A stretch of 64,000 nt of DNA from assembly GCA_024227995.1 (NCBI GenBank), contig CP100465.1, positions 372,001-436,000 of the forward strand, given 5' to 3'. Positions 1 to 64,000 of the stretch are shown here, one piece after another. The notes below the pieces were generated by a model. It ran no database searches and was not told where the DNA came from. It saw only the letters and a list, made by a program, of their open reading frames with translations. Position 1 is the first letter of the stretch; each line of letters begins with the position of its first letter. The position numbers were made by a program, and so were the translations under genes. The stretch comes from Halomicrococcus gelatinilyticus. GTDB taxonomy: Archaea; Halobacteriota; Halobacteria; Halobacteriales; Haladaptataceae.

Positions 1-130
1 CGGGTCGCCCCCGGTTTCACCCGGTCGCAGTCCCACGCTTCGACGACGTACGTCCCGAACGTTGTTGCCCCCGCGGTCGACGACCGAACGTTTGGACGGT
101 GGTCGCGACTCGTCGACGAGATAGCCGCCA
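1..130. other. Left edge, no supported gene
   Basis: No gene can be supported here. A reading frame on the minus strand stays open to the window edge with GC-rich third positions, so the start of a leftward gene could lie here. It has no convincing start codon, and the fragment is too short to judge. Confidence 0.3.
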
Positions 131-153
131 GTATTGTATATATTATACAATAC
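131..153. promoter_or_regulatory. Palindromic operator, copy 1
   Basis: A 23-bp perfect inverted repeat with 10-bp arms and a 3-bp spacer. It has the form GTATTGTA-N7-TACAATAC. The same outer arms and total length recur at 1331-1353. This copy lies about 150 bp upstream of the Tat-substrate gene at 303. Such symmetry is typical of a dimeric repressor site. The regulator is not identifiable here. Confidence 0.6.
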
Positions 154-302
154 ATCGGGTTGCATTTTCCGCAAGAAGTTCTCGATCGGACGGTACGTCG
201 CCGGGGAAACGGAAGCTACAATATCCGGTATTGCACCCATAATGAATTACCGCCCGGTCTGCCCGACCCGTTCGTCGGAGACCTGGGTGGACAACACCAC
301 AG

Positions 303-776
303 ATGAGACGAAGAACGTTCCTGAGCGGACTCGGTACAGTTGCCCTCGGCGGCGTCGCCGGGGCTGGCACGGCGACCGCTGCCTCGACTGACGGCTACGA
401 GATCGAACTCTACCCGGAAGACACCTTCTACTTCGCGGAGACCAGTCGACTCGAATCGTTCATCTACGCGCCCCTGCAGGACGGGAGCACCTACTACCTG
501 TTCCAGACGTCCAACGGTTGCTGCGACGTCGACACGGTGGTCATGGTCCTCGCGGAGACGGGTGAGGTGCTGTACCTCGAAAGTCTCGACGGCGTCCTGT
601 ACACGGAAGACCAGATCGGAGAGATGGCCGACCGAATCGGGGAGATGGCTGACCGAATCGTCTACACCGAGGAACTCATCGTCCAGACCGAGTACCTCAT
701 CGTCGACGTCATCGAATTCTCCCAGGAGAACCTGCTGACCTTCGTGAGCATGCTGAACCCGCTGAACCTGCTCTGA
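303..776 (+). CDS. Tat-exported hypothetical protein
   Basis: This 157-residue protein starts with a clear twin-arginine signal: an RRRTF-type motif at residues 2-6, a hydrophobic stretch, then an Ala-rich cleavage region near residues 23-28. It should therefore be exported folded, as most haloarchaeal secreted proteins are. The mature part is acidic. Its C-terminal third contains a near-perfect duplicated heptad-like unit (two copies of GEMADRI at about residues 102-115) followed by a long amphipathic helix, which suggests a coiled coil. I do not recognise the family. The palindromic operator at 131-153 lies upstream and is shared with the rhodanese gene nearby. Confidence 0.75.
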   Translation: MRRRTFLSGLGTVALGGVAGAGTATAASTDGYEIELYPEDTFYFAETSRLESFIYAPLQDGSTYYLFQTSNGCCDVDTVVMVLAETGEVLYLESLDGVLYTEDQIGEMADRIGEMADRIVYTEELIVQTEYLIVDVIEFSQENLLTFVSMLNPLNLL

Positions 777-953
777 AGGGGTAGCTCGTCGCGGCAATTT
801 TTCGCTGCGAGACGGCGTTGCTGGAGGCTTCCCGCGAGCGACCGTGCCGACCAACGAACAGTGGTCGGTCGACGTCGGACGAGGCGACGTCGGAGACGGC
901 AGTCGCCGTCGAGGAACGAGAACGAGTGGAGAAACCGGTGCTCGGAACGGCTC

Positions 954-1277
954 TCAGGAGACCCTGGACCAGCCCTTCATGCCGTACTGGAGGTTCTCGG
1001 CCTCGATGCCGGCCTGGTTGAACAGCCGGGCCGCCATGCTGCTCCGGCTACCGGAGGCGCAGACGGTGACGACGTTGTCCGTCGGGACGTCGTCAAGCAG
1101 TTCCTGCGGGCGCACGGCCTGCAGCTGGTTCAGCGGCACGTTGATTGTCTCGGCGTTCGGGTTCTCGATGTGTCCGCGTTCGAACTCGTGGGGCTGTCGC
1201 ACGTCGACGACCGTCACTTGCGTCCCGTCGTCGAGCTCGTCCTTCAGTTCGGCCGGCGTGGTGCTCGGTATCTGCAT
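954..1277 (-). CDS. Rhodanese-domain protein
   Basis: A single rhodanese domain of 107 residues. The segment VVDVRQPHEFERGHI is the classical N-terminal rhodanese signature, and the active-site loop is CASGSRS with the catalytic Cys near residue 73. Such proteins transfer sulfane sulfur to thiophilic acceptors in sulfur metabolism, tRNA thiolation or detoxification. The ATG at 1277 was chosen; an adjacent ATG at 1280 is equally possible, and a GAGGAG stretch lies just upstream. A 23-bp palindrome at 1331-1353, identical in form to the one at 131-153, sits about 50 bp upstream in the promoter region, so the gene is probably under the same repressor as the Tat-exported neighbour. Confidence 0.88.
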   Translation of the reverse strand: MQIPSTTPAELKDELDDGTQVTVVDVRQPHEFERGHIENPNAETINVPLNQLQAVRPQELLDDVPTDNVVTVCASGSRSSMAARLFNQAGIEAENLQYGMKGWSRVS

Positions 1278-1330
1278 CATCGGTGATGGTGACTCCTCGT
1301 AACCGTGGCGGACACAAGAGCATTGTGATT

Positions 1331-1353
1331 GTATTGTACAATAAATACAATAC
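1331..1353. promoter_or_regulatory. Palindromic operator, copy 2
   Basis: GTATTGTA-N7-TACAATAC, 23 bp, with perfect 8-bp arms. It has the same outer arms and length as 131-153, with a different centre. It is placed 51-54 bp upstream of the rhodanese start, where it would overlap the archaeal TATA/BRE region. The rest of the gap from 1281 to 1648 shows no gene. Confidence 0.6.
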
Positions 1354-1648
1354 GGCTGGGCCAGCGGCCCGAAGGGTTTGCCCAGTAGAAGCGCCGTCGA
1401 ACGGTTTAGACAGGATTGAAGGAGTCGTACGTGCAAGAGTCTCGAGCCGGCCACTTCGCCCGTCACCGTGGCAGGACTCCGGAATTGGGAAAAATGGACC
1501 ATACTACGCTCCGGCCGATGGCCGCCGCATCTTCGTTGCGGCGTCGTGAACGCTCGAATCGTGCGAACCGTACCGGTAACCGACCGGCCGTGGTAGACGG
1601 TAACACTCGTCTCCAATGGTTTAAACGTGCCACGCTCCTAGCGAGAGT

Positions 1649-1933
1649 GTGAGTGAAGAAACAGGGCGTCGGAATCTCCGCATGCCCAACAGCGACGAGA
1701 TGTTCGCCGTCGTAACCGAGCACAACGGCGGCAACCACGTTCGAGTCCGATGCGAAGACGGTGAGAACCGGATGGGACGCATCCCCGGACGGATGAAGTA
1801 CCGGACCTGGATCGACGAGGGCGACGTCGTCCTCGTCGAGCCGTGGGACTGGCAGGACGAGAAGGCCAACATCGAGTGGCGATACACGGGGCAGGACGCG
1901 GACCAGCTCCGGCGCGAAGGCCACATCGAATGA
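1649..1933 (+). CDS. eif1A: Translation initiation factor aIF-1A
   Basis: A 94-residue protein matching the archaeal IF1A family along its length. It opens with the GRRNLRMP lead, followed by the OB-fold, with RVRCEDG and [13 protein letters not shown] forming the RNA-binding strands. It ends in the family-typical [17 protein letters not shown] block and QLRREGHIE tail. aIF-1A binds the A-site of the small ribosomal subunit and promotes subunit dissociation and start-codon scanning fidelity. The start is GTG at 1649; the ATG eleven codons later would remove the conserved N-terminal tail. The gene is monocistronic here. Confidence 0.97.
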
Positions 1934-2054
1934 CGGATTCTTCGGCCTAAGATACCGACTTTCTCTCGGTCGAACCGGGCGGTGAGCCGCTGCTCTCTCC
2001 TTTCTGGCCGATGCGATTCCGACGCGAGAACGGACGGTGAGCCGTCCGCGGATG

Positions 2055-3437
2055 TCAGTCGTCGCCGGAGACGGAAGTGTCGGCGACGTCGCTCGTCGCC
2101 TCGGGCGACTGCCCGTCGAAGAGCGGGCTCTGTTCGCCGGGCGCGAACGTGTTCAGGACCAGTGCCGTCAGCGCGGTCATGATGACCGGTTCGCCGAAGA
2201 ACGTCTCGGCCGCCTTCGGGAGTCCTTCCAGCGCGCCGGGCGTGGTCGCGACGCCGAGTCCGAGTCCGATGGAGGTGGCCATGATGACCATGTTCCGGCG
2301 GTCGAGGTCGGCGTGGAGGAAGATGAGCCGCGCGCCGCTCGCGGCGACCATGCCGGCCATCAGCAGGACGGCGCCGCCGAAGACGGCGCTCGGGATGGTC
2401 GCGACGGCCGCGCCCACCTTCGGGCTGAAGCCGAGGACCGCCAGGACGACGCCGGCGACGCCGACGACGTGGCGGCTCATCACACCGGTGAAGTTGACGA
2501 TGCCGACGTTCTGCGAGAACGACGTGACGGGGAACGCACCGAACGCCGAGCCGATGGAGCTCAGCAGGCCGTCGGTGAACAGCCCGCCGCGGAACTCCGT
2601 GTCCGTCGGGGGCCGACCCTCGGCGGCGGTGATGCCGGACATGTCGCCGACGGTCTCCATGGCGGACACCAGGAAGAGGAACGCGAAGGTGACGATGGGA
2701 ACGGGTTCGAACGAGGGGGTGAACGCGCCCGGCCGCGGCACCGCGAGCCACGCGGCGCTGCCCACGGGGCCGAAGTCGACGACGCCGAGCGGGATGGCGA
2801 CTGCGTAGCCGACGGCGATGCCGGCGAGCGTGCTCAGGAGTCGCGTCACGCCCTCCGTGAAGAGGTTGAGCAGGACCGCGACGGCGAGCACCAGCGCGGC
2901 GAGCCCGACGTTGTGCATCGCTCCGTAGTCAGTGGCACCCACGCCGCCAGCAGAGTAGTCCATGCCGACCGGGATGAGGTAGAGGCCGATGATGACCACG
3001 ACGAGCCCCGTCACGAGCGGCGGGAAGAAGGGCCGGATGCGCTTGAACTGCCAGCCGATGAGTCCCTCGACCACGAAGCCGGTGACGAGAATCGCGCCGA
3101 AGACGGCTCCCAGCCCGTAGTCGATGCCGACGGTCACCGCCGCGCCGACGAAGGTGAAACTGGTCCCCATCACGATGGGGAGCCTGGAGCCGACCGGGCC
3201 GACGCCGTACGCCTGGACGATGGTCGCCAGCCCGGAGAACAGCAGGACCATCTGGACGACGTAGGCGGTCCGCGATGCGCCGAGACCGACCTCGCCCGCG
3301 ACGATGAACGCGACCGCGGTCGCGGGAACGATCATCACCGATACGTGCTGGAGCGCGAGCAGGACGGACTTCAGCCACGGCGGCCGGTCGTCGAGTCCGT
3401 ACTCGAGCTCGATTTCCCCGTCCGAGTCAGTTGACAT
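2055..3437 (-). CDS. NCS2-family uracil/xanthine permease
   Basis: A 460-residue polytopic membrane protein of the nucleobase-cation symporter-2 family (UraA/XanQ type). It opens with a short acidic cytosolic N-terminus (LEYGLDDRPPW), the usual NCS2 entry, followed by about 12-14 hydrophobic segments. The family signature region with Q-N-V-G-(I/V) is visible as SFSQNVGIV near residue 310. It imports a purine or pyrimidine base with a cation. The HGPRTase gene 240 bp away on the same strand suggests a purine-base salvage unit: uptake followed by phosphoribosylation. The exact substrate cannot be read from sequence. Confidence 0.9.
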   Translation of the reverse strand: MSTDSDGEIELEYGLDDRPPWLKSVLLALQHVSVMIVPATAVAFIVAGEVGLGASRTAYVVQMVLLFSGLATIVQAYGVGPVGSRLPIVMGTSFTFVGAAVTVGIDYGLGAVFGAILVTGFVVEGLIGWQFKRIRPFFPPLVTGLVVVIIGLYLIPVGMDYSAGGVGATDYGAMHNVGLAALVLAVAVLLNLFTEGVTRLLSTLAGIAVGYAVAIPLGVVDFGPVGSAAWLAVPRPGAFTPSFEPVPIVTFAFLFLVSAMETVGDMSGITAAEGRPPTDTEFRGGLFTDGLLSSIGSAFGAFPVTSFSQNVGIVNFTGVMSRHVVGVAGVVLAVLGFSPKVGAAVATIPSAVFGGAVLLMAGMVAASGARLIFLHADLDRRNMVIMATSIGLGLGVATTPGALEGLPKAAETFFGEPVIMTALTALVLNTFAPGEQSPLFDGQSPEATSDVADTSVSGDD

Positions 3438-3680
3438 CTGTACTCGTCACGAGCGATGCGTCTTCAATAATAGTTTCGCGTTCGAGTGCATATCCACCTT
3501 CGTCACAGGTCAAAGTATGCACGTTCGTGTATTTTTCGATGCGCCCCGTCGGCTGGCCATTCCCGGTCGGCGGTCGGACCGGTCGCTGAGAGGAGTCGAT
3601 ACGCGACCGTCGAGAAGTTCCCAGTGCCGAGCGGTCGTCGGAGGAGTGTGAACGTTGGAAGTGAGGTCGGCGAGCGCCGG

Positions 3681-4226
3681 TCAGTGGATGGTGACCTCGT
3701 AGTCGTCGACGGTGATGTCGACGAGGCTCGTCGCCTCGTAGTCCGTGTCGTCGAGCGCCGTCTCGCCCACCTTCCGGATGACGACGGCGATGTCGACGAT
3801 CTCCGCGCCGATGTCGTCGAGGGCGTCGCAGATGGCCGCCAGCGTGCCGCCCGTCGACAGCAGGTCGTCGACGATGAGGACGCGGTCGCCCTCGTCGACG
3901 TCGTTGATGAACATCTCGGATTCAGAGTAGCCCGTCGTCTGGTGGAGCGCCACCTCGCCGTCGAGGCCGTACTCGCGCTTGCGGATGACCACGAGCGGAA
4001 CGTCCGTCTGGAGCGAGAGCGCGGTCGCGATGTGGATGCCCATCGCCTCGGGGGCGACGATCTTGTCGACGTCCAGGTCCGCCGCGCGCGTGAGCTCGAC
4101 GACGACCTCGCGCAGCAGTTCGGGTTCGAGCATCGGGACGCCGTTGCTGATGGGGTGGACGAGGTACTGGTAGCCGTCCTTGTCGATGATGGGCGCTTCG
4201 TGCAGTGACTCGAGTAGTCGGTCCAT
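3681..4226 (-). CDS. hpt: Archaeal HGPRTase-like phosphoribosyltransferase
   Basis: A 181-residue type I phosphoribosyltransferase. The PRPP-binding loop is [14 protein letters not shown] at about residues 117-130, and the N-terminal [14 protein letters not shown] block matches the archaeal HGPRTase-like family. The predicted reaction converts hypoxanthine or guanine plus PRPP to IMP or GMP. The start is the ATG at 4226; a much longer reading frame upstream is an artefact of GC-rich DNA. The neighbouring NCS2 permease fits a salvage role. Some haloarchaeal members of this family may use adenine, so base specificity is inferred only. Confidence 0.93.
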
Positions 4227-4399
4227 AGAGAGCGTACTGCCAAACGTGGCAAAAACCGTTCGTTCTGGAACGAGACCTGTCCGCGCCCGTACTCCGCGCA
4301 CCGTGAGCAGCGCAGGCGCTGCGCCACGTGTCGCCCGCAGTTTCGGACCGAAGAAGCGGAAGACTGAGCGTCGAACGCGGTCGGAACGCGACCGCGGCT

Positions 4400-4891
4400 T
4401 CAGTCGCCAGCGACCCGCTGTTCGTCGAACTGCTCGCCCGCCTGCGAGAGTTCGTCGAGCGCGTGCTCCTCCTCGCGGAGCGTCTTCTCGAGGAGGTCCG
4501 ATGCCTCGTCGTAACCGAGCTTGCCGGCCAGCGAGGTGAGGTTCCCGTAGGCGGCGATCTCGTAGTGCTCGGTCTTCTGTCCGGTGGCGATGTTGTACCG
4601 GTCGAGCACCTCGCCCTCGTTCTCCTGGGCGAACTGCTCGTGTTCGTCGATCAGCGAATCCACCACCCGTTCCTCGCGGGTCTGTGGCTGTTCGCCGATC
4701 CGTTCGAACACCTGCTCCAGCCGGTCGATCTGCTCGCGGGTCTCGTCGCGGTGCTGGGAGAACGCCTGCTTTGCGTTCTCCTCGGACGTCTCGTCGGCGA
4801 GGTTCTGCAGCGCGTCGACCAGCTGCTGTTCGGTGTAGTACAGTTCCTGAAGGCCTTCGACCAGAAGCTGTTCGGGTGAGTCTGTCGTCAT
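4400..4891 (-). CDS. DUF892 / YciF-type ferritin-like protein
   Basis: A 163-residue all-helical protein of the DUF892 (YciF) family. It has the opening [16 protein letters not shown], the paired Glu/His residues of a di-metal four-helix bundle ([21 protein letters not shown]) and a closing [16 protein letters not shown] helix. These proteins are induced by osmotic, oxidative or other stress in many bacteria and archaea; the biochemical role is unsettled. I chose the ATG at 4891 over a GTG at 4903. Confidence 0.88.
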
Positions 4892-5002
4892 TGTCGTTCC
4901 CACTTACTTCGAGGGTCGTCGTTTCAATCAGTGGCGAGGCTGTGTGTGCAGGGCGACCAAGTCGGGGGTGAAACGGACGGCGAGAGAGCACTCGGGGGCC
5001 GG

Positions 5003-5860
5003 TCACCGGCGCGTTTTGTACTCCCGAGAGTCGTACTCCTGGTAGATGACGTGGCCGCACGCCTTGCAGTGTGACGCGTCGGGGTCGTGGGCGGACAGGC
5101 CGCACTCCGGGCACGTGACGTTTACCTTCTCCTGCTGCGTCCACTCCCGCACGATCTTGCCAGCCTGCCACGGGACGAGGACGATGGCGGCGAGGACGGC
5201 GACCACCGTCACCCAGCGGCCCGCCCGCGTGACCGGGACGATGTCGCCGAATCCGACTGTCGTGAGCGTGACGACCGTGTAGTAGAACGCATCGCCGAAG
5301 TTGTCGACGCCGGGGTTCGTCTGGTACTCGACGCTGTAGAACAGCCCGGCGGAGACGAAGAAGATGACCAGCACCGTCAACAGGAGCTTCATCACCCGGA
5401 GCGTGCGCAGGGAGACGGTGCCGAAGAAGAACCGCTCGTCCTGGGTGAACCGGTAGAACCTGAGCACGCGGACGATGCGGACCACCTTGAGGAACCCGAC
5501 GTTGAGCACGACGAGCGGGGCGGGCAACAGCAGCACCAACAAGGTGGGGAGCACGGACAGGAGGTCGACCACCGTGTACACGTTGGTGAACTCCGCCAGT
5601 CGATCCTCGGCACCGTAGAGTCGGAGCACGTACTCGACCACGAACACGAGCGCGATGCCGACCTCCAGCCGCCACAGCCACGCCTCGGCCGTCGCGGCCA
5701 GCGGATACGTCTGGGCGACGAAGACCGCGACGAACAGCAGGTTCAGAACCATCAGCGAGACGTCGATGGTCTTTCCGAGCTTCGTCTCGTGGTCCAGGAG
5801 GTAGAACTGCACCAGCTCCCGGAAGTCGCTCGGCACCCGAGACGCAGGGTGACTACCCAT
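5003..5860 (-). CDS. Voltage-gated-type K+ channel with C-terminal zinc ribbon
   Basis: A 285-residue membrane protein built like a Kv channel subunit. S1-S3 occupy roughly residues 30-115. An S4-like helix with regularly spaced Arg/Lys ([13 protein letters not shown]) lies at about 125-137. The pore follows, with the selectivity filter TVGFGD at 201-206 flanked by S5 and S6. The cytosolic tail carries a zinc ribbon with Cys at 250, 253, 265 and 268. It should conduct K+, which matters in halophiles that balance KCl. The zinc ribbon on a channel is typical of haloarchaeal members, and its role is unknown. Confidence 0.9.
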
Positions 5861-6085
5861 ACGCCATATCGATGGTCGAGTCCTAAAGAATCCTGCTGGC
5901 CCGACCGGACCGCCGGGACGAGCGTCCCGCTCGGCAACGAATCACCTCGCCGGTCCGACACGGTGTTCGCGGTGGACCGTTCGTCCGTTCGGCGGAGAAG
6001 TCGCCCTGCCGCTCTCGGTGAACGGGTGTTCCGAAAGAAACGAAGTAACGCTACGTCGCCGTGCGGCGACTATGCGAAATCCTGG

Positions 6086-6280
6086 TTATGCGCGAACGAC
6101 GTTCGTCGCGCGCGGGCCCTTGGGGGCCTGCTCGATGTCGAATTCGATCTCGGTACCTTCCGTAAGGTCCTCGCCGCCAACGTCCTCCATGTGGAAGAAA
6201 ACGTCGTCGTCAGAGTCCTCAGTCGCGATGAAACCGTAGCCGCCAGTGTCGTTGAAGAAATCAACCTTACCGTTTGCCAT
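6086..6280 (-). CDS. cspA: Cold-shock domain protein
   Basis: A 64-residue single cold-shock OB-fold. RNP1-like GYGFIAT is at residues 14-20 and RNP2-like DVFFHM at 26-31, ending in the usual GPRATNVVRA. Csp proteins bind single-stranded RNA and DNA and melt RNA structure. The ATG at 6280 gives the canonical MANGKVDFFNDTGGYGF start. The upstream region is AT-richer and contains a TATATA stretch around 6341 suited to a TATA box on the minus strand. Confidence 0.96.
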   Translation of the reverse strand: MANGKVDFFNDTGGYGFIATEDSDDDVFFHMEDVGGEDLTEGTEIEFDIEQAPKGPRATNVVRA

Positions 6281-6550
6281 TGCAACTAAACACAGTCCAG
6301 GTACACGGTTAAGTGTTCCGCATCTGTTTTCCAATTTCGATATATAGTGGACGAATGCCCTCCACTCCTGCATTATAATGGCCATTCGAACACGAACATC
6401 CGATTCTACGCGGAACGGTTGTCCGGACCGTCACAACGAACCGTTACTTCCGTGGTATCAGCAGTTCCACCAGCGTTCGCCAGGCGGAACTCGAGGCCGC
6501 TCCCATGACGGAACCCGAGAGACTTTAGGTGTCCCTGGAGTTCGTTACAC

Positions 6551-7174
6551 GTGGATTCGAACGAGGTTCGCCGAGAGTGGGCGGAACGGTCCGGGGAGTA
6601 CTCCCCTGAATACTACGCCTACTACGGGCCGGACGAAGCGAGCGAGGCGGTGCGGAGTGCTCTCGATCGGTTCGTCGACAGGGACGCCGCCGTCCTCGAA
6701 CTGGGGTGCAGTTCGGGCCGCCACCTCGCGCACCTCCGGGAACACGGCTTCGAGAACCTCGCCGGCATCGAGGTCAACGACGAGGCGTTCGAGGTCATGG
6801 CGGAGACCTATCCCGACCTCGCGGCCGACGGGACCTTCTACTGCGACGCCATCGAGGACGTCGTCGGCGACTTCGACGACGGACGGTTCGACGCGATCTA
6901 CTCGGTCGAGACGCTACAGCACCTCCACCCGGACGTCGAGTGGGTGTTCGAGGAACTTGTCAGGGTCGCTGACGAACTCGTCGTCACGGTCGAGAACGAG
7001 GGCGACGAACCGACCCGGCAGTCCGAGGACCCCGGGGTGAACTACGTCGACGGCGAGTTCCCCCTCTACTACCGCAACTGGGAGCGCATCTTCACGGAGC
7101 TGGGCCTCGTCCAGGTCGACGTCAGGCCGGGCGACCAGGACACCGTGCGCGTGTTCCGCGCACCGGAGAACTGA
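6551..7174 (+). CDS. Class I SAM-dependent methyltransferase
   Basis: A 207-residue Rossmann-fold methyltransferase. Motif I is VLELGCSSGRHL, the post-II acidic position is GIEVND, and motif IV/V is DAIYSVETLQHLHPD, all in the usual order. This small stand-alone type acts on small molecules or lipids; the substrate is not readable. It starts at GTG 6551. The gene stands alone between the cold-shock gene and small zinc-ribbon genes. Confidence 0.85.
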   Translation: MDSNEVRREWAERSGEYSPEYYAYYGPDEASEAVRSALDRFVDRDAAVLELGCSSGRHLAHLREHGFENLAGIEVNDEAFEVMAETYPDLAADGTFYCDAIEDVVGDFDDGRFDAIYSVETLQHLHPDVEWVFEELVRVADELVVTVENEGDEPTRQSEDPGVNYVDGEFPLYYRNWERIFTELGLVQVDVRPGDQDTVRVFRAPEN

Positions 7175-7425
7175 CCCCTCTCGCCTGCGAACACCTATCG
7201 CCCGCGAACGGCCCACCAGTGCGCGGCCGCCAGGGCGACGACGAGGGGCGCGACCGGGACCAGCGAGCGCGAACGGTCGGGGCCGGGCGGTCCCGGAAAC
7301 GCTGCCCGACATCCTGTCGCTGCGGCCGCCGACTCCCCACGGTGCGCCGGCGACGCAACGCTCGGCCGTGGAGCCGCGATGGACCTGCACCGTTACCGTT
7401 TCCGGACGCGGTACCTACCGGGCGT

Positions 7426-7644
7426 ATGGTCAGTTCCCGGACGGTAACCGCGGCGGTCGGCGTGCTCGGGAGCCTCCTCCTCTGGCAGTACTTCGACACC
7501 CTCGCGTTCTTCCTGTTCGTGCCGTTCGTCCCGTTCCTGTTCCGCGGGAACGAACGAGCGGAACCCGCCAGGCAGTGTTTGGTCTGTGGGTTCCGGACGC
7601 GGAACGACGAGTACTGTCCGCGCGACGAGAGGCGACTGGAGTAG
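7426..7644 (+). CDS. Small membrane protein with zinc ribbon
   Basis: A 72-residue protein. One or two short hydrophobic helices (residues 8-40) are followed by a treble-clef-like CLVC...YCPRD segment at residues 51-66. The ATG at 7426 was selected because the hydrophobic N-terminus begins immediately after it and the upstream extension is low-complexity GC-rich sequence. This layout is common among haloarchaeal hypothetical proteins; function unknown. The gap 7175-7425 before it holds nothing I can support. Confidence 0.6.
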   Translation: MVSSRTVTAAVGVLGSLLLWQYFDTLAFFLFVPFVPFLFRGNERAEPARQCLVCGFRTRNDEYCPRDERRLE

Positions 7645-7759
7645 CCCGTTCCCGAGTTCGAACAGGAGCGATCCAGCCGGAAGGCTGGCCTCGGACGTCC
7701 CACCGCTTGTCGCGGGGGCATCACCCTGATAAGCCGTCCTCCCTAGCGTTCTGTGAGAG

Positions 7760-8098
7760 ATGACCGATCGCGACCCCACGAGGCTAGCGGCTGACGGGGA
7801 CGAGCCATCGGCAGACGACATCTACGACGCGATGGAGCCGTTCGTACCGTACACGACGGACGAGATCGCGGACCGATTCCAGGCTTCGACGGGACTGACG
7901 TGGACGCTGTTGAGGGATCTCGCCGCTGCCGACCGGATCCGGAAAAAGGAGCCCGAGCCGAACCTCCGACTCTGGATCCGGGAACCTCCAGCGAACCAGT
8001 GTCCCATCTGTGACTCCGTGTTCCAGGTCCGGTTCCTTCGGCCAGGCCCGGGAGCCGTCCACGTTTGCCCGCGGTGTAGCGCGAGGGTCGATCGGTAG
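7760..8098 (+). CDS. Hypothetical winged-helix-like protein with zinc ribbon
   Basis: A 112-residue protein. The N-terminal half looks like a helix-turn-helix: YTTDEIADRFQASTGLTWTLLRDLAAADRI, a typical 'is the next step allowed' wHTH pattern with a recognition helix around residues 45-58. The C-terminal part is a zinc ribbon with CPICDS and CPRCSA at about residues 82-107. It may be a small DNA-binding regulator. The neighbouring convergent gene is trkA, but there is no sign of linkage. Confidence 0.65.
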   Translation: MTDRDPTRLAADGDEPSADDIYDAMEPFVPYTTDEIADRFQASTGLTWTLLRDLAAADRIRKKEPEPNLRLWIREPPANQCPICDSVFQVRFLRPGPGAVHVCPRCSARVDR

Positions 8099-8143
8099 CC
8101 GACCGGTCCTGGCCACTCCTGGGAACGCCATCGAGTCGGTGGC

Positions 8144-9481
8144 TCAGACGATCGCTGTTACCTCGTCGATGACGTCTGCTTCGACGAACAGGACGACGTG
8201 GTCGTCGGGCGCGATGACGGTGTCGCCCCGGGGAACGACGAGTTCGTCACTCCGGGCGATCGCACCGACGACGACGCCGGACGGGAGGTCCGCGACCGCC
8301 TCCCGGATCGGACGGCTCGTGAGGACGCTCTCCTCGCCGACTTCCACCTCGAGGACACCCGCCTGTCGCTCTTCGATTATCGAGAGGTTCTCCACCTCGC
8401 GCTCTTGCATCTGGCGGATGATTTCCTCCGACGTCTCCTCTCTCGGATTGATCGCGACGTCGACGCCGGCCTGTTCGAAGAACTCCGTATAGGAACCGTT
8501 CTCCACGATGGCTATCGCACGGTTCGCGCCGATGTTCTTCGCGAGCAGGGCGACGAAGAAGTTCTTCTCGTCGCTCTCGAGCGCGGTTATCACGACGTCC
8601 GCCTGGTCGACGTTCTCGTCCCGCAGGAACTCGACGTCCGCTCCATCCTGCTCCAGAACGGACGCTTTGGGGAGTTTCTCGGCGAGTTCCCGGGCTCGAG
8701 TGGCGTCCTGTTCGATCAACTGTGGTCGGAACCCCCGTTCGACGAGGAGCGCCGCGGTCTGATAGCCGAGTTTGCTTCCGCCGACGATGACGATGTCGTC
8801 CACGTCCTTCGACGTGTCGTCCGGAGCAGCGCTCTCGGCGAACGCTTCGACGCTGGCCGGCCCGCCGATCACGATAACCCTATCGCCCGCCTCGATGACC
8901 GTCTCGCCGCTGGGAATCGTGACCGCTCCATCCCGAACCAGCGCCGCGAACGTGAGCGCCTCCCACTGGTCGGCCTCGGCTACCGTCTGATTCGCGACCG
9001 GACTCCGCTCGGTGACGGCGAACTCGGCCGTCTGAACGATTCCCTCGGCGAACAGATCGACGTCGAGTGCGGCGGGAAGACCGATCACTCTGACGATGCT
9101 CTCGGCGGTGAGGATGTTCGTCGCCAGCATGACGTCGACGCCGAAGGCTCCACGGAAGTTCTTCCACGTTTCGAGGAATTTGGCCTTCCTGACCCGGGCG
9201 ATGGTGAACGTGTCGCTCACCGTCGCAGCCGTCCCGCAGGTGACGAGGTTCGTCTCGTCGTCGTCGGTACAGGCGATGAGCATGGTGGTGTCCGCTATCC
9301 CTGCCTCCCGAAGCGTTCCCAGCGACGATCCGTCGCCCTCGATAGCTAACACGTCAAGCGAATACGTGAGCCTGTCGACGACCTCGGGGTCGACGTCGAC
9401 GACGACGACGTCGTGAACCGGTGCCAGCCTGGCCGCGATGTTCGATCCGACTTCGCCCGCCCCGACGATGAGCACGCGCAT
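8144..9481 (-). CDS. trkA: Trk potassium uptake regulator TrkA
   Basis: A 445-residue cytosolic protein with two tandem RCK units. The first begins with the NAD-binding MRVLIVGAGEVGSNIA Rossmann motif; the second has DDIVIVGGSKLGYQTA near residue 227. Each is followed by a TrkA-C domain. It gates the TrkH pore in response to nucleotides. It lies immediately downstream of trkH on the same strand (144 bp gap), so the two probably form a transcription unit for K+ accumulation. Confidence 0.95.
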   Translation of the reverse strand: MRVLIVGAGEVGSNIAARLAPVHDVVVVDVDPEVVDRLTYSLDVLAIEGDGSSLGTLREAGIADTTMLIACTDDDETNLVTCGTAATVSDTFTIARVRKAKFLETWKNFRGAFGVDVMLATNILTAESIVRVIGLPAALDVDLFAEGIVQTAEFAVTERSPVANQTVAEADQWEALTFAALVRDGAVTIPSGETVIEAGDRVIVIGGPASVEAFAESAAPDDTSKDVDDIVIVGGSKLGYQTAALLVERGFRPQLIEQDATRARELAEKLPKASVLEQDGADVEFLRDENVDQADVVITALESDEKNFFVALLAKNIGANRAIAIVENGSYTEFFEQAGVDVAINPREETSEEIIRQMQEREVENLSIIEERQAGVLEVEVGEESVLTSRPIREAVADLPSGVVVGAIARSDELVVPRGDTVIAPDDHVVLFVEADVIDEVTAIV

Positions 9482-9625
9482 TGTTCGGCGCGTTACGTTT
9501 CGACCATCGACGGTAAAGAACCCTCCAAATGACAGTCCAGATACGGGTGCGACGGTCGTCGTCGTTCGAGTGGCTCCCCCGCCGACCGTGTCGGCGCACG
9601 TTCCGGTGGAAAGCGACTCGTCGTG

Positions 9626-11197
9626 CTACCGACGCCAGTAAGTCGGTGTCAGTACGACGAGTGCGGTGAATATCTCCAGCCGACCGATCCACATCAGGAA
9701 GGCCATGTAGAGCTTCGCCGCGTCGGAGAACCGAAGGAAGTTGTTCATCGGACCGACGATCCCGAAGCCTGGGCCGATGTTTCCGAGGGTCGCCATCGCG
9801 ATACTCATCGCCTCGAGCGCCGAGATATCGAGTCCGACGCGGAGGGCGTCCAGATAGACGAGGACCGTCGAGACGGCGAAGATGCAGACGAAGACCATCA
9901 CGAAGACGAAAACGTCCCTGATCGTCTCCTCGTCGACGGCGCTGTTCGACATGCGAACGGGACGGACGACGTACGGGTGGGCGGTCGTTACGAACTGGCG
10001 TCCCATGGCACGGTAGATCAGGTACCAGCGAACGATCTTCACGGAACCGGCGGCAGAGCCGGCGGAACCGCCGAGGAACATCGCGAACAGCAGCAGGACC
10101 TGTGACGACTGGCCCCAGGTGTTGAAATCCATGCTGGCGTATCCCGTCGTCGTCACGATGGCGATCGTCTGGAAGAGCGACTGACGAAGCGAATCTTCGA
10201 CGTTACCGGAGATCACCCCGACGTTCTCCGGCGTCTCGGCCAGGCCGGCACCCGTGAAGAGCAACGCTGTGACGGTAGTGCCGACGACCGCCATCGCGAA
10301 GAGGTACGCTCGGAACTCCTGGTTCCCGGTCAGCTTTCCCACGTCCCCGTCGAACGCGTACCAGAAGAGCGCGAAGTTCGTCCCCGCGACGGTCATGAAG
10401 AGCATCACCGCCCACTGGACGGCCGGGGAGAACGCTTCGATGCTCCGTGCCTCCGGTGAGAATCCTCCCGTCGGCAACGTCGTCAGTCCGTGCGCGACGG
10501 CGTTGTAGAAGCCCATGTTCGGTGCGATCGGCGTGCCCATCGCGTTCCCGAGCAGGTGGAGTCCGTAGTAGACCGCGACCGCTGCGACGGTGAAGCCGAC
10601 GTAGATCCGCCACAGCGCGCTCGCCGTCTCCTGGATTCGCGGCGTCAGTTTGTCGATCGCGAACCCGGGCGCTTCCTCGTTCATTATCTGTGCCCCGCCG
10701 ACCGAGAGTTCGGGAAGGATGGCGACCATGAGAACCAGGATTCCCATCCCACCGATCCACTGCGTGAACTGTCGCCATAGCAGGATCGACCGCGAGTGGC
10801 GCTCGAACGAGATCTCCCCGAGGACGGTCGCCCCGGTCGTCGTGAAGCCACTCATGCTCTCGAACAGTGCGTTCACCGGCTGTGCTACCGTCCCCTGGCC
10901 CGCGAGCAGGTACGGCACCGTCCCGAAAAGCGGGACGACGAGCCACGTGGCGCTCACCATGAGCATGGCCTCCCGACGGCCGAGTTCGCGCTCGGCCCGC
11001 AATCGTTCGAGCGCGGACCCGGCCGTGACCATCAGGACGGTCGTGGACAGGAACGGGAGGAGCGGCTCACCGTAGTAGAGTGCCACGAGAAGGGGGATCA
11101 ACGGTGCGACCGATAGGCTCTTGACCACCGTCCCGACGAAGCTGAAACTCGATCGGTAGTCGACGAGGGAAGCAAACTCGAACTGCGGGCGTTCCAT
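9626..11197 (-). CDS. trkH: Trk potassium uptake membrane subunit TrkH
   Basis: A 523-residue TrkH/KtrB-type K+ translocator. It shows four repeated M1-P-M2 units with selectivity-filter glycines such as SGFTTTGAT, LTTLPTGGF, TTTGYAS and LGNIGPGFG. It moves K+ across the membrane and is regulated by the TrkA protein encoded downstream. The ATG at 11197 was chosen over an upstream TTG at 11209. Length and repeat order are normal for the family. Confidence 0.95.
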   Translation of the reverse strand: MERPQFEFASLVDYRSSFSFVGTVVKSLSVAPLIPLLVALYYGEPLLPFLSTTVLMVTAGSALERLRAERELGRREAMLMVSATWLVVPLFGTVPYLLAGQGTVAQPVNALFESMSGFTTTGATVLGEISFERHSRSILLWRQFTQWIGGMGILVLMVAILPELSVGGAQIMNEEAPGFAIDKLTPRIQETASALWRIYVGFTVAAVAVYYGLHLLGNAMGTPIAPNMGFYNAVAHGLTTLPTGGFSPEARSIEAFSPAVQWAVMLFMTVAGTNFALFWYAFDGDVGKLTGNQEFRAYLFAMAVVGTTVTALLFTGAGLAETPENVGVISGNVEDSLRQSLFQTIAIVTTTGYASMDFNTWGQSSQVLLLFAMFLGGSAGSAAGSVKIVRWYLIYRAMGRQFVTTAHPYVVRPVRMSNSAVDEETIRDVFVFVMVFVCIFAVSTVLVYLDALRVGLDISALEAMSIAMATLGNIGPGFGIVGPMNNFLRFSDAAKLYMAFLMWIGRLEIFTALVVLTPTYWRR

Positions 11198-11632
11198 TAC
11201 CCCTTCCAACAGGAGCGAGTCGCAAAAAATCCGCCCACCGTTCGAGGAATCACCCCGTTGGTCCGTGGTACCAGAACGAAGTCAGTCCAGTCCGCGCACC
11301 GTGAGTCGATCCCTCCCCGAGGAACGGGCGGCGGATGGGCGGCATCGAGTCGGCTATGCGAACCGGAAAGCAGGTGGCGGGCGGGATCGCCGCGAGAAGG
11401 TGCGGTGGAAAGTGGTGAACTGGCTGTCGGGATGCGTTTCGACAGATCCACCACCGAACACACCGTCGCTGGATAGACGACTACTTCTGTCAGAAGTGAG
11501 GCCGTGGCGACCATCAGCTTCTGACGAACGGCGCTGACATCTTCCCCGCCCCGAAGGGCCCGACAGTATCTTCGACTCTCGGTGACCGAGCAGGTCCATA
11601 CGCTATTGGAGGTCAACGTGTTAGACCGCTGT
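11198..11632. other. Intergenic region between trkH and MFS gene
   Basis: A divergent promoter region of about 435 bp. It contains only short GC-rich reading frames that look non-coding. I see no repeat, tRNA or clear operator. Confidence 0.5.
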
Positions 11633-13360
11633 ATGGCCCCAGATGGGTCTACCCCCCACGGGAGTTCTCAGCACTCTACAGATCTGCAGACGCGAGTACG
11701 ACACTGGGCCCCAGCGATCGCCGTGAGTCTGACGACCTTCATCATCGTCGTCAACGCGTCCCTGATGAACGTGGCGATCCCCACGATGGTCGACGAGTTC
11801 GATACCACGATTACCGTGATTCAGGGGGCGGTCGCACTCTACTCGCTGGTGATCGCTGCGCTGATTCTCCCGGCCGGTACGCTGCCGTCTCGGTATAGTA
11901 GTCGGCGTGTCATGACAGTCGCGCTGATAGTCTACGCCGGTGGGACGGTGGTAGCGGCGATTAGCTGGAACACGACGGTCCTCTATCTCGGCTGGTCGTT
12001 CATCGAGGGTGCCGCGGCCGCTGTGTTGTTTCCCCTGACGTACACTGAACTGAGAGTCAGTTACGAAGGCGATGACCGGGCGAAGGCATTCGGACTGTTG
12101 GCTGGCGTGAGCGGGGTCGGCGGAACTCTTGGACCGATCGTCGGTGGCGCACTGACCACGTACGCGAGTTGGCGGTGGGGATTCACGCTCCAACTCGTCG
12201 GCGTGGGGGTCATTCTCGTCTTCGTTCGGTACGTGAGTCAGAAGCCACTGTCAGACGCGCGCAGACCGCCGGATAGAGGTGGAACGGCTCTGTCCATCGT
12301 CGGTTCGACGTCGCTCGTCGTCGGATTCCTCCTCAGCGGGAAGTACGGGTGGCTGGTCGAACGGCGGCCGTTCGTCGTCGGCGACGTACAGTTCAATCCG
12401 TTCGGGACGTCGCCGGCGATCTGGTTTCTTGCACTCGGACTGCTCGCCTTCGCCGCGTTCATTCAGTACGAACGGCGACTGCAACGCGCTGGGCGGTCGC
12501 CGCTCGTTCCGCTGAACGTACTGAGGAACCGTCCTTTTCTATCCGGCGTCGTCACGTACAACGTTCGCTCGATAATCTCGGCTGGCTTCTTCTTCATCTT
12601 CCCGGTCTATCTCCAGGCCGTACTCGGCTACACCGCCTTCGAATCCGGGCTTGCGTTGTTACCGTACTCGCTCGCGTCGGTCCTTTTTTCGGCCTTCACC
12701 CCCGGCTGGCGCAAGTACGTCTCGCCGAAGACGCTCATCCAGGTCGGCATCGTGTGTATGGGCGTCGGACTGGTGCTGTTGTACGAGCAGACGGGCCCCA
12801 GTCAGACGATCGGCAAGATGGTCATCCCGGTGACGATCGTTGGAGTCGGTGTCGGACTCATACTGGCACAGATATCCAACATGACGATGTCGGCCGTCCC
12901 GACCGCGAACTCCGCCGAGGCATCCGGAGTCCTGAACGTGAGTAGCTCGATAGGCTATTCCCTGGGGACAGCGGTCGTCGGCTCGTTTTTCCTCGGCCAG
13001 TTCTATGGGAGCGTCGTCGACGGGGTACTCCGAGCGGAAGACGTGACCGTTTCGGCGGAGCGACGGAACGATCTGGTGATAGCGCTCGAAGACGCCGCAG
13101 AGACGGCGACCGAAGCCACTCAGCGACAGTTCCTGAACCAGTTCACCCCTGACCAACGACGATTGCTCGAAGGTATCTTCGAGGCCGCGATGTTCGACGC
13201 TCAACGTGCGGCGGTGCTCCTCCTGGTACTGTTCGTGTTGCTCCTGCTCGTCGCATCGACGCTCTTGCCGCGACAGATACCAGACGCCACCGAGCGGACC
13301 GACTCTCCCGAATCGCAGGGGTCGACCCGTGAGACTTCCGAAACAGCGGCTGAGGACTAA
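11633..13360 (+). CDS. MFS multidrug exporter, DHA2 (EmrB/QacA) type
   Basis: A 575-residue polytopic transporter with about 14 predicted transmembrane segments, the number typical of DHA2 drug:H+ antiporters. The motif region LPSRYSSRRVMT corresponds to the loop 2-3 MFS signature, and GLLAGVSGVGGTLGPIVGG to antiporter motif C in TM5. I chose the ATG at 11633 (MAPDGS) rather than a GTG at 11582. It is the last core gene before element 1. Confidence 0.9.
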   Translation: MAPDGSTPHGSSQHSTDLQTRVRHWAPAIAVSLTTFIIVVNASLMNVAIPTMVDEFDTTITVIQGAVALYSLVIAALILPAGTLPSRYSSRRVMTVALIVYAGGTVVAAISWNTTVLYLGWSFIEGAAAAVLFPLTYTELRVSYEGDDRAKAFGLLAGVSGVGGTLGPIVGGALTTYASWRWGFTLQLVGVGVILVFVRYVSQKPLSDARRPPDRGGTALSIVGSTSLVVGFLLSGKYGWLVERRPFVVGDVQFNPFGTSPAIWFLALGLLAFAAFIQYERRLQRAGRSPLVPLNVLRNRPFLSGVVTYNVRSIISAGFFFIFPVYLQAVLGYTAFESGLALLPYSLASVLFSAFTPGWRKYVSPKTLIQVGIVCMGVGLVLLYEQTGPSQTIGKMVIPVTIVGVGVGLILAQISNMTMSAVPTANSAEASGVLNVSSSIGYSLGTAVVGSFFLGQFYGSVVDGVLRAEDVTVSAERRNDLVIALEDAAETATEATQRQFLNQFTPDQRRLLEGIFEAAMFDAQRAAVLLLVLFVLLLLVASTLLPRQIPDATERTDSPESQGSTRETSETAAED

Positions 13361-13665
13361 CCGAGACCACCACACCTCGGTCGCGAGTCGTCGTCCGTCA
13401 GGTCGAACGGTCCCAGATAGCTTGCTACGATGGACGCGGGACGACGTCGACTGAAGGGTCTGGAGCCGGTTCTGCCGTGCTGTTGGACGACGAAGACGGG
13501 GCTGACCGCGGAGACTGCAGTCTAGCGGTAGATTCGACCGCTTGCGCCTGGTCTGTTATTCGTACTGTGGGAACCGATCCGGTATAACGGGTAGAGTGTT
13601 CGGAAAGCACTCCGTGGGCGGGGAGCAGAAACTGCCCCGAATCCGTGGCTAGCTGACGTCAGCAA

Positions 13666-13681
13666 GTCGGCCTCGGCACTC
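13666..13681. repeat. Candidate left attachment site of element 1
   Basis: GTCGGCCTCGGCACTC, repeated exactly at 31479-31494. It marks the switch from GC-rich core to lower-GC, GATC-free sequence. It is not within a recognisable tRNA. Confidence 0.6.
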
Positions 13682-13954
13682 GAACCAGTAATTATTACCG
13701 ACTAGCGAAACTATTTATAGAACAAAATCCGATTCGCGCCTAAATCGATAGACGGCGCGATGTATCATCGCGCGATGCGCCCTATGTTGTGGAATGCTCG
13801 ACGGCTGCCTACAACTGAACTCGCTACCCAAACGAAGTAAACCGATTTGCGCGCTTTTTGGACGAACACGCACTCGAACCAGTAACTATTACCGACTTAC
13901 GAAACTTTTTATAGAATATTGCTGAGACATACCTAAATCGGCAGCCAGCGCGAC
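13677..13954 (+). repeat. Two diverged direct repeats with promoter-like cores
   Basis: 13677-13760 and 13871-13954 align over about 84 bp (offset 194). Shared blocks are CACTCGAACCAGTAA, TATTACCGACT, CGAAACT-N-TTTATAGAA and CCTAAATCG. CGAAA followed by TTTATA fits a haloarchaeal BRE/TATA promoter pointing right. The ATTACCGACT block (13694-13703, 13888-13897) recurs inverted near the right end (31467-31476), so it may instead be an integrase arm site. Confidence 0.6.
13740..13859 (+). ncRNA. Candidate small RNA at left end of element 1
   Basis: Downstream of the promoter-like core at about 13704-13719 no protein is encoded. A perfect 8-bp hairpin with a 3-nt loop (GCGCGATG, TAT, CATCGCGC at 13755-13773) lies near the expected transcript start. 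A T5 run at 13855-13859 after GCGC could end transcription. This is an inference from promoter, hairpin and T-run only. Confidence 0.3.
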
Positions 13955-13998
13955 GATTCTTCCGAGATGGAGTATATATTTGAATACATCCGTATCGG

Positions 13999-14115
13999 TT
14001 ACGCGTGGAAACTCTCGTCACAGTTTCGGCAGGTAGCCCACTGACCTGCCTTCACTTTCTGCTTTTCACCGCATGCAGGGCATTCACGCCAAACTGAGCG
14101 ATTCCCGTAGGACAT
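13999..14115 (-). CDS. 38-residue CPxCG-type zinc finger protein
   Basis: A tiny gene: ATG at 14115, TAA at 13999-14001. The product has two zinc knuckles, ECPACGE and TCRNCDE (CxxC...CxxC) spaced by 15 residues, in a compact rubredoxin-like ribbon ending SFHA. Haloarchaea encode many such small CPxCG-related zinc fingers, several with phenotypes in swarming, biofilm or stress. It sits alone at the left end of element 1 and is easily missed by gene callers. Confidence 0.6.
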   Translation of the reverse strand: MSYGNRSVWRECPACGEKQKVKAGQWATCRNCDESFHA

Positions 14116-14242
14116 ACCCTTACTAACAGAATCCTATTGTAAATCTCTAACTCGTAATTCGAGCGTCCAATTGCCGGACTACTTTCACCTCGGTTAGATA
14201 GCCTTCTTGACAGTCGGTTACAAAGTATGGACCACACTCAGT

Positions 14243-14536
14243 ATGAGCGATATCATCTGTAAAGCGATTCAGGAGCAGAAGGTAATCGAATTCACCTACG
14301 ACGGCCATCATCGAAAGGTCGAACCCTACTGCCACGGCCGGAGCAAGAAGGGCAAGGAGTCGCTTCGAGGCTACCAAATTGCGGGAGGGAGTAACTCGCG
14401 GCGAGTCCCATTCTGGCGTCTCTTTACCGTAGCGAAGATGGGGAACCTGACGCTGACAGACGGGTCGTTCACTGGGGACCGGCCTCACTACAACCCGAAC
14501 GATAAGGACCTGTCTCCAATTCACTGTAACATCTGA
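14243..14536 (+). CDS. Small WYL-like protein
   Basis: A 97-residue protein from the ATG at 14243. The segment IICKAIQEQKVIEFTYDGHHRKVEPYCHGRSKKGKESLRGYQIAGGSN resembles a stand-alone WYL-type beta-barrel: 'I..AI...+.i.f.Y.g..R.vePy.....g...l.gyq'. WYL domains sense nucleic acid or nucleotide ligands and often regulate defence loci. It has no HTH of its own. The next gene starts two bases after its stop, so they form an operon. Confidence 0.55.
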   Translation: MSDIICKAIQEQKVIEFTYDGHHRKVEPYCHGRSKKGKESLRGYQIAGGSNSRRVPFWRLFTVAKMGNLTLTDGSFTGDRPHYNPNDKDLSPIHCNI

Positions 14537-14538
14537 CG

Positions 14539-14892
14539 ATGGACAAGGAACGTGCGAAAGAACTGATGCTCGAAGAACGAGAAGATGACGAGGGTTTCAA
14601 AGACTCGATTGTCGTCCTCGAAATGGACCTCATCGAGGAGGACGCGGGTATCATTCGGGGCGAGCTGATAATCGAAGGCGAGGTTGATACGACCGGGAGT
14701 CTCCTCGTACCGCTCAACGAGCCAAAGCCAGAGAATTGGCAAGACCTCGAAGTTGGGGAGACGAAAGCGTACGGCCTTCGGATTGATTCTCGAAAGGAGA
14801 CGGTGCGTGAGAAGATGGGTGCGTTCTTCAGTCGCAGTTTGGAAGAAGGGCGTGTACAAGACTTCGTTCCTGGAACACCTCCCGGAACGTAG
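14539..14892 (+). CDS. Acidic hypothetical protein
   Basis: A 117-residue protein that begins two nucleotides after the WYL-like gene's stop, so it is cotranscribed and probably coupled. It is Asp/Glu-rich with a predicted beta-rich centre (GIIRGELIIEGEVDTTGSLLVPL) and a C-terminal helix. I recognise no family. The role is inferred only from linkage with the WYL-like gene. Confidence 0.6.
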   Translation: MDKERAKELMLEEREDDEGFKDSIVVLEMDLIEEDAGIIRGELIIEGEVDTTGSLLVPLNEPKPENWQDLEVGETKAYGLRIDSRKETVREKMGAFFSRSLEEGRVQDFVPGTPPGT

Positions 14893-15056
14893 ATATTCTT
14901 TCAGACTTTCAAAAGGGCCATAATAGGGGTATAGCGGCGATTTGTGCTTGATTCTTGTTCTTCATTTCACTTTCACCTCGCCACCGTTATATTTTATATG
15001 AATGTCTACGTAGCATCACTTGTCTCCCATCGAAACACACCGGAGACTGAATACAA

Positions 15057-16082
15057 ATGGCCGCGACAAAGCTCATTCCGTACAAAGTACAGATTCATCC
15101 GAATGGGGAAGCCAGCAAGGACGACCTCTGGGACTTAACGGACCTCCAGCAATACGATACCACCGTACAGAGCCAACTTGGGGCATCTAGTGGGGCTCCT
15201 TCGGTCTCGGACGTCGAGACATTCAGCGACCTGTTTCAGTCGTTTTGCCAGTACTACGAAACGAACCTAGCTGACCTCGGAGAAGAAGTCGAGCGCCTCT
15301 CAAACGTAACTCTCGCGCTCAGTACCGATTGGGAGTCATCCGACCAGGTGGTCGAAGGAAATCTCTATCTCGGAAATTACGGAGTCGTACGGAACCTCGT
15401 TGACAGACAGAGCGGCGAAAGACGGGAACGGGGCCGAGATATCGATGACGCCGAAGAGAAGCCGCTCTACTTTATGACGTACACTCCCTCGGGGAACGCT
15501 ACGGAAGCGTACCTCCTCTTGGAACGTTCACGGCGTTACGGAGCGAAAGAGCCCTTCTATATCACTCTCCGTCGGTGGATTCGGGAGAACTACTCCGACG
15601 AAATCAACGTAAAGATAGACCCCGTCAGAACAGAGGACATCTTCCCGAAGATGCGAGAGGCTGATAGGACGGTTCGTCTCCGGTTAGAGAAAGATGGGTC
15701 TCCGGACCAGCTTCACTCTGACTTTGATTCGGTCTTCAACCAGGAAGAGATGAAGCAAGCAATCGAATTCCGACCAGAGGGGGGCGACGATATGAACCTC
15801 GTTGTCGACGAACTCGAAGCTTGGTACAACGATTCAGAGACGGCATTCGAGACGATTGACGGCGTCTCGTATAACAACGTCAAAATCACAATCGAGAAGA
15901 ACAACTCTGACGAGACAATCTCGCTCACAAAGGGCGAAGCGGAACTACGGAAAAACATTGACCTCAGCGATATAGCTGAGGAAGGAGATATTCCAGTTCT
16001 CTCGGAAATTTCCTCACGGGCTCATGGATTCCTCACAACGGTTACTGGAGGCAGAACTGGGACAAGCAGTTTGTTCCGGTAG
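15057..16082 (+). CDS. Hypothetical 341-residue cargo protein
   Basis: The ATG at 15057 follows an AT-rich TATA-like stretch (TATATTTTATATG) about 60 bp upstream, a likely own promoter. The protein is acidic and mixed alpha/beta, with a central segment GNYGVVRNLVDRQSGERRERGRD and then PLYFMTYTPSGNATEAYLLLERSRRYGAKEPF. The latter resembles the 'loyal reader' strand-helix seen in uncharacterised defence-island proteins, but I cannot name a family. It is followed on the same strand by the GIY-YIG-like and DUF262-HNH genes, so it may be a component or sensor of the same system. Confidence 0.6.
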   Translation: MAATKLIPYKVQIHPNGEASKDDLWDLTDLQQYDTTVQSQLGASSGAPSVSDVETFSDLFQSFCQYYETNLADLGEEVERLSNVTLALSTDWESSDQVVEGNLYLGNYGVVRNLVDRQSGERRERGRDIDDAEEKPLYFMTYTPSGNATEAYLLLERSRRYGAKEPFYITLRRWIRENYSDEINVKIDPVRTEDIFPKMREADRTVRLRLEKDGSPDQLHSDFDSVFNQEEMKQAIEFRPEGGDDMNLVVDELEAWYNDSETAFETIDGVSYNNVKITIEKNNSDETISLTKGEAELRKNIDLSDIAEEGDIPVLSEISSRAHGFLTTVTGGRTGTSSLFR

Positions 16083-16162
16083 TCTCTCATACTGGGAATA
16101 GATTTCTTTTTTACACCAAATGCTTTAGCGCCATTCTCAGACATACTAACAAGAGACTCAGA

Positions 16163-16873
16163 ATGACACGACGCGAGGATATTACCCGACTCTATGAACT
16201 CCTTGGCGAGTTAGAGCAAACAGTCGGCGGGAAACAGAAGCTCAAGGACTGTACCGGCTATATGGACTGGCCCGACCGAGGTGTCTACTTCTTTTTTGCA
16301 TCAGACGAACATCGCGACGCCGGCGACCAGCTTCGGATTACTCGCATCGGGACTCACGCTGTCTCCGAGGGAAGTAGTACCTCGCTCTGGGACCGACTCA
16401 GAACACATCGCGGAGCAAAGCGGGGAACCTACGAAGGCGGCGGGAACCACCGAGGCTCTGTCTTCCGGAAACGAGTCGGTGAGGCATTCGTTGAGCGTGC
16501 TTCCCTGAATGATGAGTATCCCCATTGGGGCGAGGGGTCAAGCGCAAAGCGGGAACGCCGACTTGATGAACTCGAGATGGAGCGGCGAGTAAGCGACTAT
16601 CTCCGGGACCTGCCGTTCCTCTGGCTCAACGTTGACGACGAACCAAGCGCCGAGAGTCAACGGGCCTACATCGAACGAAACACGATTGCACTCCTCAGTA
16701 ATTACCAGCGAGAGGCCGTTGACGCTCGCTCAGATGATTGGCTGGGCCATCATAGTCGGAGCAAGGAAATCCGCGAATCCGGACTGTGGAATGTGAACCA
16801 CGTCGATGAAGACTACGACCCTGATTTTCTCGACCTCCTCCGCGACCAGATAGAGGAAACGTCGCCAGTCTAA
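16163..16873 (+). CDS. GIY-YIG-like nuclease domain protein
   Basis: A 236-residue protein. The order GVYFFF (40-45), RIGTH (61-65), SLWDRLRTHRG (74-84) and GGNHRGSVFR (93-102) fits a divergent GIY-YIG nuclease: first strand with GVY, second strand with (R)IG, then a catalytic Arg on a helix. A family-typical later Glu could lie at E107 or E110. The C-terminal half is helical (ERNTIALLSNYQREAVD). Similar proteins occur in prokaryotic defence islands. It lies 80 bp after a hypothetical gene and 62 bp before the DUF262-HNH gene. Confidence 0.6.
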   Translation: MTRREDITRLYELLGELEQTVGGKQKLKDCTGYMDWPDRGVYFFFASDEHRDAGDQLRITRIGTHAVSEGSSTSLWDRLRTHRGAKRGTYEGGGNHRGSVFRKRVGEAFVERASLNDEYPHWGEGSSAKRERRLDELEMERRVSDYLRDLPFLWLNVDDEPSAESQRAYIERNTIALLSNYQREAVDARSDDWLGHHSRSKEIRESGLWNVNHVDEDYDPDFLDLLRDQIEETSPV

Positions 16874-16935
16874 GAATCGACCGCCATCGTAGCGACAGGA
16901 CACTATTATAATGGTAATGTCTGTACAGCAATAGT

Positions 16936-18324
16936 ATGGCAATCTACGTCGATGACCCTCTCAATTCGAACGACGAAGACTGGGACATCAGCAAGTTCCA
17001 CAGCGATAGCGAATACTTCGTTAAGCGGCCACCCTACCAGCGAAAGACCGTCTGGGATACCGGAAAGAAGAAGGAACTAATCGATAGCTTCGTTCGCCAA
17101 CTCTACGTCCCGCCTGTTGTAATCCGACAAGTTGTCCTCGACGGTAACGACCTCCGTCTCGAAGTCGTCGACGGCCAACAGCGAATTACCGCGATTCAAG
17201 AGTTCTTCGAGGACGAATTCGCACTCCCCGATAGCCCCGAACTCCGCGAACTCAACCCGGAACACGAGATTGCTGGGAAACGATACTCCGAACTTAGCGA
17301 GGACGTTCAGGAGTATATCGACTCTCAGTGTTCGCTCAAAGTCATCAAGCTGCGCGGTATCGACGACCCCGACGACAAGCGCCATCAGGAGTTAGCCACG
17401 AAGGTATTCTGGCGACTCCAGCAGGGCGAACACCTGACCAACATCGAGAAGAACCACAGTAAGACCTACAGCCCCGTTCGGAACTTCATCGTCCAGACAG
17501 CCGACGACATCAGCTTCGACCGAGAGAATTACGAGAGCCGCGACGACAATCCGAACCGCCACGAGTTCTTCACGCTTCTCGCTCGGAACAACGACCGACT
17601 CCAGCAACTCTCACTCCTCGCCCGCTTCATCCTGATTGAGATTGATGAAGGGCCGACGAAAGTCACCGGGAAGGAAGTTACCAAACTATTCGACTGCAAG
17701 CGAGAGGGATTCACCGTCCACGAGGACTTAGAAGAATTCAAACAACGCGACGAGATTCAGCGCGTTCAGCGGATGCTCGACCTCCTCACGGAACTCTACC
17801 GCGACACCGACCTCAAGAACGGGAACGGAGAGATAGAGTTCCTAAACAAGGAGTACTTCATCCTCAGCCTGTATTCGCTCATCCGCGAGTTGGAGTTTGG
17901 AGATTATAACTTCGGACGAGACAACTACGACGAGGTTCGGGACTTCACCGAGGAGTGGTTCAAGCGGTTCGAAGTTGAGGATACAGACGACAGCGAAATG
18001 CTCCAATTCAAGGAGGCTCGCCAGCAGAACCGAGGAGCAGTCAACAAGCGACACTACATCCTCGAAAACGCCTTCTGGGAGACAGAACCCGATATTCAAG
18101 AAACCGACAGTCAACGAGCATTCTCCCGAGCGCAGCGAATTAAGCTCTTCATCGAGAGTGACCGTATCTGCGAGATGTGCGTAGAGGAAGGGAAAACCGA
18201 AGAGGAGGCAAAAGTGTCGTGGAGCAATTGGGACGCCGACCACATCGAGGAACACTCACAGGGCGGCCAAACTGTTCTCGAAAACGCACGGGTACTCTGC
18301 CCCCATCATAATCGGAGCCGATAG
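16936..18324 (+). CDS. DUF262-HNH nuclease (GmrSD-like)
   Basis: A 462-residue protein. The N-terminal DUF262/ParB-like NTPase-nuclease domain shows PPYQRKTVWD (32-41) and the diagnostic DGQQR (79-83). The C-terminus is an HNH module: CEMC, DADHIEEHSQGG, then CPHHN. DUF262 proteins of the GmrSD/BrxU/SspE class hydrolyse nucleotides and cleave modified or unmodified phage DNA. Here both functions sit in one chain. It follows the GIY-YIG gene closely. I infer a type IV restriction-like defence role. Confidence 0.85.
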   Translation: MAIYVDDPLNSNDEDWDISKFHSDSEYFVKRPPYQRKTVWDTGKKKELIDSFVRQLYVPPVVIRQVVLDGNDLRLEVVDGQQRITAIQEFFEDEFALPDSPELRELNPEHEIAGKRYSELSEDVQEYIDSQCSLKVIKLRGIDDPDDKRHQELATKVFWRLQQGEHLTNIEKNHSKTYSPVRNFIVQTADDISFDRENYESRDDNPNRHEFFTLLARNNDRLQQLSLLARFILIEIDEGPTKVTGKEVTKLFDCKREGFTVHEDLEEFKQRDEIQRVQRMLDLLTELYRDTDLKNGNGEIEFLNKEYFILSLYSLIRELEFGDYNFGRDNYDEVRDFTEEWFKRFEVEDTDDSEMLQFKEARQQNRGAVNKRHYILENAFWETEPDIQETDSQRAFSRAQRIKLFIESDRICEMCVEEGKTEEEAKVSWSNWDADHIEEHSQGGQTVLENARVLCPHHNRSR

Positions 18325-18379
18325 CGTCCAGCAGTATCATTAATATCCTGACAGCCCTCCGATTAAATGGCGATTCTCG

Positions 18380-18583
18380 ATGACTGACGCACCATTAGCA
18401 CCGCGTCGACCGATGGACGACAACAAGGGATTAGGCGATGGAATGACCAGCGTAGATATCTACTGTCACCGCCAGCACAAAGGCCAATGGCAGCAAGAGG
18501 CCAACGAACAAGGAATCAGCCTGAGTCGCTATCTGGTCGAACTCGTTCAAGAAGCTCGCTGGGAGAGACATAACGACGACTGA
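18380..18583 (+). CDS. Small RHH-like protein
   Basis: A 67-residue protein. The C-terminal half WQQEANEQGISLSRYLVELVQEAR is a ribbon-helix-helix type segment, nearly the same as in the integrase partner at 19037 (WWEEAEHEGSSLSRYLYDLIQEAR). It probably binds DNA as a dimer and may autoregulate the preceding nuclease operon (55 bp gap) or compete with its paralogue. Confidence 0.65.
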   Translation: MTDAPLAPRRPMDDNKGLGDGMTSVDIYCHRQHKGQWQQEANEQGISLSRYLVELVQEARWERHNDD

Positions 18584-18771
18584 ACGCCGATATTCACCGT
18601 TTGAGACGGAGTCAGAGATGTTTCTGGTCCCATAGCGGTTGGAGGAGTGAGGGCCGCGTTCTTCAGTCGGATACCGATGTACGCAATGAGCGCCAGGATA
18701 ACCGGAAGCGCCACGCCGGTCGTTGCAAAGACGGTGCTGAGAAGTCCGGAAGTGATGATTTCCTTGCTCAT
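18547..18771 (-). CDS. Possible small membrane protein
   Basis: A 74-residue reading frame with a convincing hydrophobic segment (residues 8-35, LLSTVFATTGVALPVILALIAYIGIRL). Its last part runs antisense over the end of the RHH gene, so the C-terminus is doubtful. It may be a genuine small membrane protein of the element, but support is limited to hydrophobicity. Confidence 0.35.
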   Translation of the reverse strand: MSKEIITSGLLSTVFATTGVALPVILALIAYIGIRLKNAALTPPTAMGPETSLTPSQTVNIGVQSSLCLSQRAS

Positions 18772-18815
18772 TTGTCGGAGGATGTTGAGGGCGGTACTCT
18801 CCGAACCGCCGTTAT

Positions 18816-18840
18816 AGCCCTCAGCAGGACTTGAACCTGC
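18816..18840 (-). other. tRNA 3'-end fragment (T-arm plus acceptor strand)
   Basis: On the minus strand GCAGG-TTCAAGT-CCTGC is a perfect T-arm with a canonical loop, followed by TGAGGGC as a 3' acceptor strand. The matching 5' half is absent upstream. tRNA 3' ends are the normal attachment sequence of archaeal tyrosine integrases, and the integrase operon begins 200 bp away. It may be a relict att site. Confidence 0.4.
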
Positions 18841-19036
18841 AATACCAGGGTTCCCGCCTATTGTCCCCGACGCACCGTGCTTAGCGAGAGATTCGTTTTG
18901 TCCAAAATAAGTCTATCCCACTTCACGAGAGATTGTCATAGTCGAGATTGAACGAGGCGGTTTTCGGGACATAGACCGCGTTTCTACCGGTAATATCATT
19001 AACCTAACAAACTAATGACTATTCGGAGGTTCTAGT

Positions 19037-19546
19037 ATGACAGAGACATCTGTGGACAGCCCCAGCGACGAACGGGACTTCCAAACGCTCCACAAGAATA
19101 CGACCAGAGCCGAACTCTTCCCCGCCAAACAGCACAAAGAGGAATGGTGGGAAGAAGCCGAACACGAAGGGTCCAGCCTCAGCCGGTACCTCTACGACCT
19201 GATTCAGGAAGCCCGGATGTATCGGGACAGCGGCGCACCCTTCATCCAAACACAGGACCAGACAGTCAAGCAACTCCAAAACAAAATCGACGACCTCCAA
19301 ACGCAACTTGAAGAGGCTCGACAAGGCGGCGGTGGCCGAACCCACCTCAGTATCGATGACCTCGTCACTCGGGTACTAGACCAGCAGTACCAATCACTAG
19401 ACGAACTCATAGAGCGCGTCTCTGCTAGTGACGATGTCGCCCAACACCTCCAACGACAAATCGAGAACCGGCTGTACGCCTTAGCCGAGAACGGACAGGT
19501 TGAATTTCAACGTGGACACGGCTGGCGGCTCAAGGAGGGGAACTAA
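19037..19546 (+). CDS. Integrase-associated RHH / coiled-coil / wHTH protein
   Basis: A 169-residue protein. An RHH-like SLSRYLYDLIQEAR segment is at about residues 46-59, a coiled coil (TVKQLQNKIDDLQTQLEEARQ) follows at about 74-96, and a C-terminal wHTH-like region ends NRLYALAENGQVEFQRGHGWRLKEG. Its stop at 19546 is one base before the integrase ATG at 19548, so the two are coupled. This gene pair recurs in haloarchaeal integrated elements. It probably acts as an accessory or directionality factor or a repressor of the integrase. Confidence 0.7.
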   Translation: MTETSVDSPSDERDFQTLHKNTTRAELFPAKQHKEEWWEEAEHEGSSLSRYLYDLIQEARMYRDSGAPFIQTQDQTVKQLQNKIDDLQTQLEEARQGGGGRTHLSIDDLVTRVLDQQYQSLDELIERVSASDDVAQHLQRQIENRLYALAENGQVEFQRGHGWRLKEGN

Positions 19547-19547
19547 C

Positions 19548-20483
19548 ATGGGAGCCGAACCCGGTTCCTCGAAAGTCTACGACAACAAGCACGACGAAAT
19601 CAACTACTTCATTACTCGAAAGCACGCGACCGGCCGGAGCGAAAGAACGCTCAACTCGTACAGTCGCATCCTGCGTGAGTTCTTCCACGACCAATTCCCG
19701 GACCTCTCACCTAGCGAAGTCGAGATTCGCCACGTCGAGGACTATCTAATGGCGCTCACGGAACGCGGCGTCTCCCAGAACTCGAAAAAGAAGTACCTGG
19801 AAGTCCTCTCCAGCTTCTACGGCTATACGATGAAACGGCCGCAGTTCGAGGGAATCACCAGTAATCCCGCTGCGGTCGTGATGGAGGAAATTCCCCGGAT
19901 TCGCCCAGACCGGCCGGACTGCGCGACGTGGGAGAATGCCTGTAAACTCATCAACGCCATCCCAGACCCGAGAGACAAGACCGTCACCATCATCCTCGCA
20001 AAGACCGGTGCTCGACTGCTGGAAGTTCTCTCCATCGAAGAAGACGACGTCGACCTCGAGAAGGGATTCATTCGACTCCGAGAACGCAAGGGAGGTAAAC
20101 AGACTGTCGTCCCAATCGATGACGAGACCATCTACGCAATCAAACGCTATCAGTTTGTCAACGCCGATTTGGATTCGCCATATCTCTTCACAAGCAACAA
20201 AGGAGGACGGCTCTCGAAAGAGCGGATTCGACGGGAAGTGAAAGCCGCCGCCGACCGCGCCGGCGTCGCCCCTAAAGAAGAACGACGGTTCGAGAAGAAA
20301 TTCACACCTCACACCTTCCGCACCGTGTTCACTACGCTAATGCGGAAACAAGGAATGAAGCCGTACATTCTGAAATACATCCGTGGAGACGCTAAGACCG
20401 AGACGATGGATATCTACACTCGAGTCGACCGGGATGAGGCGAAAGAAGAGTACCTGAACTGTATCAAGGAAATTGGACTCTAA
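19548..20483 (+). CDS. Tyrosine recombinase / integrase of element 1
   Basis: A 311-residue XerC/D-like recombinase. The N-terminal SAM-like core-binding domain covers about residues 15-105. The catalytic domain shows Arg156 (TGARLLEVLS), the HTFR box with H255 and R258, and the nucleophile Tyr290 (MDIYTRVD). The usual second His/Trp position is unclear (YIRGDAKTE). The ATG at 19548 follows the upstream stop by one base. It should catalyse insertion and excision at the 16-bp core repeat or a tRNA site. Confidence 0.92.
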   Translation: MGAEPGSSKVYDNKHDEINYFITRKHATGRSERTLNSYSRILREFFHDQFPDLSPSEVEIRHVEDYLMALTERGVSQNSKKKYLEVLSSFYGYTMKRPQFEGITSNPAAVVMEEIPRIRPDRPDCATWENACKLINAIPDPRDKTVTIILAKTGARLLEVLSIEEDDVDLEKGFIRLRERKGGKQTVVPIDDETIYAIKRYQFVNADLDSPYLFTSNKGGRLSKERIRREVKAAADRAGVAPKEERRFEKKFTPHTFRTVFTTLMRKQGMKPYILKYIRGDAKTETMDIYTRVDRDEAKEEYLNCIKEIGL

Positions 20484-20811
20484 CGAGGATGGACAGTTGG
20501 TCGAAGTCATCATCTATCGAAACCCGTGGGAGGACCCTGAGGAGGTAGCTCGCGTTTCCATTGAGGGTGAGGTATCGGGCGGGACGCCGACCGCTGAATC
20601 TCTCCGAGACCGGATTCAGGACGAACGCGACCCCATAATCAGCGAGTACACGGATGGACGAGAACTGCTCCGGTATCTGGCTGCCTCGTACTCGAATGGG
20701 TATGTGATGGCAGGCTACGATAGCGAAGAATCTCGGCGGGTCGTCGAGGAGTTGAACGACGCCGCATACCTCGACTGGGTCGAAGAGTCAGGGCTCGACA
20801 CCTCGCTCTGA
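20473..20811 (+). CDS. Hypothetical protein overlapping integrase end
   Basis: A 112-residue acidic protein. It starts at TTG 20473, overlapping the last 11 bases of the integrase gene; an in-frame TTG at 20497 is an alternative. It is beta-strand followed by helices, with LVEVIIYRNPWEDPEEVARVSIEGEVSGGTP reading like a small alpha/beta module. No family recognised. Overlap implies coupled expression with the integrase. Confidence 0.55.
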   Translation: MDSNEDGQLVEVIIYRNPWEDPEEVARVSIEGEVSGGTPTAESLRDRIQDERDPIISEYTDGRELLRYLAASYSNGYVMAGYDSEESRRVVEELNDAAYLDWVEESGLDTSL

Positions 20812-20996
20812 ATCCCAAAGACTGTACGCTGGTGGTAGTCCCTTGACTGCTCACGTATTTCTGAGCGAACCGAATAGATTGACTCTTAATCGTCATCGAA
20901 CGGCTCTCTACTCCTGATAGGTAACACTCAGTCTGATGCTGGCTTTGACCTGGACGTCCTGATATTTTCTCTATCAATCGATAGGTGTCCCCTGGT

Positions 20997-21182
20997 GTAC
21001 GTGATTGCTCCAAAGAACGGATTGTTGCTCTCGATGATAACTGGTATTCGATTGCTGATGGACGCGTTCTCAGTTCTCTCAGCTAGGACCTCCACGCCGT
21101 TACAGACCAACAGAGACTGATTCAGTCTGTTGCTCGGGAGTCTTATGATGAAACAGAGCGATTATTGATACGGTGATTTGGC
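20997..21182 (+). pseudogene. Degraded reading frame
   Basis: In one frame the sequence reads as a plausible protein tail (RIVALDDNWYSIADGR, then DLHAVTDQQRLIQSVARES) broken by an in-frame TAG and TGA, then runs in frame into the next small gene at 21183. It may be a decayed gene end. The rest of the 20812-21182 gap shows nothing clear. Confidence 0.25.
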
Positions 21183-21392
21183 TTGGCATTGCTCATTTTT
21201 GGACTCAACGAAGAGAGGGACGACTGGGATGTCCTCGGGAAGATTGCTGACGGTGAAATAGTCGAGGACCCAACTGGCGAACTGGAGGCGACAATAGAAG
21301 GAGCGTATGATTTGGATGATGAGGACCACCTAAGACGGGCATTGAATAACCACTACATCAACGCCGTCCCGCTGGCAGAGGACGAGGAGTAG
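21183..21392 (+). CDS. Small acidic hypothetical protein
   Basis: A 69-residue protein from TTG 21183. It shares a pattern with its neighbour at 21397: 'LG-x-I-x-DG-(E/D)-x-VE ... DD ... L ... Y ... A'. The two look like diverged tandem duplicates. Four bases separate them, so they are cotranscribed. Function unknown. Confidence 0.5.
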   Translation: MALLIFGLNEERDDWDVLGKIADGEIVEDPTGELEATIEGAYDLDDEDHLRRALNNHYINAVPLAEDEE

Positions 21393-21396
21393 ACCG

Positions 21397-21609
21397 ATGC
21401 AGATTCTCTTTCAGATGTACCACGCCGGCGAGCTACACGACCTCGGTATCATCAAAGACGGCGACGTGGTCGAAAGCATCGAGGAGGGGTTTGAGGATTG
21501 GATTCGATGGGAGTTGAGTCAGCCGACGACTCCTAACCTCGATGACCTCCAAGGGATTCTTGAGGCGTATGAGGGACCGTATCTGATTGCGAAGAGGGTC
21601 GACGAGTGA
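21397..21609 (+). CDS. Small acidic hypothetical protein, paralogue of neighbour
   Basis: A 70-residue protein from ATG 21397. It begins MQILFQMYHAGELHDLGIIKDGDVVES and ends YEGPYLIAKRVDE. It is related in pattern to the 69-residue product just upstream. Similar tiny acidic proteins are common in haloarchaeal plasmids, but I cannot assign a role. Confidence 0.6.
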   Translation: MQILFQMYHAGELHDLGIIKDGDVVESIEEGFEDWIRWELSQPTTPNLDDLQGILEAYEGPYLIAKRVDE

Positions 21610-21797
21610 CAGTCCATAATATAGTATAAATAGGGGAACCTCCAGCGCCTTCAGTTCTTCAGACATTCACTCGTGCGTTCTCCACCAAGACTCAGAACTC
21701 AAGCAGTACCGTCCACAGATTCTGGGTCCGATATCAATTCTGGTTCTATATTCCTAGTTGTTATTACGATATACGTGAGATAACACGCAAGACTAGA

Positions 21798-24203
21798 ATG
21801 TCCTCGTTAGAATATTTTGACAAGTACTGGAGGACAGTATCATCAAGGCAGAAAACGGTGTATGAAGAGTTGAAAGGTGGTGAGACAATCGGCGGGCAAC
21901 ACCCAATGATTCAGAATAATCATCTTGAGAATCTAAAACAGTTATGCGACAATGCTGGTATAGATGACTGGGTTACTGAGATAGACCACAGGGCCACATA
22001 TCATTCAAACAAACAGAAAATATTGGATAGATATGGTGGACAGGGCTTTGAAACGGACCAGGAGGCAGTAGCAGCGAGGGGAGAAGCCGAGCAGAAGAAA
22101 CGTGAGGAGCAAGCCCCAGACAACGCACCGGCTTCTCTCGAAGAACAAATGCGCCAGCAAGCGGGCGGAAATAACCGGACTCCGGATAATGTCGAGGTAG
22201 AATCCATCGGTGGAAACCCAAACACATCGTCCAATCAGAAAGGGTCGACAGCAAATAACTCGAATAATTCGAGAGGAGGACAACAATCTCAGGGTTCGAA
22301 TAGCACATCGTCGCTATCGCTCTCACAGGTTCGGAGCCGATGCCTCGAAGCAATCGAGGAAGCATATGAAGAGACGGAACCAATCCTAATTGATGCTCTA
22401 CCGGGGACTGGGAAAAGTTATGCTGCGGTAGAAGCGGCCTCAACTACGGAAGCACCGATTACTATAGCCACGTCCCGAGGGCGCAAAGGTAGATATTCAG
22501 AAATTGAATCGTGGTGTCAGAAGCACGGCCTCTCGAATAAAGTCCTCCCCTCTGCTGACGATAGCTGTCCCACATTTAAGGGGAAACACGGCACCAAATT
22601 AGAACAGAAGTTCAAAAGGTACCGGAGACTGGGGGTTACTGCATCAGACCTTCACGAGCACTGGAACCCTCCCTGTCAAGAAGACGGAGTTTGTCCATAT
22701 CAGTCTAATTGGGATTTCCAACCAGAGGACTACGACGTCCTCATCGGACACTATCTTCATCTACACGTCGAGAAAATCATAGAAAACAGAGTCGTCGTCA
22801 TTGACGAATCTCCTTCTGATGACTTCCTTACCGAGTTCAAAGACCCCCAAGAGACGATTGCAAATTTCCTCAAACAGACTAGTAATATTCCCTTCAATAA
22901 TCATTACAACTTGGTTACGAATTCAGACCCCGACAAGGAGGAACAAGCACTCGATTGGTTTGAGAATAAAGGAATAGACTTGGCTGACTCAAAACAGATT
23001 CTCAATCAGAGTACTGAGGACTACCATATTTGGGCTCCCCTCCTTGTATTAGGTACACTAGTATCTAGAGACCTCAACAACGACTGGGGTACTGCTGCAT
23101 TGGGCGGCGGTCAAGTATTTGCCCACGACCGAAACCGGAACGAGATGCACGTTCTGACGCCACCGAATCTGACTGGTGCGACGAATATAGTTGCGCTAGA
23201 TGGAACACCAACAATACGACTCTATGACCTCATATTTGGCCTCAACTTCCAACACAAACAGCTTCTCAGTGATTCTGAACGGGAAGAGTACATATTGGAT
23301 ACACAGGACCTGAGAATAATCCAGACGGAATTCAGAAGTATCCACCCGTACTCAAGCGGGACTTACGTAAACCTAGACCGTGACGAAGCACTCCTCCGAG
23401 AAGTAATTGAGGTTGAGGGAGGTGAACCAGCAGTAATCACTTCAAGCGATGCTCTGGGGAAGCTCAAAGCTAGAAACGTCCCTATGTCCCCGAATAGTTC
23501 CCACTACGGCAACCTCAGGGGCTCGAACGAATTGGCAAATGAGAATGTCGGCGTAATTCTTGGTAGTCCTCACTATGGGGACAAATTCATCGAACGCTGG
23601 GCCGCTTTGTTCGGATTGGAAGCATCTGGCAGCGGGTCAGGAACAGCAAAATCGTATGGTCCATTCGGTGATGAAATCCTCCAACAGATGCGAGATAATT
23701 CCGTTCTTCAGGCGATTCTTCGATTCGCACGTAACGGGACGGGGGCCACCGTCTACGTGAATACTGCAGCAGTTCCACCTTGGATTCCGAGAGAAATTGC
23801 CTTGGGTGTTTCAAGAACCAGACCAGCTACCGAACGAAAGATTATCGACGCTCTCTCAGACTTGGGTACGGCCTCTGGTCCGGACATCGCAAAGAAAGTT
23901 GGAGGTAAGAAGAATACAGTCCGCTCCAATCTCCGTAAACTCCAAGCTGAAGGAATAGTCCGCAAGACCGGAAATAATCGAGGAACCAAATGGCACGATA
24001 ACGGTCTCTCAAATGCTAATCGGTATGGTCTCGTCGACCTCAGCAGTATCACCAATAAGACCTATAAGATACCTATTAGGGAAATTGGCGATAAAACTCG
24101 GCTCAAAGAAGAGATGGACAAACAACTTGAGCAATATAACATCGACCAAGCTGAGCGCAGCCGATTAATCAATGATAAGTGGATGACTGACCGGCGAAGT
24201 TAG
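21798..24203 (+). CDS. P-loop helicase-like protein with Cys cluster and C-terminal wHTH
   Basis: An 801-residue protein. A short helical N-terminus and a low-complexity Asn/Gln/Ser linker (about 100-175) lead to a P-loop ATPase. Walker A is LPGTGKS (201-207) and Walker B is VVVIDES (332-338). Between them lie four cysteines (about 240, 257, 293, 299; the last in CPY), an arrangement reminiscent of the Fe-S domain of XPD/Rad3 helicases. The C-terminus (about 680-730) is a winged helix (IIDALSDLGTASGPDIAKKVGGKKNTVRSNLRKLQAEGIV). I infer a replication or DNA-processing helicase of the element. The codon use is AT-richer than its neighbours. Confidence 0.6.
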   Translation: MSSLEYFDKYWRTVSSRQKTVYEELKGGETIGGQHPMIQNNHLENLKQLCDNAGIDDWVTEIDHRATYHSNKQKILDRYGGQGFETDQEAVAARGEAEQKKREEQAPDNAPASLEEQMRQQAGGNNRTPDNVEVESIGGNPNTSSNQKGSTANNSNNSRGGQQSQGSNSTSSLSLSQVRSRCLEAIEEAYEETEPILIDALPGTGKSYAAVEAASTTEAPITIATSRGRKGRYSEIESWCQKHGLSNKVLPSADDSCPTFKGKHGTKLEQKFKRYRRLGVTASDLHEHWNPPCQEDGVCPYQSNWDFQPEDYDVLIGHYLHLHVEKIIENRVVVIDESPSDDFLTEFKDPQETIANFLKQTSNIPFNNHYNLVTNSDPDKEEQALDWFENKGIDLADSKQILNQSTEDYHIWAPLLVLGTLVSRDLNNDWGTAALGGGQVFAHDRNRNEMHVLTPPNLTGATNIVALDGTPTIRLYDLIFGLNFQHKQLLSDSEREEYILDTQDLRIIQTEFRSIHPYSSGTYVNLDRDEALLREVIEVEGGEPAVITSSDALGKLKARNVPMSPNSSHYGNLRGSNELANENVGVILGSPHYGDKFIERWAALFGLEASGSGSGTAKSYGPFGDEILQQMRDNSVLQAILRFARNGTGATVYVNTAAVPPWIPREIALGVSRTRPATERKIIDALSDLGTASGPDIAKKVGGKKNTVRSNLRKLQAEGIVRKTGNNRGTKWHDNGLSNANRYGLVDLSSITNKTYKIPIREIGDKTRLKEEMDKQLEQYNIDQAERSRLINDKWMTDRRS

Positions 24204-24367
24204 TAAGGCTGATAGACTGCCCTAATGCCGTAGTCTGCAGGTCTTCATCAGTCGTCTTCTCACGCAGTCCTCGCAGCATTCGATAGAGATGATTCAGTCA
24301 GGTAGAAACCGATTCTCAGCACCGAGTACGAGGACCTCCGTACATTCTTCGACTCTCGAAGCCTGAA

Positions 24368-24634
24368 TCAGTCCTCAGACTTTCCCTCCTCGTATCCAGC
24401 TTCGTACTCATCTCGTACCGTCCTTGAAGCTCGTTTCGAGAGCTTAGCGAGATTCTTGTTGAATCGACGGATAGAGAGGTAAATGTAGAACAGGAGGAGA
24501 TACGGCCAGATGAACAACCCAACGACAGAATAGATAGCGAGTTTGAGGAATCGGTACTCTATCGGGCCGATATGGACGCTACCTATCTGGATGCTGCGCG
24601 ATTCGCCTTGCTGGTCGCTGTCTGATTCAGTCAT
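24368..24634 (-). CDS. Small membrane protein
   Basis: An 88-residue protein. An acidic N-terminus is followed by one long or two tight hydrophobic helices (FLKLAIYSVVGLFIWPYLLLFYIYLSI, about residues 29-55) and a basic then acidic cytosolic tail. It is transcribed opposite to its neighbours in element 1. No family is recognised; it could be a membrane anchor or immunity-like factor. Confidence 0.6.
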   Translation of the reverse strand: MTESDSDQQGESRSIQIGSVHIGPIEYRFLKLAIYSVVGLFIWPYLLLFYIYLSIRRFNKNLAKLSKRASRTVRDEYEAGYEEGKSED

Positions 24635-24809
24635 CGTAGTCTCCTGGTCAAAGCCGTCGCTGCGTGCTAGCGACGACAGTAAGACCTATTCAGAGAGACG
24701 CCCGGAACGAATATCAAATTACTTACTTCAAATTGAGGCTGCGAGTTTTGTCTGATTACGTCTGTGATATGAACATATTTGTAGCTCTGATTGATTGGTT
24801 ACAGCCAAC

Positions 24810-25757
24810 ATGGTAGATGCCGCCCAGATTGGCGTCGTTCAATGCAAAGAGGACGGCGATTACGACATCCTCTCGAACATCAGTCAGTTCGACATGGACA
24901 ACGAGGACTTCGAGGACGCCACAGAGGCGACACAAAGCATGCTCGGCTCCCTCGCCGAGAAGAGCTTCTCAGCAAATAAGCCGACTGCTCGCCTTCACGA
25001 GTTCGATTTCAGCGATGTTGCCGAAGGTGATGAACACTCTGCGAAATCGCTGCTGACGAAACTCAAGGACGGCGATGAGTTTGAATCTAACCTGAGCAAT
25101 CTAGCGGAGCGGTATCTCAAAGCGGCAAATTCGGAGCCGGGAATCCTCATTGCAGTCCAGTTCTCCCACAAGGGGCACGAGCTGCTTGCAATAATCAAAG
25201 CACCATATGAGGACGTCTACGAACCGGATGATGAGGTGGGACTTTCCCAAATCAGCGAGATTATCGAAGACGAACTGAAGAAGGGTGTCATCTATCCCAG
25301 GGTCAACTACTCGCTTGACGAAGCACGGCCAGACGAGGCCGGAATCTACCAGAAAAGCTACTATGCACAGCACTGGTGGAAATTCCTTGGGCTCAAAGAC
25401 ACAAAGACCAATAACGAGGTTCTAAACGAATGGATAGTCGAAGACGTGGAGGAAGGCGACGATGAGAACCCCTTATCCGAAGCTCAGAGCGTCGATGACT
25501 TTGATGACATCCGACAAGACCTCGATGATGAGAAGTTGGAAGGACAAGTTACAATCACTATCTCAGGCATCGATATTCGTGTGTCCCTTCGAGACGTACT
25601 AGAGCGCAATATCTTCCTCGTCAACGATGGGTCGTACTACGTCGTCATCCCCGGAAATGAACCTAATGTCGCGGTTACAGGGCACGGTGGCGGAGACTAC
25701 CGGAAAGAGATTCTAGAGAACCTGTCTGAGTACGATTCGTTCGATGACATTCAGTAA
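24810..25757 (+). CDS. Soluble partner of a two-gene membrane system (unknown family)
   Basis: A 315-residue acidic protein from the ATG at 24810; a TTG lies five codons upstream. The central part, with SLLTKLKDGDEFESNLSNLAERYL, EPGILIAVQFSHKGHELLAIIKAPYED, DELKKGVIYPRV and then AQHWWKFLGL, has the order of strands and helices seen in nucleoid-associated (NA37-type) proteins. The length is also near that of KwaB of the Kiwa system. This is a resemblance, not an assignment. Its TAA overlaps the ATG of the membrane-protein gene (TAATG), so the two are translationally coupled and likely work together. Confidence 0.55.
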   Translation: MVDAAQIGVVQCKEDGDYDILSNISQFDMDNEDFEDATEATQSMLGSLAEKSFSANKPTARLHEFDFSDVAEGDEHSAKSLLTKLKDGDEFESNLSNLAERYLKAANSEPGILIAVQFSHKGHELLAIIKAPYEDVYEPDDEVGLSQISEIIEDELKKGVIYPRVNYSLDEARPDEAGIYQKSYYAQHWWKFLGLKDTKTNNEVLNEWIVEDVEEGDDENPLSEAQSVDDFDDIRQDLDDEKLEGQVTITISGIDIRVSLRDVLERNIFLVNDGSYYVVIPGNEPNVAVTGHGGGDYRKEILENLSEYDSFDDIQ

Positions 25758-27634
25758 TGACCGAAATAGAAGAGCACCTCTCTCAGCTTTCCCCGATGTG
25801 GGAAGGTCGAGAGATTACAGAAGAGTCTCGGATAATCGATATCGATAGCCCCGTCTCCGATTTTTCTGAGGATGCGCTTAGTGGAATCCTTCAGCTAGCC
25901 CACGAGGAGGGAGCTTATTTCGACGATTTTGAAGTGACATTCCACACGGATAGAACCGGAGAGCAGCCGATTATCCAATCTGGTGGGAGCCTTCGAATAC
26001 ACAACTCTGGTTTCGACACCCTCCAAAGAGCGTACGATACCGAAGACGTAGATATTCAAGACTGGCGTCGAGTCGTCGGGGACATTCTCCGTGATGACGA
26101 AGCTGGGAGATTAGCTGATTTTCTGCTTGAATGGTCTAGGACGGCGTCGATATCCCTATACGTAGATTGTATCATAGACAAATCAGAGATTGGGGACCGG
26201 CTCGAATCGGAGTTAGATAACACGCCCTCCATCTCAATTTCATTCTGGACGGAGGAGGAGCGGCTTCGAAGTTGGCTAGACCAGCATATCTCAGATTACG
26301 CAACAGTCGCTGACGAGTTCTTCGATGAACGAAATCCTCCCGTCTTTGTATTCTACGAAGAAATCGAACCAGAGTACGAATCACTGCTTCAGTTCCACTC
26401 CGTTAGCTCCTTGCTCAACTCGGAGCCGGAAGACCTCGATTTCAACGTGAGTCAGTATCGAACGCTCATGGACCGAGACCGTGATATGCTCCAAGCCGGA
26501 CCCGAACTGTCGGTAGTGTCTCCTTCGCTCTTCTGCACACCTAAGGCGAGAGAATTGTTCTCGTCAGTGTTCGTCTACAGCGTCTTCGCCGGAGTCTCAA
26601 AGCGAGTGAGATTGACTGAGGACGTCTTGGTACTCGAAATCAAAACACGCCGTAAAACCGTCAGCGACGAAATCGACGGGGAGACATTCACCGATGCCGT
26701 TCAAGGATATTCAGTAGATGAACTAGCGGCGCTTTACGAGTTCTATGAGTCGTTTGTGGAGAAGGGCACACGGAACACGTATCGAGACTTCTGGCACCGT
26801 AGCATCGTTGAGGAGTGTGATTCGTTCGAGGACCTGCCCCGGAAAACGGCGCAGATTCGTGAGTTCTACACGTTCTTGGAAGAGGAGGCCATCGAGAAGA
26901 ATTTCGATGACCTCAACGATGCCATCCAAGACGCCCACGTATTCACCGCCGACGTTACGAGTACTGTCTCAGAGACGACACGGAGCCTAACCTCAGAGAT
27001 TCAGAAAGTGGTGCTGGCGCTCCTCGGAGCAGTATTCGCTAATCTCTTTCTCGTCGTCCGGTGGTCCAACGTGGATATGGTGCTCCCGTTCTCGATATTC
27101 GTTATCTCCGGCGTCCTCCTGTTCTACTTCCCAACAATCCAAACCCGAATCGACGAACTGGACGACCTGATAAGCGAGAGCAATGATGACTTCGAGGTCT
27201 ACTCCGAGACAATTCAGGATTTCTCGGGCCATCTGTTCGACTTCAGCCGATTCGATGACCGACGAGGGAGCTACGTCGAGTACGCCGAAAAGCGTCGAAA
27301 GTGGGCTGTCGAGAAGCTACAACTAGCGTTCTGGCTTCTCATCGTCGTCTGGGGAGGATTAGCGATAATCTCGATTCTCGGCTACCCGCGCTCTTCAGGA
27401 CAATTTCTTATCGCAGCAACCTCGGTACTGATTACAGGAATAATCTGGTTCAGACACAGGGACGCCGACTACTACCCCGAAACAACCGAGATGCGTATCA
27501 TTGGGACTCTTCTCTCACCAGCAGTCAGTCTCGCAATACTCATCTTGATTGTGACTGGGATTCGCCTGTTCATCGAACCTCTGACTGTCAATGAAATTAC
27601 GTCCGGCCAAATTTTGCACGAAGTCCTCCCATGA
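25757..27634 (+). CDS. Large membrane protein coupled to upstream soluble protein
   Basis: A 625-residue protein. The first about 400 residues are soluble and acidic. The C-terminus has about five transmembrane helices: two at about 415-470 (VVLALLGAVFANLFLVVRW, VLPFSIFVISGVLLFYF) and three at about 520-610, separated by a cytosolic loop of about 60 residues. Translation starts by a one-base stop-start overlap with the 24810 gene. A soluble sensor plus membrane effector is the layout of several abortive-infection systems, but I recognise no known family in either chain. Confidence 0.6.
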   Translation: MTEIEEHLSQLSPMWEGREITEESRIIDIDSPVSDFSEDALSGILQLAHEEGAYFDDFEVTFHTDRTGEQPIIQSGGSLRIHNSGFDTLQRAYDTEDVDIQDWRRVVGDILRDDEAGRLADFLLEWSRTASISLYVDCIIDKSEIGDRLESELDNTPSISISFWTEEERLRSWLDQHISDYATVADEFFDERNPPVFVFYEEIEPEYESLLQFHSVSSLLNSEPEDLDFNVSQYRTLMDRDRDMLQAGPELSVVSPSLFCTPKARELFSSVFVYSVFAGVSKRVRLTEDVLVLEIKTRRKTVSDEIDGETFTDAVQGYSVDELAALYEFYESFVEKGTRNTYRDFWHRSIVEECDSFEDLPRKTAQIREFYTFLEEEAIEKNFDDLNDAIQDAHVFTADVTSTVSETTRSLTSEIQKVVLALLGAVFANLFLVVRWSNVDMVLPFSIFVISGVLLFYFPTIQTRIDELDDLISESNDDFEVYSETIQDFSGHLFDFSRFDDRRGSYVEYAEKRRKWAVEKLQLAFWLLIVVWGGLAIISILGYPRSSGQFLIAATSVLITGIIWFRHRDADYYPETTEMRIIGTLLSPAVSLAILILIVTGIRLFIEPLTVNEITSGQILHEVLP

Positions 27635-27979
27635 GTGGCATCATCACAGTTCCTCGGCGTACAGTCTCTCGCCTGCTGACCGAGTCCACCGTCCAGAGGA
27701 TGACTGGTATTCAGACTCGGGGAGGGATGGGTTAGCGTCTAAGTCCCGTTACGCTCCGTACAGTCTGAAACCAACAGAGACGGTTACCAAGGGCTCACCG
27801 GTTAGAGAAATTCAGAGTCTGTCTTTGCCGAGGTTTTGGTAGGCCAGAATCCTAAGACCCTTAATGGAGAAGGAGGGAAGATATCTACTAAGAGCCACGG
27901 TCTGCCGCGCGACAGCCACCATAATGATAAAGAGGGTTCCAACCGACGCTGGCTTGCCGAAACTGTCTGAGTGATTACA
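27635..27979. other. Intergenic region before methylase
   Basis: About 345 bp with only weak reading frames that continue or shadow the preceding gene. No tRNA or repeat seen. It presumably holds the promoter of the methylase gene. Confidence 0.4.
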
Positions 27980-30223
27980 ATGGATAGTAGCCTAGAAGAC
28001 TTCGTAGAAGGCGATAGTTCCGAAGAATCGGAAAGCAAGAAAACCACCACTAAAGGATTTAGTGAAGGGTCGGAAGTTAGAAAAATAATCAAGCGTTGCC
28101 ACGATATCCTGTATAAAGACGAAGGCCTAGACCCGGCACGAGCGTACGATGAGCTCACAACCCTACTGATAGTCAAGGTCTTTTCTGAAAAAGAGGACAC
28201 AAACTCCCAATTTACCGCGGAGTCAAGTCCTGATGAGACAACGAATAAGATTCGGATGCTCCTTCAAGGAGCTCTTGAGGACGGGATATGTAGCGAATTG
28301 TTGCTGGTAAACGGCAACAATGGAGAGGACCCGGAGTCTGTCTTCCAATTAGATGACGAAACGATTCACAAGCTTGTGTCCATTCTCCAGGATTACAGTT
28401 TCTCTGGGACATATACCGGAGATAGCAGTCCAGACATCAAGGGTGAGATGTTTCAGGAAATGGTCGGAGAAACCTTCCGTGCCGAGCTAGGGGCATATTT
28501 CACACCTCGGGAGGTCGTCGACTTTATGGTTGATTTCCTTGAAGTAAAGCCTGATTCTCGAACGCTCGACCCCAGTTGCGGCAGTGGAGGGTTCTTTGTT
28601 GGAGCACTCAATCATCTTTCTGAAAGGTTGTCTGCTCAGAAGGACGGTGATATCAACAGTCACGTGGAGAACTTCGTTGAAGAGAACATTTGGGGTGTGG
28701 ACATAAACCACCGGATGGTTCGGACATCTCGGTTTAATTTGTTCACGTATTCTAATTCTACAGGAAATATTCATCTTCAGGACGGGCTTCAAGCTACTGG
28801 GCCAGATTTCGATGATGGGTCATTTGACCGCATTTTTTCGAATCCTCCGTTTGCAGGCCAAGAAGACCGAGAAAGCGTACTTAATGAGTTCGAGATTGGT
28901 AGAAAAGAGAGCGGAGAAACTCGCTCTGTCAGTAAGGAGCTTCCGTTCATTGAAAAAATCGTCCGTCTATTAGATGAGGGTGGAAAGGCAGGAATAGTAT
29001 TACCAGAGAGCGTCTTCAACAATCAAAGTCAGCAATTCAAGGATATTAGAAAGTATCTGTATCGGAATGTCCGCATTGAGGCACTAATTGGACTCCCACG
29101 GGAAGCTTTCCATCATACAGATACAGGGGTACAAGGTGCACTTCTGTTCGTCGAGAAGACAGAACCACCAGAAGACTATGAAGTGTATATTGACTGGGCA
29201 GAGAATGTCGGTTATAACACATTAGGACATAAGATTGGTCGAAATGACCTCCCAGATATTGTCGAACGTTACAAGGATAGCACCCCGTCTAAAGAACACT
29301 ACTTCGAGCTCTCCGAGTTGCGTGAAAATGGTCGGATAGACCCGTTCTACTATCATCCTGAGCGAACACGGTTACAGAGAAAAGCGAAGAGTTCGAGTGA
29401 CCAGCTTATTCCCCTTAGTGATATCGTGGAAGAGAAAGGGGAAACGATATCTAACCGTGTCAAAACACAGAAGGGTAATCATTTTGCGTATATTGAGGTC
29501 CGAAACTGTAGTAAAGAAGGCGAGATAACTGGCTGGAGAGATGTTACTGCCGGGGTAGATAGCGTCCCGAGCAGGCTGACTTACTGGATGAAGCCGGGAA
29601 CAATCCTCCTGTCAAACCATCGGGATTCTATAAAATCCGGGCGGAACCCTATCTTAGTCCCAGAAGCGTTCAACGGTGAGATAGATTCAGAGGGGAATTT
29701 GTATCTCTTCGGTGACGAGGTTCCCCATGCACAGGTTACAGTTTGGGACTCAGAATCAGAAACCTGGAAAAACCCCTCAGAAGTAGATGATACGGGAGAA
29801 TTTCCGTTAGAAGTACAGTATGATATTGAAGCAAATAGCGTTGTAATTCCAGACAGTGAACTTGAGATTCGGCTTGAAGGTAGTTTTGTTGGATTTGTCA
29901 CGACAAACCGACTGATGCAACTACATCCACGGGATTCGTTTGGCTCTATCGATTCGCCCGTGACTCAGTATGCTGACCAACTGCTCCAGACGGAGTTTGT
30001 GCGTGAACAACTTATTCGAGAGACCACGGGCGCTGCATCACCAGAACTCAAATCCAAAAATCTAGAAGATATCACAGTACCAGTCCCAGAAGATGGCGAT
30101 GTTGCTGGGTTCATGGAGGAAATCCTCCAGATGGAAGAAAAGATTGACCACCACAAGCAAGAGATAAAAAATCTAAACTCCGAGATTAGGGGTAAATTCG
30201 ATAACCTAATTCCCGAATCATAG
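27980..30223 (+). CDS. Type I-like N6-adenine methylase fused to specificity domain
   Basis: A 747-residue protein. The HsdM-like N-terminal helical domain leads into GAYFTPREVV (171-180), motif I DPSCGSGGFF (197-206) and motif IV SNPPF (about 290), the gamma-class N6-adenine order. After about residue 440 a target-recognition-like region follows, ending in a coiled coil (EEILQMEEKIDHHKQEIKNLNSEIRGKF), as in HsdS or type IIG enzymes. ATG at 27980 is used; a GTG lies three codons earlier. No HsdR is nearby; an HNH protein is encoded convergently five bases beyond its stop. Confidence 0.88.
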   Translation: MDSSLEDFVEGDSSEESESKKTTTKGFSEGSEVRKIIKRCHDILYKDEGLDPARAYDELTTLLIVKVFSEKEDTNSQFTAESSPDETTNKIRMLLQGALEDGICSELLLVNGNNGEDPESVFQLDDETIHKLVSILQDYSFSGTYTGDSSPDIKGEMFQEMVGETFRAELGAYFTPREVVDFMVDFLEVKPDSRTLDPSCGSGGFFVGALNHLSERLSAQKDGDINSHVENFVEENIWGVDINHRMVRTSRFNLFTYSNSTGNIHLQDGLQATGPDFDDGSFDRIFSNPPFAGQEDRESVLNEFEIGRKESGETRSVSKELPFIEKIVRLLDEGGKAGIVLPESVFNNQSQQFKDIRKYLYRNVRIEALIGLPREAFHHTDTGVQGALLFVEKTEPPEDYEVYIDWAENVGYNTLGHKIGRNDLPDIVERYKDSTPSKEHYFELSELRENGRIDPFYYHPERTRLQRKAKSSSDQLIPLSDIVEEKGETISNRVKTQKGNHFAYIEVRNCSKEGEITGWRDVTAGVDSVPSRLTYWMKPGTILLSNHRDSIKSGRNPILVPEAFNGEIDSEGNLYLFGDEVPHAQVTVWDSESETWKNPSEVDDTGEFPLEVQYDIEANSVVIPDSELEIRLEGSFVGFVTTNRLMQLHPRDSFGSIDSPVTQYADQLLQTEFVREQLIRETTGAASPELKSKNLEDITVPVPEDGDVAGFMEEILQMEEKIDHHKQEIKNLNSEIRGKFDNLIPES

Positions 30224-30228
30224 CTGGA

Positions 30229-31251
30229 TTATTTCAGATATTCGTTCTGGAATTCTTCCATCTTCTCGTCTATTTCCTGAATCACTGAGTCTTGCTGGTC
30301 CGAACCAAGGACGTGGTAGAGACTTACCTTCCGGCTGTTAACGATATCTCTAATTTCGCTATCAGTAAATGTTCCAACAGCTTCCAGGAGAGTTCGTTTT
30401 TGACCGTCTGTGAGTTTCGTGTCGTCTCTCAGAATCTCTTCCACTTCTCCGTCATCAAGAATTCCTAATCCACGTGCTGAGTCAATCCTGTCTTCAACCT
30501 TCGTCTTACGGCCTCGAACGAGTAGTTCCAGATTGTTTTTAATACTCATCTCTTCCGGGTACTCTTGACGCAATCGAGTGTTTAGTTCTTTGAAATATTC
30601 CTTCGTGGCAGAGTAATACTCACGGTATTGTTCTAATTCATCCTCGTCGATAACGGGATGGATTTCATCGACTTCCAAGAGACCTTCACGGTGCAGATAC
30701 ATCGCAAACGCCCAAGTCTCCTCAAACCGTTGATTGCTTTGAGTGAGTCCAACCTGCCGCCCCATCTTTTCCAACTCTTTGACCGTCTTCGGCTTCTGGG
30801 TGAAAAGAAGGTACATTACGGCAGCAGCAGTACCTAAATCGAGAATGTTTCCATTCTCCCAGTGCCGAGACTGGTTACACCGCCTGCATAGGAAACGGAG
30901 GTTTTCGAGGCGGTCTGCTTCATCACCGAGAATATCCCGTTCCACAATATGGTCGTGGTTTATACTGGTTATTTTTCCGCAATTTTCGCAAGGACCGTAT
31001 TGCGAATACATCCATCTTCGGGATGGTGCCCATCTGTTGCCCCGCTCGTAACGCTCTCTCAGTCCGTCTAGCTGAGGGACGTGAGTTGCCGTCTGAGGTG
31101 GTTGAAGAGATTGCAGCATCTCTTTTGCAATGGTAGTCCAGTCAAGGATATCTTCTTCAACGAGGTTTGTGATGATTTCTTCACATCTCTCTTCAGTCAC
31201 GTCAAGGAGTTCCTCTGGTTCACCGTCGTCACCAAAGTTAGATTGACCCAT
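30229..31251 (-). CDS. HNH endonuclease-like protein
   Basis: A 340-residue protein from the ATG at 31251 (MGQSNFGDD). An HNH zinc-finger nuclease core lies at about residues 90-140: CENCGK, NHDHIVERD (catalytic His pair) and CRRCNQSRHW. The rest is helical with a C-terminal coiled coil. It converges with the M-S methylase with a gap of five bases and may be its cleavage partner, which would make an unusual restriction-modification arrangement. A stand-alone nuclease is equally possible. Confidence 0.75.
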   Translation of the reverse strand: MGQSNFGDDGEPEELLDVTEERCEEIITNLVEEDILDWTTIAKEMLQSLQPPQTATHVPQLDGLRERYERGNRWAPSRRWMYSQYGPCENCGKITSINHDHIVERDILGDEADRLENLRFLCRRCNQSRHWENGNILDLGTAAAVMYLLFTQKPKTVKELEKMGRQVGLTQSNQRFEETWAFAMYLHREGLLEVDEIHPVIDEDELEQYREYYSATKEYFKELNTRLRQEYPEEMSIKNNLELLVRGRKTKVEDRIDSARGLGILDDGEVEEILRDDTKLTDGQKRTLLEAVGTFTDSEIRDIVNSRKVSLYHVLGSDQQDSVIQEIDEKMEEFQNEYLK

Positions 31252-31466
31252 TAGGTCCAACCAAGTTACACAAATCACAAATACCTTACTGTGCGATGAT
31301 GAGTGAATCTGGAGCCGGTTATTGAAGATTCTGGAGGGTCTTCGCTACTGAACCTGTCTACTTAGGTCGAACTGTGTGTTTGTGTGGGTGAATATCCTCG
31401 ATAGTAATCGAACTCCTGTGCTACTGCCAGCACTCTATCGTTCTGAGGTGGATAAGCGAAATGAAG

Positions 31467-31494
31467 AGTCGGTAATAGGTCGGCCTCGGCACTC
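31467..31494. repeat. Candidate right attachment site and arm site of element 1
   Basis: 31479-31494 repeats the 16-bp left core exactly. Directly inside it, AGTCGGTAATAG (31467-31478) is the inverse complement of CTATTACCGACT at 13886-13897. The gap 31252-31593 holds no gene. Confidence 0.6.
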
Positions 31495-31593
31495 ATAGGG
31501 TTCGTCGTCGCCGGCCGCCACGCCGACTCGGAACGTCGTGTCTCGTCATCGGCCGTGCGGCGCTACGGGCCGACGCACAAAGACCCTTGCTCA

Positions 31594-32430
31594 TCACCGT
31601 ATCTTCCGGACGTTGCTGATGTCGAAACCGGCGTCGTGGATCTCCGTCTCGAAGCGGATGATGTCCTCGGCCTCGATGCGCGAGAGGACGCCGCGGAACT
31701 CCCGGACGTACATCGTCCGGTCGCGCTCGTTGCCGCCGCTCTCCCACTCGAATCCGAGGGTGCCGTCGACCGCGCCCATCAGGGTTCCCATCTCGGTGTC
31801 AGTCAGACTCTCCTGGTTGACGAGCACGAGGATGAGACCGCCCCACGACTGGGACGCCTTCTTCAGACCCTGCAGGAGCATCGTCGCCTCGCTCGTGTCG
31901 ACCTGCTCGTCGGGCAGCGCCATCAGGTCGGTCAGTGCGTCGACGAGGACGAGGCTGCCGCGCGCGTTCGCCGTCAGGTAGTCGCCGAACGCCTCGAGGA
32001 CGTCGCGGCGGTCGCTGGCCGACCCGAGGTCCTCCAGGGTGCGCCGCTTGCCGACGTACCAGTCGCGGGGGATCGGACTCAGCTGGAAGTACTCCCGCGA
32101 GAGGTCCTCGAACTCGATCTCGGGCATCGCGGCGTCCATGAGTTCGTCGTCGACCGTGTGGAAGATCTCCTCGCGGATCTCGCGCGGGCTCGCGGTGAAC
32201 GAGACGTAGTGCACCTCCTCCGGGAGCGAGGCCTCGTCGGCGACGGAGCCGTAGTGCAGTTCGAACGCGTCCGGATCGGAGTGCGCGAGCGCGTTGAAGG
32301 TCGCGCTCGTGTGGAGGAACTCGCGCGCGCCGGCCCCCGCGTCGCCGGCCAGCAGGACGACGCTACCGGGCGGTGACCCGCCGCCGATCAGCGAGTCGAG
32401 TTCCGAGACGCCGAACGGGATGCGGTTCAT
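31594..32430 (-). CDS. HTR-like RecA-fold protein
   Basis: A 278-residue member of the RecA/KaiC/RAD55 superfamily, the kind annotated as HTR-like in haloarchaea. It opens with IPFGVSELDSLIGGGSPPGSVVLLAGDAGAGAREF, the KaiC-like entry. The P-loop is degenerate: GDAGAGAR lacks the Lys of GxxGxGK(S/T). The Walker-B-like strand SLVLVDALTDL is present. It may bind but not hydrolyse ATP, and a signalling role is possible. It is the first core gene right of element 1. Confidence 0.8.
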   Translation of the reverse strand: MNRIPFGVSELDSLIGGGSPPGSVVLLAGDAGAGAREFLHTSATFNALAHSDPDAFELHYGSVADEASLPEEVHYVSFTASPREIREEIFHTVDDELMDAAMPEIEFEDLSREYFQLSPIPRDWYVGKRRTLEDLGSASDRRDVLEAFGDYLTANARGSLVLVDALTDLMALPDEQVDTSEATMLLQGLKKASQSWGGLILVLVNQESLTDTEMGTLMGAVDGTLGFEWESGGNERDRTMYVREFRGVLSRIEAEDIIRFETEIHDAGFDISNVRKIR

Positions 32431-32441
32431 GCGCTCCCATC

Positions 32442-33419
32442 TCAGGCTCGTTCCTTACCGTTTACGCTCGCACTCCGGTTGCGGGGACGGGCGGTCACCA
32501 CCTCGCCGCCACGTCCGACCGCGTCGAGTGCCGCCCGCGCCGCGTCGGTGGCCGCGTCGGCGTGGTCTCGGTCGGTCACGGCGTACACCGCCGGCCCCCA
32601 CGACGACTGGCCGACGCCGGAGACCGCGGTGGACTCCTGCAGTCGGGCGATGACGTCCCCGACGGGCGGGCGGTAGACGCCGCCCTGTTCGTCGGCGTAC
32701 CACGCGCCGTTGAGGCGGCCGATCTCAGCGACCGCCGCGCCGAAGCGTTCGTGGTCGCCGTCGATTACGGCGGGGATGGCGCGTCGCAGCAGCACCGCAC
32801 CGATCTGGTCGGCGATGGTCGGGTCGGCGCGCTCGACGACCGCGCGCATGCTGTCGTCCTCCTCGTCGCCGTTGCGTCCCGGGTCCGCGTCCGGGAGCGC
32901 GAGGACGAACCGCCAGTCGTCGGGCACCGCGTGGCGGGCCGCGACCGCCGGCACCGACCACTCGCCAGGGTCGGGGCGGTCGACCGTGAATCGCTCGGCG
33001 GGGTGGCCGGCGTCGACGACGAAGCCGCCTCGCTCGAAGGTGGCGACGCCGACGCCGCTCCGCCCGCCGCGGTCGAGGTCGGGCGCTCGTTCGCGGACGT
33101 CCAGGGTGCGGTCGTACGCCCGCGCGACGGCCGCGAGGACGGCCAGCGCGAGCTGGGTGCCGCTCCCGAGCCCGGCGTGACGGGGGAGCGACTCCGCGAC
33201 CGTCACGTCCGCACCCGGAACGTCGAGCACGTCCGTCGCCCGCCGTGCGTACTCGCGGGCGGTCGGGTGTTCACAGCTGACGCGGTCGGCGGGCGTCGCG
33301 TCGACGCGGACCCGCGGCTCCTCGAGCGCGACGCCGACGCCGCCGTACAGTCGCTCGTGCGCCAGCGAGAGGTTCTGGAACCCGAAGTGGAGGCGAGCCC
33401 CCGTCGTCACCTGCGCCAT
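32442..33419 (-). CDS. Beta-RFAP synthase family / GHMP-type protein
   Basis: A 325-residue protein. TGARLHFGF at the start and LPRHAGLGSGTQLALAVLAA (the GHMP glycine-rich P-loop) place it in the beta-ribofuranosylaminobenzene 5'-phosphate synthase family. In methanogens this enzyme joins PRPP and p-hydroxybenzoate or pABA in methanopterin synthesis; in haloarchaea the product may be a tetrahydrofolate-like cofactor. The ATG at 33419 gives the family start MAQVTTGARLHFG. It is cotranscribed with the glycosyltransferase gene 62 bp upstream. Confidence 0.85.
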   Translation of the reverse strand: MAQVTTGARLHFGFQNLSLAHERLYGGVGVALEEPRVRVDATPADRVSCEHPTAREYARRATDVLDVPGADVTVAESLPRHAGLGSGTQLALAVLAAVARAYDRTLDVRERAPDLDRGGRSGVGVATFERGGFVVDAGHPAERFTVDRPDPGEWSVPAVAARHAVPDDWRFVLALPDADPGRNGDEEDDSMRAVVERADPTIADQIGAVLLRRAIPAVIDGDHERFGAAVAEIGRLNGAWYADEQGGVYRPPVGDVIARLQESTAVSGVGQSSWGPAVYAVTDRDHADAATDAARAALDAVGRGGEVVTARPRNRSASVNGKERA

Positions 33420-33481
33420 ACCTGAACGTAGGACAGGGGAAGAAAGGGGGTTTCGACAGTGGCAAAAGCAGTCGGGGGACG

Positions 33482-34558
33482 CTAGGCCATCCGTTCGAGG
33501 ACGTACTCGGCCGCGCGGTCCGCGCCGTTCTCGTAGTCGGGCGCGGCCGGTGGATTTTCCACCGCGCGGGCGACGTGGTCGATGGAGTGCTCGACCTGGA
33601 ACCCGGTCAACCCATTGCGTTCGAGGACGCGGGAGACGCCGTGCTGTTCGTCCGTGAACGGGTAGACCACGCAGGGCGTGCCGGCGACGGCGGCCTCCAT
33701 CACGGTCGAGTAGCCGGAACAGACGACGACGTCGGCGGCGCGGATCCACGGGAGCATGGCGGGGACGCACTCCCAGTCGGCGTCCCCGACGAGCGTCACG
33801 TCGTGGCCCTCCGCGCGCAGCGTCGCGGCGAGCGTGTCGAAGTTCGTCGAGTAGGTGCTCGGGACGAGCAGGAGGTCAAGGTCGTCCGGCGGGCCGCCGC
33901 CGTCGGTCGGGGCGGCCCCGGCGGTCGACCCGCCCTCCGCATCCGGACCACTGCCGGCGGACGAGACGGCGTCCGGGGTCGGGACGGTGCCGTTCGCCGG
34001 CACGTCGACGTCGGTCGCCGACGCCGGGTCGAGGGCAACCGGCGGGATGTAGACGACGCCGGGCGGGTCGCCCGCGTCGGGTTCCCAGACGGTCGGGTAG
34101 AGGAACCCCTCGGCCACCGTCAGCTGATAGCGGTTGAGCAGCCACGTGAACACCTGTTCGACGGCGGCGTCGTAGTAGGAGGCGGCGTTGTGCGTGAGGA
34201 CGTACAGCGGCGTTCCCGTGCACTGTGCGGCCATCGCCGCGAACATGTCGTCGGTCACCAGCGCGTCGGGGTCCTCGCGGCGGAGCCACCGGGCGATGTC
34301 GTAGACCCGCTTGCCGCTGTTGGGGACGCTGCGGCCGACGACGTCCAGCAGCGACCCGCCCTGGTAGTCGCCGATGAAATCGACCGTCGCCGGACGATAC
34401 ACGTCGTAGCCGTTGTACTCGATGAACCGCGAACCGGGGCCCCCACCGGCCAGGACGACGTCCGTGTCCTCGCCTTCGAGCGACTGTGCCACCGCGAGCA
34501 TCCGGGTCGCGTGGCCAGCCCCCTCCGGGTAGTGAGCGACGGCGACGGTCCGACTCAT
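33482..34558 (-). CDS. MJ1255/UDP-GlcNAc-transferase-like glycosyltransferase
   Basis: A 358-residue GT-B-fold protein. The N-terminal VAHYPEGAGHATRMLAVAQSL has the His-containing glycine loop of MurG-like transferases. The C-terminal domain carries ADVVVCSGYSTVMEAAVAGTPCVVYPFTDEQ, the nucleotide-sugar-binding signature. A haloarchaeal low-complexity Pro/Gly/Ala insert lies at about residues 205-245. ATG 34558 gives the start MSRTVAVAHYPEG. The acceptor is unknown. Confidence 0.82.
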   Translation of the reverse strand: MSRTVAVAHYPEGAGHATRMLAVAQSLEGEDTDVVLAGGGPGSRFIEYNGYDVYRPATVDFIGDYQGGSLLDVVGRSVPNSGKRVYDIARWLRREDPDALVTDDMFAAMAAQCTGTPLYVLTHNAASYYDAAVEQVFTWLLNRYQLTVAEGFLYPTVWEPDAGDPPGVVYIPPVALDPASATDVDVPANGTVPTPDAVSSAGSGPDAEGGSTAGAAPTDGGGPPDDLDLLLVPSTYSTNFDTLAATLRAEGHDVTLVGDADWECVPAMLPWIRAADVVVCSGYSTVMEAAVAGTPCVVYPFTDEQHGVSRVLERNGLTGFQVEHSIDHVARAVENPPAAPDYENGADRAAEYVLERMA

Positions 34559-34701
34559 GGAGGATTGTCTACCGTCACGGGGCAAGTATATTTGGATTCA
34601 GTGATTTCGGTGTTAAATCGCGACGCGCCGCGTTCGAAGCCGAATCCGGTAGCGCAGTACGACGTCGACGTCGGGTGCAGTACGGCGTCGACGTCGGGCC
34701 G

Positions 34702-36465
34702 TCACTGGGTGTCCGCCAGTCGTTCGACGCGGGAGAGCGAGTCGGCGTCGTCGGGGGTCCTGTCATCGCGGACCCCGAGGAATCGCGGGAACCTGAGCGC
34801 GTATCCCGACGAGTAGGTGGGCGACGCCTGGATCTCCTCGTACCCCACCTCGAACACCACCTCGGGCGCGATGTCGACGTCCTGACCGTCCTGCGAGCGG
34901 ATGTGCGGTTCCAGCAGCTCCGTCAGGTGGGCCAGCTCCTCGTCGGTGATGCCGGTCGCAACCTTGCCCAGGGTCTCGTACCCCGAGTCGGTGCGGGCTG
35001 ACAGCAGGAAGGTCCCGAGGAAGCTCGCGCGTCGTCCCTCGCCCCACTCCGCGCCGGTGACGACCAGGTCGAGCGTCTCGACGTCCGGCTTGCGCTTCAG
35101 CCAGTTCTTCCCACGGCGGCCGGGCGAGTACGTCGATTCGGGGTTCTTGAGCATGATGCCCTCGTGGCCGGTGTCGAGCGCGTTCTCCTCGACGCCCGCG
35201 ATCTCGTCGGGGTCGTCGGTCACCGTCAGCGCGGAGACGCCGGAGAACGACGACGGCGCGTCCGGGTCGGTGCCCGCGACGGTGCCGGCGAGCACCGCCT
35301 GCAGCCGGTCGTGGCGCTCGGTCAGCGGCGCGTCCAGCAGGTCGTCGCCGCTGGCGTGGAGGCAGTCGAACGCCCTGAGCTCGACCGCGACCTCCTCGCG
35401 CGCCCTCGCGACGTCGTGCTTGCGGCGGAACCGGCGCAGCACCTCCTGGAACGGCAGCGGTTCGCCGTCCTCCATCGCGACGACCTCGCCGTCGAGGATG
35501 ACCGGCTCGTCGAGCGTCGCCTCGGCGTACTCGACGACCTCCGGGAGCGCGTCGGTGACGTCCTCCATGTTCCGCGAGAAGATGCGGACGGACAGGGCGT
35601 CGTCGGTCGTCGCGTCGGACGGTGAAGCGTCGCCGGACGACGTCACGTCAGTGCCCGGCATGGTCAGCCCCTCGGGGTCGTAGTGCAACTGGACGCGCGC
35701 GCCGTCGTACTTCCACTCGACGCCGACCGTCTCCCACTCCTCGAGGGCGTCGGTCACGGTGCCGGCCTGCGCGAGCATCGCCTGCACCGGACGGCCGACG
35801 TCCAGGTCGAGCGATTCGAGTCCCTCGACGCCCTCCTCTCGGGCGACGCGGGCGACCCGGCCGTAGTCGTTCGACACCTGGAGCGCGCGCTCGACCTCCT
35901 CGACCGGCACGTCGAACGCCGCCGCGACGGCGTCGCGGACGCTCCCCTCGCCGACGCCGATGCGCATCTCCGAGAGGACGAGCCGCGCCAGGTAGCGCGC
36001 CTCGTCTTCGTCGGTGCGGTTGAACAGCCCGAACAGGATGTCGATCTTCGTGTCCTGGCTGCCCGACCCCTCCGCGTCGGCGAGCGCTTCGAGCTCATCG
36101 TACACCTCCGAGACGGTGAGCGACTCCCGTCCCCCGCCGAACTCGGCGAGCCCGGTCTGGCCGCCGAAGTCGTAGCTCGCCGCGACCGCGCCGATGTCGC
36201 CGCTCTCGGCCAGCCGCGCCTCCACGTCGTCGGCTGAGACGTTCTGCCCGGCGGCGCGCGCGATGGCCGCGTAGCAGTAGTTCGGCCCGATGTCGAGCGT
36301 CGTCGAGTCCCACGCCGGGAACACCCGGCCCTGGACGAACCGTGCCAGCACCTCGAGGTCGTCGTCGGCCGCCAGCAGGAGCTCCGTGACGGCGTCGACG
36401 ATGGCCGTGTCGGCACTCGTTCCCTCGATGTCGCGCGCACGCTCGGCGAACTCCGCGAACTCCAT
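34702..36465 (-). CDS. ligA: ATP-dependent DNA ligase
   Basis: A 587-residue archaeal/eukaryal DNA ligase I. It has an N-terminal helical DNA-binding domain, the adenylation motif WKYDGARVQ with the AMP-accepting Lys near residue 252, motif III VRIFSRNMEDVT, motif IV EPVILDGEVVA, and the C-terminal OB-fold with LKRKPDVETLDLVV. It seals nicks at Okazaki fragments and in repair. A short linker rich in Asp/Ser/Thr after the KYDG region is a haloarchaeal feature. ATG 36465 gives the usual MEFAEFA start. Confidence 0.97.
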   Translation of the reverse strand: MEFAEFAERARDIEGTSADTAIVDAVTELLLAADDDLEVLARFVQGRVFPAWDSTTLDIGPNYCYAAIARAAGQNVSADDVEARLAESGDIGAVAASYDFGGQTGLAEFGGGRESLTVSEVYDELEALADAEGSGSQDTKIDILFGLFNRTDEDEARYLARLVLSEMRIGVGEGSVRDAVAAAFDVPVEEVERALQVSNDYGRVARVAREEGVEGLESLDLDVGRPVQAMLAQAGTVTDALEEWETVGVEWKYDGARVQLHYDPEGLTMPGTDVTSSGDASPSDATTDDALSVRIFSRNMEDVTDALPEVVEYAEATLDEPVILDGEVVAMEDGEPLPFQEVLRRFRRKHDVARAREEVAVELRAFDCLHASGDDLLDAPLTERHDRLQAVLAGTVAGTDPDAPSSFSGVSALTVTDDPDEIAGVEENALDTGHEGIMLKNPESTYSPGRRGKNWLKRKPDVETLDLVVTGAEWGEGRRASFLGTFLLSARTDSGYETLGKVATGITDEELAHLTELLEPHIRSQDGQDVDIAPEVVFEVGYEEIQASPTYSSGYALRFPRFLGVRDDRTPDDADSLSRVERLADTQ

Positions 36466-36613
36466 CGTCGGGAGTTGCGAGCGCCGCGATTTAAATCGCC
36501 CGGTCGGGCGCGAACGCCGCCGCCCTGGGGCGGTTTCCAGCCATTACTTCGCGCCGCGTCGCCCCCGCATTGGAACCGACACGTTCGACTCCCGGGGGGC
36601 CGAAGTCGCGGCC

Positions 36614-36886
36614 ATGACCGACACGCTTGCGTCGAACGGCGTCACCGCGCGCTACCGCGAGACTGAGCGAGAGCGCATCCTCGAACTCGAATCCGGCGGC
36701 CGGACCGCTGTCGTCGCCCAGAACCGCGAGGGCTACGGCATGCTCAAGGTCCGCGAGACGGCCGGGGGCGACGAACTGGAGCGCTACTACGGGTTCGACA
36801 TGGCCCTCGACCACGCCGCCGAACTGCTCGGCGTCCGCCCCGACGAGATTCCGGTGCCCGACCCCGCCGCCGACCTCGGGATGTAA
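36614..36886 (+). CDS. Small conserved haloarchaeal protein
   Basis: A 90-residue protein starting at ATG 36614, divergent from ligA. It begins MTDTLASNGVTARYRETERERILELESGGRTAVVAQNREGY and is a compact alpha/beta protein ending in an acidic tail. It looks like a conserved hypothetical of haloarchaea; I cannot assign a function. Confidence 0.65.
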   Translation: MTDTLASNGVTARYRETERERILELESGGRTAVVAQNREGYGMLKVRETAGGDELERYYGFDMALDHAAELLGVRPDEIPVPDPAADLGM

Positions 36887-37043
36887 CCGGTCGGAACGGC
36901 GATACTGCTCGTGTCCGGCCGTCGGGGTCTATCAGGAACGGACGAGAACTGTGGGGATTGGCGAGAACTGTACGGATGGACCAGAACCGCGAACTGAGGA
37001 GAACTGTGAACGGGAGCAGTGCGACCGAGCGGTCGAGGGCGTT

Positions 37044-38483
37044 TCAGAGGAGCGAGGAGACGACGTTCGCGGCGTACGCGACGCCGAGGAGGAGGAGCAA
37101 CAGCAGCACGGACCAGACGGTGCTGGCCTGCTCTACCTCGACCGGGAGCCTGACGGTGACGGAGATGTGCGCCCACCAGATCTCCAGGGCGGCCCAGACG
37201 AACAGGACCGCGACCAGCACGAACGCCGCGAGCACCTCCCAGAAGCCCATCCACCAGGGGAAGAAGTAGCCGAGCAGGCCGTTCTCGGCGACCGGCGGGA
37301 CCGCTCGGCGGATGCCGGCCTCCAGCTTTCCGGCCAGCGACCGGTTCGCGGTGTCGATGGAGTGGGAGGCGATGCCGGCCTGCGCCGCGCTCGGACCGCC
37401 GGCGCTCTCGTCGCCGGTGCCGAGGCGTTCGGCCTCGTACGCCCGCTCGACGTCGACGGACCAGACGATCTCGCCCTGCCGGTCGAGTTCGAACACGCGG
37501 TCGCCGATGGTGTCCGTGACGAGCGTGTGGCCGTTCGGCAGGCGGTCGGCGTCGCGCGGCCACTGCATCCGGTCGTCCCGCCAGGTCCACGACCGCTCCC
37601 ACTCGCCGTCCACGCGCTGGTACTCGACGAGGCGGTCGTTCTCGGAGTCGGCGACGACGACGGCCGGGCCGCCCTCGTCCGCCGGGATGTAGTCCGGGTT
37701 GTGCTGCTCGCGGAGGATGTCGTACTCGTCCTCCTCGCCGAGCGTCCAGTCTTCCATCAGGCCGCTCTCGTTCAGGAACGCGACGCGGTCCTGGTTGCGG
37801 AGGTCGACCATGACCCGGCCGTCGTCGAGGTACTCGACGTCGTTGATGTGCGACCAGTCCTTGTTGTAGTCGCCGCCGCTCGTCACGGGCAGGTCGCTCT
37901 CGACCGTCCAGGTCCACTCCCGGATGCCCGTCCTGATGTCGACGACGAACACCGCGTCCGCGCCGATGTCGGCGACGAGGAGGTGGGTGCTGTTGATCTG
38001 GTCCACGTCGTGCCAGCGGCCGTTCTCGGCGCGGTGGCTGTACAGTCGCGTCACCTCGCCCGTCGTGAGGTTGGCGCGCTCGACGACGTTCCGGCGGCAG
38101 TTCCTCGGTTCGGACAGCAGGCCCGACGTGCAGGCCTCGCGGTTGACCTGTTCGGTTGCGACGTAGGTCACCGACTCGGACCCTTCGATCGCAGGGTCGA
38201 CGTCCCAGTAGGTGCTCAGGTCGTCGGCGTGGTAGCGGACGGTGCCGTTCGGGTTGAACGCGATTATCTCGCCCGAGACGGAGCGCATGTCGCCCTCCTG
38301 TGCGGTGACGACCGTGATGCCGCCGGCCGGTTCGACGGCTGGCTGCTGGGACCCCGCCTCGGCGCGTCGTTCGTAGACCGCGTTGGGTGCCGCGCCGGCG
38401 AGCACCATCTGGGTCACGATGCCCAGTACGATGGCGATGGAGAGCGTCGAGAACAGGGCCCTGTAGGCGGACTTCCGGTTCAT
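37044..38483 (-). CDS. Arylsulfotransferase (ASST)-like membrane protein
   Basis: A 479-residue protein. An N-terminal hydrophobic helix (LFSTLSIAIVLGIVTQMVLAG) anchors it, followed by a beta-propeller-like domain with repeats such as WHDVDQINSTHLLVADI, WSHINDVEYLDDGRVMVDLR and WPRDADRLPNGHTLVTDT. The latter 'xxADRLPNGxTLI' repeat is characteristic of ASST/PQQ-like propellers. One or two C-terminal TM helices close the chain. An extracytoplasmic propeller is expected; sulfotransferase activity is not proven by sequence. Confidence 0.8.
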   Translation of the reverse strand: MNRKSAYRALFSTLSIAIVLGIVTQMVLAGAAPNAVYERRAEAGSQQPAVEPAGGITVVTAQEGDMRSVSGEIIAFNPNGTVRYHADDLSTYWDVDPAIEGSESVTYVATEQVNREACTSGLLSEPRNCRRNVVERANLTTGEVTRLYSHRAENGRWHDVDQINSTHLLVADIGADAVFVVDIRTGIREWTWTVESDLPVTSGGDYNKDWSHINDVEYLDDGRVMVDLRNQDRVAFLNESGLMEDWTLGEEDEYDILREQHNPDYIPADEGGPAVVVADSENDRLVEYQRVDGEWERSWTWRDDRMQWPRDADRLPNGHTLVTDTIGDRVFELDRQGEIVWSVDVERAYEAERLGTGDESAGGPSAAQAGIASHSIDTANRSLAGKLEAGIRRAVPPVAENGLLGYFFPWWMGFWEVLAAFVLVAVLFVWAALEIWWAHISVTVRLPVEVEQASTVWSVLLLLLLLGVAYAANVVSSLL

Positions 38484-38567
38484 ACTCTCAATTCAGAAAT
38501 ACAGTTCAAGAAGGTTGTGGAGTCGGTCACCCGGGCGGGCGCGCAGCTCACACGGGTATTCGCATCC

Positions 38568-39533
38568 TCACTCCCGCAGGAGCGCGACCTTCACCAGCGA
38601 CTTGCCGGCCGTCACTGTGGCCTCCTTCGTCAGCGAGTAGAGGACGCCGACGCGGTCGGTCTCGACGGTCTGTAGCGTCTCGTACGTCGCCGGGTCGTAG
38701 AGCGTGCCGACGCGCTCGCCTGCGTCGACGCGCTCGCCGAGTTCCAGGTCGGTGTCGGGGACGAACAACCCCGACTCGGCCGCCGCGACCGTGCCGAGGT
38801 GGTTGCGCGCCAGCGTCGCATCGCCGGTGTCGACCGGGTCGGCGTCCAGGACGTCGCAGTGCCGGAGGACGTTCAGCGTGCCGTCCACGCCCGCCGCCAC
38901 GGCCTCCTCGACGACCTGCTTGTTGTGGGCCAGTTCCGGCGTGACGGCGGGGATGCCCGCCCGGGTCGCGGCGACGCGCAGTTTCCCGTCGAAGTCGCGG
39001 TCGGCCCACTCCGCGTCGGCGTCCTCGCCCGCCTCCTCGGACAGCAGCAGGTCGGTGCCGAACGCCTCCGCGAGCGCCCGCGACTCCGCGTCGCCCTCTC
39101 GGAACACCGCGTGGGTGAGCATGTCCGGGCTTCCGGTGTGGAGGTCGACGATGGCGTCTGCTGCCTCGACGTACTCCCAGAGCCGGGCGGCCATCCGCTC
39201 GTGGAGCGTGCCCGCCGCGTCGCCGGGCCAGACGCGGTTCATGTTCGGATGCACACTGTCGAGCGCCTCCGGCGTCGTGTAGGAGACGCGATCGAAGGTC
39301 AGCGGGTCGGCGACCGGGACGACGACGACCCGACCGGCGAGCGGACGGTCCACCAGTTCCGCGTGCAGGCGGCGACACACCTCGGTCCCGTTGACCTCCC
39401 GACCGTGCTGGGCGGCCTGCACGTACACCGTCGGTCCGCCCGCGCGCCCGTCGTAGGTGTGCACCGTCGTCGTCACTTCGGTCCCGGATGGCATCCGGGC
39501 GAGCGTCACCTCCTCCGCCACGTGGTCGGTCAT
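38568..39533 (-). CDS. Succinylglutamate desuccinylase/aspartoacylase family protein
   Basis: A 321-residue zinc carboxypeptidase-like hydrolase. AAQHGREVNGTEV supplies the H-x2-E zinc pair near residues 38-41, NMNRVWPG follows, and DLHTGS provides the third ligand His. The C-terminal domain is a beta-barrel typical of the family. It hydrolyses an N-acyl amino acid or related amide; the substrate is not readable. Confidence 0.87.
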   Translation of the reverse strand: MTDHVAEEVTLARMPSGTEVTTTVHTYDGRAGGPTVYVQAAQHGREVNGTEVCRRLHAELVDRPLAGRVVVVPVADPLTFDRVSYTTPEALDSVHPNMNRVWPGDAAGTLHERMAARLWEYVEAADAIVDLHTGSPDMLTHAVFREGDAESRALAEAFGTDLLLSEEAGEDADAEWADRDFDGKLRVAATRAGIPAVTPELAHNKQVVEEAVAAGVDGTLNVLRHCDVLDADPVDTGDATLARNHLGTVAAAESGLFVPDTDLELGERVDAGERVGTLYDPATYETLQTVETDRVGVLYSLTKEATVTAGKSLVKVALLRE

Positions 39534-39626
39534 GCTCTAGCGGCCCATCTCCGGGCAGTTGAACGTACTGCTCCGGACCGGTTCGGCCTGCTTTATCATC
39601 CCCGCGTCCGACGGTCCACCCGAACG

Positions 39627-40034
39627 ATGTACTCCCGGGAACACTTCCTCGTCGGCGCCGCCGTTTCTGGACTCGCTGTCGCCGTCCTCGCGCGGACGTT
39701 CGACCCGGTCGTGCTCTCCCTGCTGTTCGGCTACGGCGTCCTCCTGAGCGTGTTCGTCGACCTCGACCACTTCCTGCTCGCGCGCTGGCGCAGCGGCGAC
39801 TGGGGTCACCTCAGCGCCTGCGTCCGGAACCCCGGCGACGCCTTCGGCGACCAGGACTGGGTGTTCGAGGACATCGACGACATGGAGCAGGAGCGCCTCC
39901 TCTCGCACGTCGTGCTGGGCGGCCTGCTCGTCGGCGGCCAGGCGCTCGTGAGCGTACCGCTGGCGGCGTTCACCGCCGTGATTCTCTACGCGCACGTGCT
40001 GGCCGACCTGCTCCGGGACAACGGCGTTGCGTGA
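39627..40034 (+). CDS. Membrane protein with metal-binding-like motif
   Basis: A 135-residue protein with about three hydrophobic helices. DLDHFLLARW at about residues 45-54 and a His in ILYAHVLADLL resemble membrane-bound metal-dependent hydrolase-like proteins (DUF457/YdjM type). ATG 39627 begins MYSREHFLVGAAVSG. It is the last core gene before the tRNA-derived repeats of element 2. Confidence 0.7.
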   Translation: MYSREHFLVGAAVSGLAVAVLARTFDPVVLSLLFGYGVLLSVFVDLDHFLLARWRSGDWGHLSACVRNPGDAFGDQDWVFEDIDDMEQERLLSHVVLGGLLVGGQALVSVPLAAFTAVILYAHVLADLLRDNGVA

Positions 40035-40050
40035 GGGGGTGAGAGACGGT

Positions 40051-40260
40051 ATGCGCGGGACCGGATTCGAACCACGCGAACGGCTCGCTACGCTCGCCGT
40101 TCTCTACTTCGAATCCTCGTTGCGATTTCGCCGCTCGCGTTCGCTCGCGGCAGAAATGCGCGGGACCGGATTCGAACCACGCGAACGGCTCGCTACGCTC
40201 GCCGTTCTCTACTTCGAATCCTCGTTGCGATTTCGCCGCTCGCGTTCGCTCGCGGCAGAA
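40051..40260. repeat. Tandem 105-bp repeat carrying tRNA-Leu 3' ends
   Basis: Two adjacent, apparently identical 105-bp units (40051-40155, 40156-40260) are followed by a third partial unit that is attL. Each begins with the last 22 nt of tRNA-Leu(UAG), i.e. the acceptor strand and half the T-arm in reverse orientation. The rest holds two hairpins (GAACGGC/GCCGTTC and CCGCTCGCG/CGCTCGCGG). An apparent 94-residue repetitive protein across them is an artefact. Confidence 0.85.
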
Positions 40261-40261
40261 A

Positions 40262-40315
40262 TGCGCGGGACCGGATTCGAACCGGCGGACTCCTACGAGA
40301 CAGCGTCCTAAGCGC
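40262..40315 (-). other. attL: 3' half of tRNA-Leu(UAG)
   Basis: 54 bp identical to 51231-51284: discriminator A, acceptor 3' strand, T-arm, long variable arm and anticodon loop with TAG. The adjoining element DNA supplies GCGCAGG (40342-40348, minus), which would pair with the 3' acceptor strand at six of seven positions, and CGGCG in place of the 5' anticodon strand. The junction is therefore tRNA-like but with no normal D-arm. Confidence 0.85.
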
Positions 40316-40559
40316 CGGTCGGCAAGCCGACCGGGAACCGCCCTGCGCACCCAACTTCCGTATCGACATGTGCGAAATATTGGGCAAGTTACTTAACTTT
40401 GTGCATGGCACAGCTTTGCTCGCTGTTCCTGATTCCACCAATACGATAGTTAGGTTTATATTAGTATGCCTTAACAAGAAGGAGCCAACTAGCAGTCTTC
40501 ACCCATCGAAGTGAGTGAATTGGCGGACGTATGTTGCTAGATTTAGCTCCTCTACTCCC

Positions 40560-41498
40560 TTATGAGTATTCTTGCAAAGAGTAGTTCTTACCTGCATGAT
40601 TAGTTTCGTGAAGTGAGTTTACAAGTTCTTCTAGTTCATTGAGGTTACTAAACGTTTTAGCACCCATCTCTTTCAACTTCTCGGGGGATTGACCGTCATC
40701 CTCCTCAGGGTCATAGAGTAGAATGGGCAGATTTTGACTCTGTGCGAACTTTGCTTGGTGAATCGTACCACCAGTTTCTCCAGACGCACCGATAATGACT
40801 GCTGTTGTTAGTCCAGAAGTAATCCTATTTCGTTCAACAAAGCGACCACGGTTTATACGTACTTTCTTACTGACTTCACTCACCAACGCCCCGTTCTCTG
40901 GAATCTGCTCACCTATCTCTTTGTTACTTTTAGGATATACTTTCTCAATATGACCTGGGAGCACAGCTATCGTTTTACCTTCCGCTTCTAATGTAGACTT
41001 ATGAGCGGCTTCATCAACACCGTTGGCTAATCCGCTTACTACAGTTTTCCCCATGTTAACTAGCTTTCCGCCGATTTCTTCTACGAAGTCTACTCTATGT
41101 TCGTAAACGTCCCGCGTTCCAACTACTGCGATACCCTCTTTCCAAGAAGATAGGTCACCATTGTAATAGAGAATGAGTGGGGGTTTTTCGATGTTTCTTA
41201 GCCGAGAAGGATACTCTTCTCCAAAGATAGAGACGTATCCAAGACCTTTATTCTTGAGCTCAGACAGGTACTCTCTATAGAAGTCAAGGTCCGAATTCTC
41301 AAGAGTTTCAAGAACGTCACCAGCCTTAGAATTATCATCGTTTTTCAAAGACTCACCCTTAACAAAGTCCTTGAAGACTTCCAACTCTATCTCACCAAGT
41401 GGACGCTTATTGTCTGCCTTCTCAAATAATTCGACAACTTGATGGCTATTAAATTTATGCTTATCGTTTAGTGCGGCAAGGACTACGTCAGTTTCCAT
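40560..41498 (-). CDS. DprA-family protein (ShosA-like)
   Basis: A 312-residue DprA/Smf-type protein. Its Rossmann/SLOG core shows VVGTRDVYEHRVDFVEEIG, TVVSGLANGVDEAAHKSTL, IAVLPGHIEKVYPKSN, ERNRITSGL and GGTIHQAKFA, in canonical order. DprA loads RecA on ssDNA in competence. In the ShosTA defence pair a DprA protein acts as antitoxin to a PRTase toxin. The ATG at 41498 follows a strong GGAGG site and overlaps the end of the upstream PRTase gene by 11 bases, so they are coupled. A toxin-antitoxin role is inferred from the pairing. Confidence 0.87.
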   Translation of the reverse strand: METDVVLAALNDKHKFNSHQVVELFEKADNKRPLGEIELEVFKDFVKGESLKNDDNSKAGDVLETLENSDLDFYREYLSELKNKGLGYVSIFGEEYPSRLRNIEKPPLILYYNGDLSSWKEGIAVVGTRDVYEHRVDFVEEIGGKLVNMGKTVVSGLANGVDEAAHKSTLEAEGKTIAVLPGHIEKVYPKSNKEIGEQIPENGALVSEVSKKVRINRGRFVERNRITSGLTTAVIIGASGETGGTIHQAKFAQSQNLPILLYDPEEDDGQSPEKLKEMGAKTFSNLNELEELVNSLHETNHAGKNYSLQEYS

Positions 41499-42219
41499 TG
41501 TCAACCTCCTCCAGTGCTTCAGCGTGAACTAGTCCTTCGAAACTCACTGTCCGAGCTATTCCTAGTCCATAAACTGTATCCACTCCTGCTTCTTTTAGAG
41601 CTCGGGCAGTATCAGATATCGTGGAGCAAGTTGTCACGATGTCGTCTATGACTACTGCTTTCGATACGTCGCTCAAATCTTTATCGCATCCTACTTTCCC
41701 ACGTACGTTCTCTTTTCTATCCTCCTGATTATCCATGTCTTTTTGTGGAGAATAGTCTTCAAGTTTGTAGGTGACATCAGCAAGTTCCACGCCGACCTTG
41801 TTGCTCAATCTCTTTCCGATTTCCGCCATATGATTATACTCTTCACCAGACCCAGAAGGTGGTGGCACCAAAATGTCCGTTTCTGTGAGTGAAGTAAATC
41901 TTCCCATCCCCCACCCCAAAATATCCGACATTTTATCAACATTCTCACCTTCCTTCGCCGCACGAATCTCTTTTGACAATTCGTGGTCGCTTGTAACCGT
42001 CTGCTTGAAGTAGATGGATACCGTAAAAATGCGGTCCACAAATTCGCCGACCTCGTTCTTACCTTTGTTACAGTAGAAGCAAACCCCTGAAGTCCGTGTA
42101 AAGGACTCTTCGATTGGTTCACCACACATTCGACACTGGTACTTTGGATGAATTACGGGTGCTCCTTCAAAATCCTCTAACTCCTCCCAAGCGTCTTCTA
42201 TTCGACTATACGTTGTCAT
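41488..42219 (-). CDS. ComF-like phosphoribosyltransferase (ShosT-like)
   Basis: A 243-residue protein. An N-terminal zinc ribbon (Cys 29, 32, 47, 50: CRMC...CFYC) precedes a type I PRTase fold with the PRPP loop VVIDDIVTTCSTI at 189-201. This is the ComF architecture, but the gene pairs with DprA rather than a competence operon. In ShosTA such a PRTase is the toxin. It is the first gene of the two-gene operon, and its stop overlaps the DprA start. Confidence 0.83.
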   Translation of the reverse strand: MTTYSRIEDAWEELEDFEGAPVIHPKYQCRMCGEPIEESFTRTSGVCFYCNKGKNEVGEFVDRIFTVSIYFKQTVTSDHELSKEIRAAKEGENVDKMSDILGWGMGRFTSLTETDILVPPPSGSGEEYNHMAEIGKRLSNKVGVELADVTYKLEDYSPQKDMDNQEDRKENVRGKVGCDKDLSDVSKAVVIDDIVTTCSTISDTARALKEAGVDTVYGLGIARTVSFEGLVHAEALEEVDNGN

Positions 42220-42333
42220 CGTTTTGTAAGAATCCTAATCCCTACCAGTTAAAAGCCGCGGCACCGCGGTGAAACTGAAACCTATAGTACTCGGAATGGG
42301 TATGAGGCAATCGAGATATACTTCACACGTTGT

Positions 42334-42960
42334 TCAAACTCTGTCGAAGTGGCTGTAAACTCTCTCTGTCGTAAGTATGGTTGCGTGCCTGAGCCGCTTA
42401 GTTACGTCGTATAGGGTGTTTCCCTCTTCCCTGTTCAACATCCTGTAAGCGACGCTGTGGCGGAGTACATGCGGTGTTACTTGGTCCGGGGAACCTCTCC
42501 CCTTCACGGTATACGGACGTATCTCGGCGTCTTCTGCGGCGTCTCTGATGACATTACGGACACTCTCGGTAGTCATACGGTCCGACTGCCGCGACGGGAA
42601 GAGCGCGTCTGAATCCTTCCATCGCGTGTTGAGGTACTGCCGAAGGGTACGGATGGTCTCGTCGGCAAGTTCAATCTCGGTGTATTGAGGACTGTTGTCG
42701 TTGGGGTAGTCCTTCTGAATCTCGGCAGGGAGCATTAGCACCCCCTCGTCCAAGTCCAACATCTCGATATCTACCGCGACGGCTTCGCCAACCCTGAGTC
42801 CTGTATCGTATAGCAAGGCGATGAGCGCGTCATTCCTGCCTGCGAGGTAATCGACGCTCTGGGCAACCGTCGCGTCTCGCATCTGTTTAACTTGGTCCGG
42901 CTTGAGCCAGACATGTGCTTTGTCGTCTTTCTGAGTTTGGGTATTTGCAGAACCGGCCAT
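42334..42960 (-). CDS. Short tyrosine recombinase (catalytic domain only)
   Basis: A 208-residue recombinase. DTGLRVGEAVAVDI gives the first catalytic Arg, HVLRHSVAYRML the H-x2-R box, RLRHATILTTERVYSHF the second His and the Tyr nucleophile. The N-terminal core-binding domain is missing or very short (about 35 residues before the catalytic part). It may resolve multimers or invert DNA rather than integrate the element, which has its own full-length integrase. ATG 42960 is preferred to an upstream extension. Confidence 0.85.
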   Translation of the reverse strand: MAGSANTQTQKDDKAHVWLKPDQVKQMRDATVAQSVDYLAGRNDALIALLYDTGLRVGEAVAVDIEMLDLDEGVLMLPAEIQKDYPNDNSPQYTEIELADETIRTLRQYLNTRWKDSDALFPSRQSDRMTTESVRNVIRDAAEDAEIRPYTVKGRGSPDQVTPHVLRHSVAYRMLNREEGNTLYDVTKRLRHATILTTERVYSHFDRV

Positions 42961-43647
42961 TCCAGTCACCTTGATACTTAAACGAACAGGGGCCAACACC
43001 ATATGAGTTTGGGAATCTGTTAATGGAGTCCAAAACTCGTCGCGGTACTTGTAGAAATAGTTGCCATTGCTCTTACGGCAGGTAGTGAGACGTAGTAGTT
43101 TTTTTATAACATGCTGGCTACATCACCTTCCTCAAGCGCGCACGTGCTCACAGAGAATTTCTCACTTCTGCATCAACGATTCCGCCTTTGTTAATTATTA
43201 GCATGGTTGCCGGTAATGTACCTACTTGAATCCAGATTTCAACTCGGCTGAAACCGAGTTCCTGGTCCAGTACCTACCTGACATTCCGTGGGCCGGAGTA
43301 GTGGCGCGACTAATCCGGCTTTGGCCATGGTATCAGGTATGGCGGAGTTGGACCGCGCTCACCTTCGCCGTGAAGGTCATTCCGGACCGAGAGTAAGCAA
43401 ACACACGGCGCGCCGCCTCTCGTACAGCAAGGGACTGCTGTGCCGTCAGGACGCACCGCGTCCAGCTGTGGTGGCGGCGCGTGTGTTTGCTCATTTTGAA
43501 TCAAGTTTACAGGTCATGCGGTTCATGGTCCTGTAGTACCACCATTTTTATTCTGTTCACCATCCCAGGCCGGTAATCTGGGAACATCCACGCCGTTCAA
43601 TCAATATTTAATGGTTGTTTTTATAAGATTGCTATCTGGTCGTCTTC
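42961..43647. other. Non-coding region with repeat copy A and inverted repeat
   Basis: About 690 bp without a credible gene. At 43340-43417 lies a 78-bp sequence repeated with changes at 47761-47838 (shared TGGCGGAGT, CTCACCTTCGCCG). Its end AGCAAACACACG (43396-43407) is inverted at 43480-43491, giving a large imperfect hairpin. The arms recur near 48998. A structured RNA or replication/recombination site is possible. Confidence 0.5.
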
Positions 43648-44748
43648 ATGGACAACGGTGGCCTCTTTATCTCACTGTTCGACAAAGAGACACTTCACCT
43701 GTATCTTGACCAGGGTGTCTACGGCCAACACGTAACACCTGAACGCGAGACTCCGTCAAGTCAGAGCCGACACTACAACGTACTGGGGGACTACGCAAGT
43801 TGTCGAGAGGGCCGTCACGTCTTCTTCTTCCTTGAACGAGAAATCTACTATGGAGGCCAACTCGTCGGGGGTGGAGACGGGCCGGCCTTCTATATCAACG
43901 GTCAATACAGCCCTCTTGGGCGGGAAGCAGACGCATCTGTCGTCTGGGACGAATCGGGCCGGTACGAACCACTGGACGGGCCAGGGCTTTTCGAGACGCA
44001 AAGGGGAGAGAAGTGCCAACCGTTCCTGATTCAGTTTGAGGACCGGCTCGGCTTTGCAGGTCGGTACATCACTGCGGACCAGTTCTACATTGACCTGAGC
44101 GAGTACCCTTATCCCATGCCGTCAAACAGTATGGAGGGGATGGGGTTCTGCACACTCACTGAGCAGGAGACCGATATGCTCCTCGACATTTTTAGCAACG
44201 ACGAAGAAATTGCAGGGAGCATTGACCCAGAACCTGATGACCTTGTAGAACTTGATGGAGACCCTGAGCCCTTCCGCACAGAGTATGGCCCCGACTCTGT
44301 CGCTGATGTCCAAGACGAATCGCATCTGGAAGCATTCGCATTAGCAAATCCAGAGATTCTCCCTGAGGTTCTCCAACCAGAATCAGATTCTCAACTGTGC
44401 CGTCAGGTCCCTGTGTGCCCTTACAAGCCACCCCAGCACATGGACAAGGCTGACGTGTGTTACTATACCAGGGACGAAATCAATGAGGGGACTTTCCCGA
44501 ACACAATTATAGAACTGAAGTATAAGAGTGGAGGCGACACCCCCGCTGGCAAGCAAGCCGCGCTTCAAATGAAAAGATATGCCGAGTGGTTAGATAATCG
44601 GCTTGACGATAGAGCAGAGGATGTGAATCTCTACATTTATTCACCACCAGGATTCACTGGGACGTTCGACGGATACATCCCAGAGAAGTATGTGGACTGG
44701 ATACAGAAAGTCGAGACTGTGGAAGACCCCTGCCAAACAACCTTCTGA
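43648..44748 (+). CDS. PD-(D/E)xK nuclease-like protein with unknown N-terminal domain
   Basis: A 366-residue protein. The N-terminal about 220 residues are beta-rich and unfamiliar. The C-terminal about 130 resemble NucS/DUF91-type nucleases: ESHLEAFALANPEILPE, then KADVCYY with an acidic residue, then NTIIELKYK (the ExK pair) and QMKRYAEWLD. This would be an endonuclease. It converges on the Dam methylase gene; the stop codons directly abut (44748/44749). It may be an additional effector of the restriction locus. Confidence 0.55.
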   Translation: MDNGGLFISLFDKETLHLYLDQGVYGQHVTPERETPSSQSRHYNVLGDYASCREGRHVFFFLEREIYYGGQLVGGGDGPAFYINGQYSPLGREADASVVWDESGRYEPLDGPGLFETQRGEKCQPFLIQFEDRLGFAGRYITADQFYIDLSEYPYPMPSNSMEGMGFCTLTEQETDMLLDIFSNDEEIAGSIDPEPDDLVELDGDPEPFRTEYGPDSVADVQDESHLEAFALANPEILPEVLQPESDSQLCRQVPVCPYKPPQHMDKADVCYYTRDEINEGTFPNTIIELKYKSGGDTPAGKQAALQMKRYAEWLDNRLDDRAEDVNLYIYSPPGFTGTFDGYIPEKYVDWIQKVETVEDPCQTTF

Positions 44749-45672
44749 CTACGAGAAGTCAGCTAACCCTTTCTGTATGCGACCACGCCGTTCGTCCTCA
44801 GGAACGTTCGTGGCGATAATCTCGTCTACTTTGTCGCGGTTCTCGGCGTCGCTGTTGATAGCTCTCGTCGCTCCCTCAATCTCCACCGAGAATCCAACGT
44901 TGTCATACATATCGTACATCACGCCGCTGTTACTGAGGATAACGTACACACCTTGCTCATCAAGTTCTTGTGCCACCTCAAGGAGTCGTTCTTGGTCCTC
45001 TTGTCCGAACCCCTCAGCGCTGTAATCAGTAAAGTATGCGGTCGAACTCATAGGTTCATACGGTGGGTCAAAGTAGACTAAGTCCCCTGGCTCTGCATAT
45101 TCAAGAATGTATTTGAAGTCGCGATTGAAGATTTCCGTGTTCTTCAGCACATCGCTCGCCTTTCGGATTCGTTGCTCCTGTACCCAATCTGGATTAGCAT
45201 ATCGGCCAATCGGGACGTTGAAGCCACCGCTACTATTCTGCCGATATAGGCCGTTGTAACACGTTCGGTTGAGGTACAGAAGTAATGCCGCTTCCTCTAT
45301 CGGGTCAAAGCTCTCGCCATATGGACGCTTATTGAACCTTGCTCTCTGCTGGTAGTAGTAGTTCTTAATCTCCTTTCCTTTATGATTGGTCTCCGCAAAG
45401 TCGTTCTCGGAGTCTGGGTCATCCTCAGGGTCTCGGTAGGATTCGAGCCGGTCAATCAGTTCCTCAGGATGGTCACGAACTTGTTCGTAAAAGTTGATGA
45501 GTCGGATGTTCGTATCGTTGATGGTCCCGTTCTCCGGTTCGAGGTCGAAGAATAATGCACCCCCGCCGAAGAACGGTTCGTGGAAGTGGTTGTAGTCTTC
45601 AGGGAATCTGGCGGATAGTTCGTCTAACAATTGTCTCTTGCCGCCTGCCCACTTCAGAACGGGGTTTACCAT
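44749..45672 (-). CDS. dam: Dam-type N6-adenine DNA methyltransferase
   Basis: A 307-residue D12-class alpha methyltransferase. Motif X/I VLKWAGGKRQLL (5-16) and FHEPFFGGGALFF (30-42) are followed by NRTCYNGLYRQN (135-146) and motif IV DPPY (202-205). This set is characteristic of Dam/M.DpnII enzymes that methylate adenine in GATC. The DpnII-family endonuclease encoded 310 bp away supports GATC specificity. The element itself has no GATC, so the target to protect must be the host chromosome. Confidence 0.92.
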   Translation of the reverse strand: MVNPVLKWAGGKRQLLDELSARFPEDYNHFHEPFFGGGALFFDLEPENGTINDTNIRLINFYEQVRDHPEELIDRLESYRDPEDDPDSENDFAETNHKGKEIKNYYYQQRARFNKRPYGESFDPIEEAALLLYLNRTCYNGLYRQNSSGGFNVPIGRYANPDWVQEQRIRKASDVLKNTEIFNRDFKYILEYAEPGDLVYFDPPYEPMSSTAYFTDYSAEGFGQEDQERLLEVAQELDEQGVYVILSNSGVMYDMYDNVGFSVEIEGATRAINSDAENRDKVDEIIATNVPEDERRGRIQKGLADFS

Positions 45673-45777
45673 TACCTTGGTGTTGTCCCGTCATGCTGTA
45701 TAAAGCCACCGTTCAATGAATCTTGAATGGCAGTCATTTCGGACACTATTAGGTGAAGAAGCCTCCATCTGGCGAAC

Positions 45778-45999
45778 GTGGCCCCACAACGGGACGAAGA
45801 GTCCGGTGAGTTCACCGACCAATACCCCCGCCAGAAGTTCATAGAGGCGGTCGAGGAGTTGGAGATAGCGACAACGCCGAAGGTCGCGGAGTACGTGGGT
45901 TGTTCATACGATTTAGCCTATCGAAGACTCCACGAATTTGACGAGGAAGGCGCAGTCACTAAAACAGATGCAGGCGGGGTTTTTATTTGGTCGCAGTAG
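45778..45999 (+). CDS. Small wHTH protein in R-M locus
   Basis: A 73-residue protein from GTG 45778. The whole chain is a winged helix: FIEAVEELEIATTPKVAEYVGCSYDLAYRRLHEFDEEGAVTKTDAGGVFIW. It lies between the methylase and endonuclease genes on the opposite strand, its 3' end overlapping the endonuclease 3' end by 17 bp. The position suits a controller of restriction gene timing, though it is not a classical C-protein. Confidence 0.72.
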   Translation: MAPQRDEESGEFTDQYPRQKFIEAVEELEIATTPKVAEYVGCSYDLAYRRLHEFDEEGAVTKTDAGGVFIWSQ

Positions 46000-46909
46000 A
46001 TTGCGACAGGTCCTCGAAGTGGGTCAGCACATAGTCGCCGAGTTGCTCCTCAACTTGGTGGAGATTATACACGTCAGTTATGTCATTGTAGCTCTCTCGA
46101 AGTACGTTCGTGAGGGACTTCCCCCATCCCTGGCCATCCGTAATCCAGACGAACTCTACGCCGTCGTTTCTCATCCGGCGCGATACGTGATTATACGACC
46201 GACGAATTTCAGATGGCTTACTCCCACCGCCTTTGTAGCAATTGGCTTCGAAGACGATACGGAGTTGTCCGTTCTCGAAGAGAGCAAAGTCCACCGTCTT
46301 CTTTTGTCCTGACTCATCATTGTACTCGGTCGTGTACTCGGCTTCGATGGAGACGTTGTATCCTTCCTGCTGGAGTTGGTCAGTAATCCCTTCCAGTTTT
46401 TCTCCGACGATGTTCTCGAAGCACGTCCCCTGACGGTTCTTTCGCGAATGTGTCTCCATACCAACGAGCATCCCTCGGTAGTGGTCTCGAATGTCTGCAG
46501 ACTCGTCTACCACATACTGGAGGCCGATTTTCTGAAGTTCTTCGGCCAGCTCCCGTGCTTCCTTTCGGTCGCCGTTATCAATGGCGCGCTGTACGTCGTA
46601 GAACTTCCAGAGACCTTCGAGAGCAGTATACTTGTTGCCACGTTCCCCAAGAATCTCGAAGTAGAAGTTTATCCACTTCCGGGTATCGTCGGCATCCATC
46701 AAGGCGTCTGTAAGCCCCTTGATGAACACCTGTTTGGATACATTTTGAAGCTCCGCAATGGCCTCAATTTGTTCTTCGTAGTTCTCAATTTGGTCTTCGA
46801 TGTCGTCCCAATTGATGAACTCCGAGGAAGGGATGGCAGATGGGATGATAGTGTCTTGGAACTCCTCGACGAAGTCTTTAGTTGGAGGCTGATGTTGCCG
46901 AAGCACCAT
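45983..46909 (-). CDS. DpnII-family type II restriction endonuclease
   Basis: A 308-residue protein matching R.DpnII/LlaDCHI-type GATC endonucleases: RQGTCFENIVGEKL (159-172), TVDFAL (205-210, catalytic Asp207), RIVFEANCYKGGGSK (217-231, Glu221), SYNHVSRRM and FVWITDGQGWGKSL (253-266). Expected to cut unmethylated GATC. The matching Dam methylase lies upstream with a small HTH gene between. ATG 46909 gives the full N-terminal helical domain. Confidence 0.88.
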   Translation of the reverse strand: MVLRQHQPPTKDFVEEFQDTIIPSAIPSSEFINWDDIEDQIENYEEQIEAIAELQNVSKQVFIKGLTDALMDADDTRKWINFYFEILGERGNKYTALEGLWKFYDVQRAIDNGDRKEARELAEELQKIGLQYVVDESADIRDHYRGMLVGMETHSRKNRQGTCFENIVGEKLEGITDQLQQEGYNVSIEAEYTTEYNDESGQKKTVDFALFENGQLRIVFEANCYKGGGSKPSEIRRSYNHVSRRMRNDGVEFVWITDGQGWGKSLTNVLRESYNDITDVYNLHQVEEQLGDYVLTHFEDLSQSTATK

Positions 46910-47138
46910 ATCCCGGTGAAAGGAAATCCAACAGATGACTTACGGCTAAATCTTGGTTGAACGGTGAATACTGCACCATATGCGTGCAAGATTCGGAGAG
47001 TTGAAATATAGTTTAGAGGAGTGAATCAATTGGGTGAGTTCGGACAGTATAAAACCTCTTCGGCAAGAAATCAGTCGGGTAGGGCTTAAGCGTTGTCGAG
47101 AGGACTTATCTACATGATTGAATTGAATAAGAACCGCG

Positions 47139-47747
47139 ATGTACGACTCAAATCGATGCATCATATGCGGTGGAGCTAAAGAAGCAAACCACCACGTGAA
47201 TGGTGACGACGAAGACAATGCGGCAAAGAACGTAATCCCCGTCTGTACGTCATGCCACAACAAGATTCACTACGGTACGACGATGCAGACACTACCGTGG
47301 TTCGCTAAACTTCCTGAATCTGCGCGAAGACGGACACTCCCTACGGTTGGAGTAGAACGGTTAGAAGGCCAGTACAAGAACGCGTTCTTGATGGACAAAT
47401 GGATGGAAGATGCCTACCAAGCAACGCAGAGCGCCTTAGCAGAGGCAGAATCCTACTTGACAGGGAGACATTATCATATTAGCGGTATTGACGTGACTCA
47501 CTCCTTTGTCCGCAAGTTCAGGTCCAAGATGGTGGTTCACTCCAAGGGCAATGTGTACGAACACCGGACAACTCCTATCGTGTTAGAGAAAAAGGGGCCA
47601 AAGTGTGTCCTCCGATTGCCCGAGCTCGATAAGCACGCAGGTGGAACGACGCGCTCGCGGAAGGCCTACGAAACGTTCCTCACGGAGCTCAACAAACGCC
47701 AAGGACTACGTGGACACGGAGGGGAGGTTACGGGATACGAACCGTAG
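47139..47747 (+). CDS. HNH-like zinc nuclease domain protein
   Basis: A 202-residue protein. The N-terminus is a compact HNH module: CIICGG (7-12), NHHVNGDDEDN and VCTSCHNKIHYG, containing the CxxC pairs and the central His residues. A helical middle and a beta-rich C-terminus follow (KFRSKMVVHSKGNVYEHRTTPIVL). It lacks kin among the neighbouring genes. It may be an effector nuclease or a homing-like factor of the element. Confidence 0.7.
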   Translation: MYDSNRCIICGGAKEANHHVNGDDEDNAAKNVIPVCTSCHNKIHYGTTMQTLPWFAKLPESARRRTLPTVGVERLEGQYKNAFLMDKWMEDAYQATQSALAEAESYLTGRHYHISGIDVTHSFVRKFRSKMVVHSKGNVYEHRTTPIVLEKKGPKCVLRLPELDKHAGGTTRSRKAYETFLTELNKRQGLRGHGGEVTGYEP

Positions 47748-47760
47748 GGGCATTGACCTT

Positions 47761-47838
47761 TGGCGGAGTAGGCCGCACTCACCTTCGCCGAGAGGTCACT
47801 GCCAGGAGGAGACCGCAAGCATACACACTGCCGCCGCC
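47761..47838. repeat. Repeat copy B
   Basis: Diverged copy of 43340-43417. Identical blocks TGGCGGAGT and CTCACCTTCGCCG are followed by AAGCA(A/T)ACACAC and a GCC-rich end. The two copies flank the nuclease/R-M gene block of element 2. Confidence 0.6.
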
Positions 47839-48678
47839 AACAATCTAACAGTATAACAGTACGGTGCGGCTATTGAGAGCACATCGTGGCTGGGGAACGT
47901 AGTTTGCCGTAGCCAATGCTACGTAATCACTTTCAGTCACGACGCAAGTTTCGACGCTTGTCGAAAGAAGGGCCTCCGTGATATTCGTTAACCCGCACCG
48001 AACCTCCGAAGAAACCCTTTCTTTTGGGGGTACTACGTACCCCTTTTCTTTGGGGAATAATGCTTTCAAGAGTACCGCATCATGCTTCATGTTCAAACAG
48101 CAGTCATGCTGTGCTGTAGCGGTCTGCTGTGCTGTTGAGATGTAGCGGCAGTGTGTTTAATGCGGTTATCTTGAACAGAGGTAGGGATGTTGTTCTATCT
48201 GAAGCGATGACGTTTACTTGTCGGTAGACACAGCATCGGCCTTTACTGGTGTAACAGCAGTCCTACTCTTGGTGTAACCAACAGCAGGCCCCCACCTTCA
48301 GGAAGGGATAAGAAGCGGCGTGAGGACGCTTATAGCGGCACACAGAGACTTACAGAAGGCATGGTACGACTCGTCACAAACAACCAGTTCCTTTAAGAGA
48401 GCCACAGCGCCGCGTGAGCGAGTTCTTTTTGTGCAGAAGTCCTATCCCTCTCGCCACTACATGAAATCGTTCATGACGGAATCTCGCACGTCTCACGAGC
48501 TTCTGACATAGCACCACAACCCTTGAGGACCACTTAGGTGAAACCAACGATGCATAGGACCGGACTCAACTGCTTGAGATTCCAGTTGTTGGCACATTGG
48601 CTCGTGGAAGTTACCCATAGGACCCTGGCGTAACTAGCCCTAGTTACGTCAAATGTCGAAAAGCTTGTTGGCAGATTT
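47839..48678. other. Long non-coding region with short repeats
   Basis: About 840 bp without a credible gene. It contains the palindrome GGGGTAC-TAC-GTACCCC (48027-48043) flanked by CTTT/TTTC tracts, two TGCTGTGCTGT units (48107-48117, 48125-48135) and AACAGCAGTC at 48096-48105 and 48253-48262 with a partial third near 48280. The layout could be a replication origin or a control region. Confidence 0.4.
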
Positions 48679-48921
48679 GTGCCATTACCAACCTACGAGA
48701 TAAGAGAACATGCTACCTACGAAGATGATGGAGAATCATTGCTTCGGAGACGGACCGCTGTTCAATACCATGGCGACTCATCTGTTGCCACACAGCCGGT
48801 CCACTTACATCGAGTCGGTCGGCAAACTTGGGGATGGACATTCCTGCCCGGTGATACAGATAGTACAGTACTTGTGCATCTCGACGGGGTGCATCTAGTG
48901 TGTCTATTTTCGACCGAATAG
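48679..48921 (+). CDS. Possible small hypothetical protein
   Basis: An 80-residue frame from GTG 48679. It is acidic-leaning with beta-rich pattern (TWGWTFLPGDTDSTVLVHLDGVHLVCLF). An alternative frame overlaps and no family is evident; support is modest. Confidence 0.35.
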   Translation: MPLPTYEIREHATYEDDGESLLRRRTAVQYHGDSSVATQPVHLHRVGRQTWGWTFLPGDTDSTVLVHLDGVHLVCLFSTE

Positions 48922-49015
48922 TGTGCGCTTCAGGGGAATCGAAACGGGGTTCTGGGTTTCGTTGAGTTTCATAAGTATGATTTTGAGATGGAAGTGACGC
49001 GGTGGCGGCGTGTGT

Positions 49016-49420
49016 TTACGTCGGTGGGTGTGGCATGGACTCCTCGTCTTGGTCGAGGAAGTGGCTGATGCACAACCGTAGATACTCCGCGAAGGGAGTA
49101 TTCCCCGCAAGTGCGAACTGACAGTTCGGGTCTTCTGCGATTGGTGTCGACCGAAACTGCTCATACAAACTCTCGTACTGCTCCGGTGGAAACTCGACAG
49201 TCACTGTATCTGTGTATCGAACGGAAGGAGTCGATTGCTCATAGTCGGAGACATCTACTTCAGGGCTATCACCGAGTGACTGCCGGATATATTCCCCAAG
49301 TGGATGATTGGCTCCATAAGTGTCTCTGGTTCCCACCAGCTCGGATTCAACGAAGTTCTCAGAAAGCCGTTCAGACACCTCACTGGTGAAGTAGATGACT
49401 GTTCTTCTTCCTTCGCTCAT
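49016..49420 (-). CDS. Hypothetical protein coupled to CopG-like gene
   Basis: A 134-residue protein. Two related halves both contain a strand and 'F-x-E-Y-(I/L)-R-x(2)-(L/I)' helix (PLGEYIRQSL and PFAEYLRLCI), suggesting an internal duplication of an RHH-like unit. Its ATG overlaps the stop of the upstream CopG-like gene by four bases (ATGA). The pair looks like a small regulatory or toxin-antitoxin-like operon, but no toxin fold is recognised. Confidence 0.6.
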   Translation of the reverse strand: MSEGRRTVIYFTSEVSERLSENFVESELVGTRDTYGANHPLGEYIRQSLGDSPEVDVSDYEQSTPSVRYTDTVTVEFPPEQYESLYEQFRSTPIAEDPNCQFALAGNTPFAEYLRLCISHFLDQDEESMPHPPT

Positions 49421-49590
49421 TCGTTGCCCTCCTGCTTCTGCTCTTGTTCAATAGCCTCCTCTGCCATCTGCTGAATCACATCGGACCACCGGATTGAGGT
49501 GGTGCCATAGCGTCTTTCAGAAGCCTCTACGAGTCTCTTGTGTGCCTCTTCAGTGAGACGAATGTGCTTTATAAGTTCACCTTCTGCCAT
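49417..49590 (-). CDS. CopG-like ribbon-helix-helix protein
   Basis: A 57-residue protein from ATG 49590: a short strand (ELIKHIRL), helix A (EEAHKRLVEASERRY), a turn and helix B (SDVIQQMAEEAIEQEQ). This is the RHH dimer fold. The Gly-Thr-Thr-Ser-Ile-Arg-Trp-Ser segment corresponds to the inter-helix turn. It probably represses its own operon. Confidence 0.72.
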   Translation of the reverse strand: MAEGELIKHIRLTEEAHKRLVEASERRYGTTSIRWSDVIQQMAEEAIEQEQKQEGNE

Positions 49591-50008
49591 ATTTGGAATG
49601 TACCTCTTCGGGATGACGGTATAGGCCGCCATCCTGTCGAAAAAAATAGGGCCGTCTTCCCGGCCCATCGTCATCATAGACCGACGTCAAAGAGTTTCTT
49701 GAGGAGCGGGCACTCCTATTTAAGAAGCATTGGGAATGGACTCTCGATGAAGACTCGGCCCGTCTCCGCTCCCCGTATAGAAATTGGTACGAAGAGTCCC
49801 CACTTAAATGGCACATGGGTGACAAGCAGTTGCCACATTTTCGTGAGAGCACCCCCAGAACAGGCCGAGAAGAGCCAAACCCTTCAGAAGCAATCCAATC
49901 CCGTGGAGGCCAATGTAACCGGCAGACAGCGCACTGAACTTATCCGAGCAAACCTTGACTTTCCGGGAGGGACCAGGAGCGCCGTGTGTTAATCACCTTC
50001 CGTCAGCG
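49591..50008. other. Gap between CopG-like operon and integrase
   Basis: About 420 bp. Only unconvincing frames are present on either strand; the region probably carries the promoter of the CopG-like operon. Confidence 0.4.
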
Positions 50009-51169
50009 CTACCCCATTCGATTGAGCGCGTCTCGTCGGTCCTCGACAGGCACTTGGTCGTACTTCATCGTCGTCTGGGGGTTCTTATGGCGAAGCTGTG
50101 CCTTAGTTGCCGCCAAGTCCCTCTCTTTCGTCATGTAGGTTCCGACCGAGTGACGGATTGTGTACCACGACATTTTACGGTTCGCGGTTTCGATGTCAGC
50201 TTGGTCGCAGAGACGATGCAGGAGTCGTCTGAGACTGCTTGAGCTGTGTGGGTTACCATGGCTTGTCAACCATAGCGAATGGGTATCCTCATACCTCTCG
50301 TACTGCTCACGTTCCTCTAACCAGCGGGATAATGCGGTTGCTGTTCGGTCCGTGAGACTTACTGTCCAGTTCCCTTCGTTCTTGCTGGATTCGTCTTTAG
50401 GGATGCGGAGAACACCGTTTTTCGTATCCACCCACGCAGTCCGCGCATTACGCACTTCGTTAGGTCGGAGGCCAGCGTCAAGACTGGACCAAACGAGGGA
50501 TGTAATCTCCCAACCATTCACTTCATCCCAGTCGTCGCGCGTTACCTCGTCGTAGTTCTTGTTGAGGGCATTCGAGATGTACAGCTTCCAGCCTTCCCTC
50601 TCGTTGGCTGTGAGAGTATCATAGGCAGGAATGTTTCCCTCGTTGAGTGCGGCTTGACGAATTTCGCGGCGTTCTTCTCGGGTGAGAAAATCCTGTGGTT
50701 GATGATTGCCACCAGAGCCGTCAAAGGAGTATTCAAACTCCCATTCGTCGCGTCCCTGCGTGTGTTGAAGCCACTTCGAGAAGTGCTGAAGTCCTTCTTG
50801 GGCCTTCCCCTTGACCGTCTGGCTTTTGTCTGAGAAAGCCAAGTGGTCCATGTACGCCGCTCCATCGTCAGCGTCAGGCGGATACTTGTACCCACCCTTC
50901 TGTTCCCATAGCCACAAGTCGAACCTCGCTGTTCGGTAGGCTGTCGAGTAAACGGTGTACGGCGAGTACCCTTCAGCCTTGTCAGGGTTCTTGCCAACTT
51001 TCAACAGCCATGACAAGAACCGGACTCGGTGGTCTCTATAGTCCACCAATTGCTTGTCGTTCAGTACTTCGTCATGCGATTTCGGGACCACTTTGATGGC
51101 CCGTTCGCTGTCCACCTCCACATTGGTGGAAATGGCACAGCGTGAGAGAGTGATGGGTAGTTCTGTCAT
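50009..51169 (-). CDS. Tyrosine integrase of element 2
   Basis: A 386-residue haloarchaeal integrase. A SAM-like core-binding domain lies at about residues 35-145. The catalytic domain has DAGLRPNEVRNAR (first Arg), WYTIRHSVGTYM (Arg-His box), LRHKNPQTTMKYDQV (second His and Tyr). Its ATG is 62 bp from the tRNA-Leu 3' end, the usual position for an archaeal element integrated in a tRNA gene. A longer frame running upstream through the tRNA is spurious. Confidence 0.93.
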   Translation of the reverse strand: MTELPITLSRCAISTNVEVDSERAIKVVPKSHDEVLNDKQLVDYRDHRVRFLSWLLKVGKNPDKAEGYSPYTVYSTAYRTARFDLWLWEQKGGYKYPPDADDGAAYMDHLAFSDKSQTVKGKAQEGLQHFSKWLQHTQGRDEWEFEYSFDGSGGNHQPQDFLTREERREIRQAALNEGNIPAYDTLTANEREGWKLYISNALNKNYDEVTRDDWDEVNGWEITSLVWSSLDAGLRPNEVRNARTAWVDTKNGVLRIPKDESSKNEGNWTVSLTDRTATALSRWLEEREQYERYEDTHSLWLTSHGNPHSSSSLRRLLHRLCDQADIETANRKMSWYTIRHSVGTYMTKERDLAATKAQLRHKNPQTTMKYDQVPVEDRRDALNRMG

Positions 51170-51230
51170 CTTCCGTCTCCTGCCGATACGGAACTCGGGC
51201 AAGAGAGGCCCTCTCGTGCAAGGTATGAAG

Positions 51231-51315
51231 TGCGCGGGACCGGATTCGAACCGGCGGACTCCTACGAGACAGCGTCCTAAGCGCTGCGCCGTTGGCCTGG
51301 CTTGGCTACCCGCGC
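51231..51315 (-). tRNA. tRNA-Leu (anticodon UAG), also attR
   Basis: 85 nt including discriminator A. Acceptor stem GCGCGGG/CCCGCGC is perfect; the anticodon stem CAGCG/CGCTG encloses CTTAGGA with TAG; the long variable arm is class II; the T-arm is CCGG-TTCGAAT-CCGG. The 3' 54 bp (51231-51284) repeat at 40262-40315, so integration restored the gene. Confidence 0.96.
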
Positions 51316-51397
51316 TCGTCCCTTCTTTCCCAACTCGCCACAAAGAACCTGTCGTTCTGTACGAGGGCTTTTGTAGGATGACGGCCAAGCCCTCGTC

Positions 51398-51718
51398 GTG
51401 TATCGCGCACGCGACCAGGTGGAGAACGAGGAGTGGCTGGCGCGCCTCCAGCAGACGGCCGACCGCCTCGACCTCGACGCGGCGGCACGGTCGCGCGCGG
51501 CCGACCTGTTCCTCTCGACCGTCGCGGAGAGCGGGGAGGCGGAGGACCGCTCGAAGCGCGCGGTAGCGGCCGCGAGCCTCTACGCGGGGTCGCTCATCGA
51601 GGGCGACCAGCGGTCCCAGCAGGCGGTCGCCGACGCCGCGGGGGTCGCGCGGCTCACCATCCAGCAGCGGTGGAAGACCATCCTCGAAGAAGCAGGGCTG
51701 GAACCGCCGTCGTGGTAG
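51398..51718 (+). CDS. TFB-like cyclin-repeat protein
   Basis: A 106-residue protein from GTG 51398. One cyclin-like repeat with KRAVAAASLYAGSLIEGDQRSQQAVADAAGVARLTIQQRWKTILEEAGL is the second-repeat HTH signature of TFB. There is no zinc ribbon and no first repeat. Stand-alone TFB-like proteins of this size are common in haloarchaea and may modulate transcription initiation. Confidence 0.85.
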   Translation: MYRARDQVENEEWLARLQQTADRLDLDAAARSRAADLFLSTVAESGEAEDRSKRAVAAASLYAGSLIEGDQRSQQAVADAAGVARLTIQQRWKTILEEAGLEPPSW

Positions 51719-51728
51719 CTGCTCGGCG

Positions 51729-52223
51729 CTACTCGGTGCGCTGGGGTCGGCGGCCGTCGCGCTCCGGCGTGAGGTTGCCGTGCTCGTCGATCTCGCCCTC
51801 GACGATGCGGGTGCTGGAGATGATGTCGCCGTCCTCGGCCTCGACGTGGCCGACGACGACGATCTCGAGCGGGTCGAAGCCGCGCTCCTCGCGGATGTCG
51901 TTGATGCGCTTGCCGCCGTCCTTCGTCTCCGGCGAGACGATGAGCGCGTCGAACTGCTGCTCGGTGGCGATGCCCGTCGGTTCGTCGAGGCGTCGCACCT
52001 CGAACTCGCGGTCGTACTCCTCCGCGATGGACCGGAGCTCGTCTTCGAGGTCTGCTTTGCGCTCGTCGTAGGGGCGGACGTACCGGTCCACGTGTCGCGT
52101 CTTCGGTGCAAGTTCGTCGCTCGTCAATCCGACCGTCACGTCGCCCAGTTCGAACGCCCGCTCGAACAGCGCTCGATGGCCGTCGTGAACCGGGTCGAAC
52201 GTTCCGCCCAGCGCCACGTCCAT
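51729..52223 (-). CDS. coaD: Phosphopantetheine adenylyltransferase
   Basis: A 164-residue nucleotidyltransferase. ALGGTFDPVHDGHRALFERAF carries the HxGH motif (HDGH), VGLTSDELAPK follows and ISSTRI supplies the second motif. Catalyses 4'-phosphopantetheine plus ATP to dephospho-CoA. Archaeal type. The ATG at 52223 gives the canonical start MDVALGGTFDPVH. Confidence 0.93.
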   Translation of the reverse strand: MDVALGGTFDPVHDGHRALFERAFELGDVTVGLTSDELAPKTRHVDRYVRPYDERKADLEDELRSIAEEYDREFEVRRLDEPTGIATEQQFDALIVSPETKDGGKRINDIREERGFDPLEIVVVGHVEAEDGDIISSTRIVEGEIDEHGNLTPERDGRRPQRTE

Positions 52224-52421
52224 ACCGCGGCGAAAGGCTGCGCGGGGTTTATCACCTTCGGAAACCCCTCGCGGACGCCTGACGTGTCCGAACGCCGACT
52301 CGTCGGTCTTCGAGACTGCGCCGGTGCCGCGACCCGCGGACTCGCCCTCGGCGCTCCGGATACGGGAGCCGAAACCGACAACCGCACCCGCGCCGAACCG
52401 GGAACCGGGTGACATCGAACT

Positions 52422-52874
52422 ATGGGGGGATACCTGGTCGCGGTCGACGGTTCACCGGCGAGCAAGGACGCACTCAAGTACGCGCTGGACGTTGCGGGGG
52501 ACACGGGAGCGGACGTGACGGCAGTCAACGTCGTCTCGCCCGAGCAGTTCTTCGTGGGCGGCGACGACCCGCCGGAGAGTTTCGCACAGGCGGACAGCGA
52601 CCTGCTGCGGACGAGCGTCGAGGACGCCGAGGACAAAGGGCAGCAACTGCTCGACGAGGCGTCGGCCATCGCCGAACGGGCCGGGGCGGAGATAGAGACG
52701 GGCCTCCTCTACGGCGAACCCGTCGCGCGCATCACGGAGTACGCCGACGAGAACGACTTCGAGGCGATCTACGTCGGCCACCGCGGTGCCTCCGAGCAGT
52801 ACGAGGGCCTGTTCGGTAGCGTCGCGAAGGAGATCGCCGGACGCGCGACGGTGCCGGTGACCGTCGTCCGCTGA
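52422..52874 (+). CDS. Universal stress protein
   Basis: A 150-residue UspA-family protein: [25 protein letters not shown] at the N-terminus and the ATP-binding G-x2-G-x9-G-S pattern near the end ([21 protein letters not shown]). Probably a homodimeric ATP-binding stress protein. It is divergent from coaD. Confidence 0.93.
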
Positions 52875-52932
52875 GTGGGCGGAAACTGCGGCAGGCGGTA
52901 TCCTGATACGGGACCGTGTCGATGCACTCGCT

Positions 52933-54225
52933 ATGGACGTAGTAATAACGCCATCGACGCTCTCGGGAACGGCGCGGGCACCGCCGTCGAAGAGCTACAC
53001 GCACCGCGCGATCCTGGCGGCCGGGTACTCCGGCGGCGCGCTGGTGTACGACCCGCTGGTCAGCGCGGACACGAAGGCGACGATGCAGGCGGTCGACCTG
53101 CTCGGCGGCGACGTCATCGAGACCGGCGACGGCGACGTCGAGGTCACCGGGTTCGACGGCCGCCCCGACGTGCCGCCGGACGTCGTCGAATGCGCCAACA
53201 GCGGGACCACGATGCGACTGCTTACGGGGGCGGCCGCGCTCGCCGATGGCATCACGGTACTGACGGGCGACGAATCGCTGCGGTCCCGGCCCCACGGACC
53301 GCTGCTCCCTGCCATCGAGGACCTCGGCGGGCGTGCCGAGAGCACGCGCGGCAACGGCCAGGCACCGCTCGTCGTCGAGGGCCCCATCGAGGGCGGGACC
53401 GTCTCGATGCCGGGCGACGTCTCCTCGCAGTTCGTCACGTCGCTGTTGATGGCGGGCGCGCTCGTCGACGACGGTATCGAGATCGAACTCGAGACGGAAC
53501 TGAAGTCCGCACCGTACGTCGACATCACGGTCGAACTGCTGGACGCGTTCGGAGTCGACGCCGGCGAGACGGATGACGGCTACCGCGTCGAGGGCGGCCA
53601 GTTCTACGAGCCGACGGACGGGGAGTACCACGTCCCGGGCGACTTCTCCTCCATCTCCTACCTGCTGGCGGCGGGCGCGGTCGCTGCGGACGAGGACGAG
53701 GACGTGCGCGTCGAGAGCGCGTACCCGAGCGCGCAGGGCGACACCGCCATCGTCTCCATCCTCGAGCGGATGGGCGCGGACGTGGACTGGAACCGCACCG
53801 ACGGCGTGGCGACGGTCGGTCGCTCCGACCTCTCGGGCGTGGACGTGGACGTTGGCGACACGCCGGACCTGCTTCCGACCGTCGCGGCGCTCGGCGCGAT
53901 CGCAGACGGCGAGACGCGCATCGTCAACTGCGAACACGTCCGTTACAAGGAGACCGACCGCGTCTCGGTGATGGCCGACGAACTGGCGACGCTCGGCGCG
54001 GCCGTCGAGGAGCGCGAGGACGAACTCCTCGTCCGCGGCGGCGAATCCGACCTCCAGGGCGGGACCGTCGACGGCCACGCCGACCACCGCATCGTGATGG
54101 CGCTGGCGGTCGCGGCGCTCGCGGCCGACGGACCGACGACCCTCACCGGGGCGGAGCACGTCGACGTGTCGTTCCCCGACTTCTTCGAGGTGCTCTACGA
54201 CCTGGGCGCCGATATCGACCGCTGA
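52933..54225 (+). CDS. aroA: 3-phosphoshikimate 1-carboxyvinyltransferase (EPSP synthase)
   Basis: A 430-residue EPSP synthase with both inverted beta-alpha domains: [16 protein letters not shown] (shikimate-3-phosphate binding), [14 protein letters not shown] (PEP loop), [25 protein letters not shown] and the closing RYKETDR and [12 protein letters not shown] motifs. It transfers enolpyruvyl from PEP to shikimate-3-phosphate in aromatic amino acid synthesis. Confidence 0.97.
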
Positions 54226-54357
54226 CCCGGTCCGGTCGCCTCGGCGCACGGAAGGCACCGCCGACATATGCACATTCTTGCGTAATAGACTTGCCTCGAG
54301 AGCCAAAATAGGCACGAATCCGAATATTCAAGGGCGTCGGCGTTCCAGGCTCCGCCA

Positions 54358-55296
54358 ATGACGAAGGTCATCGACGGTAACGCCGTCGCGGAGCAGATAC
54401 GTTCGGAACTCGAAGGCAGCGTCGAGACGCTCGCGGACGCGGGTTCGCGGCCGGGCCTGGCGACCGTGCTGATGAGCGAGGACCCGGCGAGCGAGACGTA
54501 CGTCTCGATGAAGCAGCGCGACTGCGACGAGGTCGGTATCGAGGGCATCCACGTCGAGATCGACGCGGACGCTCCGGCCCAGGAGCTGTACGACACGGTC
54601 GAGGACCTGAACGCGGACGAGGACGTCCACGGCATCCTCGTCCAGATGCCCGTCCCCGACCACGTGGACCAGCGGACGGTCCTCCGGACCGTCGCCCCGG
54701 AGAAGGACGTCGACGGCTTCCACCCCGAGAACGTCGGTCGCCTCGTCGCGGGCGACGCGCGGTTCAAGCCCTGCACGCCCCACGGCGTCCAGAAGTTGCT
54801 CGAGCACGCCGACGTCGAGACGGACGGCGCGGAGGCCGTCGTCGTCGGCCGCTCGATGATCGTCGGCAAGCCGATGGCGAACCTCCTCGTCCAGAAGGAG
54901 CCGCTCGGCAACGCGACGACGACGGTCTGTCACTCCCACACCGGAGACCTGGCAGCGCACACTCGCGAGGCCGACATCGTCGTCGCGGCCGCCGGCGTCC
55001 CGGAGATGATCGACGGCTCGATGCTGAAGGAGGGCGCGACCGTCGTCGACGTGGGCGTCAACCGCGTGGACGTCTCCGAACGACGTTCGGAGGGCAGTCA
55101 GACGGAGTCTGACGAGGCCGACACCGAGAAGGGCTACGAACTCGTCGGCGACGTCGACTTCGAGTCCGCGAAGGAGACCGCCGGCGCCATCACGCCCGTC
55201 CCCGGCGGCGTCGGCCCCATGACCCGCGCCATGCTGCTGTACAACACCGTGAAGGCGGCCGGCCAGCAGGAAGGCGTCGACGTCGACCTGCCCTGA
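54358..55296 (+). CDS. folD: Methylenetetrahydrofolate dehydrogenase/cyclohydrolase FolD
   Basis: A 312-residue bifunctional FolD: ASETYVSMKQRDCDEVGI contains the catalytic Tyr and Lys, ILVQMPVPDHVD the P-V-P motif, KDVDGFHPENVGRL, and GRSMIVGKPMANLL the NAD(P)-binding loop. A haloarchaeal acidic insert (about residues 240-260) is present. It interconverts methylene- and formyl-tetrahydrofolate. Confidence 0.96.
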   Translation: MTKVIDGNAVAEQIRSELEGSVETLADAGSRPGLATVLMSEDPASETYVSMKQRDCDEVGIEGIHVEIDADAPAQELYDTVEDLNADEDVHGILVQMPVPDHVDQRTVLRTVAPEKDVDGFHPENVGRLVAGDARFKPCTPHGVQKLLEHADVETDGAEAVVVGRSMIVGKPMANLLVQKEPLGNATTTVCHSHTGDLAAHTREADIVVAAAGVPEMIDGSMLKEGATVVDVGVNRVDVSERRSEGSQTESDEADTEKGYELVGDVDFESAKETAGAITPVPGGVGPMTRAMLLYNTVKAAGQQEGVDVDLP

Positions 55297-55380
55297 CGCC
55301 GGACTGGTAGTGGACCCGAACAGTGCGACGGTCGAACTCCGCTATCCTCGCCGCTCGAGTCGTTCCGTCGGAACGCGAAT

Positions 55381-56103
55381 CTACTGCTCGGCGACGCGGT
55401 CGAGGCGGTCCCGCGCCCGGCCCAGCGCGTCCTCGTCGTCCTCGCGCAGGTAGTCCGCGAGTTCGCGCGCGGCCGTGACGAGCGACTCGGCCGTCTGGGG
55501 CGCGACGTCCCCCTCCAGGGCGCGGACGCGCCGGACGTGCTCGCCCAGCGTCTCCAGGGCGGACCGGCCGGCACCGTCGCGGTCGTTGTCGTCCGTCCAC
55601 TTCGTCGCGTCGCGGTGGTACTCCTGGAGGGCGTCGCCGACCGCGAGCCCGCGCACCTCGTGCATCGATTCGGGAACCTCAGCGGGGTCGGGGCGCTCGC
55701 CCACGTCCGCGCCGCGGAGCAGCGAGAGGAAGTACAGCTCTTCGTCGTCGGTCGGGTCGAATGCCCGCCCGAACACGTCGGCGGCGTGGCGAAGCTCCTG
55801 GGCCGCGAGGTAGGTGTCGTCCAGCGTCGCGAGGTCGCCGGCGTGGATGAACCCGCGCTTGCGGACGTACTCGCGGGTGCGGTCGCCGGCGTCGGCCGCG
55901 ACCTCGCGCATCGGGCGGGCGTCCACCGCCTCGCGGACCTCGCTCAGGTCGAGCGTCGCCGGGCTGTCCGTGTGTTCACGGCGCTCGTCGTCGAGACCGA
56001 CGCTACGCAGGCTCTCGCAGTCCGGGCAGGCGACGCTGCCCGTCTCGTAGTACGACCACCGCGTCCCGCAGTCCTTGCACTCGCGCTGACCGCGAACTTT
56101 CAT
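55381..56103 (-). CDS. Haloarchaeal zinc-ribbon helical protein
   Basis: A 240-residue protein. An N-terminal zinc ribbon (CKDCGTRWSYYETGSVACPDC) is followed by a long helical, acidic domain rich in Arg/Asp/Ala. The layout matches a family conserved in haloarchaea with a TFIIB-like ribbon (DUF7117-type). Function is unknown. ATG 56103 is the first start before the ribbon. Confidence 0.75.
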   Translation of the reverse strand: MKVRGQRECKDCGTRWSYYETGSVACPDCESLRSVGLDDERREHTDSPATLDLSEVREAVDARPMREVAADAGDRTREYVRKRGFIHAGDLATLDDTYLAAQELRHAADVFGRAFDPTDDEELYFLSLLRGADVGERPDPAEVPESMHEVRGLAVGDALQEYHRDATKWTDDNDRDGAGRSALETLGEHVRRVRALEGDVAPQTAESLVTAARELADYLREDDEDALGRARDRLDRVAEQ

Positions 56104-56244
56104 ACCCAGTCGTTGTTCCGCTGCCCTGAAAACGTTCACGTGCCGGCCGGCAACGGTCGCCGGCACTGCCGCCGTTCGACGCGCGTCGCGGCGACCGGTT
56201 CCCCCGCGGGAAGCCCTAAATCCGTCGAGTCCCAATCGTCGTGT

Positions 56245-56598
56245 ATGGCCACCGAAGACCCCGCGACGGACGAACCGAGCGACGCCGAGGCCGCGACCCG
56301 GGTCGTCGTCTCCTACCCGGAGGACCTGAGCGACTGGGGGCGGTTCCAGGTGGAGAAGCCGTCGTTCCGAGCGTTCCTCCGGAAGACGCGCGGCGAACTC
56401 CGGGAGGGCGACCAGTGGGAGGAGTTCGTCGGCGTCGGCTGCTGTGGCAACACGCTCGACGTCCCGCTCCGCATCGAGGCCGTCGAGGGCGGCGACCGCA
56501 TGGGGCCCGACACCGATGTCGAGTACGAGGTCCGCGAGGCCTGCGGCATCGAAGGGGGGTGGCAGGTCCAGAGCGCCGGCGGACCGAACGAGGTCTAG
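56245..56598 (+). CDS. Conserved haloarchaeal hypothetical protein
   Basis: A 117-residue acidic protein. VGVGCCGNTLDVPLRIEAVEGG contains a Cys-Cys-Gly loop and YPEDLSDWGRFQVEKPSFRAFL precedes it. Conserved in haloarchaea by appearance, function unknown. Its 3' end overlaps the convergent PfkB gene by four bases. Confidence 0.72.
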   Translation: MATEDPATDEPSDAEAATRVVVSYPEDLSDWGRFQVEKPSFRAFLRKTRGELREGDQWEEFVGVGCCGNTLDVPLRIEAVEGGDRMGPDTDVEYEVREACGIEGGWQVQSAGGPNEV

Positions 56599-57491
56599 AA
56601 CCGCTCGGCGAGGAACGATTCGACGCGATCGCGCGACGGCGCGGTCCGCGCACCTTCGGCCTGCGAGGCGAGCGCGCCGCAGGCGTTGGCGAACTCCAGT
56701 GCGCGCTCGTAGTCGTACTCTCCCTTCTCCTCGAGCAGGACGGCGAGGAAGCCGGCGGCGAAGGCGTCGCCGGCGCCGGTCGTGTCGACCGTCTCGACGC
56801 CGAATCCCGGATGGGTGTACATCCCCGACGGCGTGTCGACCTGTGCGCCGTCGCTGCCGTGTTTGATGACGACGACGCGTCCGTCGAGTTCCGACGAGGG
56901 GTGTTCGAGGTCGCTGTCCAGTAGCGTCGCCGCCTCGCGGTCGTTCAGGAAGACCACGTCGGAGTAGGCGAGCGCCGCCGAGAAGTCGCGCTGGTCGAGT
57001 CGACGGCCGGGGTCGAAGCTGACGGTGAGGCCGGCCGCCGTGGCGACGTCGGCGAGGTGCGCCGCGGTCGCCGGACGCTGACTCGTCAGGTGGAGGTGGT
57101 CGGCCGAGGTCACGTAGCCCGGGTCGACGTCGTCGGGCGCGACGGCCTCGTTCGCCCCGTCGTTGCCGAGAACCATCACCTCGCCCGCGTCGTCGACGAC
57201 GAGGTACTTGGTCGTCGTTTCCGTCCCCTCGACGTCGAGCAGGTGCGACGCGTCCACGCCGGCGGCGTCGAGTTCCCGGCGGACCAGCATGCCGTGCTCG
57301 TCGGTTCCGACGCTACCCACGACGCCGGACGGGACGTCCATCCCCGCCAGCGCGACGGCGACGTTCGCGGCGCTGCCGCCACCCGAGCGCCGCTGGGAGG
57401 TGATGCGCGCCTCCCCGTCCGGGTCCGGGAGCGCGTCCACCCGGAGGGTCACGTCCCAGTTGACGTGACCCGCTGTGACTACCTCGACCAT
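56595..57491 (-). CDS. PfkB-family carbohydrate kinase
   Basis: A 298-residue ribokinase-fold kinase: GHVNWDVTLRVDALP near the start, RRSGGGSAANVAVALAGMD (signature 1) and DTTGAGDAFAAGFLAVLLEEKG (signature 2, catalytic Asp). It phosphorylates a sugar or nucleoside; the substrate is not readable. Proximity to the ribose-1,5-bisphosphate isomerase gene hints at the nucleoside/pentose-bisphosphate route, though they are not in one operon. Confidence 0.88.
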   Translation of the reverse strand: MVEVVTAGHVNWDVTLRVDALPDPDGEARITSQRRSGGGSAANVAVALAGMDVPSGVVGSVGTDEHGMLVRRELDAAGVDASHLLDVEGTETTTKYLVVDDAGEVMVLGNDGANEAVAPDDVDPGYVTSADHLHLTSQRPATAAHLADVATAAGLTVSFDPGRRLDQRDFSAALAYSDVVFLNDREAATLLDSDLEHPSSELDGRVVVIKHGSDGAQVDTPSGMYTHPGFGVETVDTTGAGDAFAAGFLAVLLEEKGEYDYERALEFANACGALASQAEGARTAPSRDRVESFLAERF

Positions 57492-57594
57492 GGGTACAGG
57501 GTCGGCATACCTTCGGGGTACGCGGTCGGCGGTAAAAAGTCCCCGTGGCTCGCCGCCTGACGGCGACGCTTGCGCCGGCGGGCGATAGTCCGTC

Positions 57595-58407
57595 TCACCC
57601 CGTGATGGCGAACAGGAGAAGGTTGTGCGCGCCGGGACCGAGGCCGACGGCCCCGATGAGGCCGAGCAGGAGATAGCCCTCGCTCGGCTCCTCGGCCACG
57701 TAGTCGGCGAACAGCAGGACGACGAACTCTGCGATGGCGACCTTCACGAGCACGAACAGCCAGCCGACGCCGATGACGTCCGCCGTCGGCAGGGCGTGTG
57801 CGACGTCGAGGATGGCCCGTGAGACGGGCGTCCGCTCGCCGAAACCCAGCACGTCGATGCCGACCGCGGTCGAGACGGCGTCGAGCGAGTGACCGAAGAG
57901 CACGAGCGCGCCCACCGCGCCCGTGACGACAGCGACGTCGGGGAAGGCCTGGCGTGTCCCGGCCCACAGCATGCCCGTGAGGACGACGGCGACCACGAGC
58001 GCAACGAACGGCCAGAGCAGGCGCAGGCTGTCGTTCGCGACGGCGTACCAGAACGCGACCCCGACCACGGGCAGCATCGCGACGACCCCAGTCACGCCGA
58101 GCGTCGTCTCGACCGGGATGGAGTCCTGCCGGAGCGCGAGCAGCCACACCAGGCCTGCGACGGCGAACGTCGTCAGGTACACCGACGGCGTCCCGAGCAG
58201 CGGGCGGACGACCGCCGGCGCGAACTGCACCTGGTAGAGCACGTGGAGGCTCGCCCCGACCACGACCCAGGGGGCAAACGCGACGACGGTGCGCTCGCGC
58301 ACGGTCGGCGTCGCACGCCAGAGCAAGCCTCCGACGACTCCCACCGCCAGCAAGATTCCGAGCAGGTACGGCAGCGGCGGGAGCGCGAACCCTGAGGGAA
58401 GTACCAT
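57595..58407 (-). CDS. DUF63 family membrane protein
   Basis: A 270-residue polytopic protein with about seven hydrophobic segments matching the archaeal DUF63 family (for example LPYLLGILLAVGVVGGLLWRATP and FGHSLDAVSTAVGIDVLGFGERTPVSR). It is widespread in euryarchaea and of unknown function. ATG 58407 gives MVLPSGFALPPLPYL. Confidence 0.88.
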   Translation of the reverse strand: MVLPSGFALPPLPYLLGILLAVGVVGGLLWRATPTVRERTVVAFAPWVVVGASLHVLYQVQFAPAVVRPLLGTPSVYLTTFAVAGLVWLLALRQDSIPVETTLGVTGVVAMLPVVGVAFWYAVANDSLRLLWPFVALVVAVVLTGMLWAGTRQAFPDVAVVTGAVGALVLFGHSLDAVSTAVGIDVLGFGERTPVSRAILDVAHALPTADVIGVGWLFVLVKVAIAEFVVLLFADYVAEEPSEGYLLLGLIGAVGLGPGAHNLLLFAITG

Positions 58408-58537
58408 GTGCCGACAAGCGCATGGGGGTCGGGAAAGGTTTGTGGTCGCCCGCGCGGGAACCTGACCGTCGACCTGATCGCATCGAGTCGCCCGCCGGCA
58501 GGAGGGAATCGCGGGTCGGCGACGAGACGCCTCCTGG

Positions 58538-59494
58538 TCAACTCTCCTCCCACGGCTCCCCGCCCTGCTGGTCCCCGAACAGTTCCCGCATCAGGGTGAC
58601 GATGCTCTCGGGCGGGAACTGCCCGCGCTCGGTGACGATGGCGTCGACGTACCGCGGCGGCGTCACGTCGAAGGCCGGGTTCTCGACGGTGACGTCGCCG
58701 ACCTCCTCGTGCTCCGCGGGCGAGAGCACCTCTTCCTCGTCGCGCATCTCGATCTCGACGGTGTGGCCCGTCATCGTCGCCGGGTGGAGCTTCAGCGTCT
58801 GCGCCGCGACCATGATGGGGACGCCGCGCTCGCGGGCGTTCACCGCGAGCCCGGAGGTACCGATCTTGTTGACGACGCTGCCGTCCGCGGCGATGGAGTC
58901 CGCACCGACGAGGACGTGGTCCGCGTCGTCGAGGTACCGGCGCGCGGCGTTGTCGACGACGAGCGTCACCGGGACGCCCCACTCGCGGAGCTGGCGGGCG
59001 GTGATGTGGCCCTGCTTGCGCGGGCGCGTCTCCTTGACGATGGCCGACAGCTCCTTTCCGTCGTCGAGCGCGTGGCGGACGCAGGAGAGGGCGTCCGTCG
59101 AGTGGCAGTGGGTCATGACGGTGTCGCCGTCTCGGAGACGGTTCGCGCCGATCTGGCCGAGGTTCTCCTGGGCGCGGTCGAGCTCGTACCGGAACTCCGT
59201 GACGCTCGACTCGACGCTCGCACGTAGCCCCGCGACGGTGTCGCCCGACATGTCCCGGAGGACGTACCGAAGGGCGTTCGGGAGGCTGACGGCCGTCGGG
59301 CGCGTCTCGTGGAGGCGACGGGCGGCGGCGCGCATCTCCGCCCGGAACGCCGTCGGCGTCTCGGCCTCGCTGGCCGCAGCCTGCTCCCCCAGTGCGGCCG
59401 CGGCGGCGTCCGCGATGGCCGCCGCGCCGCGGACCTCCATCGATGCGATGTCCTCGGCGGCGTCGGCGACGGCGGGGTGGATGTCGCGGTCCAT
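58538..59494 (-). CDS. Ribose-1,5-bisphosphate isomerase
   Basis: A 318-residue eIF2B-alpha/MtnA-like isomerase. The substrate loop MTHCHSTDALS, VKETRPRKQGHITA, DNAARRYL and VLVGADSIAADGSVVNKIGTSGLA appear in family order. In archaea it converts ribose-1,5-bisphosphate to ribulose-1,5-bisphosphate in AMP/nucleoside degradation feeding type III Rubisco. The ATG at 59494 gives MDRDIHPAVADAAEDI. Confidence 0.9.
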   Translation of the reverse strand: MDRDIHPAVADAAEDIASMEVRGAAAIADAAAAALGEQAAASEAETPTAFRAEMRAAARRLHETRPTAVSLPNALRYVLRDMSGDTVAGLRASVESSVTEFRYELDRAQENLGQIGANRLRDGDTVMTHCHSTDALSCVRHALDDGKELSAIVKETRPRKQGHITARQLREWGVPVTLVVDNAARRYLDDADHVLVGADSIAADGSVVNKIGTSGLAVNARERGVPIMVAAQTLKLHPATMTGHTVEIEMRDEEEVLSPAEHEEVGDVTVENPAFDVTPPRYVDAIVTERGQFPPESIVTLMRELFGDQQGGEPWEES

Positions 59495-59627
59495 GCCCGA
59501 ACGTAGGTCGCCTGGTGCGTAAAAATGGTGCCCCGGACGCGGTGTGCCCTGGACGTGGTCGAGTGCATCCCCGAGAGACGGAGCGTCGACCGAAGGCTGG
59601 GGTGGCCGACCGCAGATAACTACCAAA

Positions 59628-59649
59628 CATACACAAACATTTTTGTATG
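59628..59649. promoter_or_regulatory. Inverted repeat in promoter
   Basis: CATACA-N10-TGTATG, with AAA and TTT also pairing inside. It ends 23 bp before the ATG at 59673, so it overlaps the expected core promoter. A candidate operator. Confidence 0.45.
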
Positions 59650-59672
59650 CCTACCAGGTATTGGTGGGTACG

Positions 59673-60068
59673 ATGAGCACGACAGCCAGTCCCGACGTGG
59701 AACACGCCATCGACCGCTGCCGACCCGCGGACGTGACGCCCGTGACCCTCGACGCCGACGCACTCCCGGGTTCCCGCGACGGACTGCGGGAGCTCCAGAG
59801 CGCGCTCGATTCGAACGACCTCGTCCCGGCCGCCGTCACCGTCGAGGCCCGCTTCGACGAACCGTGCTCGTACGCGACCCAGGACGAAGCCGACCGCGTC
59901 CGCGAGTGCGTCCGCTCGGCGGCGTTCCTCGGTGCCGGGACGGTCACGGTCGAGTTCGACGGCGTCGCGGACGAGTCGAAGGTCCGACCCGCGCTGGCCG
60001 CCGTTCGCGAGCGCGCCCGCCGCGAGGGCGTGACCCTCGAAATCGACGGTCCGCTCACGCTGGAGTAG
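59673..60068 (+). CDS. Conserved hypothetical protein
   Basis: A 131-residue acidic alpha/beta protein: VEHAIDRCRPADVTPVTLDADAL then AAVTVEARFDEPCSYATQDEADRVRECVRSAAFLGAGTVTVEFDG. It looks like a haloarchaea-specific protein. An inverted repeat sits in its promoter. Function unknown. Confidence 0.68.
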   Translation: MSTTASPDVEHAIDRCRPADVTPVTLDADALPGSRDGLRELQSALDSNDLVPAAVTVEARFDEPCSYATQDEADRVRECVRSAAFLGAGTVTVEFDGVADESKVRPALAAVRERARREGVTLEIDGPLTLE

Positions 60069-60248
60069 CTCCCTCCGCCCGCGCGCAGGGTTCGTCTATG
60101 CGGTCTCCTCCTCTGTACGTCTCCTCCTTCGACGTTTGCTGTCCGTCTCGCTTCCGTCCGGTTCGGACAGCGGAGCGCCGACGTCTCGGTGGCACTTGCG
60201 TTCAGACCGGCACGAAATCTTTTTGCGGCACGGTCGACCTTCCACAAT

Positions 60249-61571
60249 ATGGTCGAAGGATGGAACGTCGACAGGTCGCGTGCCGCCTGGTGGACCATCG
60301 GCGCCGCCCTCGCCGCTGCAGCGTTGTTCGTCGTCTACTCCTTCATCGGAACGTTCGTCTTCGGCATCTTCATCTACTACTCGACGAGGCCGGTGTACAA
60401 GCGGCTCAAACGCCGGGTGCGGCCGCCGAGTCTCGCGGCCGCCGTCGCGCTGCTCGCTCTCGCCCTGCCGGCGATACTGCTGATGGTGTACACCGCCGCC
60501 ATCGGCGTCCAGGAGCTCAGTAACTTCGTCAACCGGACCGACCTGACACAGCTCCCCGCACCGGTCCAGCAGTACGTTGACGTCTCCGAACTCGTCCGCC
60601 GGCCAGCGACCATCCTCGACGGCGAGGCGGACACAAGGCTCGTCCAGGACCTGGTCGATCCGGCGCTGTCGTACGTCGGTCTCATCGGTAACGGCGCGCT
60701 GCACCTGTTCGTGATGATCGCCATCGCGTTCTACCTGCTCCGGGACGACCACAAGCTCTCGCGGTGGTTCCGGCGCACGTTCTCGGACGCCGACGGCGTC
60801 CTCGACACCTACGTGAGCCGCGTCGACACCGACTTCAACAGCATCTTCTTCGGCAACATCCTCAACGCGCTGCTGACCGGCACCATCGGCGCCATCTCCT
60901 ACAACCTGCTCGACTACGCCGCACCGGCTGGTCTCGGCATCCCCTATCCGACGCTCCTCGGTCTGCTGACCGGCGTCGCCAGTCTCATCCCCGTCGTCGG
61001 TATGAAGCTCGTCTACTTCCCGACGACCGCCGCCGTCGTCACCGAGGCGATAGTGCTCGACGACCCCAGCGCCCTCTGGTTCCCCATCGTCTTCTTCCTC
61101 GTCTCGCTCGTCATCGTCGACACAATCCCAGACCTGGTCCTGCGCCCCTACGTCTCCGGGCGCAACCTCCACGTCGGCATGGTGATGCTCGCGTACATCT
61201 TCGGCCCGCTGCTGTTCGGCTGGTACGGCATCTTCCTCGGGCCGATGATACTCGTACTCGTCGTCCACTTCGCGAAGATCGTGCTGCCGGAACTGCTCGC
61301 CGGCCAGCCGATAAAGCCGTGGGCGGTCGACCCGACGTACCTGCAGAACGCGAACCGGCGTTCGATGCCGGAGGCGTCGCCCGGCCCCGACGACCCGTCC
61401 GGCGGCCCACCGGAGCGGGAGACACCGGTCGAGGAACGCGAAGCAGAGCCGACACCGACCCCCGGCGACGCTCCCGACGCGGAACCCCCGTCGGAGACGT
61501 CCGGGGCGACGCTCCAATCGACGTCAGATCGGCAGGACACCTCCCCCACGAACGACGACCCGGATGCGTAG
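60249..61571 (+). CDS. AI-2E family transporter
   Basis: A 440-residue membrane protein of the AI-2E/PerM family. It has several N-terminal TM helices, a soluble loop (about 95-155), then the characteristic NILNALLTGTIGAISYNLLDY, GIPYPTLLGLLTGVASLIPVVGM and FLGPMILVLVVHFAK segments. A long acidic, Pro/Glu-rich C-terminal tail is cytosolic. The substrate is uncertain; members include exporters and Na+/H+ antiporters. ATG 60249 is used. Confidence 0.9.
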   Translation: MVEGWNVDRSRAAWWTIGAALAAAALFVVYSFIGTFVFGIFIYYSTRPVYKRLKRRVRPPSLAAAVALLALALPAILLMVYTAAIGVQELSNFVNRTDLTQLPAPVQQYVDVSELVRRPATILDGEADTRLVQDLVDPALSYVGLIGNGALHLFVMIAIAFYLLRDDHKLSRWFRRTFSDADGVLDTYVSRVDTDFNSIFFGNILNALLTGTIGAISYNLLDYAAPAGLGIPYPTLLGLLTGVASLIPVVGMKLVYFPTTAAVVTEAIVLDDPSALWFPIVFFLVSLVIVDTIPDLVLRPYVSGRNLHVGMVMLAYIFGPLLFGWYGIFLGPMILVLVVHFAKIVLPELLAGQPIKPWAVDPTYLQNANRRSMPEASPGPDDPSGGPPERETPVEEREAEPTPTPGDAPDAEPPSETSGATLQSTSDRQDTSPTNDDPDA

Positions 61572-61583
61572 CGCGCCGTCTGC

Positions 61584-61859
61584 TCAGAGGTCGATCAGCC
61601 GTTCCTCCCACTCCCGGCGAACCTTCAGTGCGTGTTCGCCGCGCTCCGTGAGCGTGTAGTAGTTCGTTCGTTCGTCGCGGTCGCCCTTCTCGACCATCCC
61701 CTCCTCGACCAGCGTGTCGAGGTTCGGGTAAAGGCGGCCGTGGTGGACGTTCGTGTCGTAGTACTCCTCCAGTCCCTCCTTGATTGCGAGGCCGTGGGGG
61801 TCGCCGTGACTGGCGATGACGTACAGCGCGTCACGCTGGAAGCCCGTCAGCTCGTGCAT
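61584..61859 (-). CDS. PadR-family transcriptional regulator
   Basis: A 91-residue PadR wHTH: LTGFQRDALYVIASHGDPHGLAIKEGLEEYYDTNVHHGRLYPNLDTLVEEGMVEKGDRDERTNYYTLTERGEHAL, the full winged helix. It converges with the transporter gene. An AT-rich promoter lies upstream (61860-61910). It binds a small-molecule or stress signal through its C-terminal helix, here very short. Confidence 0.93.
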   Translation of the reverse strand: MHELTGFQRDALYVIASHGDPHGLAIKEGLEEYYDTNVHHGRLYPNLDTLVEEGMVEKGDRDERTNYYTLTERGEHALKVRREWEERLIDL

Positions 61860-61994
61860 CGTTACACCAATATCGTATAGAATAAAAATAAATATACCGG
61901 TGCAGAAATAACGCCGGCCGACGTCCTATCGCCCGCCCGGTTCGACGAAGAGCGACGCGGTCGCTGACCACCGGATTAGACAGTATCGAACCGT

Positions 61995-62134
61995 GACAGC
62001 AGAACGCTGCTGTCGCTCGAATCGAAGCATTCGAAAGGAAAGCGGAACACGCGGGGGCGAAAAGACCCCGCGTAACCGCTTGCCGCCCTGAATTGGTCCC
62101 CGCTGACGCTTCGGCCCTCCAAAGCGAAGCGTCA
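61995..62134 (-). ncRNA. Candidate structured RNA
   Basis: Three strong hairpins lie in 140 bp: GACAGCAG/CTGCTGTC with a 4-nt loop (61995-62014); AGCGG/CCGCT enclosing CGCGGGG/CCCCGCG (62041-62080); and TGACGCTTCG/CGAAGCGTCA with an 11-nt loop (62104-62134). A TATA-like TTTATTA lies upstream on the minus strand at about 62160. The overlapping minus-strand frame has no plausible fold. The strand is uncertain. Confidence 0.45.
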
Positions 62135-62204
62135 CCTGATACAAAACGACCCAACATAATAAAGGTAACGCCAACGGTAAGCCGTGCGGGATACCGGTCC
62201 GTGT

Positions 62205-62378
62205 TCAGATGTGTTCCTCCTCCAGCACCCACCCGAGGGCGCGCTTGTAGTAGGTGAACATCTCCTCGACACCCCTGTGGCGCATCTCGTCGCTGTCGAG
62301 GTGTTCCTGGAGGAACTCGTACTGCTCGCGGATCTCTTCTTCGTCCCTCATGGGGGGTTCTTCGAAGTCGTCGCACAT
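62205..62378 (-). CDS. Small conserved haloarchaeal helical protein
   Basis: A 57-residue protein from ATG 62378: an acidic N-terminus (MCDDFEEPPMRDEEEIREQYEFLQEHL) and an amphipathic helix ending FTYYKRALGWVLEEEHI. Fully helical and highly charged, possibly a partner of a larger complex. It is 43 bp downstream of the DUF1028 gene on the same strand, so probably cotranscribed. Confidence 0.65.
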   Translation of the reverse strand: MCDDFEEPPMRDEEEIREQYEFLQEHLDSDEMRHRGVEEMFTYYKRALGWVLEEEHI

Positions 62379-62421
62379 GAGTTGTCGGGATGACGTCCGC
62401 CCGTCACGCGGACGCGTACCG

Positions 62422-63444
62422 CTACTTTCGGTCGAGGCGCGAGAGGCCGTGCCAGATGGCGTCGACCAGCCGTCTCTCTCCACTTCCCTCGGCGTCGTCC
62501 CACCCGCGGGCCAGCGCGTCCTCGAGCACCGCGAGGTCGTGGTTCTCGAAGTTGTTCATCCCGCGGAACGACTCCAGCGCGTCGCGGTCCTCGTCGTCGA
62601 ACGTCTCCGACGGCGTCTGGTCGTCCCCCTCGTAGAATCCGAGGTCGGCCAGCGTCTCGGTGACCGCCGCGGCCGCCTCTCCGGTCAGCTCGCGCATCTC
62701 CTCGGGGTCCTCGCGCTCCAGCAAGGTCACGTCGTATATCTTGAACACCCGCTCCAGTTCGTCGATGGGCGACTCGTGGTCGTCGACGCGCACGTCGATC
62801 CAGCGGTCGTTCTTCCCGTCGTACCCGCCCTCGGGCTTGACGACGTAGAGCGCGGCGCTCTGCTCGCCGCGCTTGTCGCCGCCCGCCTCGTTGCCCGCGT
62901 GCAGTGCTGCGATGAGTCGCTCCGGGAGGCCAATGCCGTCGTCTTCACCTGTTCCCGCGTCCCGTGGCGACGCGCTCTCTTCCGCGTCCCGTGGCGACGC
63001 GCTCTCTTCCGCGTCCCGTGGCGACGCGCCTGCTTCGAACGCCTCGGCCATCGCCTCCAGGGTTGCACGGTTCTCGAGGATGTTCCCCTGGACGGTGTAG
63101 TGTTCGCCCTGCAGGTCGCCGGCGTAGTCGAAACACTCCTCGCCGGTGAACGCCGCGACCGAGCCGTCCTGCCCGACGACGCCGACCTGCCGCTGTTCGG
63201 CCTCGGAGTCCTCGCTCGTCAGTTCGTCGACGACCTCCGCGGCGGTGGCCCCGTCCCGCAGGAGGTCGAGGCCGTCCGGTCCGTACGCGACGTTGGCGAA
63301 GCTCTGCGTGGCGACGGCGCCGGCGTCGGCGCTGGCGAAGGGGACGACGGCGCCGACGCCGACGAACTTCGACTGGACGGCGACGCCGACCGCGTCGCTG
63401 TCGGGGTCGCGCGCGACGATGGAGAACGTCGAGGGTCGTGGCAT
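62422..63444 (-). CDS. DUF1028 (Ntn-hydrolase-like) family protein
   Basis: A 340-residue protein. MPRPSTFSIVARDPDSDAVGVAVQSKFVGVGAVVPFA is the DUF1028 entry with the Ntn-like Ser/Thr start region, and TQSFANVAYGPDGLDLL follows. The usual domain is about 200-230 residues; here a 3-copy ASPRDAEES insert (27-bp DNA repeat) interrupts the middle and a haloarchaeal C-terminal extension follows. ATG 63444. Function of the family is unknown, possibly peptide or amide hydrolysis. Confidence 0.86.
   Translation of the reverse strand: MPRPSTFSIVARDPDSDAVGVAVQSKFVGVGAVVPFASADAGAVATQSFANVAYGPDGLDLLRDGATAAEVVDELTSEDSEAEQRQVGVVGQDGSVAAFTGEECFDYAGDLQGEHYTVQGNILENRATLEAMAEAFEAGASPRDAEESASPRDAEESASPRDAGTGEDDGIGLPERLIAALHAGNEAGGDKRGEQSAALYVVKPEGGYDGKNDRWIDVRVDDHESPIDELERVFKIYDVTLLEREDPEEMRELTGEAAAAVTETLADLGFYEGDDQTPSETFDDEDRDALESFRGMNNFENHDLAVLEDALARGWDDAEGSGERRLVDAIWHGLSRLDRK
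62957..63029. repeat. 27-bp in-frame tandem repeat
   Basis: Two exact 27-bp copies (62957-62983, 62984-63010) and a 19-bp partial copy (63011-63029). Each encodes ASPRDAEES in the DUF1028 protein, so copy changes keep the frame. Confidence 0.9.
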
Positions 63445-63499
63445 ACGACGACCGTCGGACGCCACGACGAAAAGCGTTCAGTTGCCGGCGACCGTACCG

Positions 63500-63955
63500 T
63501 CAGTCGTCCGCGTGCGCGTCACCCCCCGCCGCGTTGCAAGCGTCCGTCCCGCAGTCGCCCCGCTTCCGCGCGGTGAGCGGCTGACGCGCGACCAGTTCGC
63601 AGTCGAAGGCGGGATGCTCCGCGAAGTGGTGGACGAGCATGTGCCGACGACTGCCCGTCAGCCCCGTCTCCCCGACCGTCTCGGCAGTGAACTCGCGGGG
63701 GAGGCTGTCGTACCGCCGGACGAGCGCCTCGAAGCTCTCGAACACCTTGCGATGGCCCGACGCGTCGGCACTGCAGCGCGAGACGACGTAGCTGCCGTCG
63801 TCGCGGCGCTCGCCGGCCGTGTGCAGGAACTCCCGGCGCTCGGTGAGCACTCGGCCCAGTTCTTCGCGCAACCCGTCGGCGTCATCGCGGGACAGCCTCA
63901 GCGTCTCGCCGCCGACAGTCACCTCGACGGCGTCGCCCGTTCGCACGGCCGACAC
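63500..63955 (-). CDS. Conserved haloarchaeal protein (start uncertain)
   Basis: A 151-residue protein with GDAVEVTVGGETLRLSRDDADGLREELGRVL at the N-terminus, a positively charged helical middle and a Cys-containing tail (GDCGTDACNAAGG). It is listed from GTG 63955, but the reading frame stays open to the window edge, so the true start may lie beyond 64000. No function assigned. Confidence 0.6.
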   Translation of the reverse strand: MSAVRTGDAVEVTVGGETLRLSRDDADGLREELGRVLTERREFLHTAGERRDDGSYVVSRCSADASGHRKVFESFEALVRRYDSLPREFTAETVGETGLTGSRRHMLVHHFAEHPAFDCELVARQPLTARKRGDCGTDACNAAGGDAHADD

Positions 63956-64000
63956 CCGCGGCTGGTCGGAATCGTTCGTACTGACGCCACAGTCGTCCGC

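Follow-up and report, generated by a model that had tools for sequence, protein, structure and literature searches.

Two integrated islands in the chromosome of Halomicrococcus gelatinilyticus contain no GATC. The word was probably purged from the islands, which carry integrases and defence genes, by GATC-directed enzymes of former hosts; a predicted pair of such enzymes is encoded in the second island itself. A mobile island devoid of the word also carries the candidate pair; with another such island nearby and GATC still present in the chromosome, the cause is testable.

Absence of GATC from the two islands

All GATC sites were catalogued in the window, the whole 64,000-nucleotide stretch of contig CP100465.1 analysed here (n=101). 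An earlier note, made by reading the letters, had claimed that GATC is missing from 13580-31638 and from 39294-51788, and the complete site list showed this to be exact. The longest gap runs from 13576 to 31639 (18,063 bp) and the second longest from 39290 to 51789 (12,499 bp), while the third measures 1,849 bp. The elements and the core between them are delimited as follows.

13666..31494, unstranded: element 1, an integrated island of GC 0.50 (core about 0.67), with a GC shift at both ends; GATC 0
13666..13681, plus strand: 16-bp repeat, likely the left att of element 1; exact copy at 31479-31494
31479..31494, plus strand: 16-bp repeat, likely the right att of element 1; copy of the left repeat
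31639..39290, unstranded: core chromosome between the islands, internal control; 18 GATC sites
40258..51284, unstranded: element 2, an island inserted at tRNA-Leu; GC 0.50; GATC 0
40258..40315, plus strand: attL of element 2, 58 bp; 98% to attR; 3' part of tRNA-Leu
51227..51284, plus strand: attR of element 2; overlaps the tRNA-Leu(TAG) gene at 51230-51315

For the core block the note had given at least fifteen sites, and 18 were counted, but three of its quoted positions were off by 2. Its statement that the run limits fall just outside the att repeats agrees with the catalogue, in which the nearest sites lie 90 and 145 bp from the repeats of element 1 and 968 and 505 bp from those of element 2.

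With a second-order Markov model, 96.2 sites were expected in element 1 (13666-31494) and 39.7 in element 2 (40262-51284); none was observed in either, whereas the core of the window held 98 against 161.9 expected, a ratio of 0.61. GATC was the only 4-mer absent from the elements, the next-lowest ratios being 0.25 for CATG in element 1 and 0.38 for CTAG in element 2. The depletion is not shared by 4-mers of the same trinucleotide content: AATC/GATT stood at 1.3 in element 1 and 1.47 in element 2, CATC/GATG at 1.72 and 1.31, and GATA at 1.35 in element 1, all above expectation. CTAG was found 31 times against 43 expected in element 1, 9 against 23 in element 2 and 6 against 27 in the core of the window, and is therefore no lower in the elements than in the core.

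Synonymous codons were shuffled with proteins and codon usage held fixed. In 12 ORFs of element 1 the shuffles gave 63.3 +- 6.1 sites and in 10 ORFs of element 2 they gave 25.5 +- 4.1, against 0 observed in both; nine long ORFs of the core, taken as candidate genes, held 50 against 62.7 +- 5.8. In element 1, aspartate before C was encoded by GAC in 78 of 78 cases, with GAT used at 141 of the 302 other Asp codons, and isoleucine after G was never ATC (0/66), a codon used at 122 of 207 other positions. Because the shuffles predict 63 and 25 sites where there are none, the avoidance works at the level of the DNA word and not through protein or codon usage. In the host genome, 20 control stretches of 20 kb (400 kb of 3.72 Mb) showed a mean GATC spacing of 409 bp and a longest gap within a stretch of 3,839 bp; their ratio of 0.54 indicates mild depletion.

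Island cargo and a predicted GATC-type restriction-modification pair

Both islands are low-GC islands of the tyrosine-integrase type with defence-type cargo. Element 1 is assigned to this class by its integrase gene and flanking 16-bp direct repeats, the repeat being the only 16-mer common to 13400-14000 and 31200-31750, and element 2 by its integrase gene and the 58-bp direct repeats in tRNA-Leu. Their principal genes are as follows.

16163..16873, plus strand: candidate defence protein (PADLOC PDC-M57B, 1.8e-77)
16936..18324, plus strand: predicted defence nuclease, GmrSD N-terminal domain and HNH nuclease domain (profile matches)
19500..20483, plus strand: tyrosine integrase of element 1 (PF00589, 2.5e-24)
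21798..24203, plus strand: 801-aa protein, likely replication protein (P-loop motif found by eye, C-terminal winged helix)
27971..30223, plus strand: N6-adenine methyltransferase of type I / MAD2 kind (profile matches)
30229..31278, minus strand: HNH endonuclease-domain protein (PF01844, 3.2e-07)
40560..41504, minus strand: DprA-like ShosA homologue (profile match, 6.4e-62)
41488..42219, minus strand: phosphoribosyltransferase, ShosT / PsyrT-like (PsyrT 1.5e-14, ShosT 4.7e-07)
42334..43002, minus strand: tyrosine integrase/recombinase of element 2 (PF00589, 4.9e-24)
44749..45672, minus strand: Dam/DpnM-type adenine methyltransferase, predicted GATC methylase (PF02086, 1.3e-62)
45983..46909, minus strand: restriction endonuclease of the DpnII family, with unmethylated GATC as predicted target (PF04556, 2e-44)
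50009..51100, minus strand: second tyrosine integrase, at the attR end (PF00589, 1.2e-17; start position provisional)

Of 391 genomes of the class, 133, the present one included, have a relative of the 801-aa protein, as do 16 plasmid records; the phage collection gave none. Element 1 showed no Dam-type methylase. Across the islands, no virion protein was recognized among 20 proteins compared with Pfam and 10 with PHROGs, a subset of the ORFs. In element 2, the adjacent genes at 40560-42219 match the ShosA and ShosT profiles and form a predicted ShosTA pair, although 41488..42219 scores higher against PsyrT. In a search for the empty integration site among relatives, 19 of 20 genomes, own included, gave a match, and a tRNA-Leu(TAG) gene adjoins the right flank in all seven loci fetched; within the 1.5 kb examined, the left flank was matched by short tRNA-fragment repeats alone.

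The endonuclease scores 152.4 bits against PF04556 (cut-off 23), and its predicted fold resembles the core fold of restriction endonucleases; a sequence search of the PDB at E 1 found no relative. The methylase scores 273 bits against the dam family TIGR00571 (cut-off 114.85), and its best solved relative is DpnM (2dpm). When the alignment was read by eye against the list of EcoDam residues contacting GATC in PMC10073500, with numbers counted along the aligned row, the GATC contacts K9, Y119, L122, R124 and P134 and the phosphate contacts R95, N126, N132 and R137 were found to be kept. The whole genome yields one match each to the DpnII endonuclease and D12 methylase families, both in element 2, and the pair is predicted from these similarities to be a GATC-type restriction-modification (R-M) system. 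It resembles DpnII / MboI-type systems in that a PF04556 endonuclease lies beside a D12-class Dam/DpnM-type methylase, but differs from them in being housed in an 11-kb tRNA-Leu island without predicted target sites. The endonuclease also matches 17 plasmid records, one of them haloarchaeal (64%), and one phage record over half its length. A scan of genome contigs returned 4 loci, three of which belong to Haloarchaeobius (G214), Haloferax larsenii (G113) and Halorussus amylolyticus (G147), and the first scan of viral contigs returned 1 locus; three viral-contig scans with other proteins found no relative.

GATC in relatives and in other haloarchaeal genomes

Four further GATC-free blocks of at least 11 kb were found in hosts that keep GATC. 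Blocks with the same R-M system hold 0 of 41 expected sites in Haloarchaeobius (flank 12/36) and 0 of 50 in Halospeciosus flavus (flank 20/40), and elements with a relative of the 801-aa protein hold 0 of 50 in genome G036 (flank 95/99) and 0 of 57 in genome G083 (flank 26/45). In the latter two the GATC-free run covers a tRNA-Arg gene, and G036 has no match to the DpnII or D12 family. The purge is no invariable feature of the 801-aa protein family, because the DNA around the nearest relative (63% identity) has a normal GATC content of 162 sites (ratio 0.98) and GATC-free runs of at least 6 kb occur in only 3 of 20 fetched loci, one of which, a 6.4-kb run (G290), does not cover the gene itself. 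Among eight close relatives of the R-M cassette, own included, the sequence examined had no GATC in six, one of these being the endonuclease gene only; 13 sites lie in the cassette of Halorussus amylolyticus and 6 in that of Haloferax larsenii, so exemption from the own enzyme is no general rule. All three distant cassettes contain GATC.

Control stretches with a GATC ratio of at most 0.25 made up 5 of 16 usable stretches in one set and 9 of 18 in the other, several sharing a genome. In Halorussus amylolyticus, of the same family as the host, the ratios were 0.00-0.06, and one 20-kb control on the contig carrying the R-M system (L130) held 0 of 78 expected sites; besides their depleted stretches, Haloarcula marina and H. 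brevis each had one at 0.42. GC was 0.58-0.72 in the depleted stretches, against 0.50 in the islands. Pooled own-genome controls gave 9 observed of 263 expected sites for Halorussus amylolyticus, 51 of 275 for Haloarcula brevis and 60 of 299 for Haloarcula marina, and around the R-M cassette of the two Haloarcula the counts were 0 of 48 and 0 of 33. A first comparison suggested GATC-free runs at or near a DpnII-family gene in 5 of 10 other genomes; the cases of these three species do not count towards an island-specific purge, because their own genomes are GATC-poor. In G147 and G113 the runs exclude part of the cassette. Since long GATC-poor stretches occur in several haloarchaeal chromosomes, the absence of GATC from an island is informative only in comparison with the host that carries it. 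The proposal that the run maps the element borders accordingly holds here, where the core keeps sites, and elsewhere only in GATC-keeping hosts: a scan for word absence can outline some mobile elements but misleads in haloarchaeal genomes with long GATC-poor parts.

A link between the R-M system and chromosome-wide depletion was considered. In Halorussus (n=8) and Haloferax (n=15) the lowest rank belonged to a genome with the system, and in Haloarcula (n=24) such genomes took the two lowest ranks, but in Haloarchaeobius (n=6) the highest. A permutation test of that link gave p 0.012, a lead only, as it was based on CGATCG instead of GATC and was chosen after seeing the data.

Loss of the word and its possible causes

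Chance, or a by-product of codon usage or AT content, has a negligible probability: the islands are AT-richer than the core, but the Markov and codon-shuffle tests reject these explanations, and a 12.5-kb gap at a mean spacing of 409 bp has a probability of about 1e-13. A mutational process without selection, such as deamination of a methylated base within the word, would account for the rise of AATC/GATT, which a transition at the last C would yield, but the transversion product CATC/GATG rises as well, as does GATA in element 1, and mutational loss in the present host would not halt near the att borders; this explanation is very improbable. Donor composition, by which the islands came from lineages whose whole replicon is GATC-poor, with no selection on the mobile element, draws on the depleted control stretches, such as those of Halorussus amylolyticus. 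It is nevertheless rather unlikely, since some sites remain in most depleted stretches, Haloarcula marina and H. brevis reach 0.42, the islands are lower in GC than any depleted stretch, and the G036 element is GATC-free within a GATC-normal host; it also shifts the question to the cause of the replicon's poverty.

Self-exemption, by which element 2 was purged by its own enzyme and would stay uncut if the endonuclease precedes or outlasts the methylase, and element 1 was purged by co-residence, is a possibility of low probability. It is favoured by the genome's only DpnII and D12 matches lying in element 2 and by the six GATC-free close cassettes, and is opposed by the sites in the other two and in all distant cassettes and by the G036 element, equally clean without a match to either R-M family. 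With similarly little confidence, element 2 might be regarded as a self-exempt restriction island whose endonuclease could fire on arrival or after excision with the host chromosome as hostage and the island's own target-free DNA uncut, while GATC-free companions such as element 1 ride along.

The preferred explanation remains loss through GATC-directed enzymes in earlier hosts. A moving element would meet DpnII-type enzymes that cut unmethylated GATC, enzymes of the Mrr or HHPV4I type that cut methylated GATC, and phosphorothioate-linked GATC systems, and as no one methylation state would be safe against all, loss of the word would be the sole defence working everywhere. Mrr, HHPV4I, DndCDEA-PbeABCD and halovirus GATC avoidance are described in the literature (PMC3622292, PMC7230728, PMC10101028, PMC6459918). 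The purge would predate integration in the present host, because the flanking core is unpurged, and element 1 could have entered or persisted in a cell holding the enzyme of element 2, because it offers no target. The long selection by a GATC-directed enzyme that the earlier note proposed is supported by avoidance at the DNA-word level, its stop near the borders and the predicted GATC-type R-M pair in element 2. It need not have occurred in the present host, whose sampled genome is mildly depleted. Several observations count against the explanation: the nearest relative of the 801-aa protein in GATC-normal DNA and the few loci of its kin with GATC-free runs, the two close and three distant cassettes with sites, the CTAG kept in element 1, which lacks the double avoidance reported for haloviruses, and a GATC-poor donor replicon (cf. 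L130), which could explain part of the signal.

The pattern is not new in kind, as halovirus avoidance is already published. PH1, SH1, HHIV-2, the HF1 group, His2 and BJ1 are reported to avoid GATC and CTAG, and the GATC loss was put down to escape from host restriction (PMC3622292, PMC7230728, PMC2194725). The islands resemble these haloviruses, as there described, in the complete or near-complete absence of GATC, but they are integrated, with defence and integrase genes, they keep CTAG, so that neither element shows the double avoidance, and one encodes a GATC-type R-M system itself. Within the literature searched, no report of a GATC-free R-M island was recognized. According to Rusinov et al. 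2015 (PMC4687349), chromosomal site avoidance records prolonged exposure to an orthodox Type II system; set against that scheme, purged islands in a resident chromosome of only mild depletion would point to a recent arrival of the R-M system. As reported by Shaw et al. 2023 (PMC10359461), plasmids avoid Type II targets, more so if the host range is broad, and sequence tuning is contrasted with the carriage of protective genes; compared with the plasmids described there, element 2 combines both strategies for one word.

Absence of GATC from the two islands

The window contains 101 GATC sites, and their full list confirms the earlier note, which had claimed two GATC-free runs: the longest gaps measure 18,063 bp (13576 to 31639) and 12,499 bp (39290 to 51789), and the third-longest is 1,849 bp. 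Each of the two gaps encloses one integrated island.

13666-31494: element 1, GC 0.50, 16-bp repeat at each end; tyrosine integrase; 801-aa protein with a winged-helix end (21798-24203, likely a replication protein); defence-type genes (candidate defence protein PDC-M57B, GmrSD-N/HNH protein); HNH protein; type I / MAD2-like N6 methylase
40258-51284: element 2, GC 0.50, with the 3' part of tRNA-Leu(TAG) repeated at both ends (58 bp each); two integrase-family genes, ShosA/ShosT-like pair, restriction-modification pair
44749-45672: Dam/DpnM-type methylase of that pair (PF02086), predicted GATC specificity
45983-46909: DpnII-family endonuclease of that pair (PF04556), predicted GATC specificity

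The 7.65-kb core separating the islands holds 18 GATC sites, in line with the fifteen or more reported before. The Markov comparison proposed with that claim, run at second order within the element borders, gave 0 observed against 96.2 expected in element 1 and 0 against 39.7 in element 2. GATC is the sole 4-mer with zero copies in the elements, the next lowest ratios being 0.25 for CATG in element 1 and 0.38 for CTAG in element 2 (9/23 expected, higher than the core level). In the host background, sampled as 20 stretches of 20 kb (400 kb of a 3.72-Mb genome; assembly completeness 99.95, contamination 5.04), 979 GATC sites were found at a mean spacing of 409 bp, with a longest internal gap of 3,839 bp and a pooled observed/expected ratio of 0.54 (range 0.33-0.73).

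A stricter test shuffled synonymous codons while holding every encoded protein and the codon usage of its gene constant. No GATC was observed in 12 ORFs of element 1 (63.3 +- 6.1 expected) or in 10 ORFs of element 2 (25.5 +- 4.1), and nine long ORFs of the core, which are candidate genes, carried 50 (62.7 +- 5.8). Within element 1, the Asp codon before C is GAC in 78/78 cases, with GAT at 141/302 in other contexts, and the Ile codon after G is never ATC (0/66), with ATC at 122/207 elsewhere. The target of avoidance is the DNA word.

GATC-free blocks in other haloarchaea

A search of the class's 391 genomes places PF04556 in 11, the present one included, and long GATC-free runs lie at or near the gene in 5 of the 10 others. 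GATC ratios of 0.25 or lower were also found in control stretches, in 5/16 usable ones of one set and 9/18 of another (with more than one stretch from some genomes), with one stretch, L130, at 0/78 expected; the remaining controls ranged from 0.33 to 1.05. Since GATC is scarce across long stretches of several haloarchaeal genomes, only comparisons against GATC-keeping hosts count. Long-range depletion (ratios 0.00-0.16) was seen in stretches L115, L117, L126, L130-L134, L136, L145 and L146, which belong to Halorussus amylolyticus, Haloarcula brevis, Haloarcula marina and the genomes G110 and G238; some other genomes are near 1, and CGATCG ranges from 4 to 23,767 per haloarchaeal genome. A low GATC frequency was reported for Haloferax chromosomes (PMC5867850), and GATC was termed overrepresented in most haloarchaeal genomes in a survey (PMC6471742).

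GATC-free blocks in hosts that keep GATC (counts as observed/expected)
Haloarchaeobius sp. FL176, restriction-modification pair within run: 12.8 kb; GATC 0/41, flank 12/36; CTAG 0/24, AGCT 5/35
Halospeciosus flavus, restriction-modification pair within run: at least 11.2 kb; GATC 0/50, flank 20/40; CTAG 0/16, CATG 0/29, AGCT 0/26
Genome G036, element with 801-aa kin: 11.5 kb; GATC 0/50, flank 95/99; CTAG 0/21, CATG 3/35
Genome G083, element with 801-aa kin: at least 13.1 kb; GATC 0/57, flank 26/45; CATG 2/40, CTAG 8/25
Genome G290, 801-aa kin gene outside run: 6.4 kb, truncated by stretch end; GATC 0/32, flank 52/88

A tRNA-Arg gene is covered by the run in both G036 and G083. The G036 genome gave no PF04556 or PF02086 match, and no DNA methylase was found among seven scanned proteins of its run; the G083 genome gave no PF04556 match and two PF02086 matches.

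Lack of GATC was the criterion by which the seven blocks with word profiles (elements 1 and 2, those of Halospeciosus flavus, Haloarchaeobius, G036 and G083, and one on an IMG/VR contig) were selected, so all share it. Other words played no part in choosing the blocks, and the missing set differs from block to block; the IMG/VR contig block has AGCT 0/25 and CTAG 2/14 expected, and CATG, at 10/40 in element 1, is likewise low in the G036 and G083 elements. Among control 10-kb windows with at least 15 copies expected, zero copies occurred in 0/169 for CATG, 0/169 for AGCT, 2/27 for CTAG and 9/177 for GATC. The other missing words look like records of differing past restriction exposures. Blocks with further missing palindromes (CTAG, CATG, AGCT) were seen in L056 (9653-20894), L054 (2540-15313), L092 (790-12331) and L058.

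Proposed origin of the purge

Because the adjoining core is unpurged, the islands would have been purged of GATC before reaching this host. DpnII types, by family, act on unmethylated GATC. In haloarchaea, Mrr is described as acting on methylated GATC (PMC7230728, PMC6471742) and HHPV4I on Gm6ATC (PMC10101028), and DndCDEA-PbeABCD is reported to work with phosphorothioate at GATC (PMC6459918). Against systems reading opposite states of GATC, methylation would not evade all, and loss of the word would. According to the lifespan argument put forward by Rusinov et al. (PMC4687349), a resident restriction-modification system in a chromosome without strong site loss points to recent arrival, which suggests that the pair of element 2 is a recent arrival.

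That such a cassette is strictly exempt from its own word is an attractive reading, yet weakened by site-bearing relatives. Eight cassettes have an endonuclease of at least 70% identity, the present one included, and six of these have zero GATC within the sequence examined, one of the six being the endonuclease gene alone. The Halorussus amylolyticus cassette carries 13 GATC in 2.6 kb, though its control stretches are GATC-poor (9/263 expected), and that of Haloferax larsenii carries 6, though its control, one stretch, is GATC-poor (12/74). GATC is also present in 3/3 further cassettes at 59-64% endonuclease identity. Sites inside related cassettes thus indicate that the cassette is not inherently free of its own word, and that the purge is a trait of the carrier element. 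Among the kin of the 801-aa protein, a GATC-free run of at least 6 kb was found in 3 of 20 fetched loci, and the DNA surrounding the closest (63%) has a GATC ratio of 0.98. The site-bearing cassettes of Halorussus amylolyticus and Haloferax larsenii lie in stretches L036/L037 and L042/L043.

Haloviruses without GATC and CTAG are known from earlier reports (PMC3622292, PMC2194725, PMC7230728), and for plasmids sequence tuning or protective genes were described as two strategies (PMC10359461), whereas element 2 combines both for one word, as an integrated island. Relative to these accounts, what differs here is a GATC-free integrated island encoding a predicted GATC-type restriction-modification pair, together with a clean companion: element 1 is a second GATC-free case on the same replicon.

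Flanks and smaller features

The ShosTA-like pair consists of adjoining DprA-like and phosphoribosyltransferase genes (40560-42219), and two sizeable ORFs, 15057-16082 and 43648-44748, gave no Pfam match at E 0.01. The tRNA-Leu(TAG) gene adjoins the homologous right flank in 7/7 relatives' loci fetched, where short repeats were the only matches to the left flank of element 2. Directly left of element 2, 40051-40260 holds two exact 105-bp tandem copies, each including some 23 nt from the 3' end of tRNA-Leu, and ladders of such fragments lie beside the same tRNA in some relatives; these are perhaps scars of repeated integration. At the left end of element 1, a 47-nt repeat (91%; 13676-13722 and 13870-13916) overlaps the att-like sequence.
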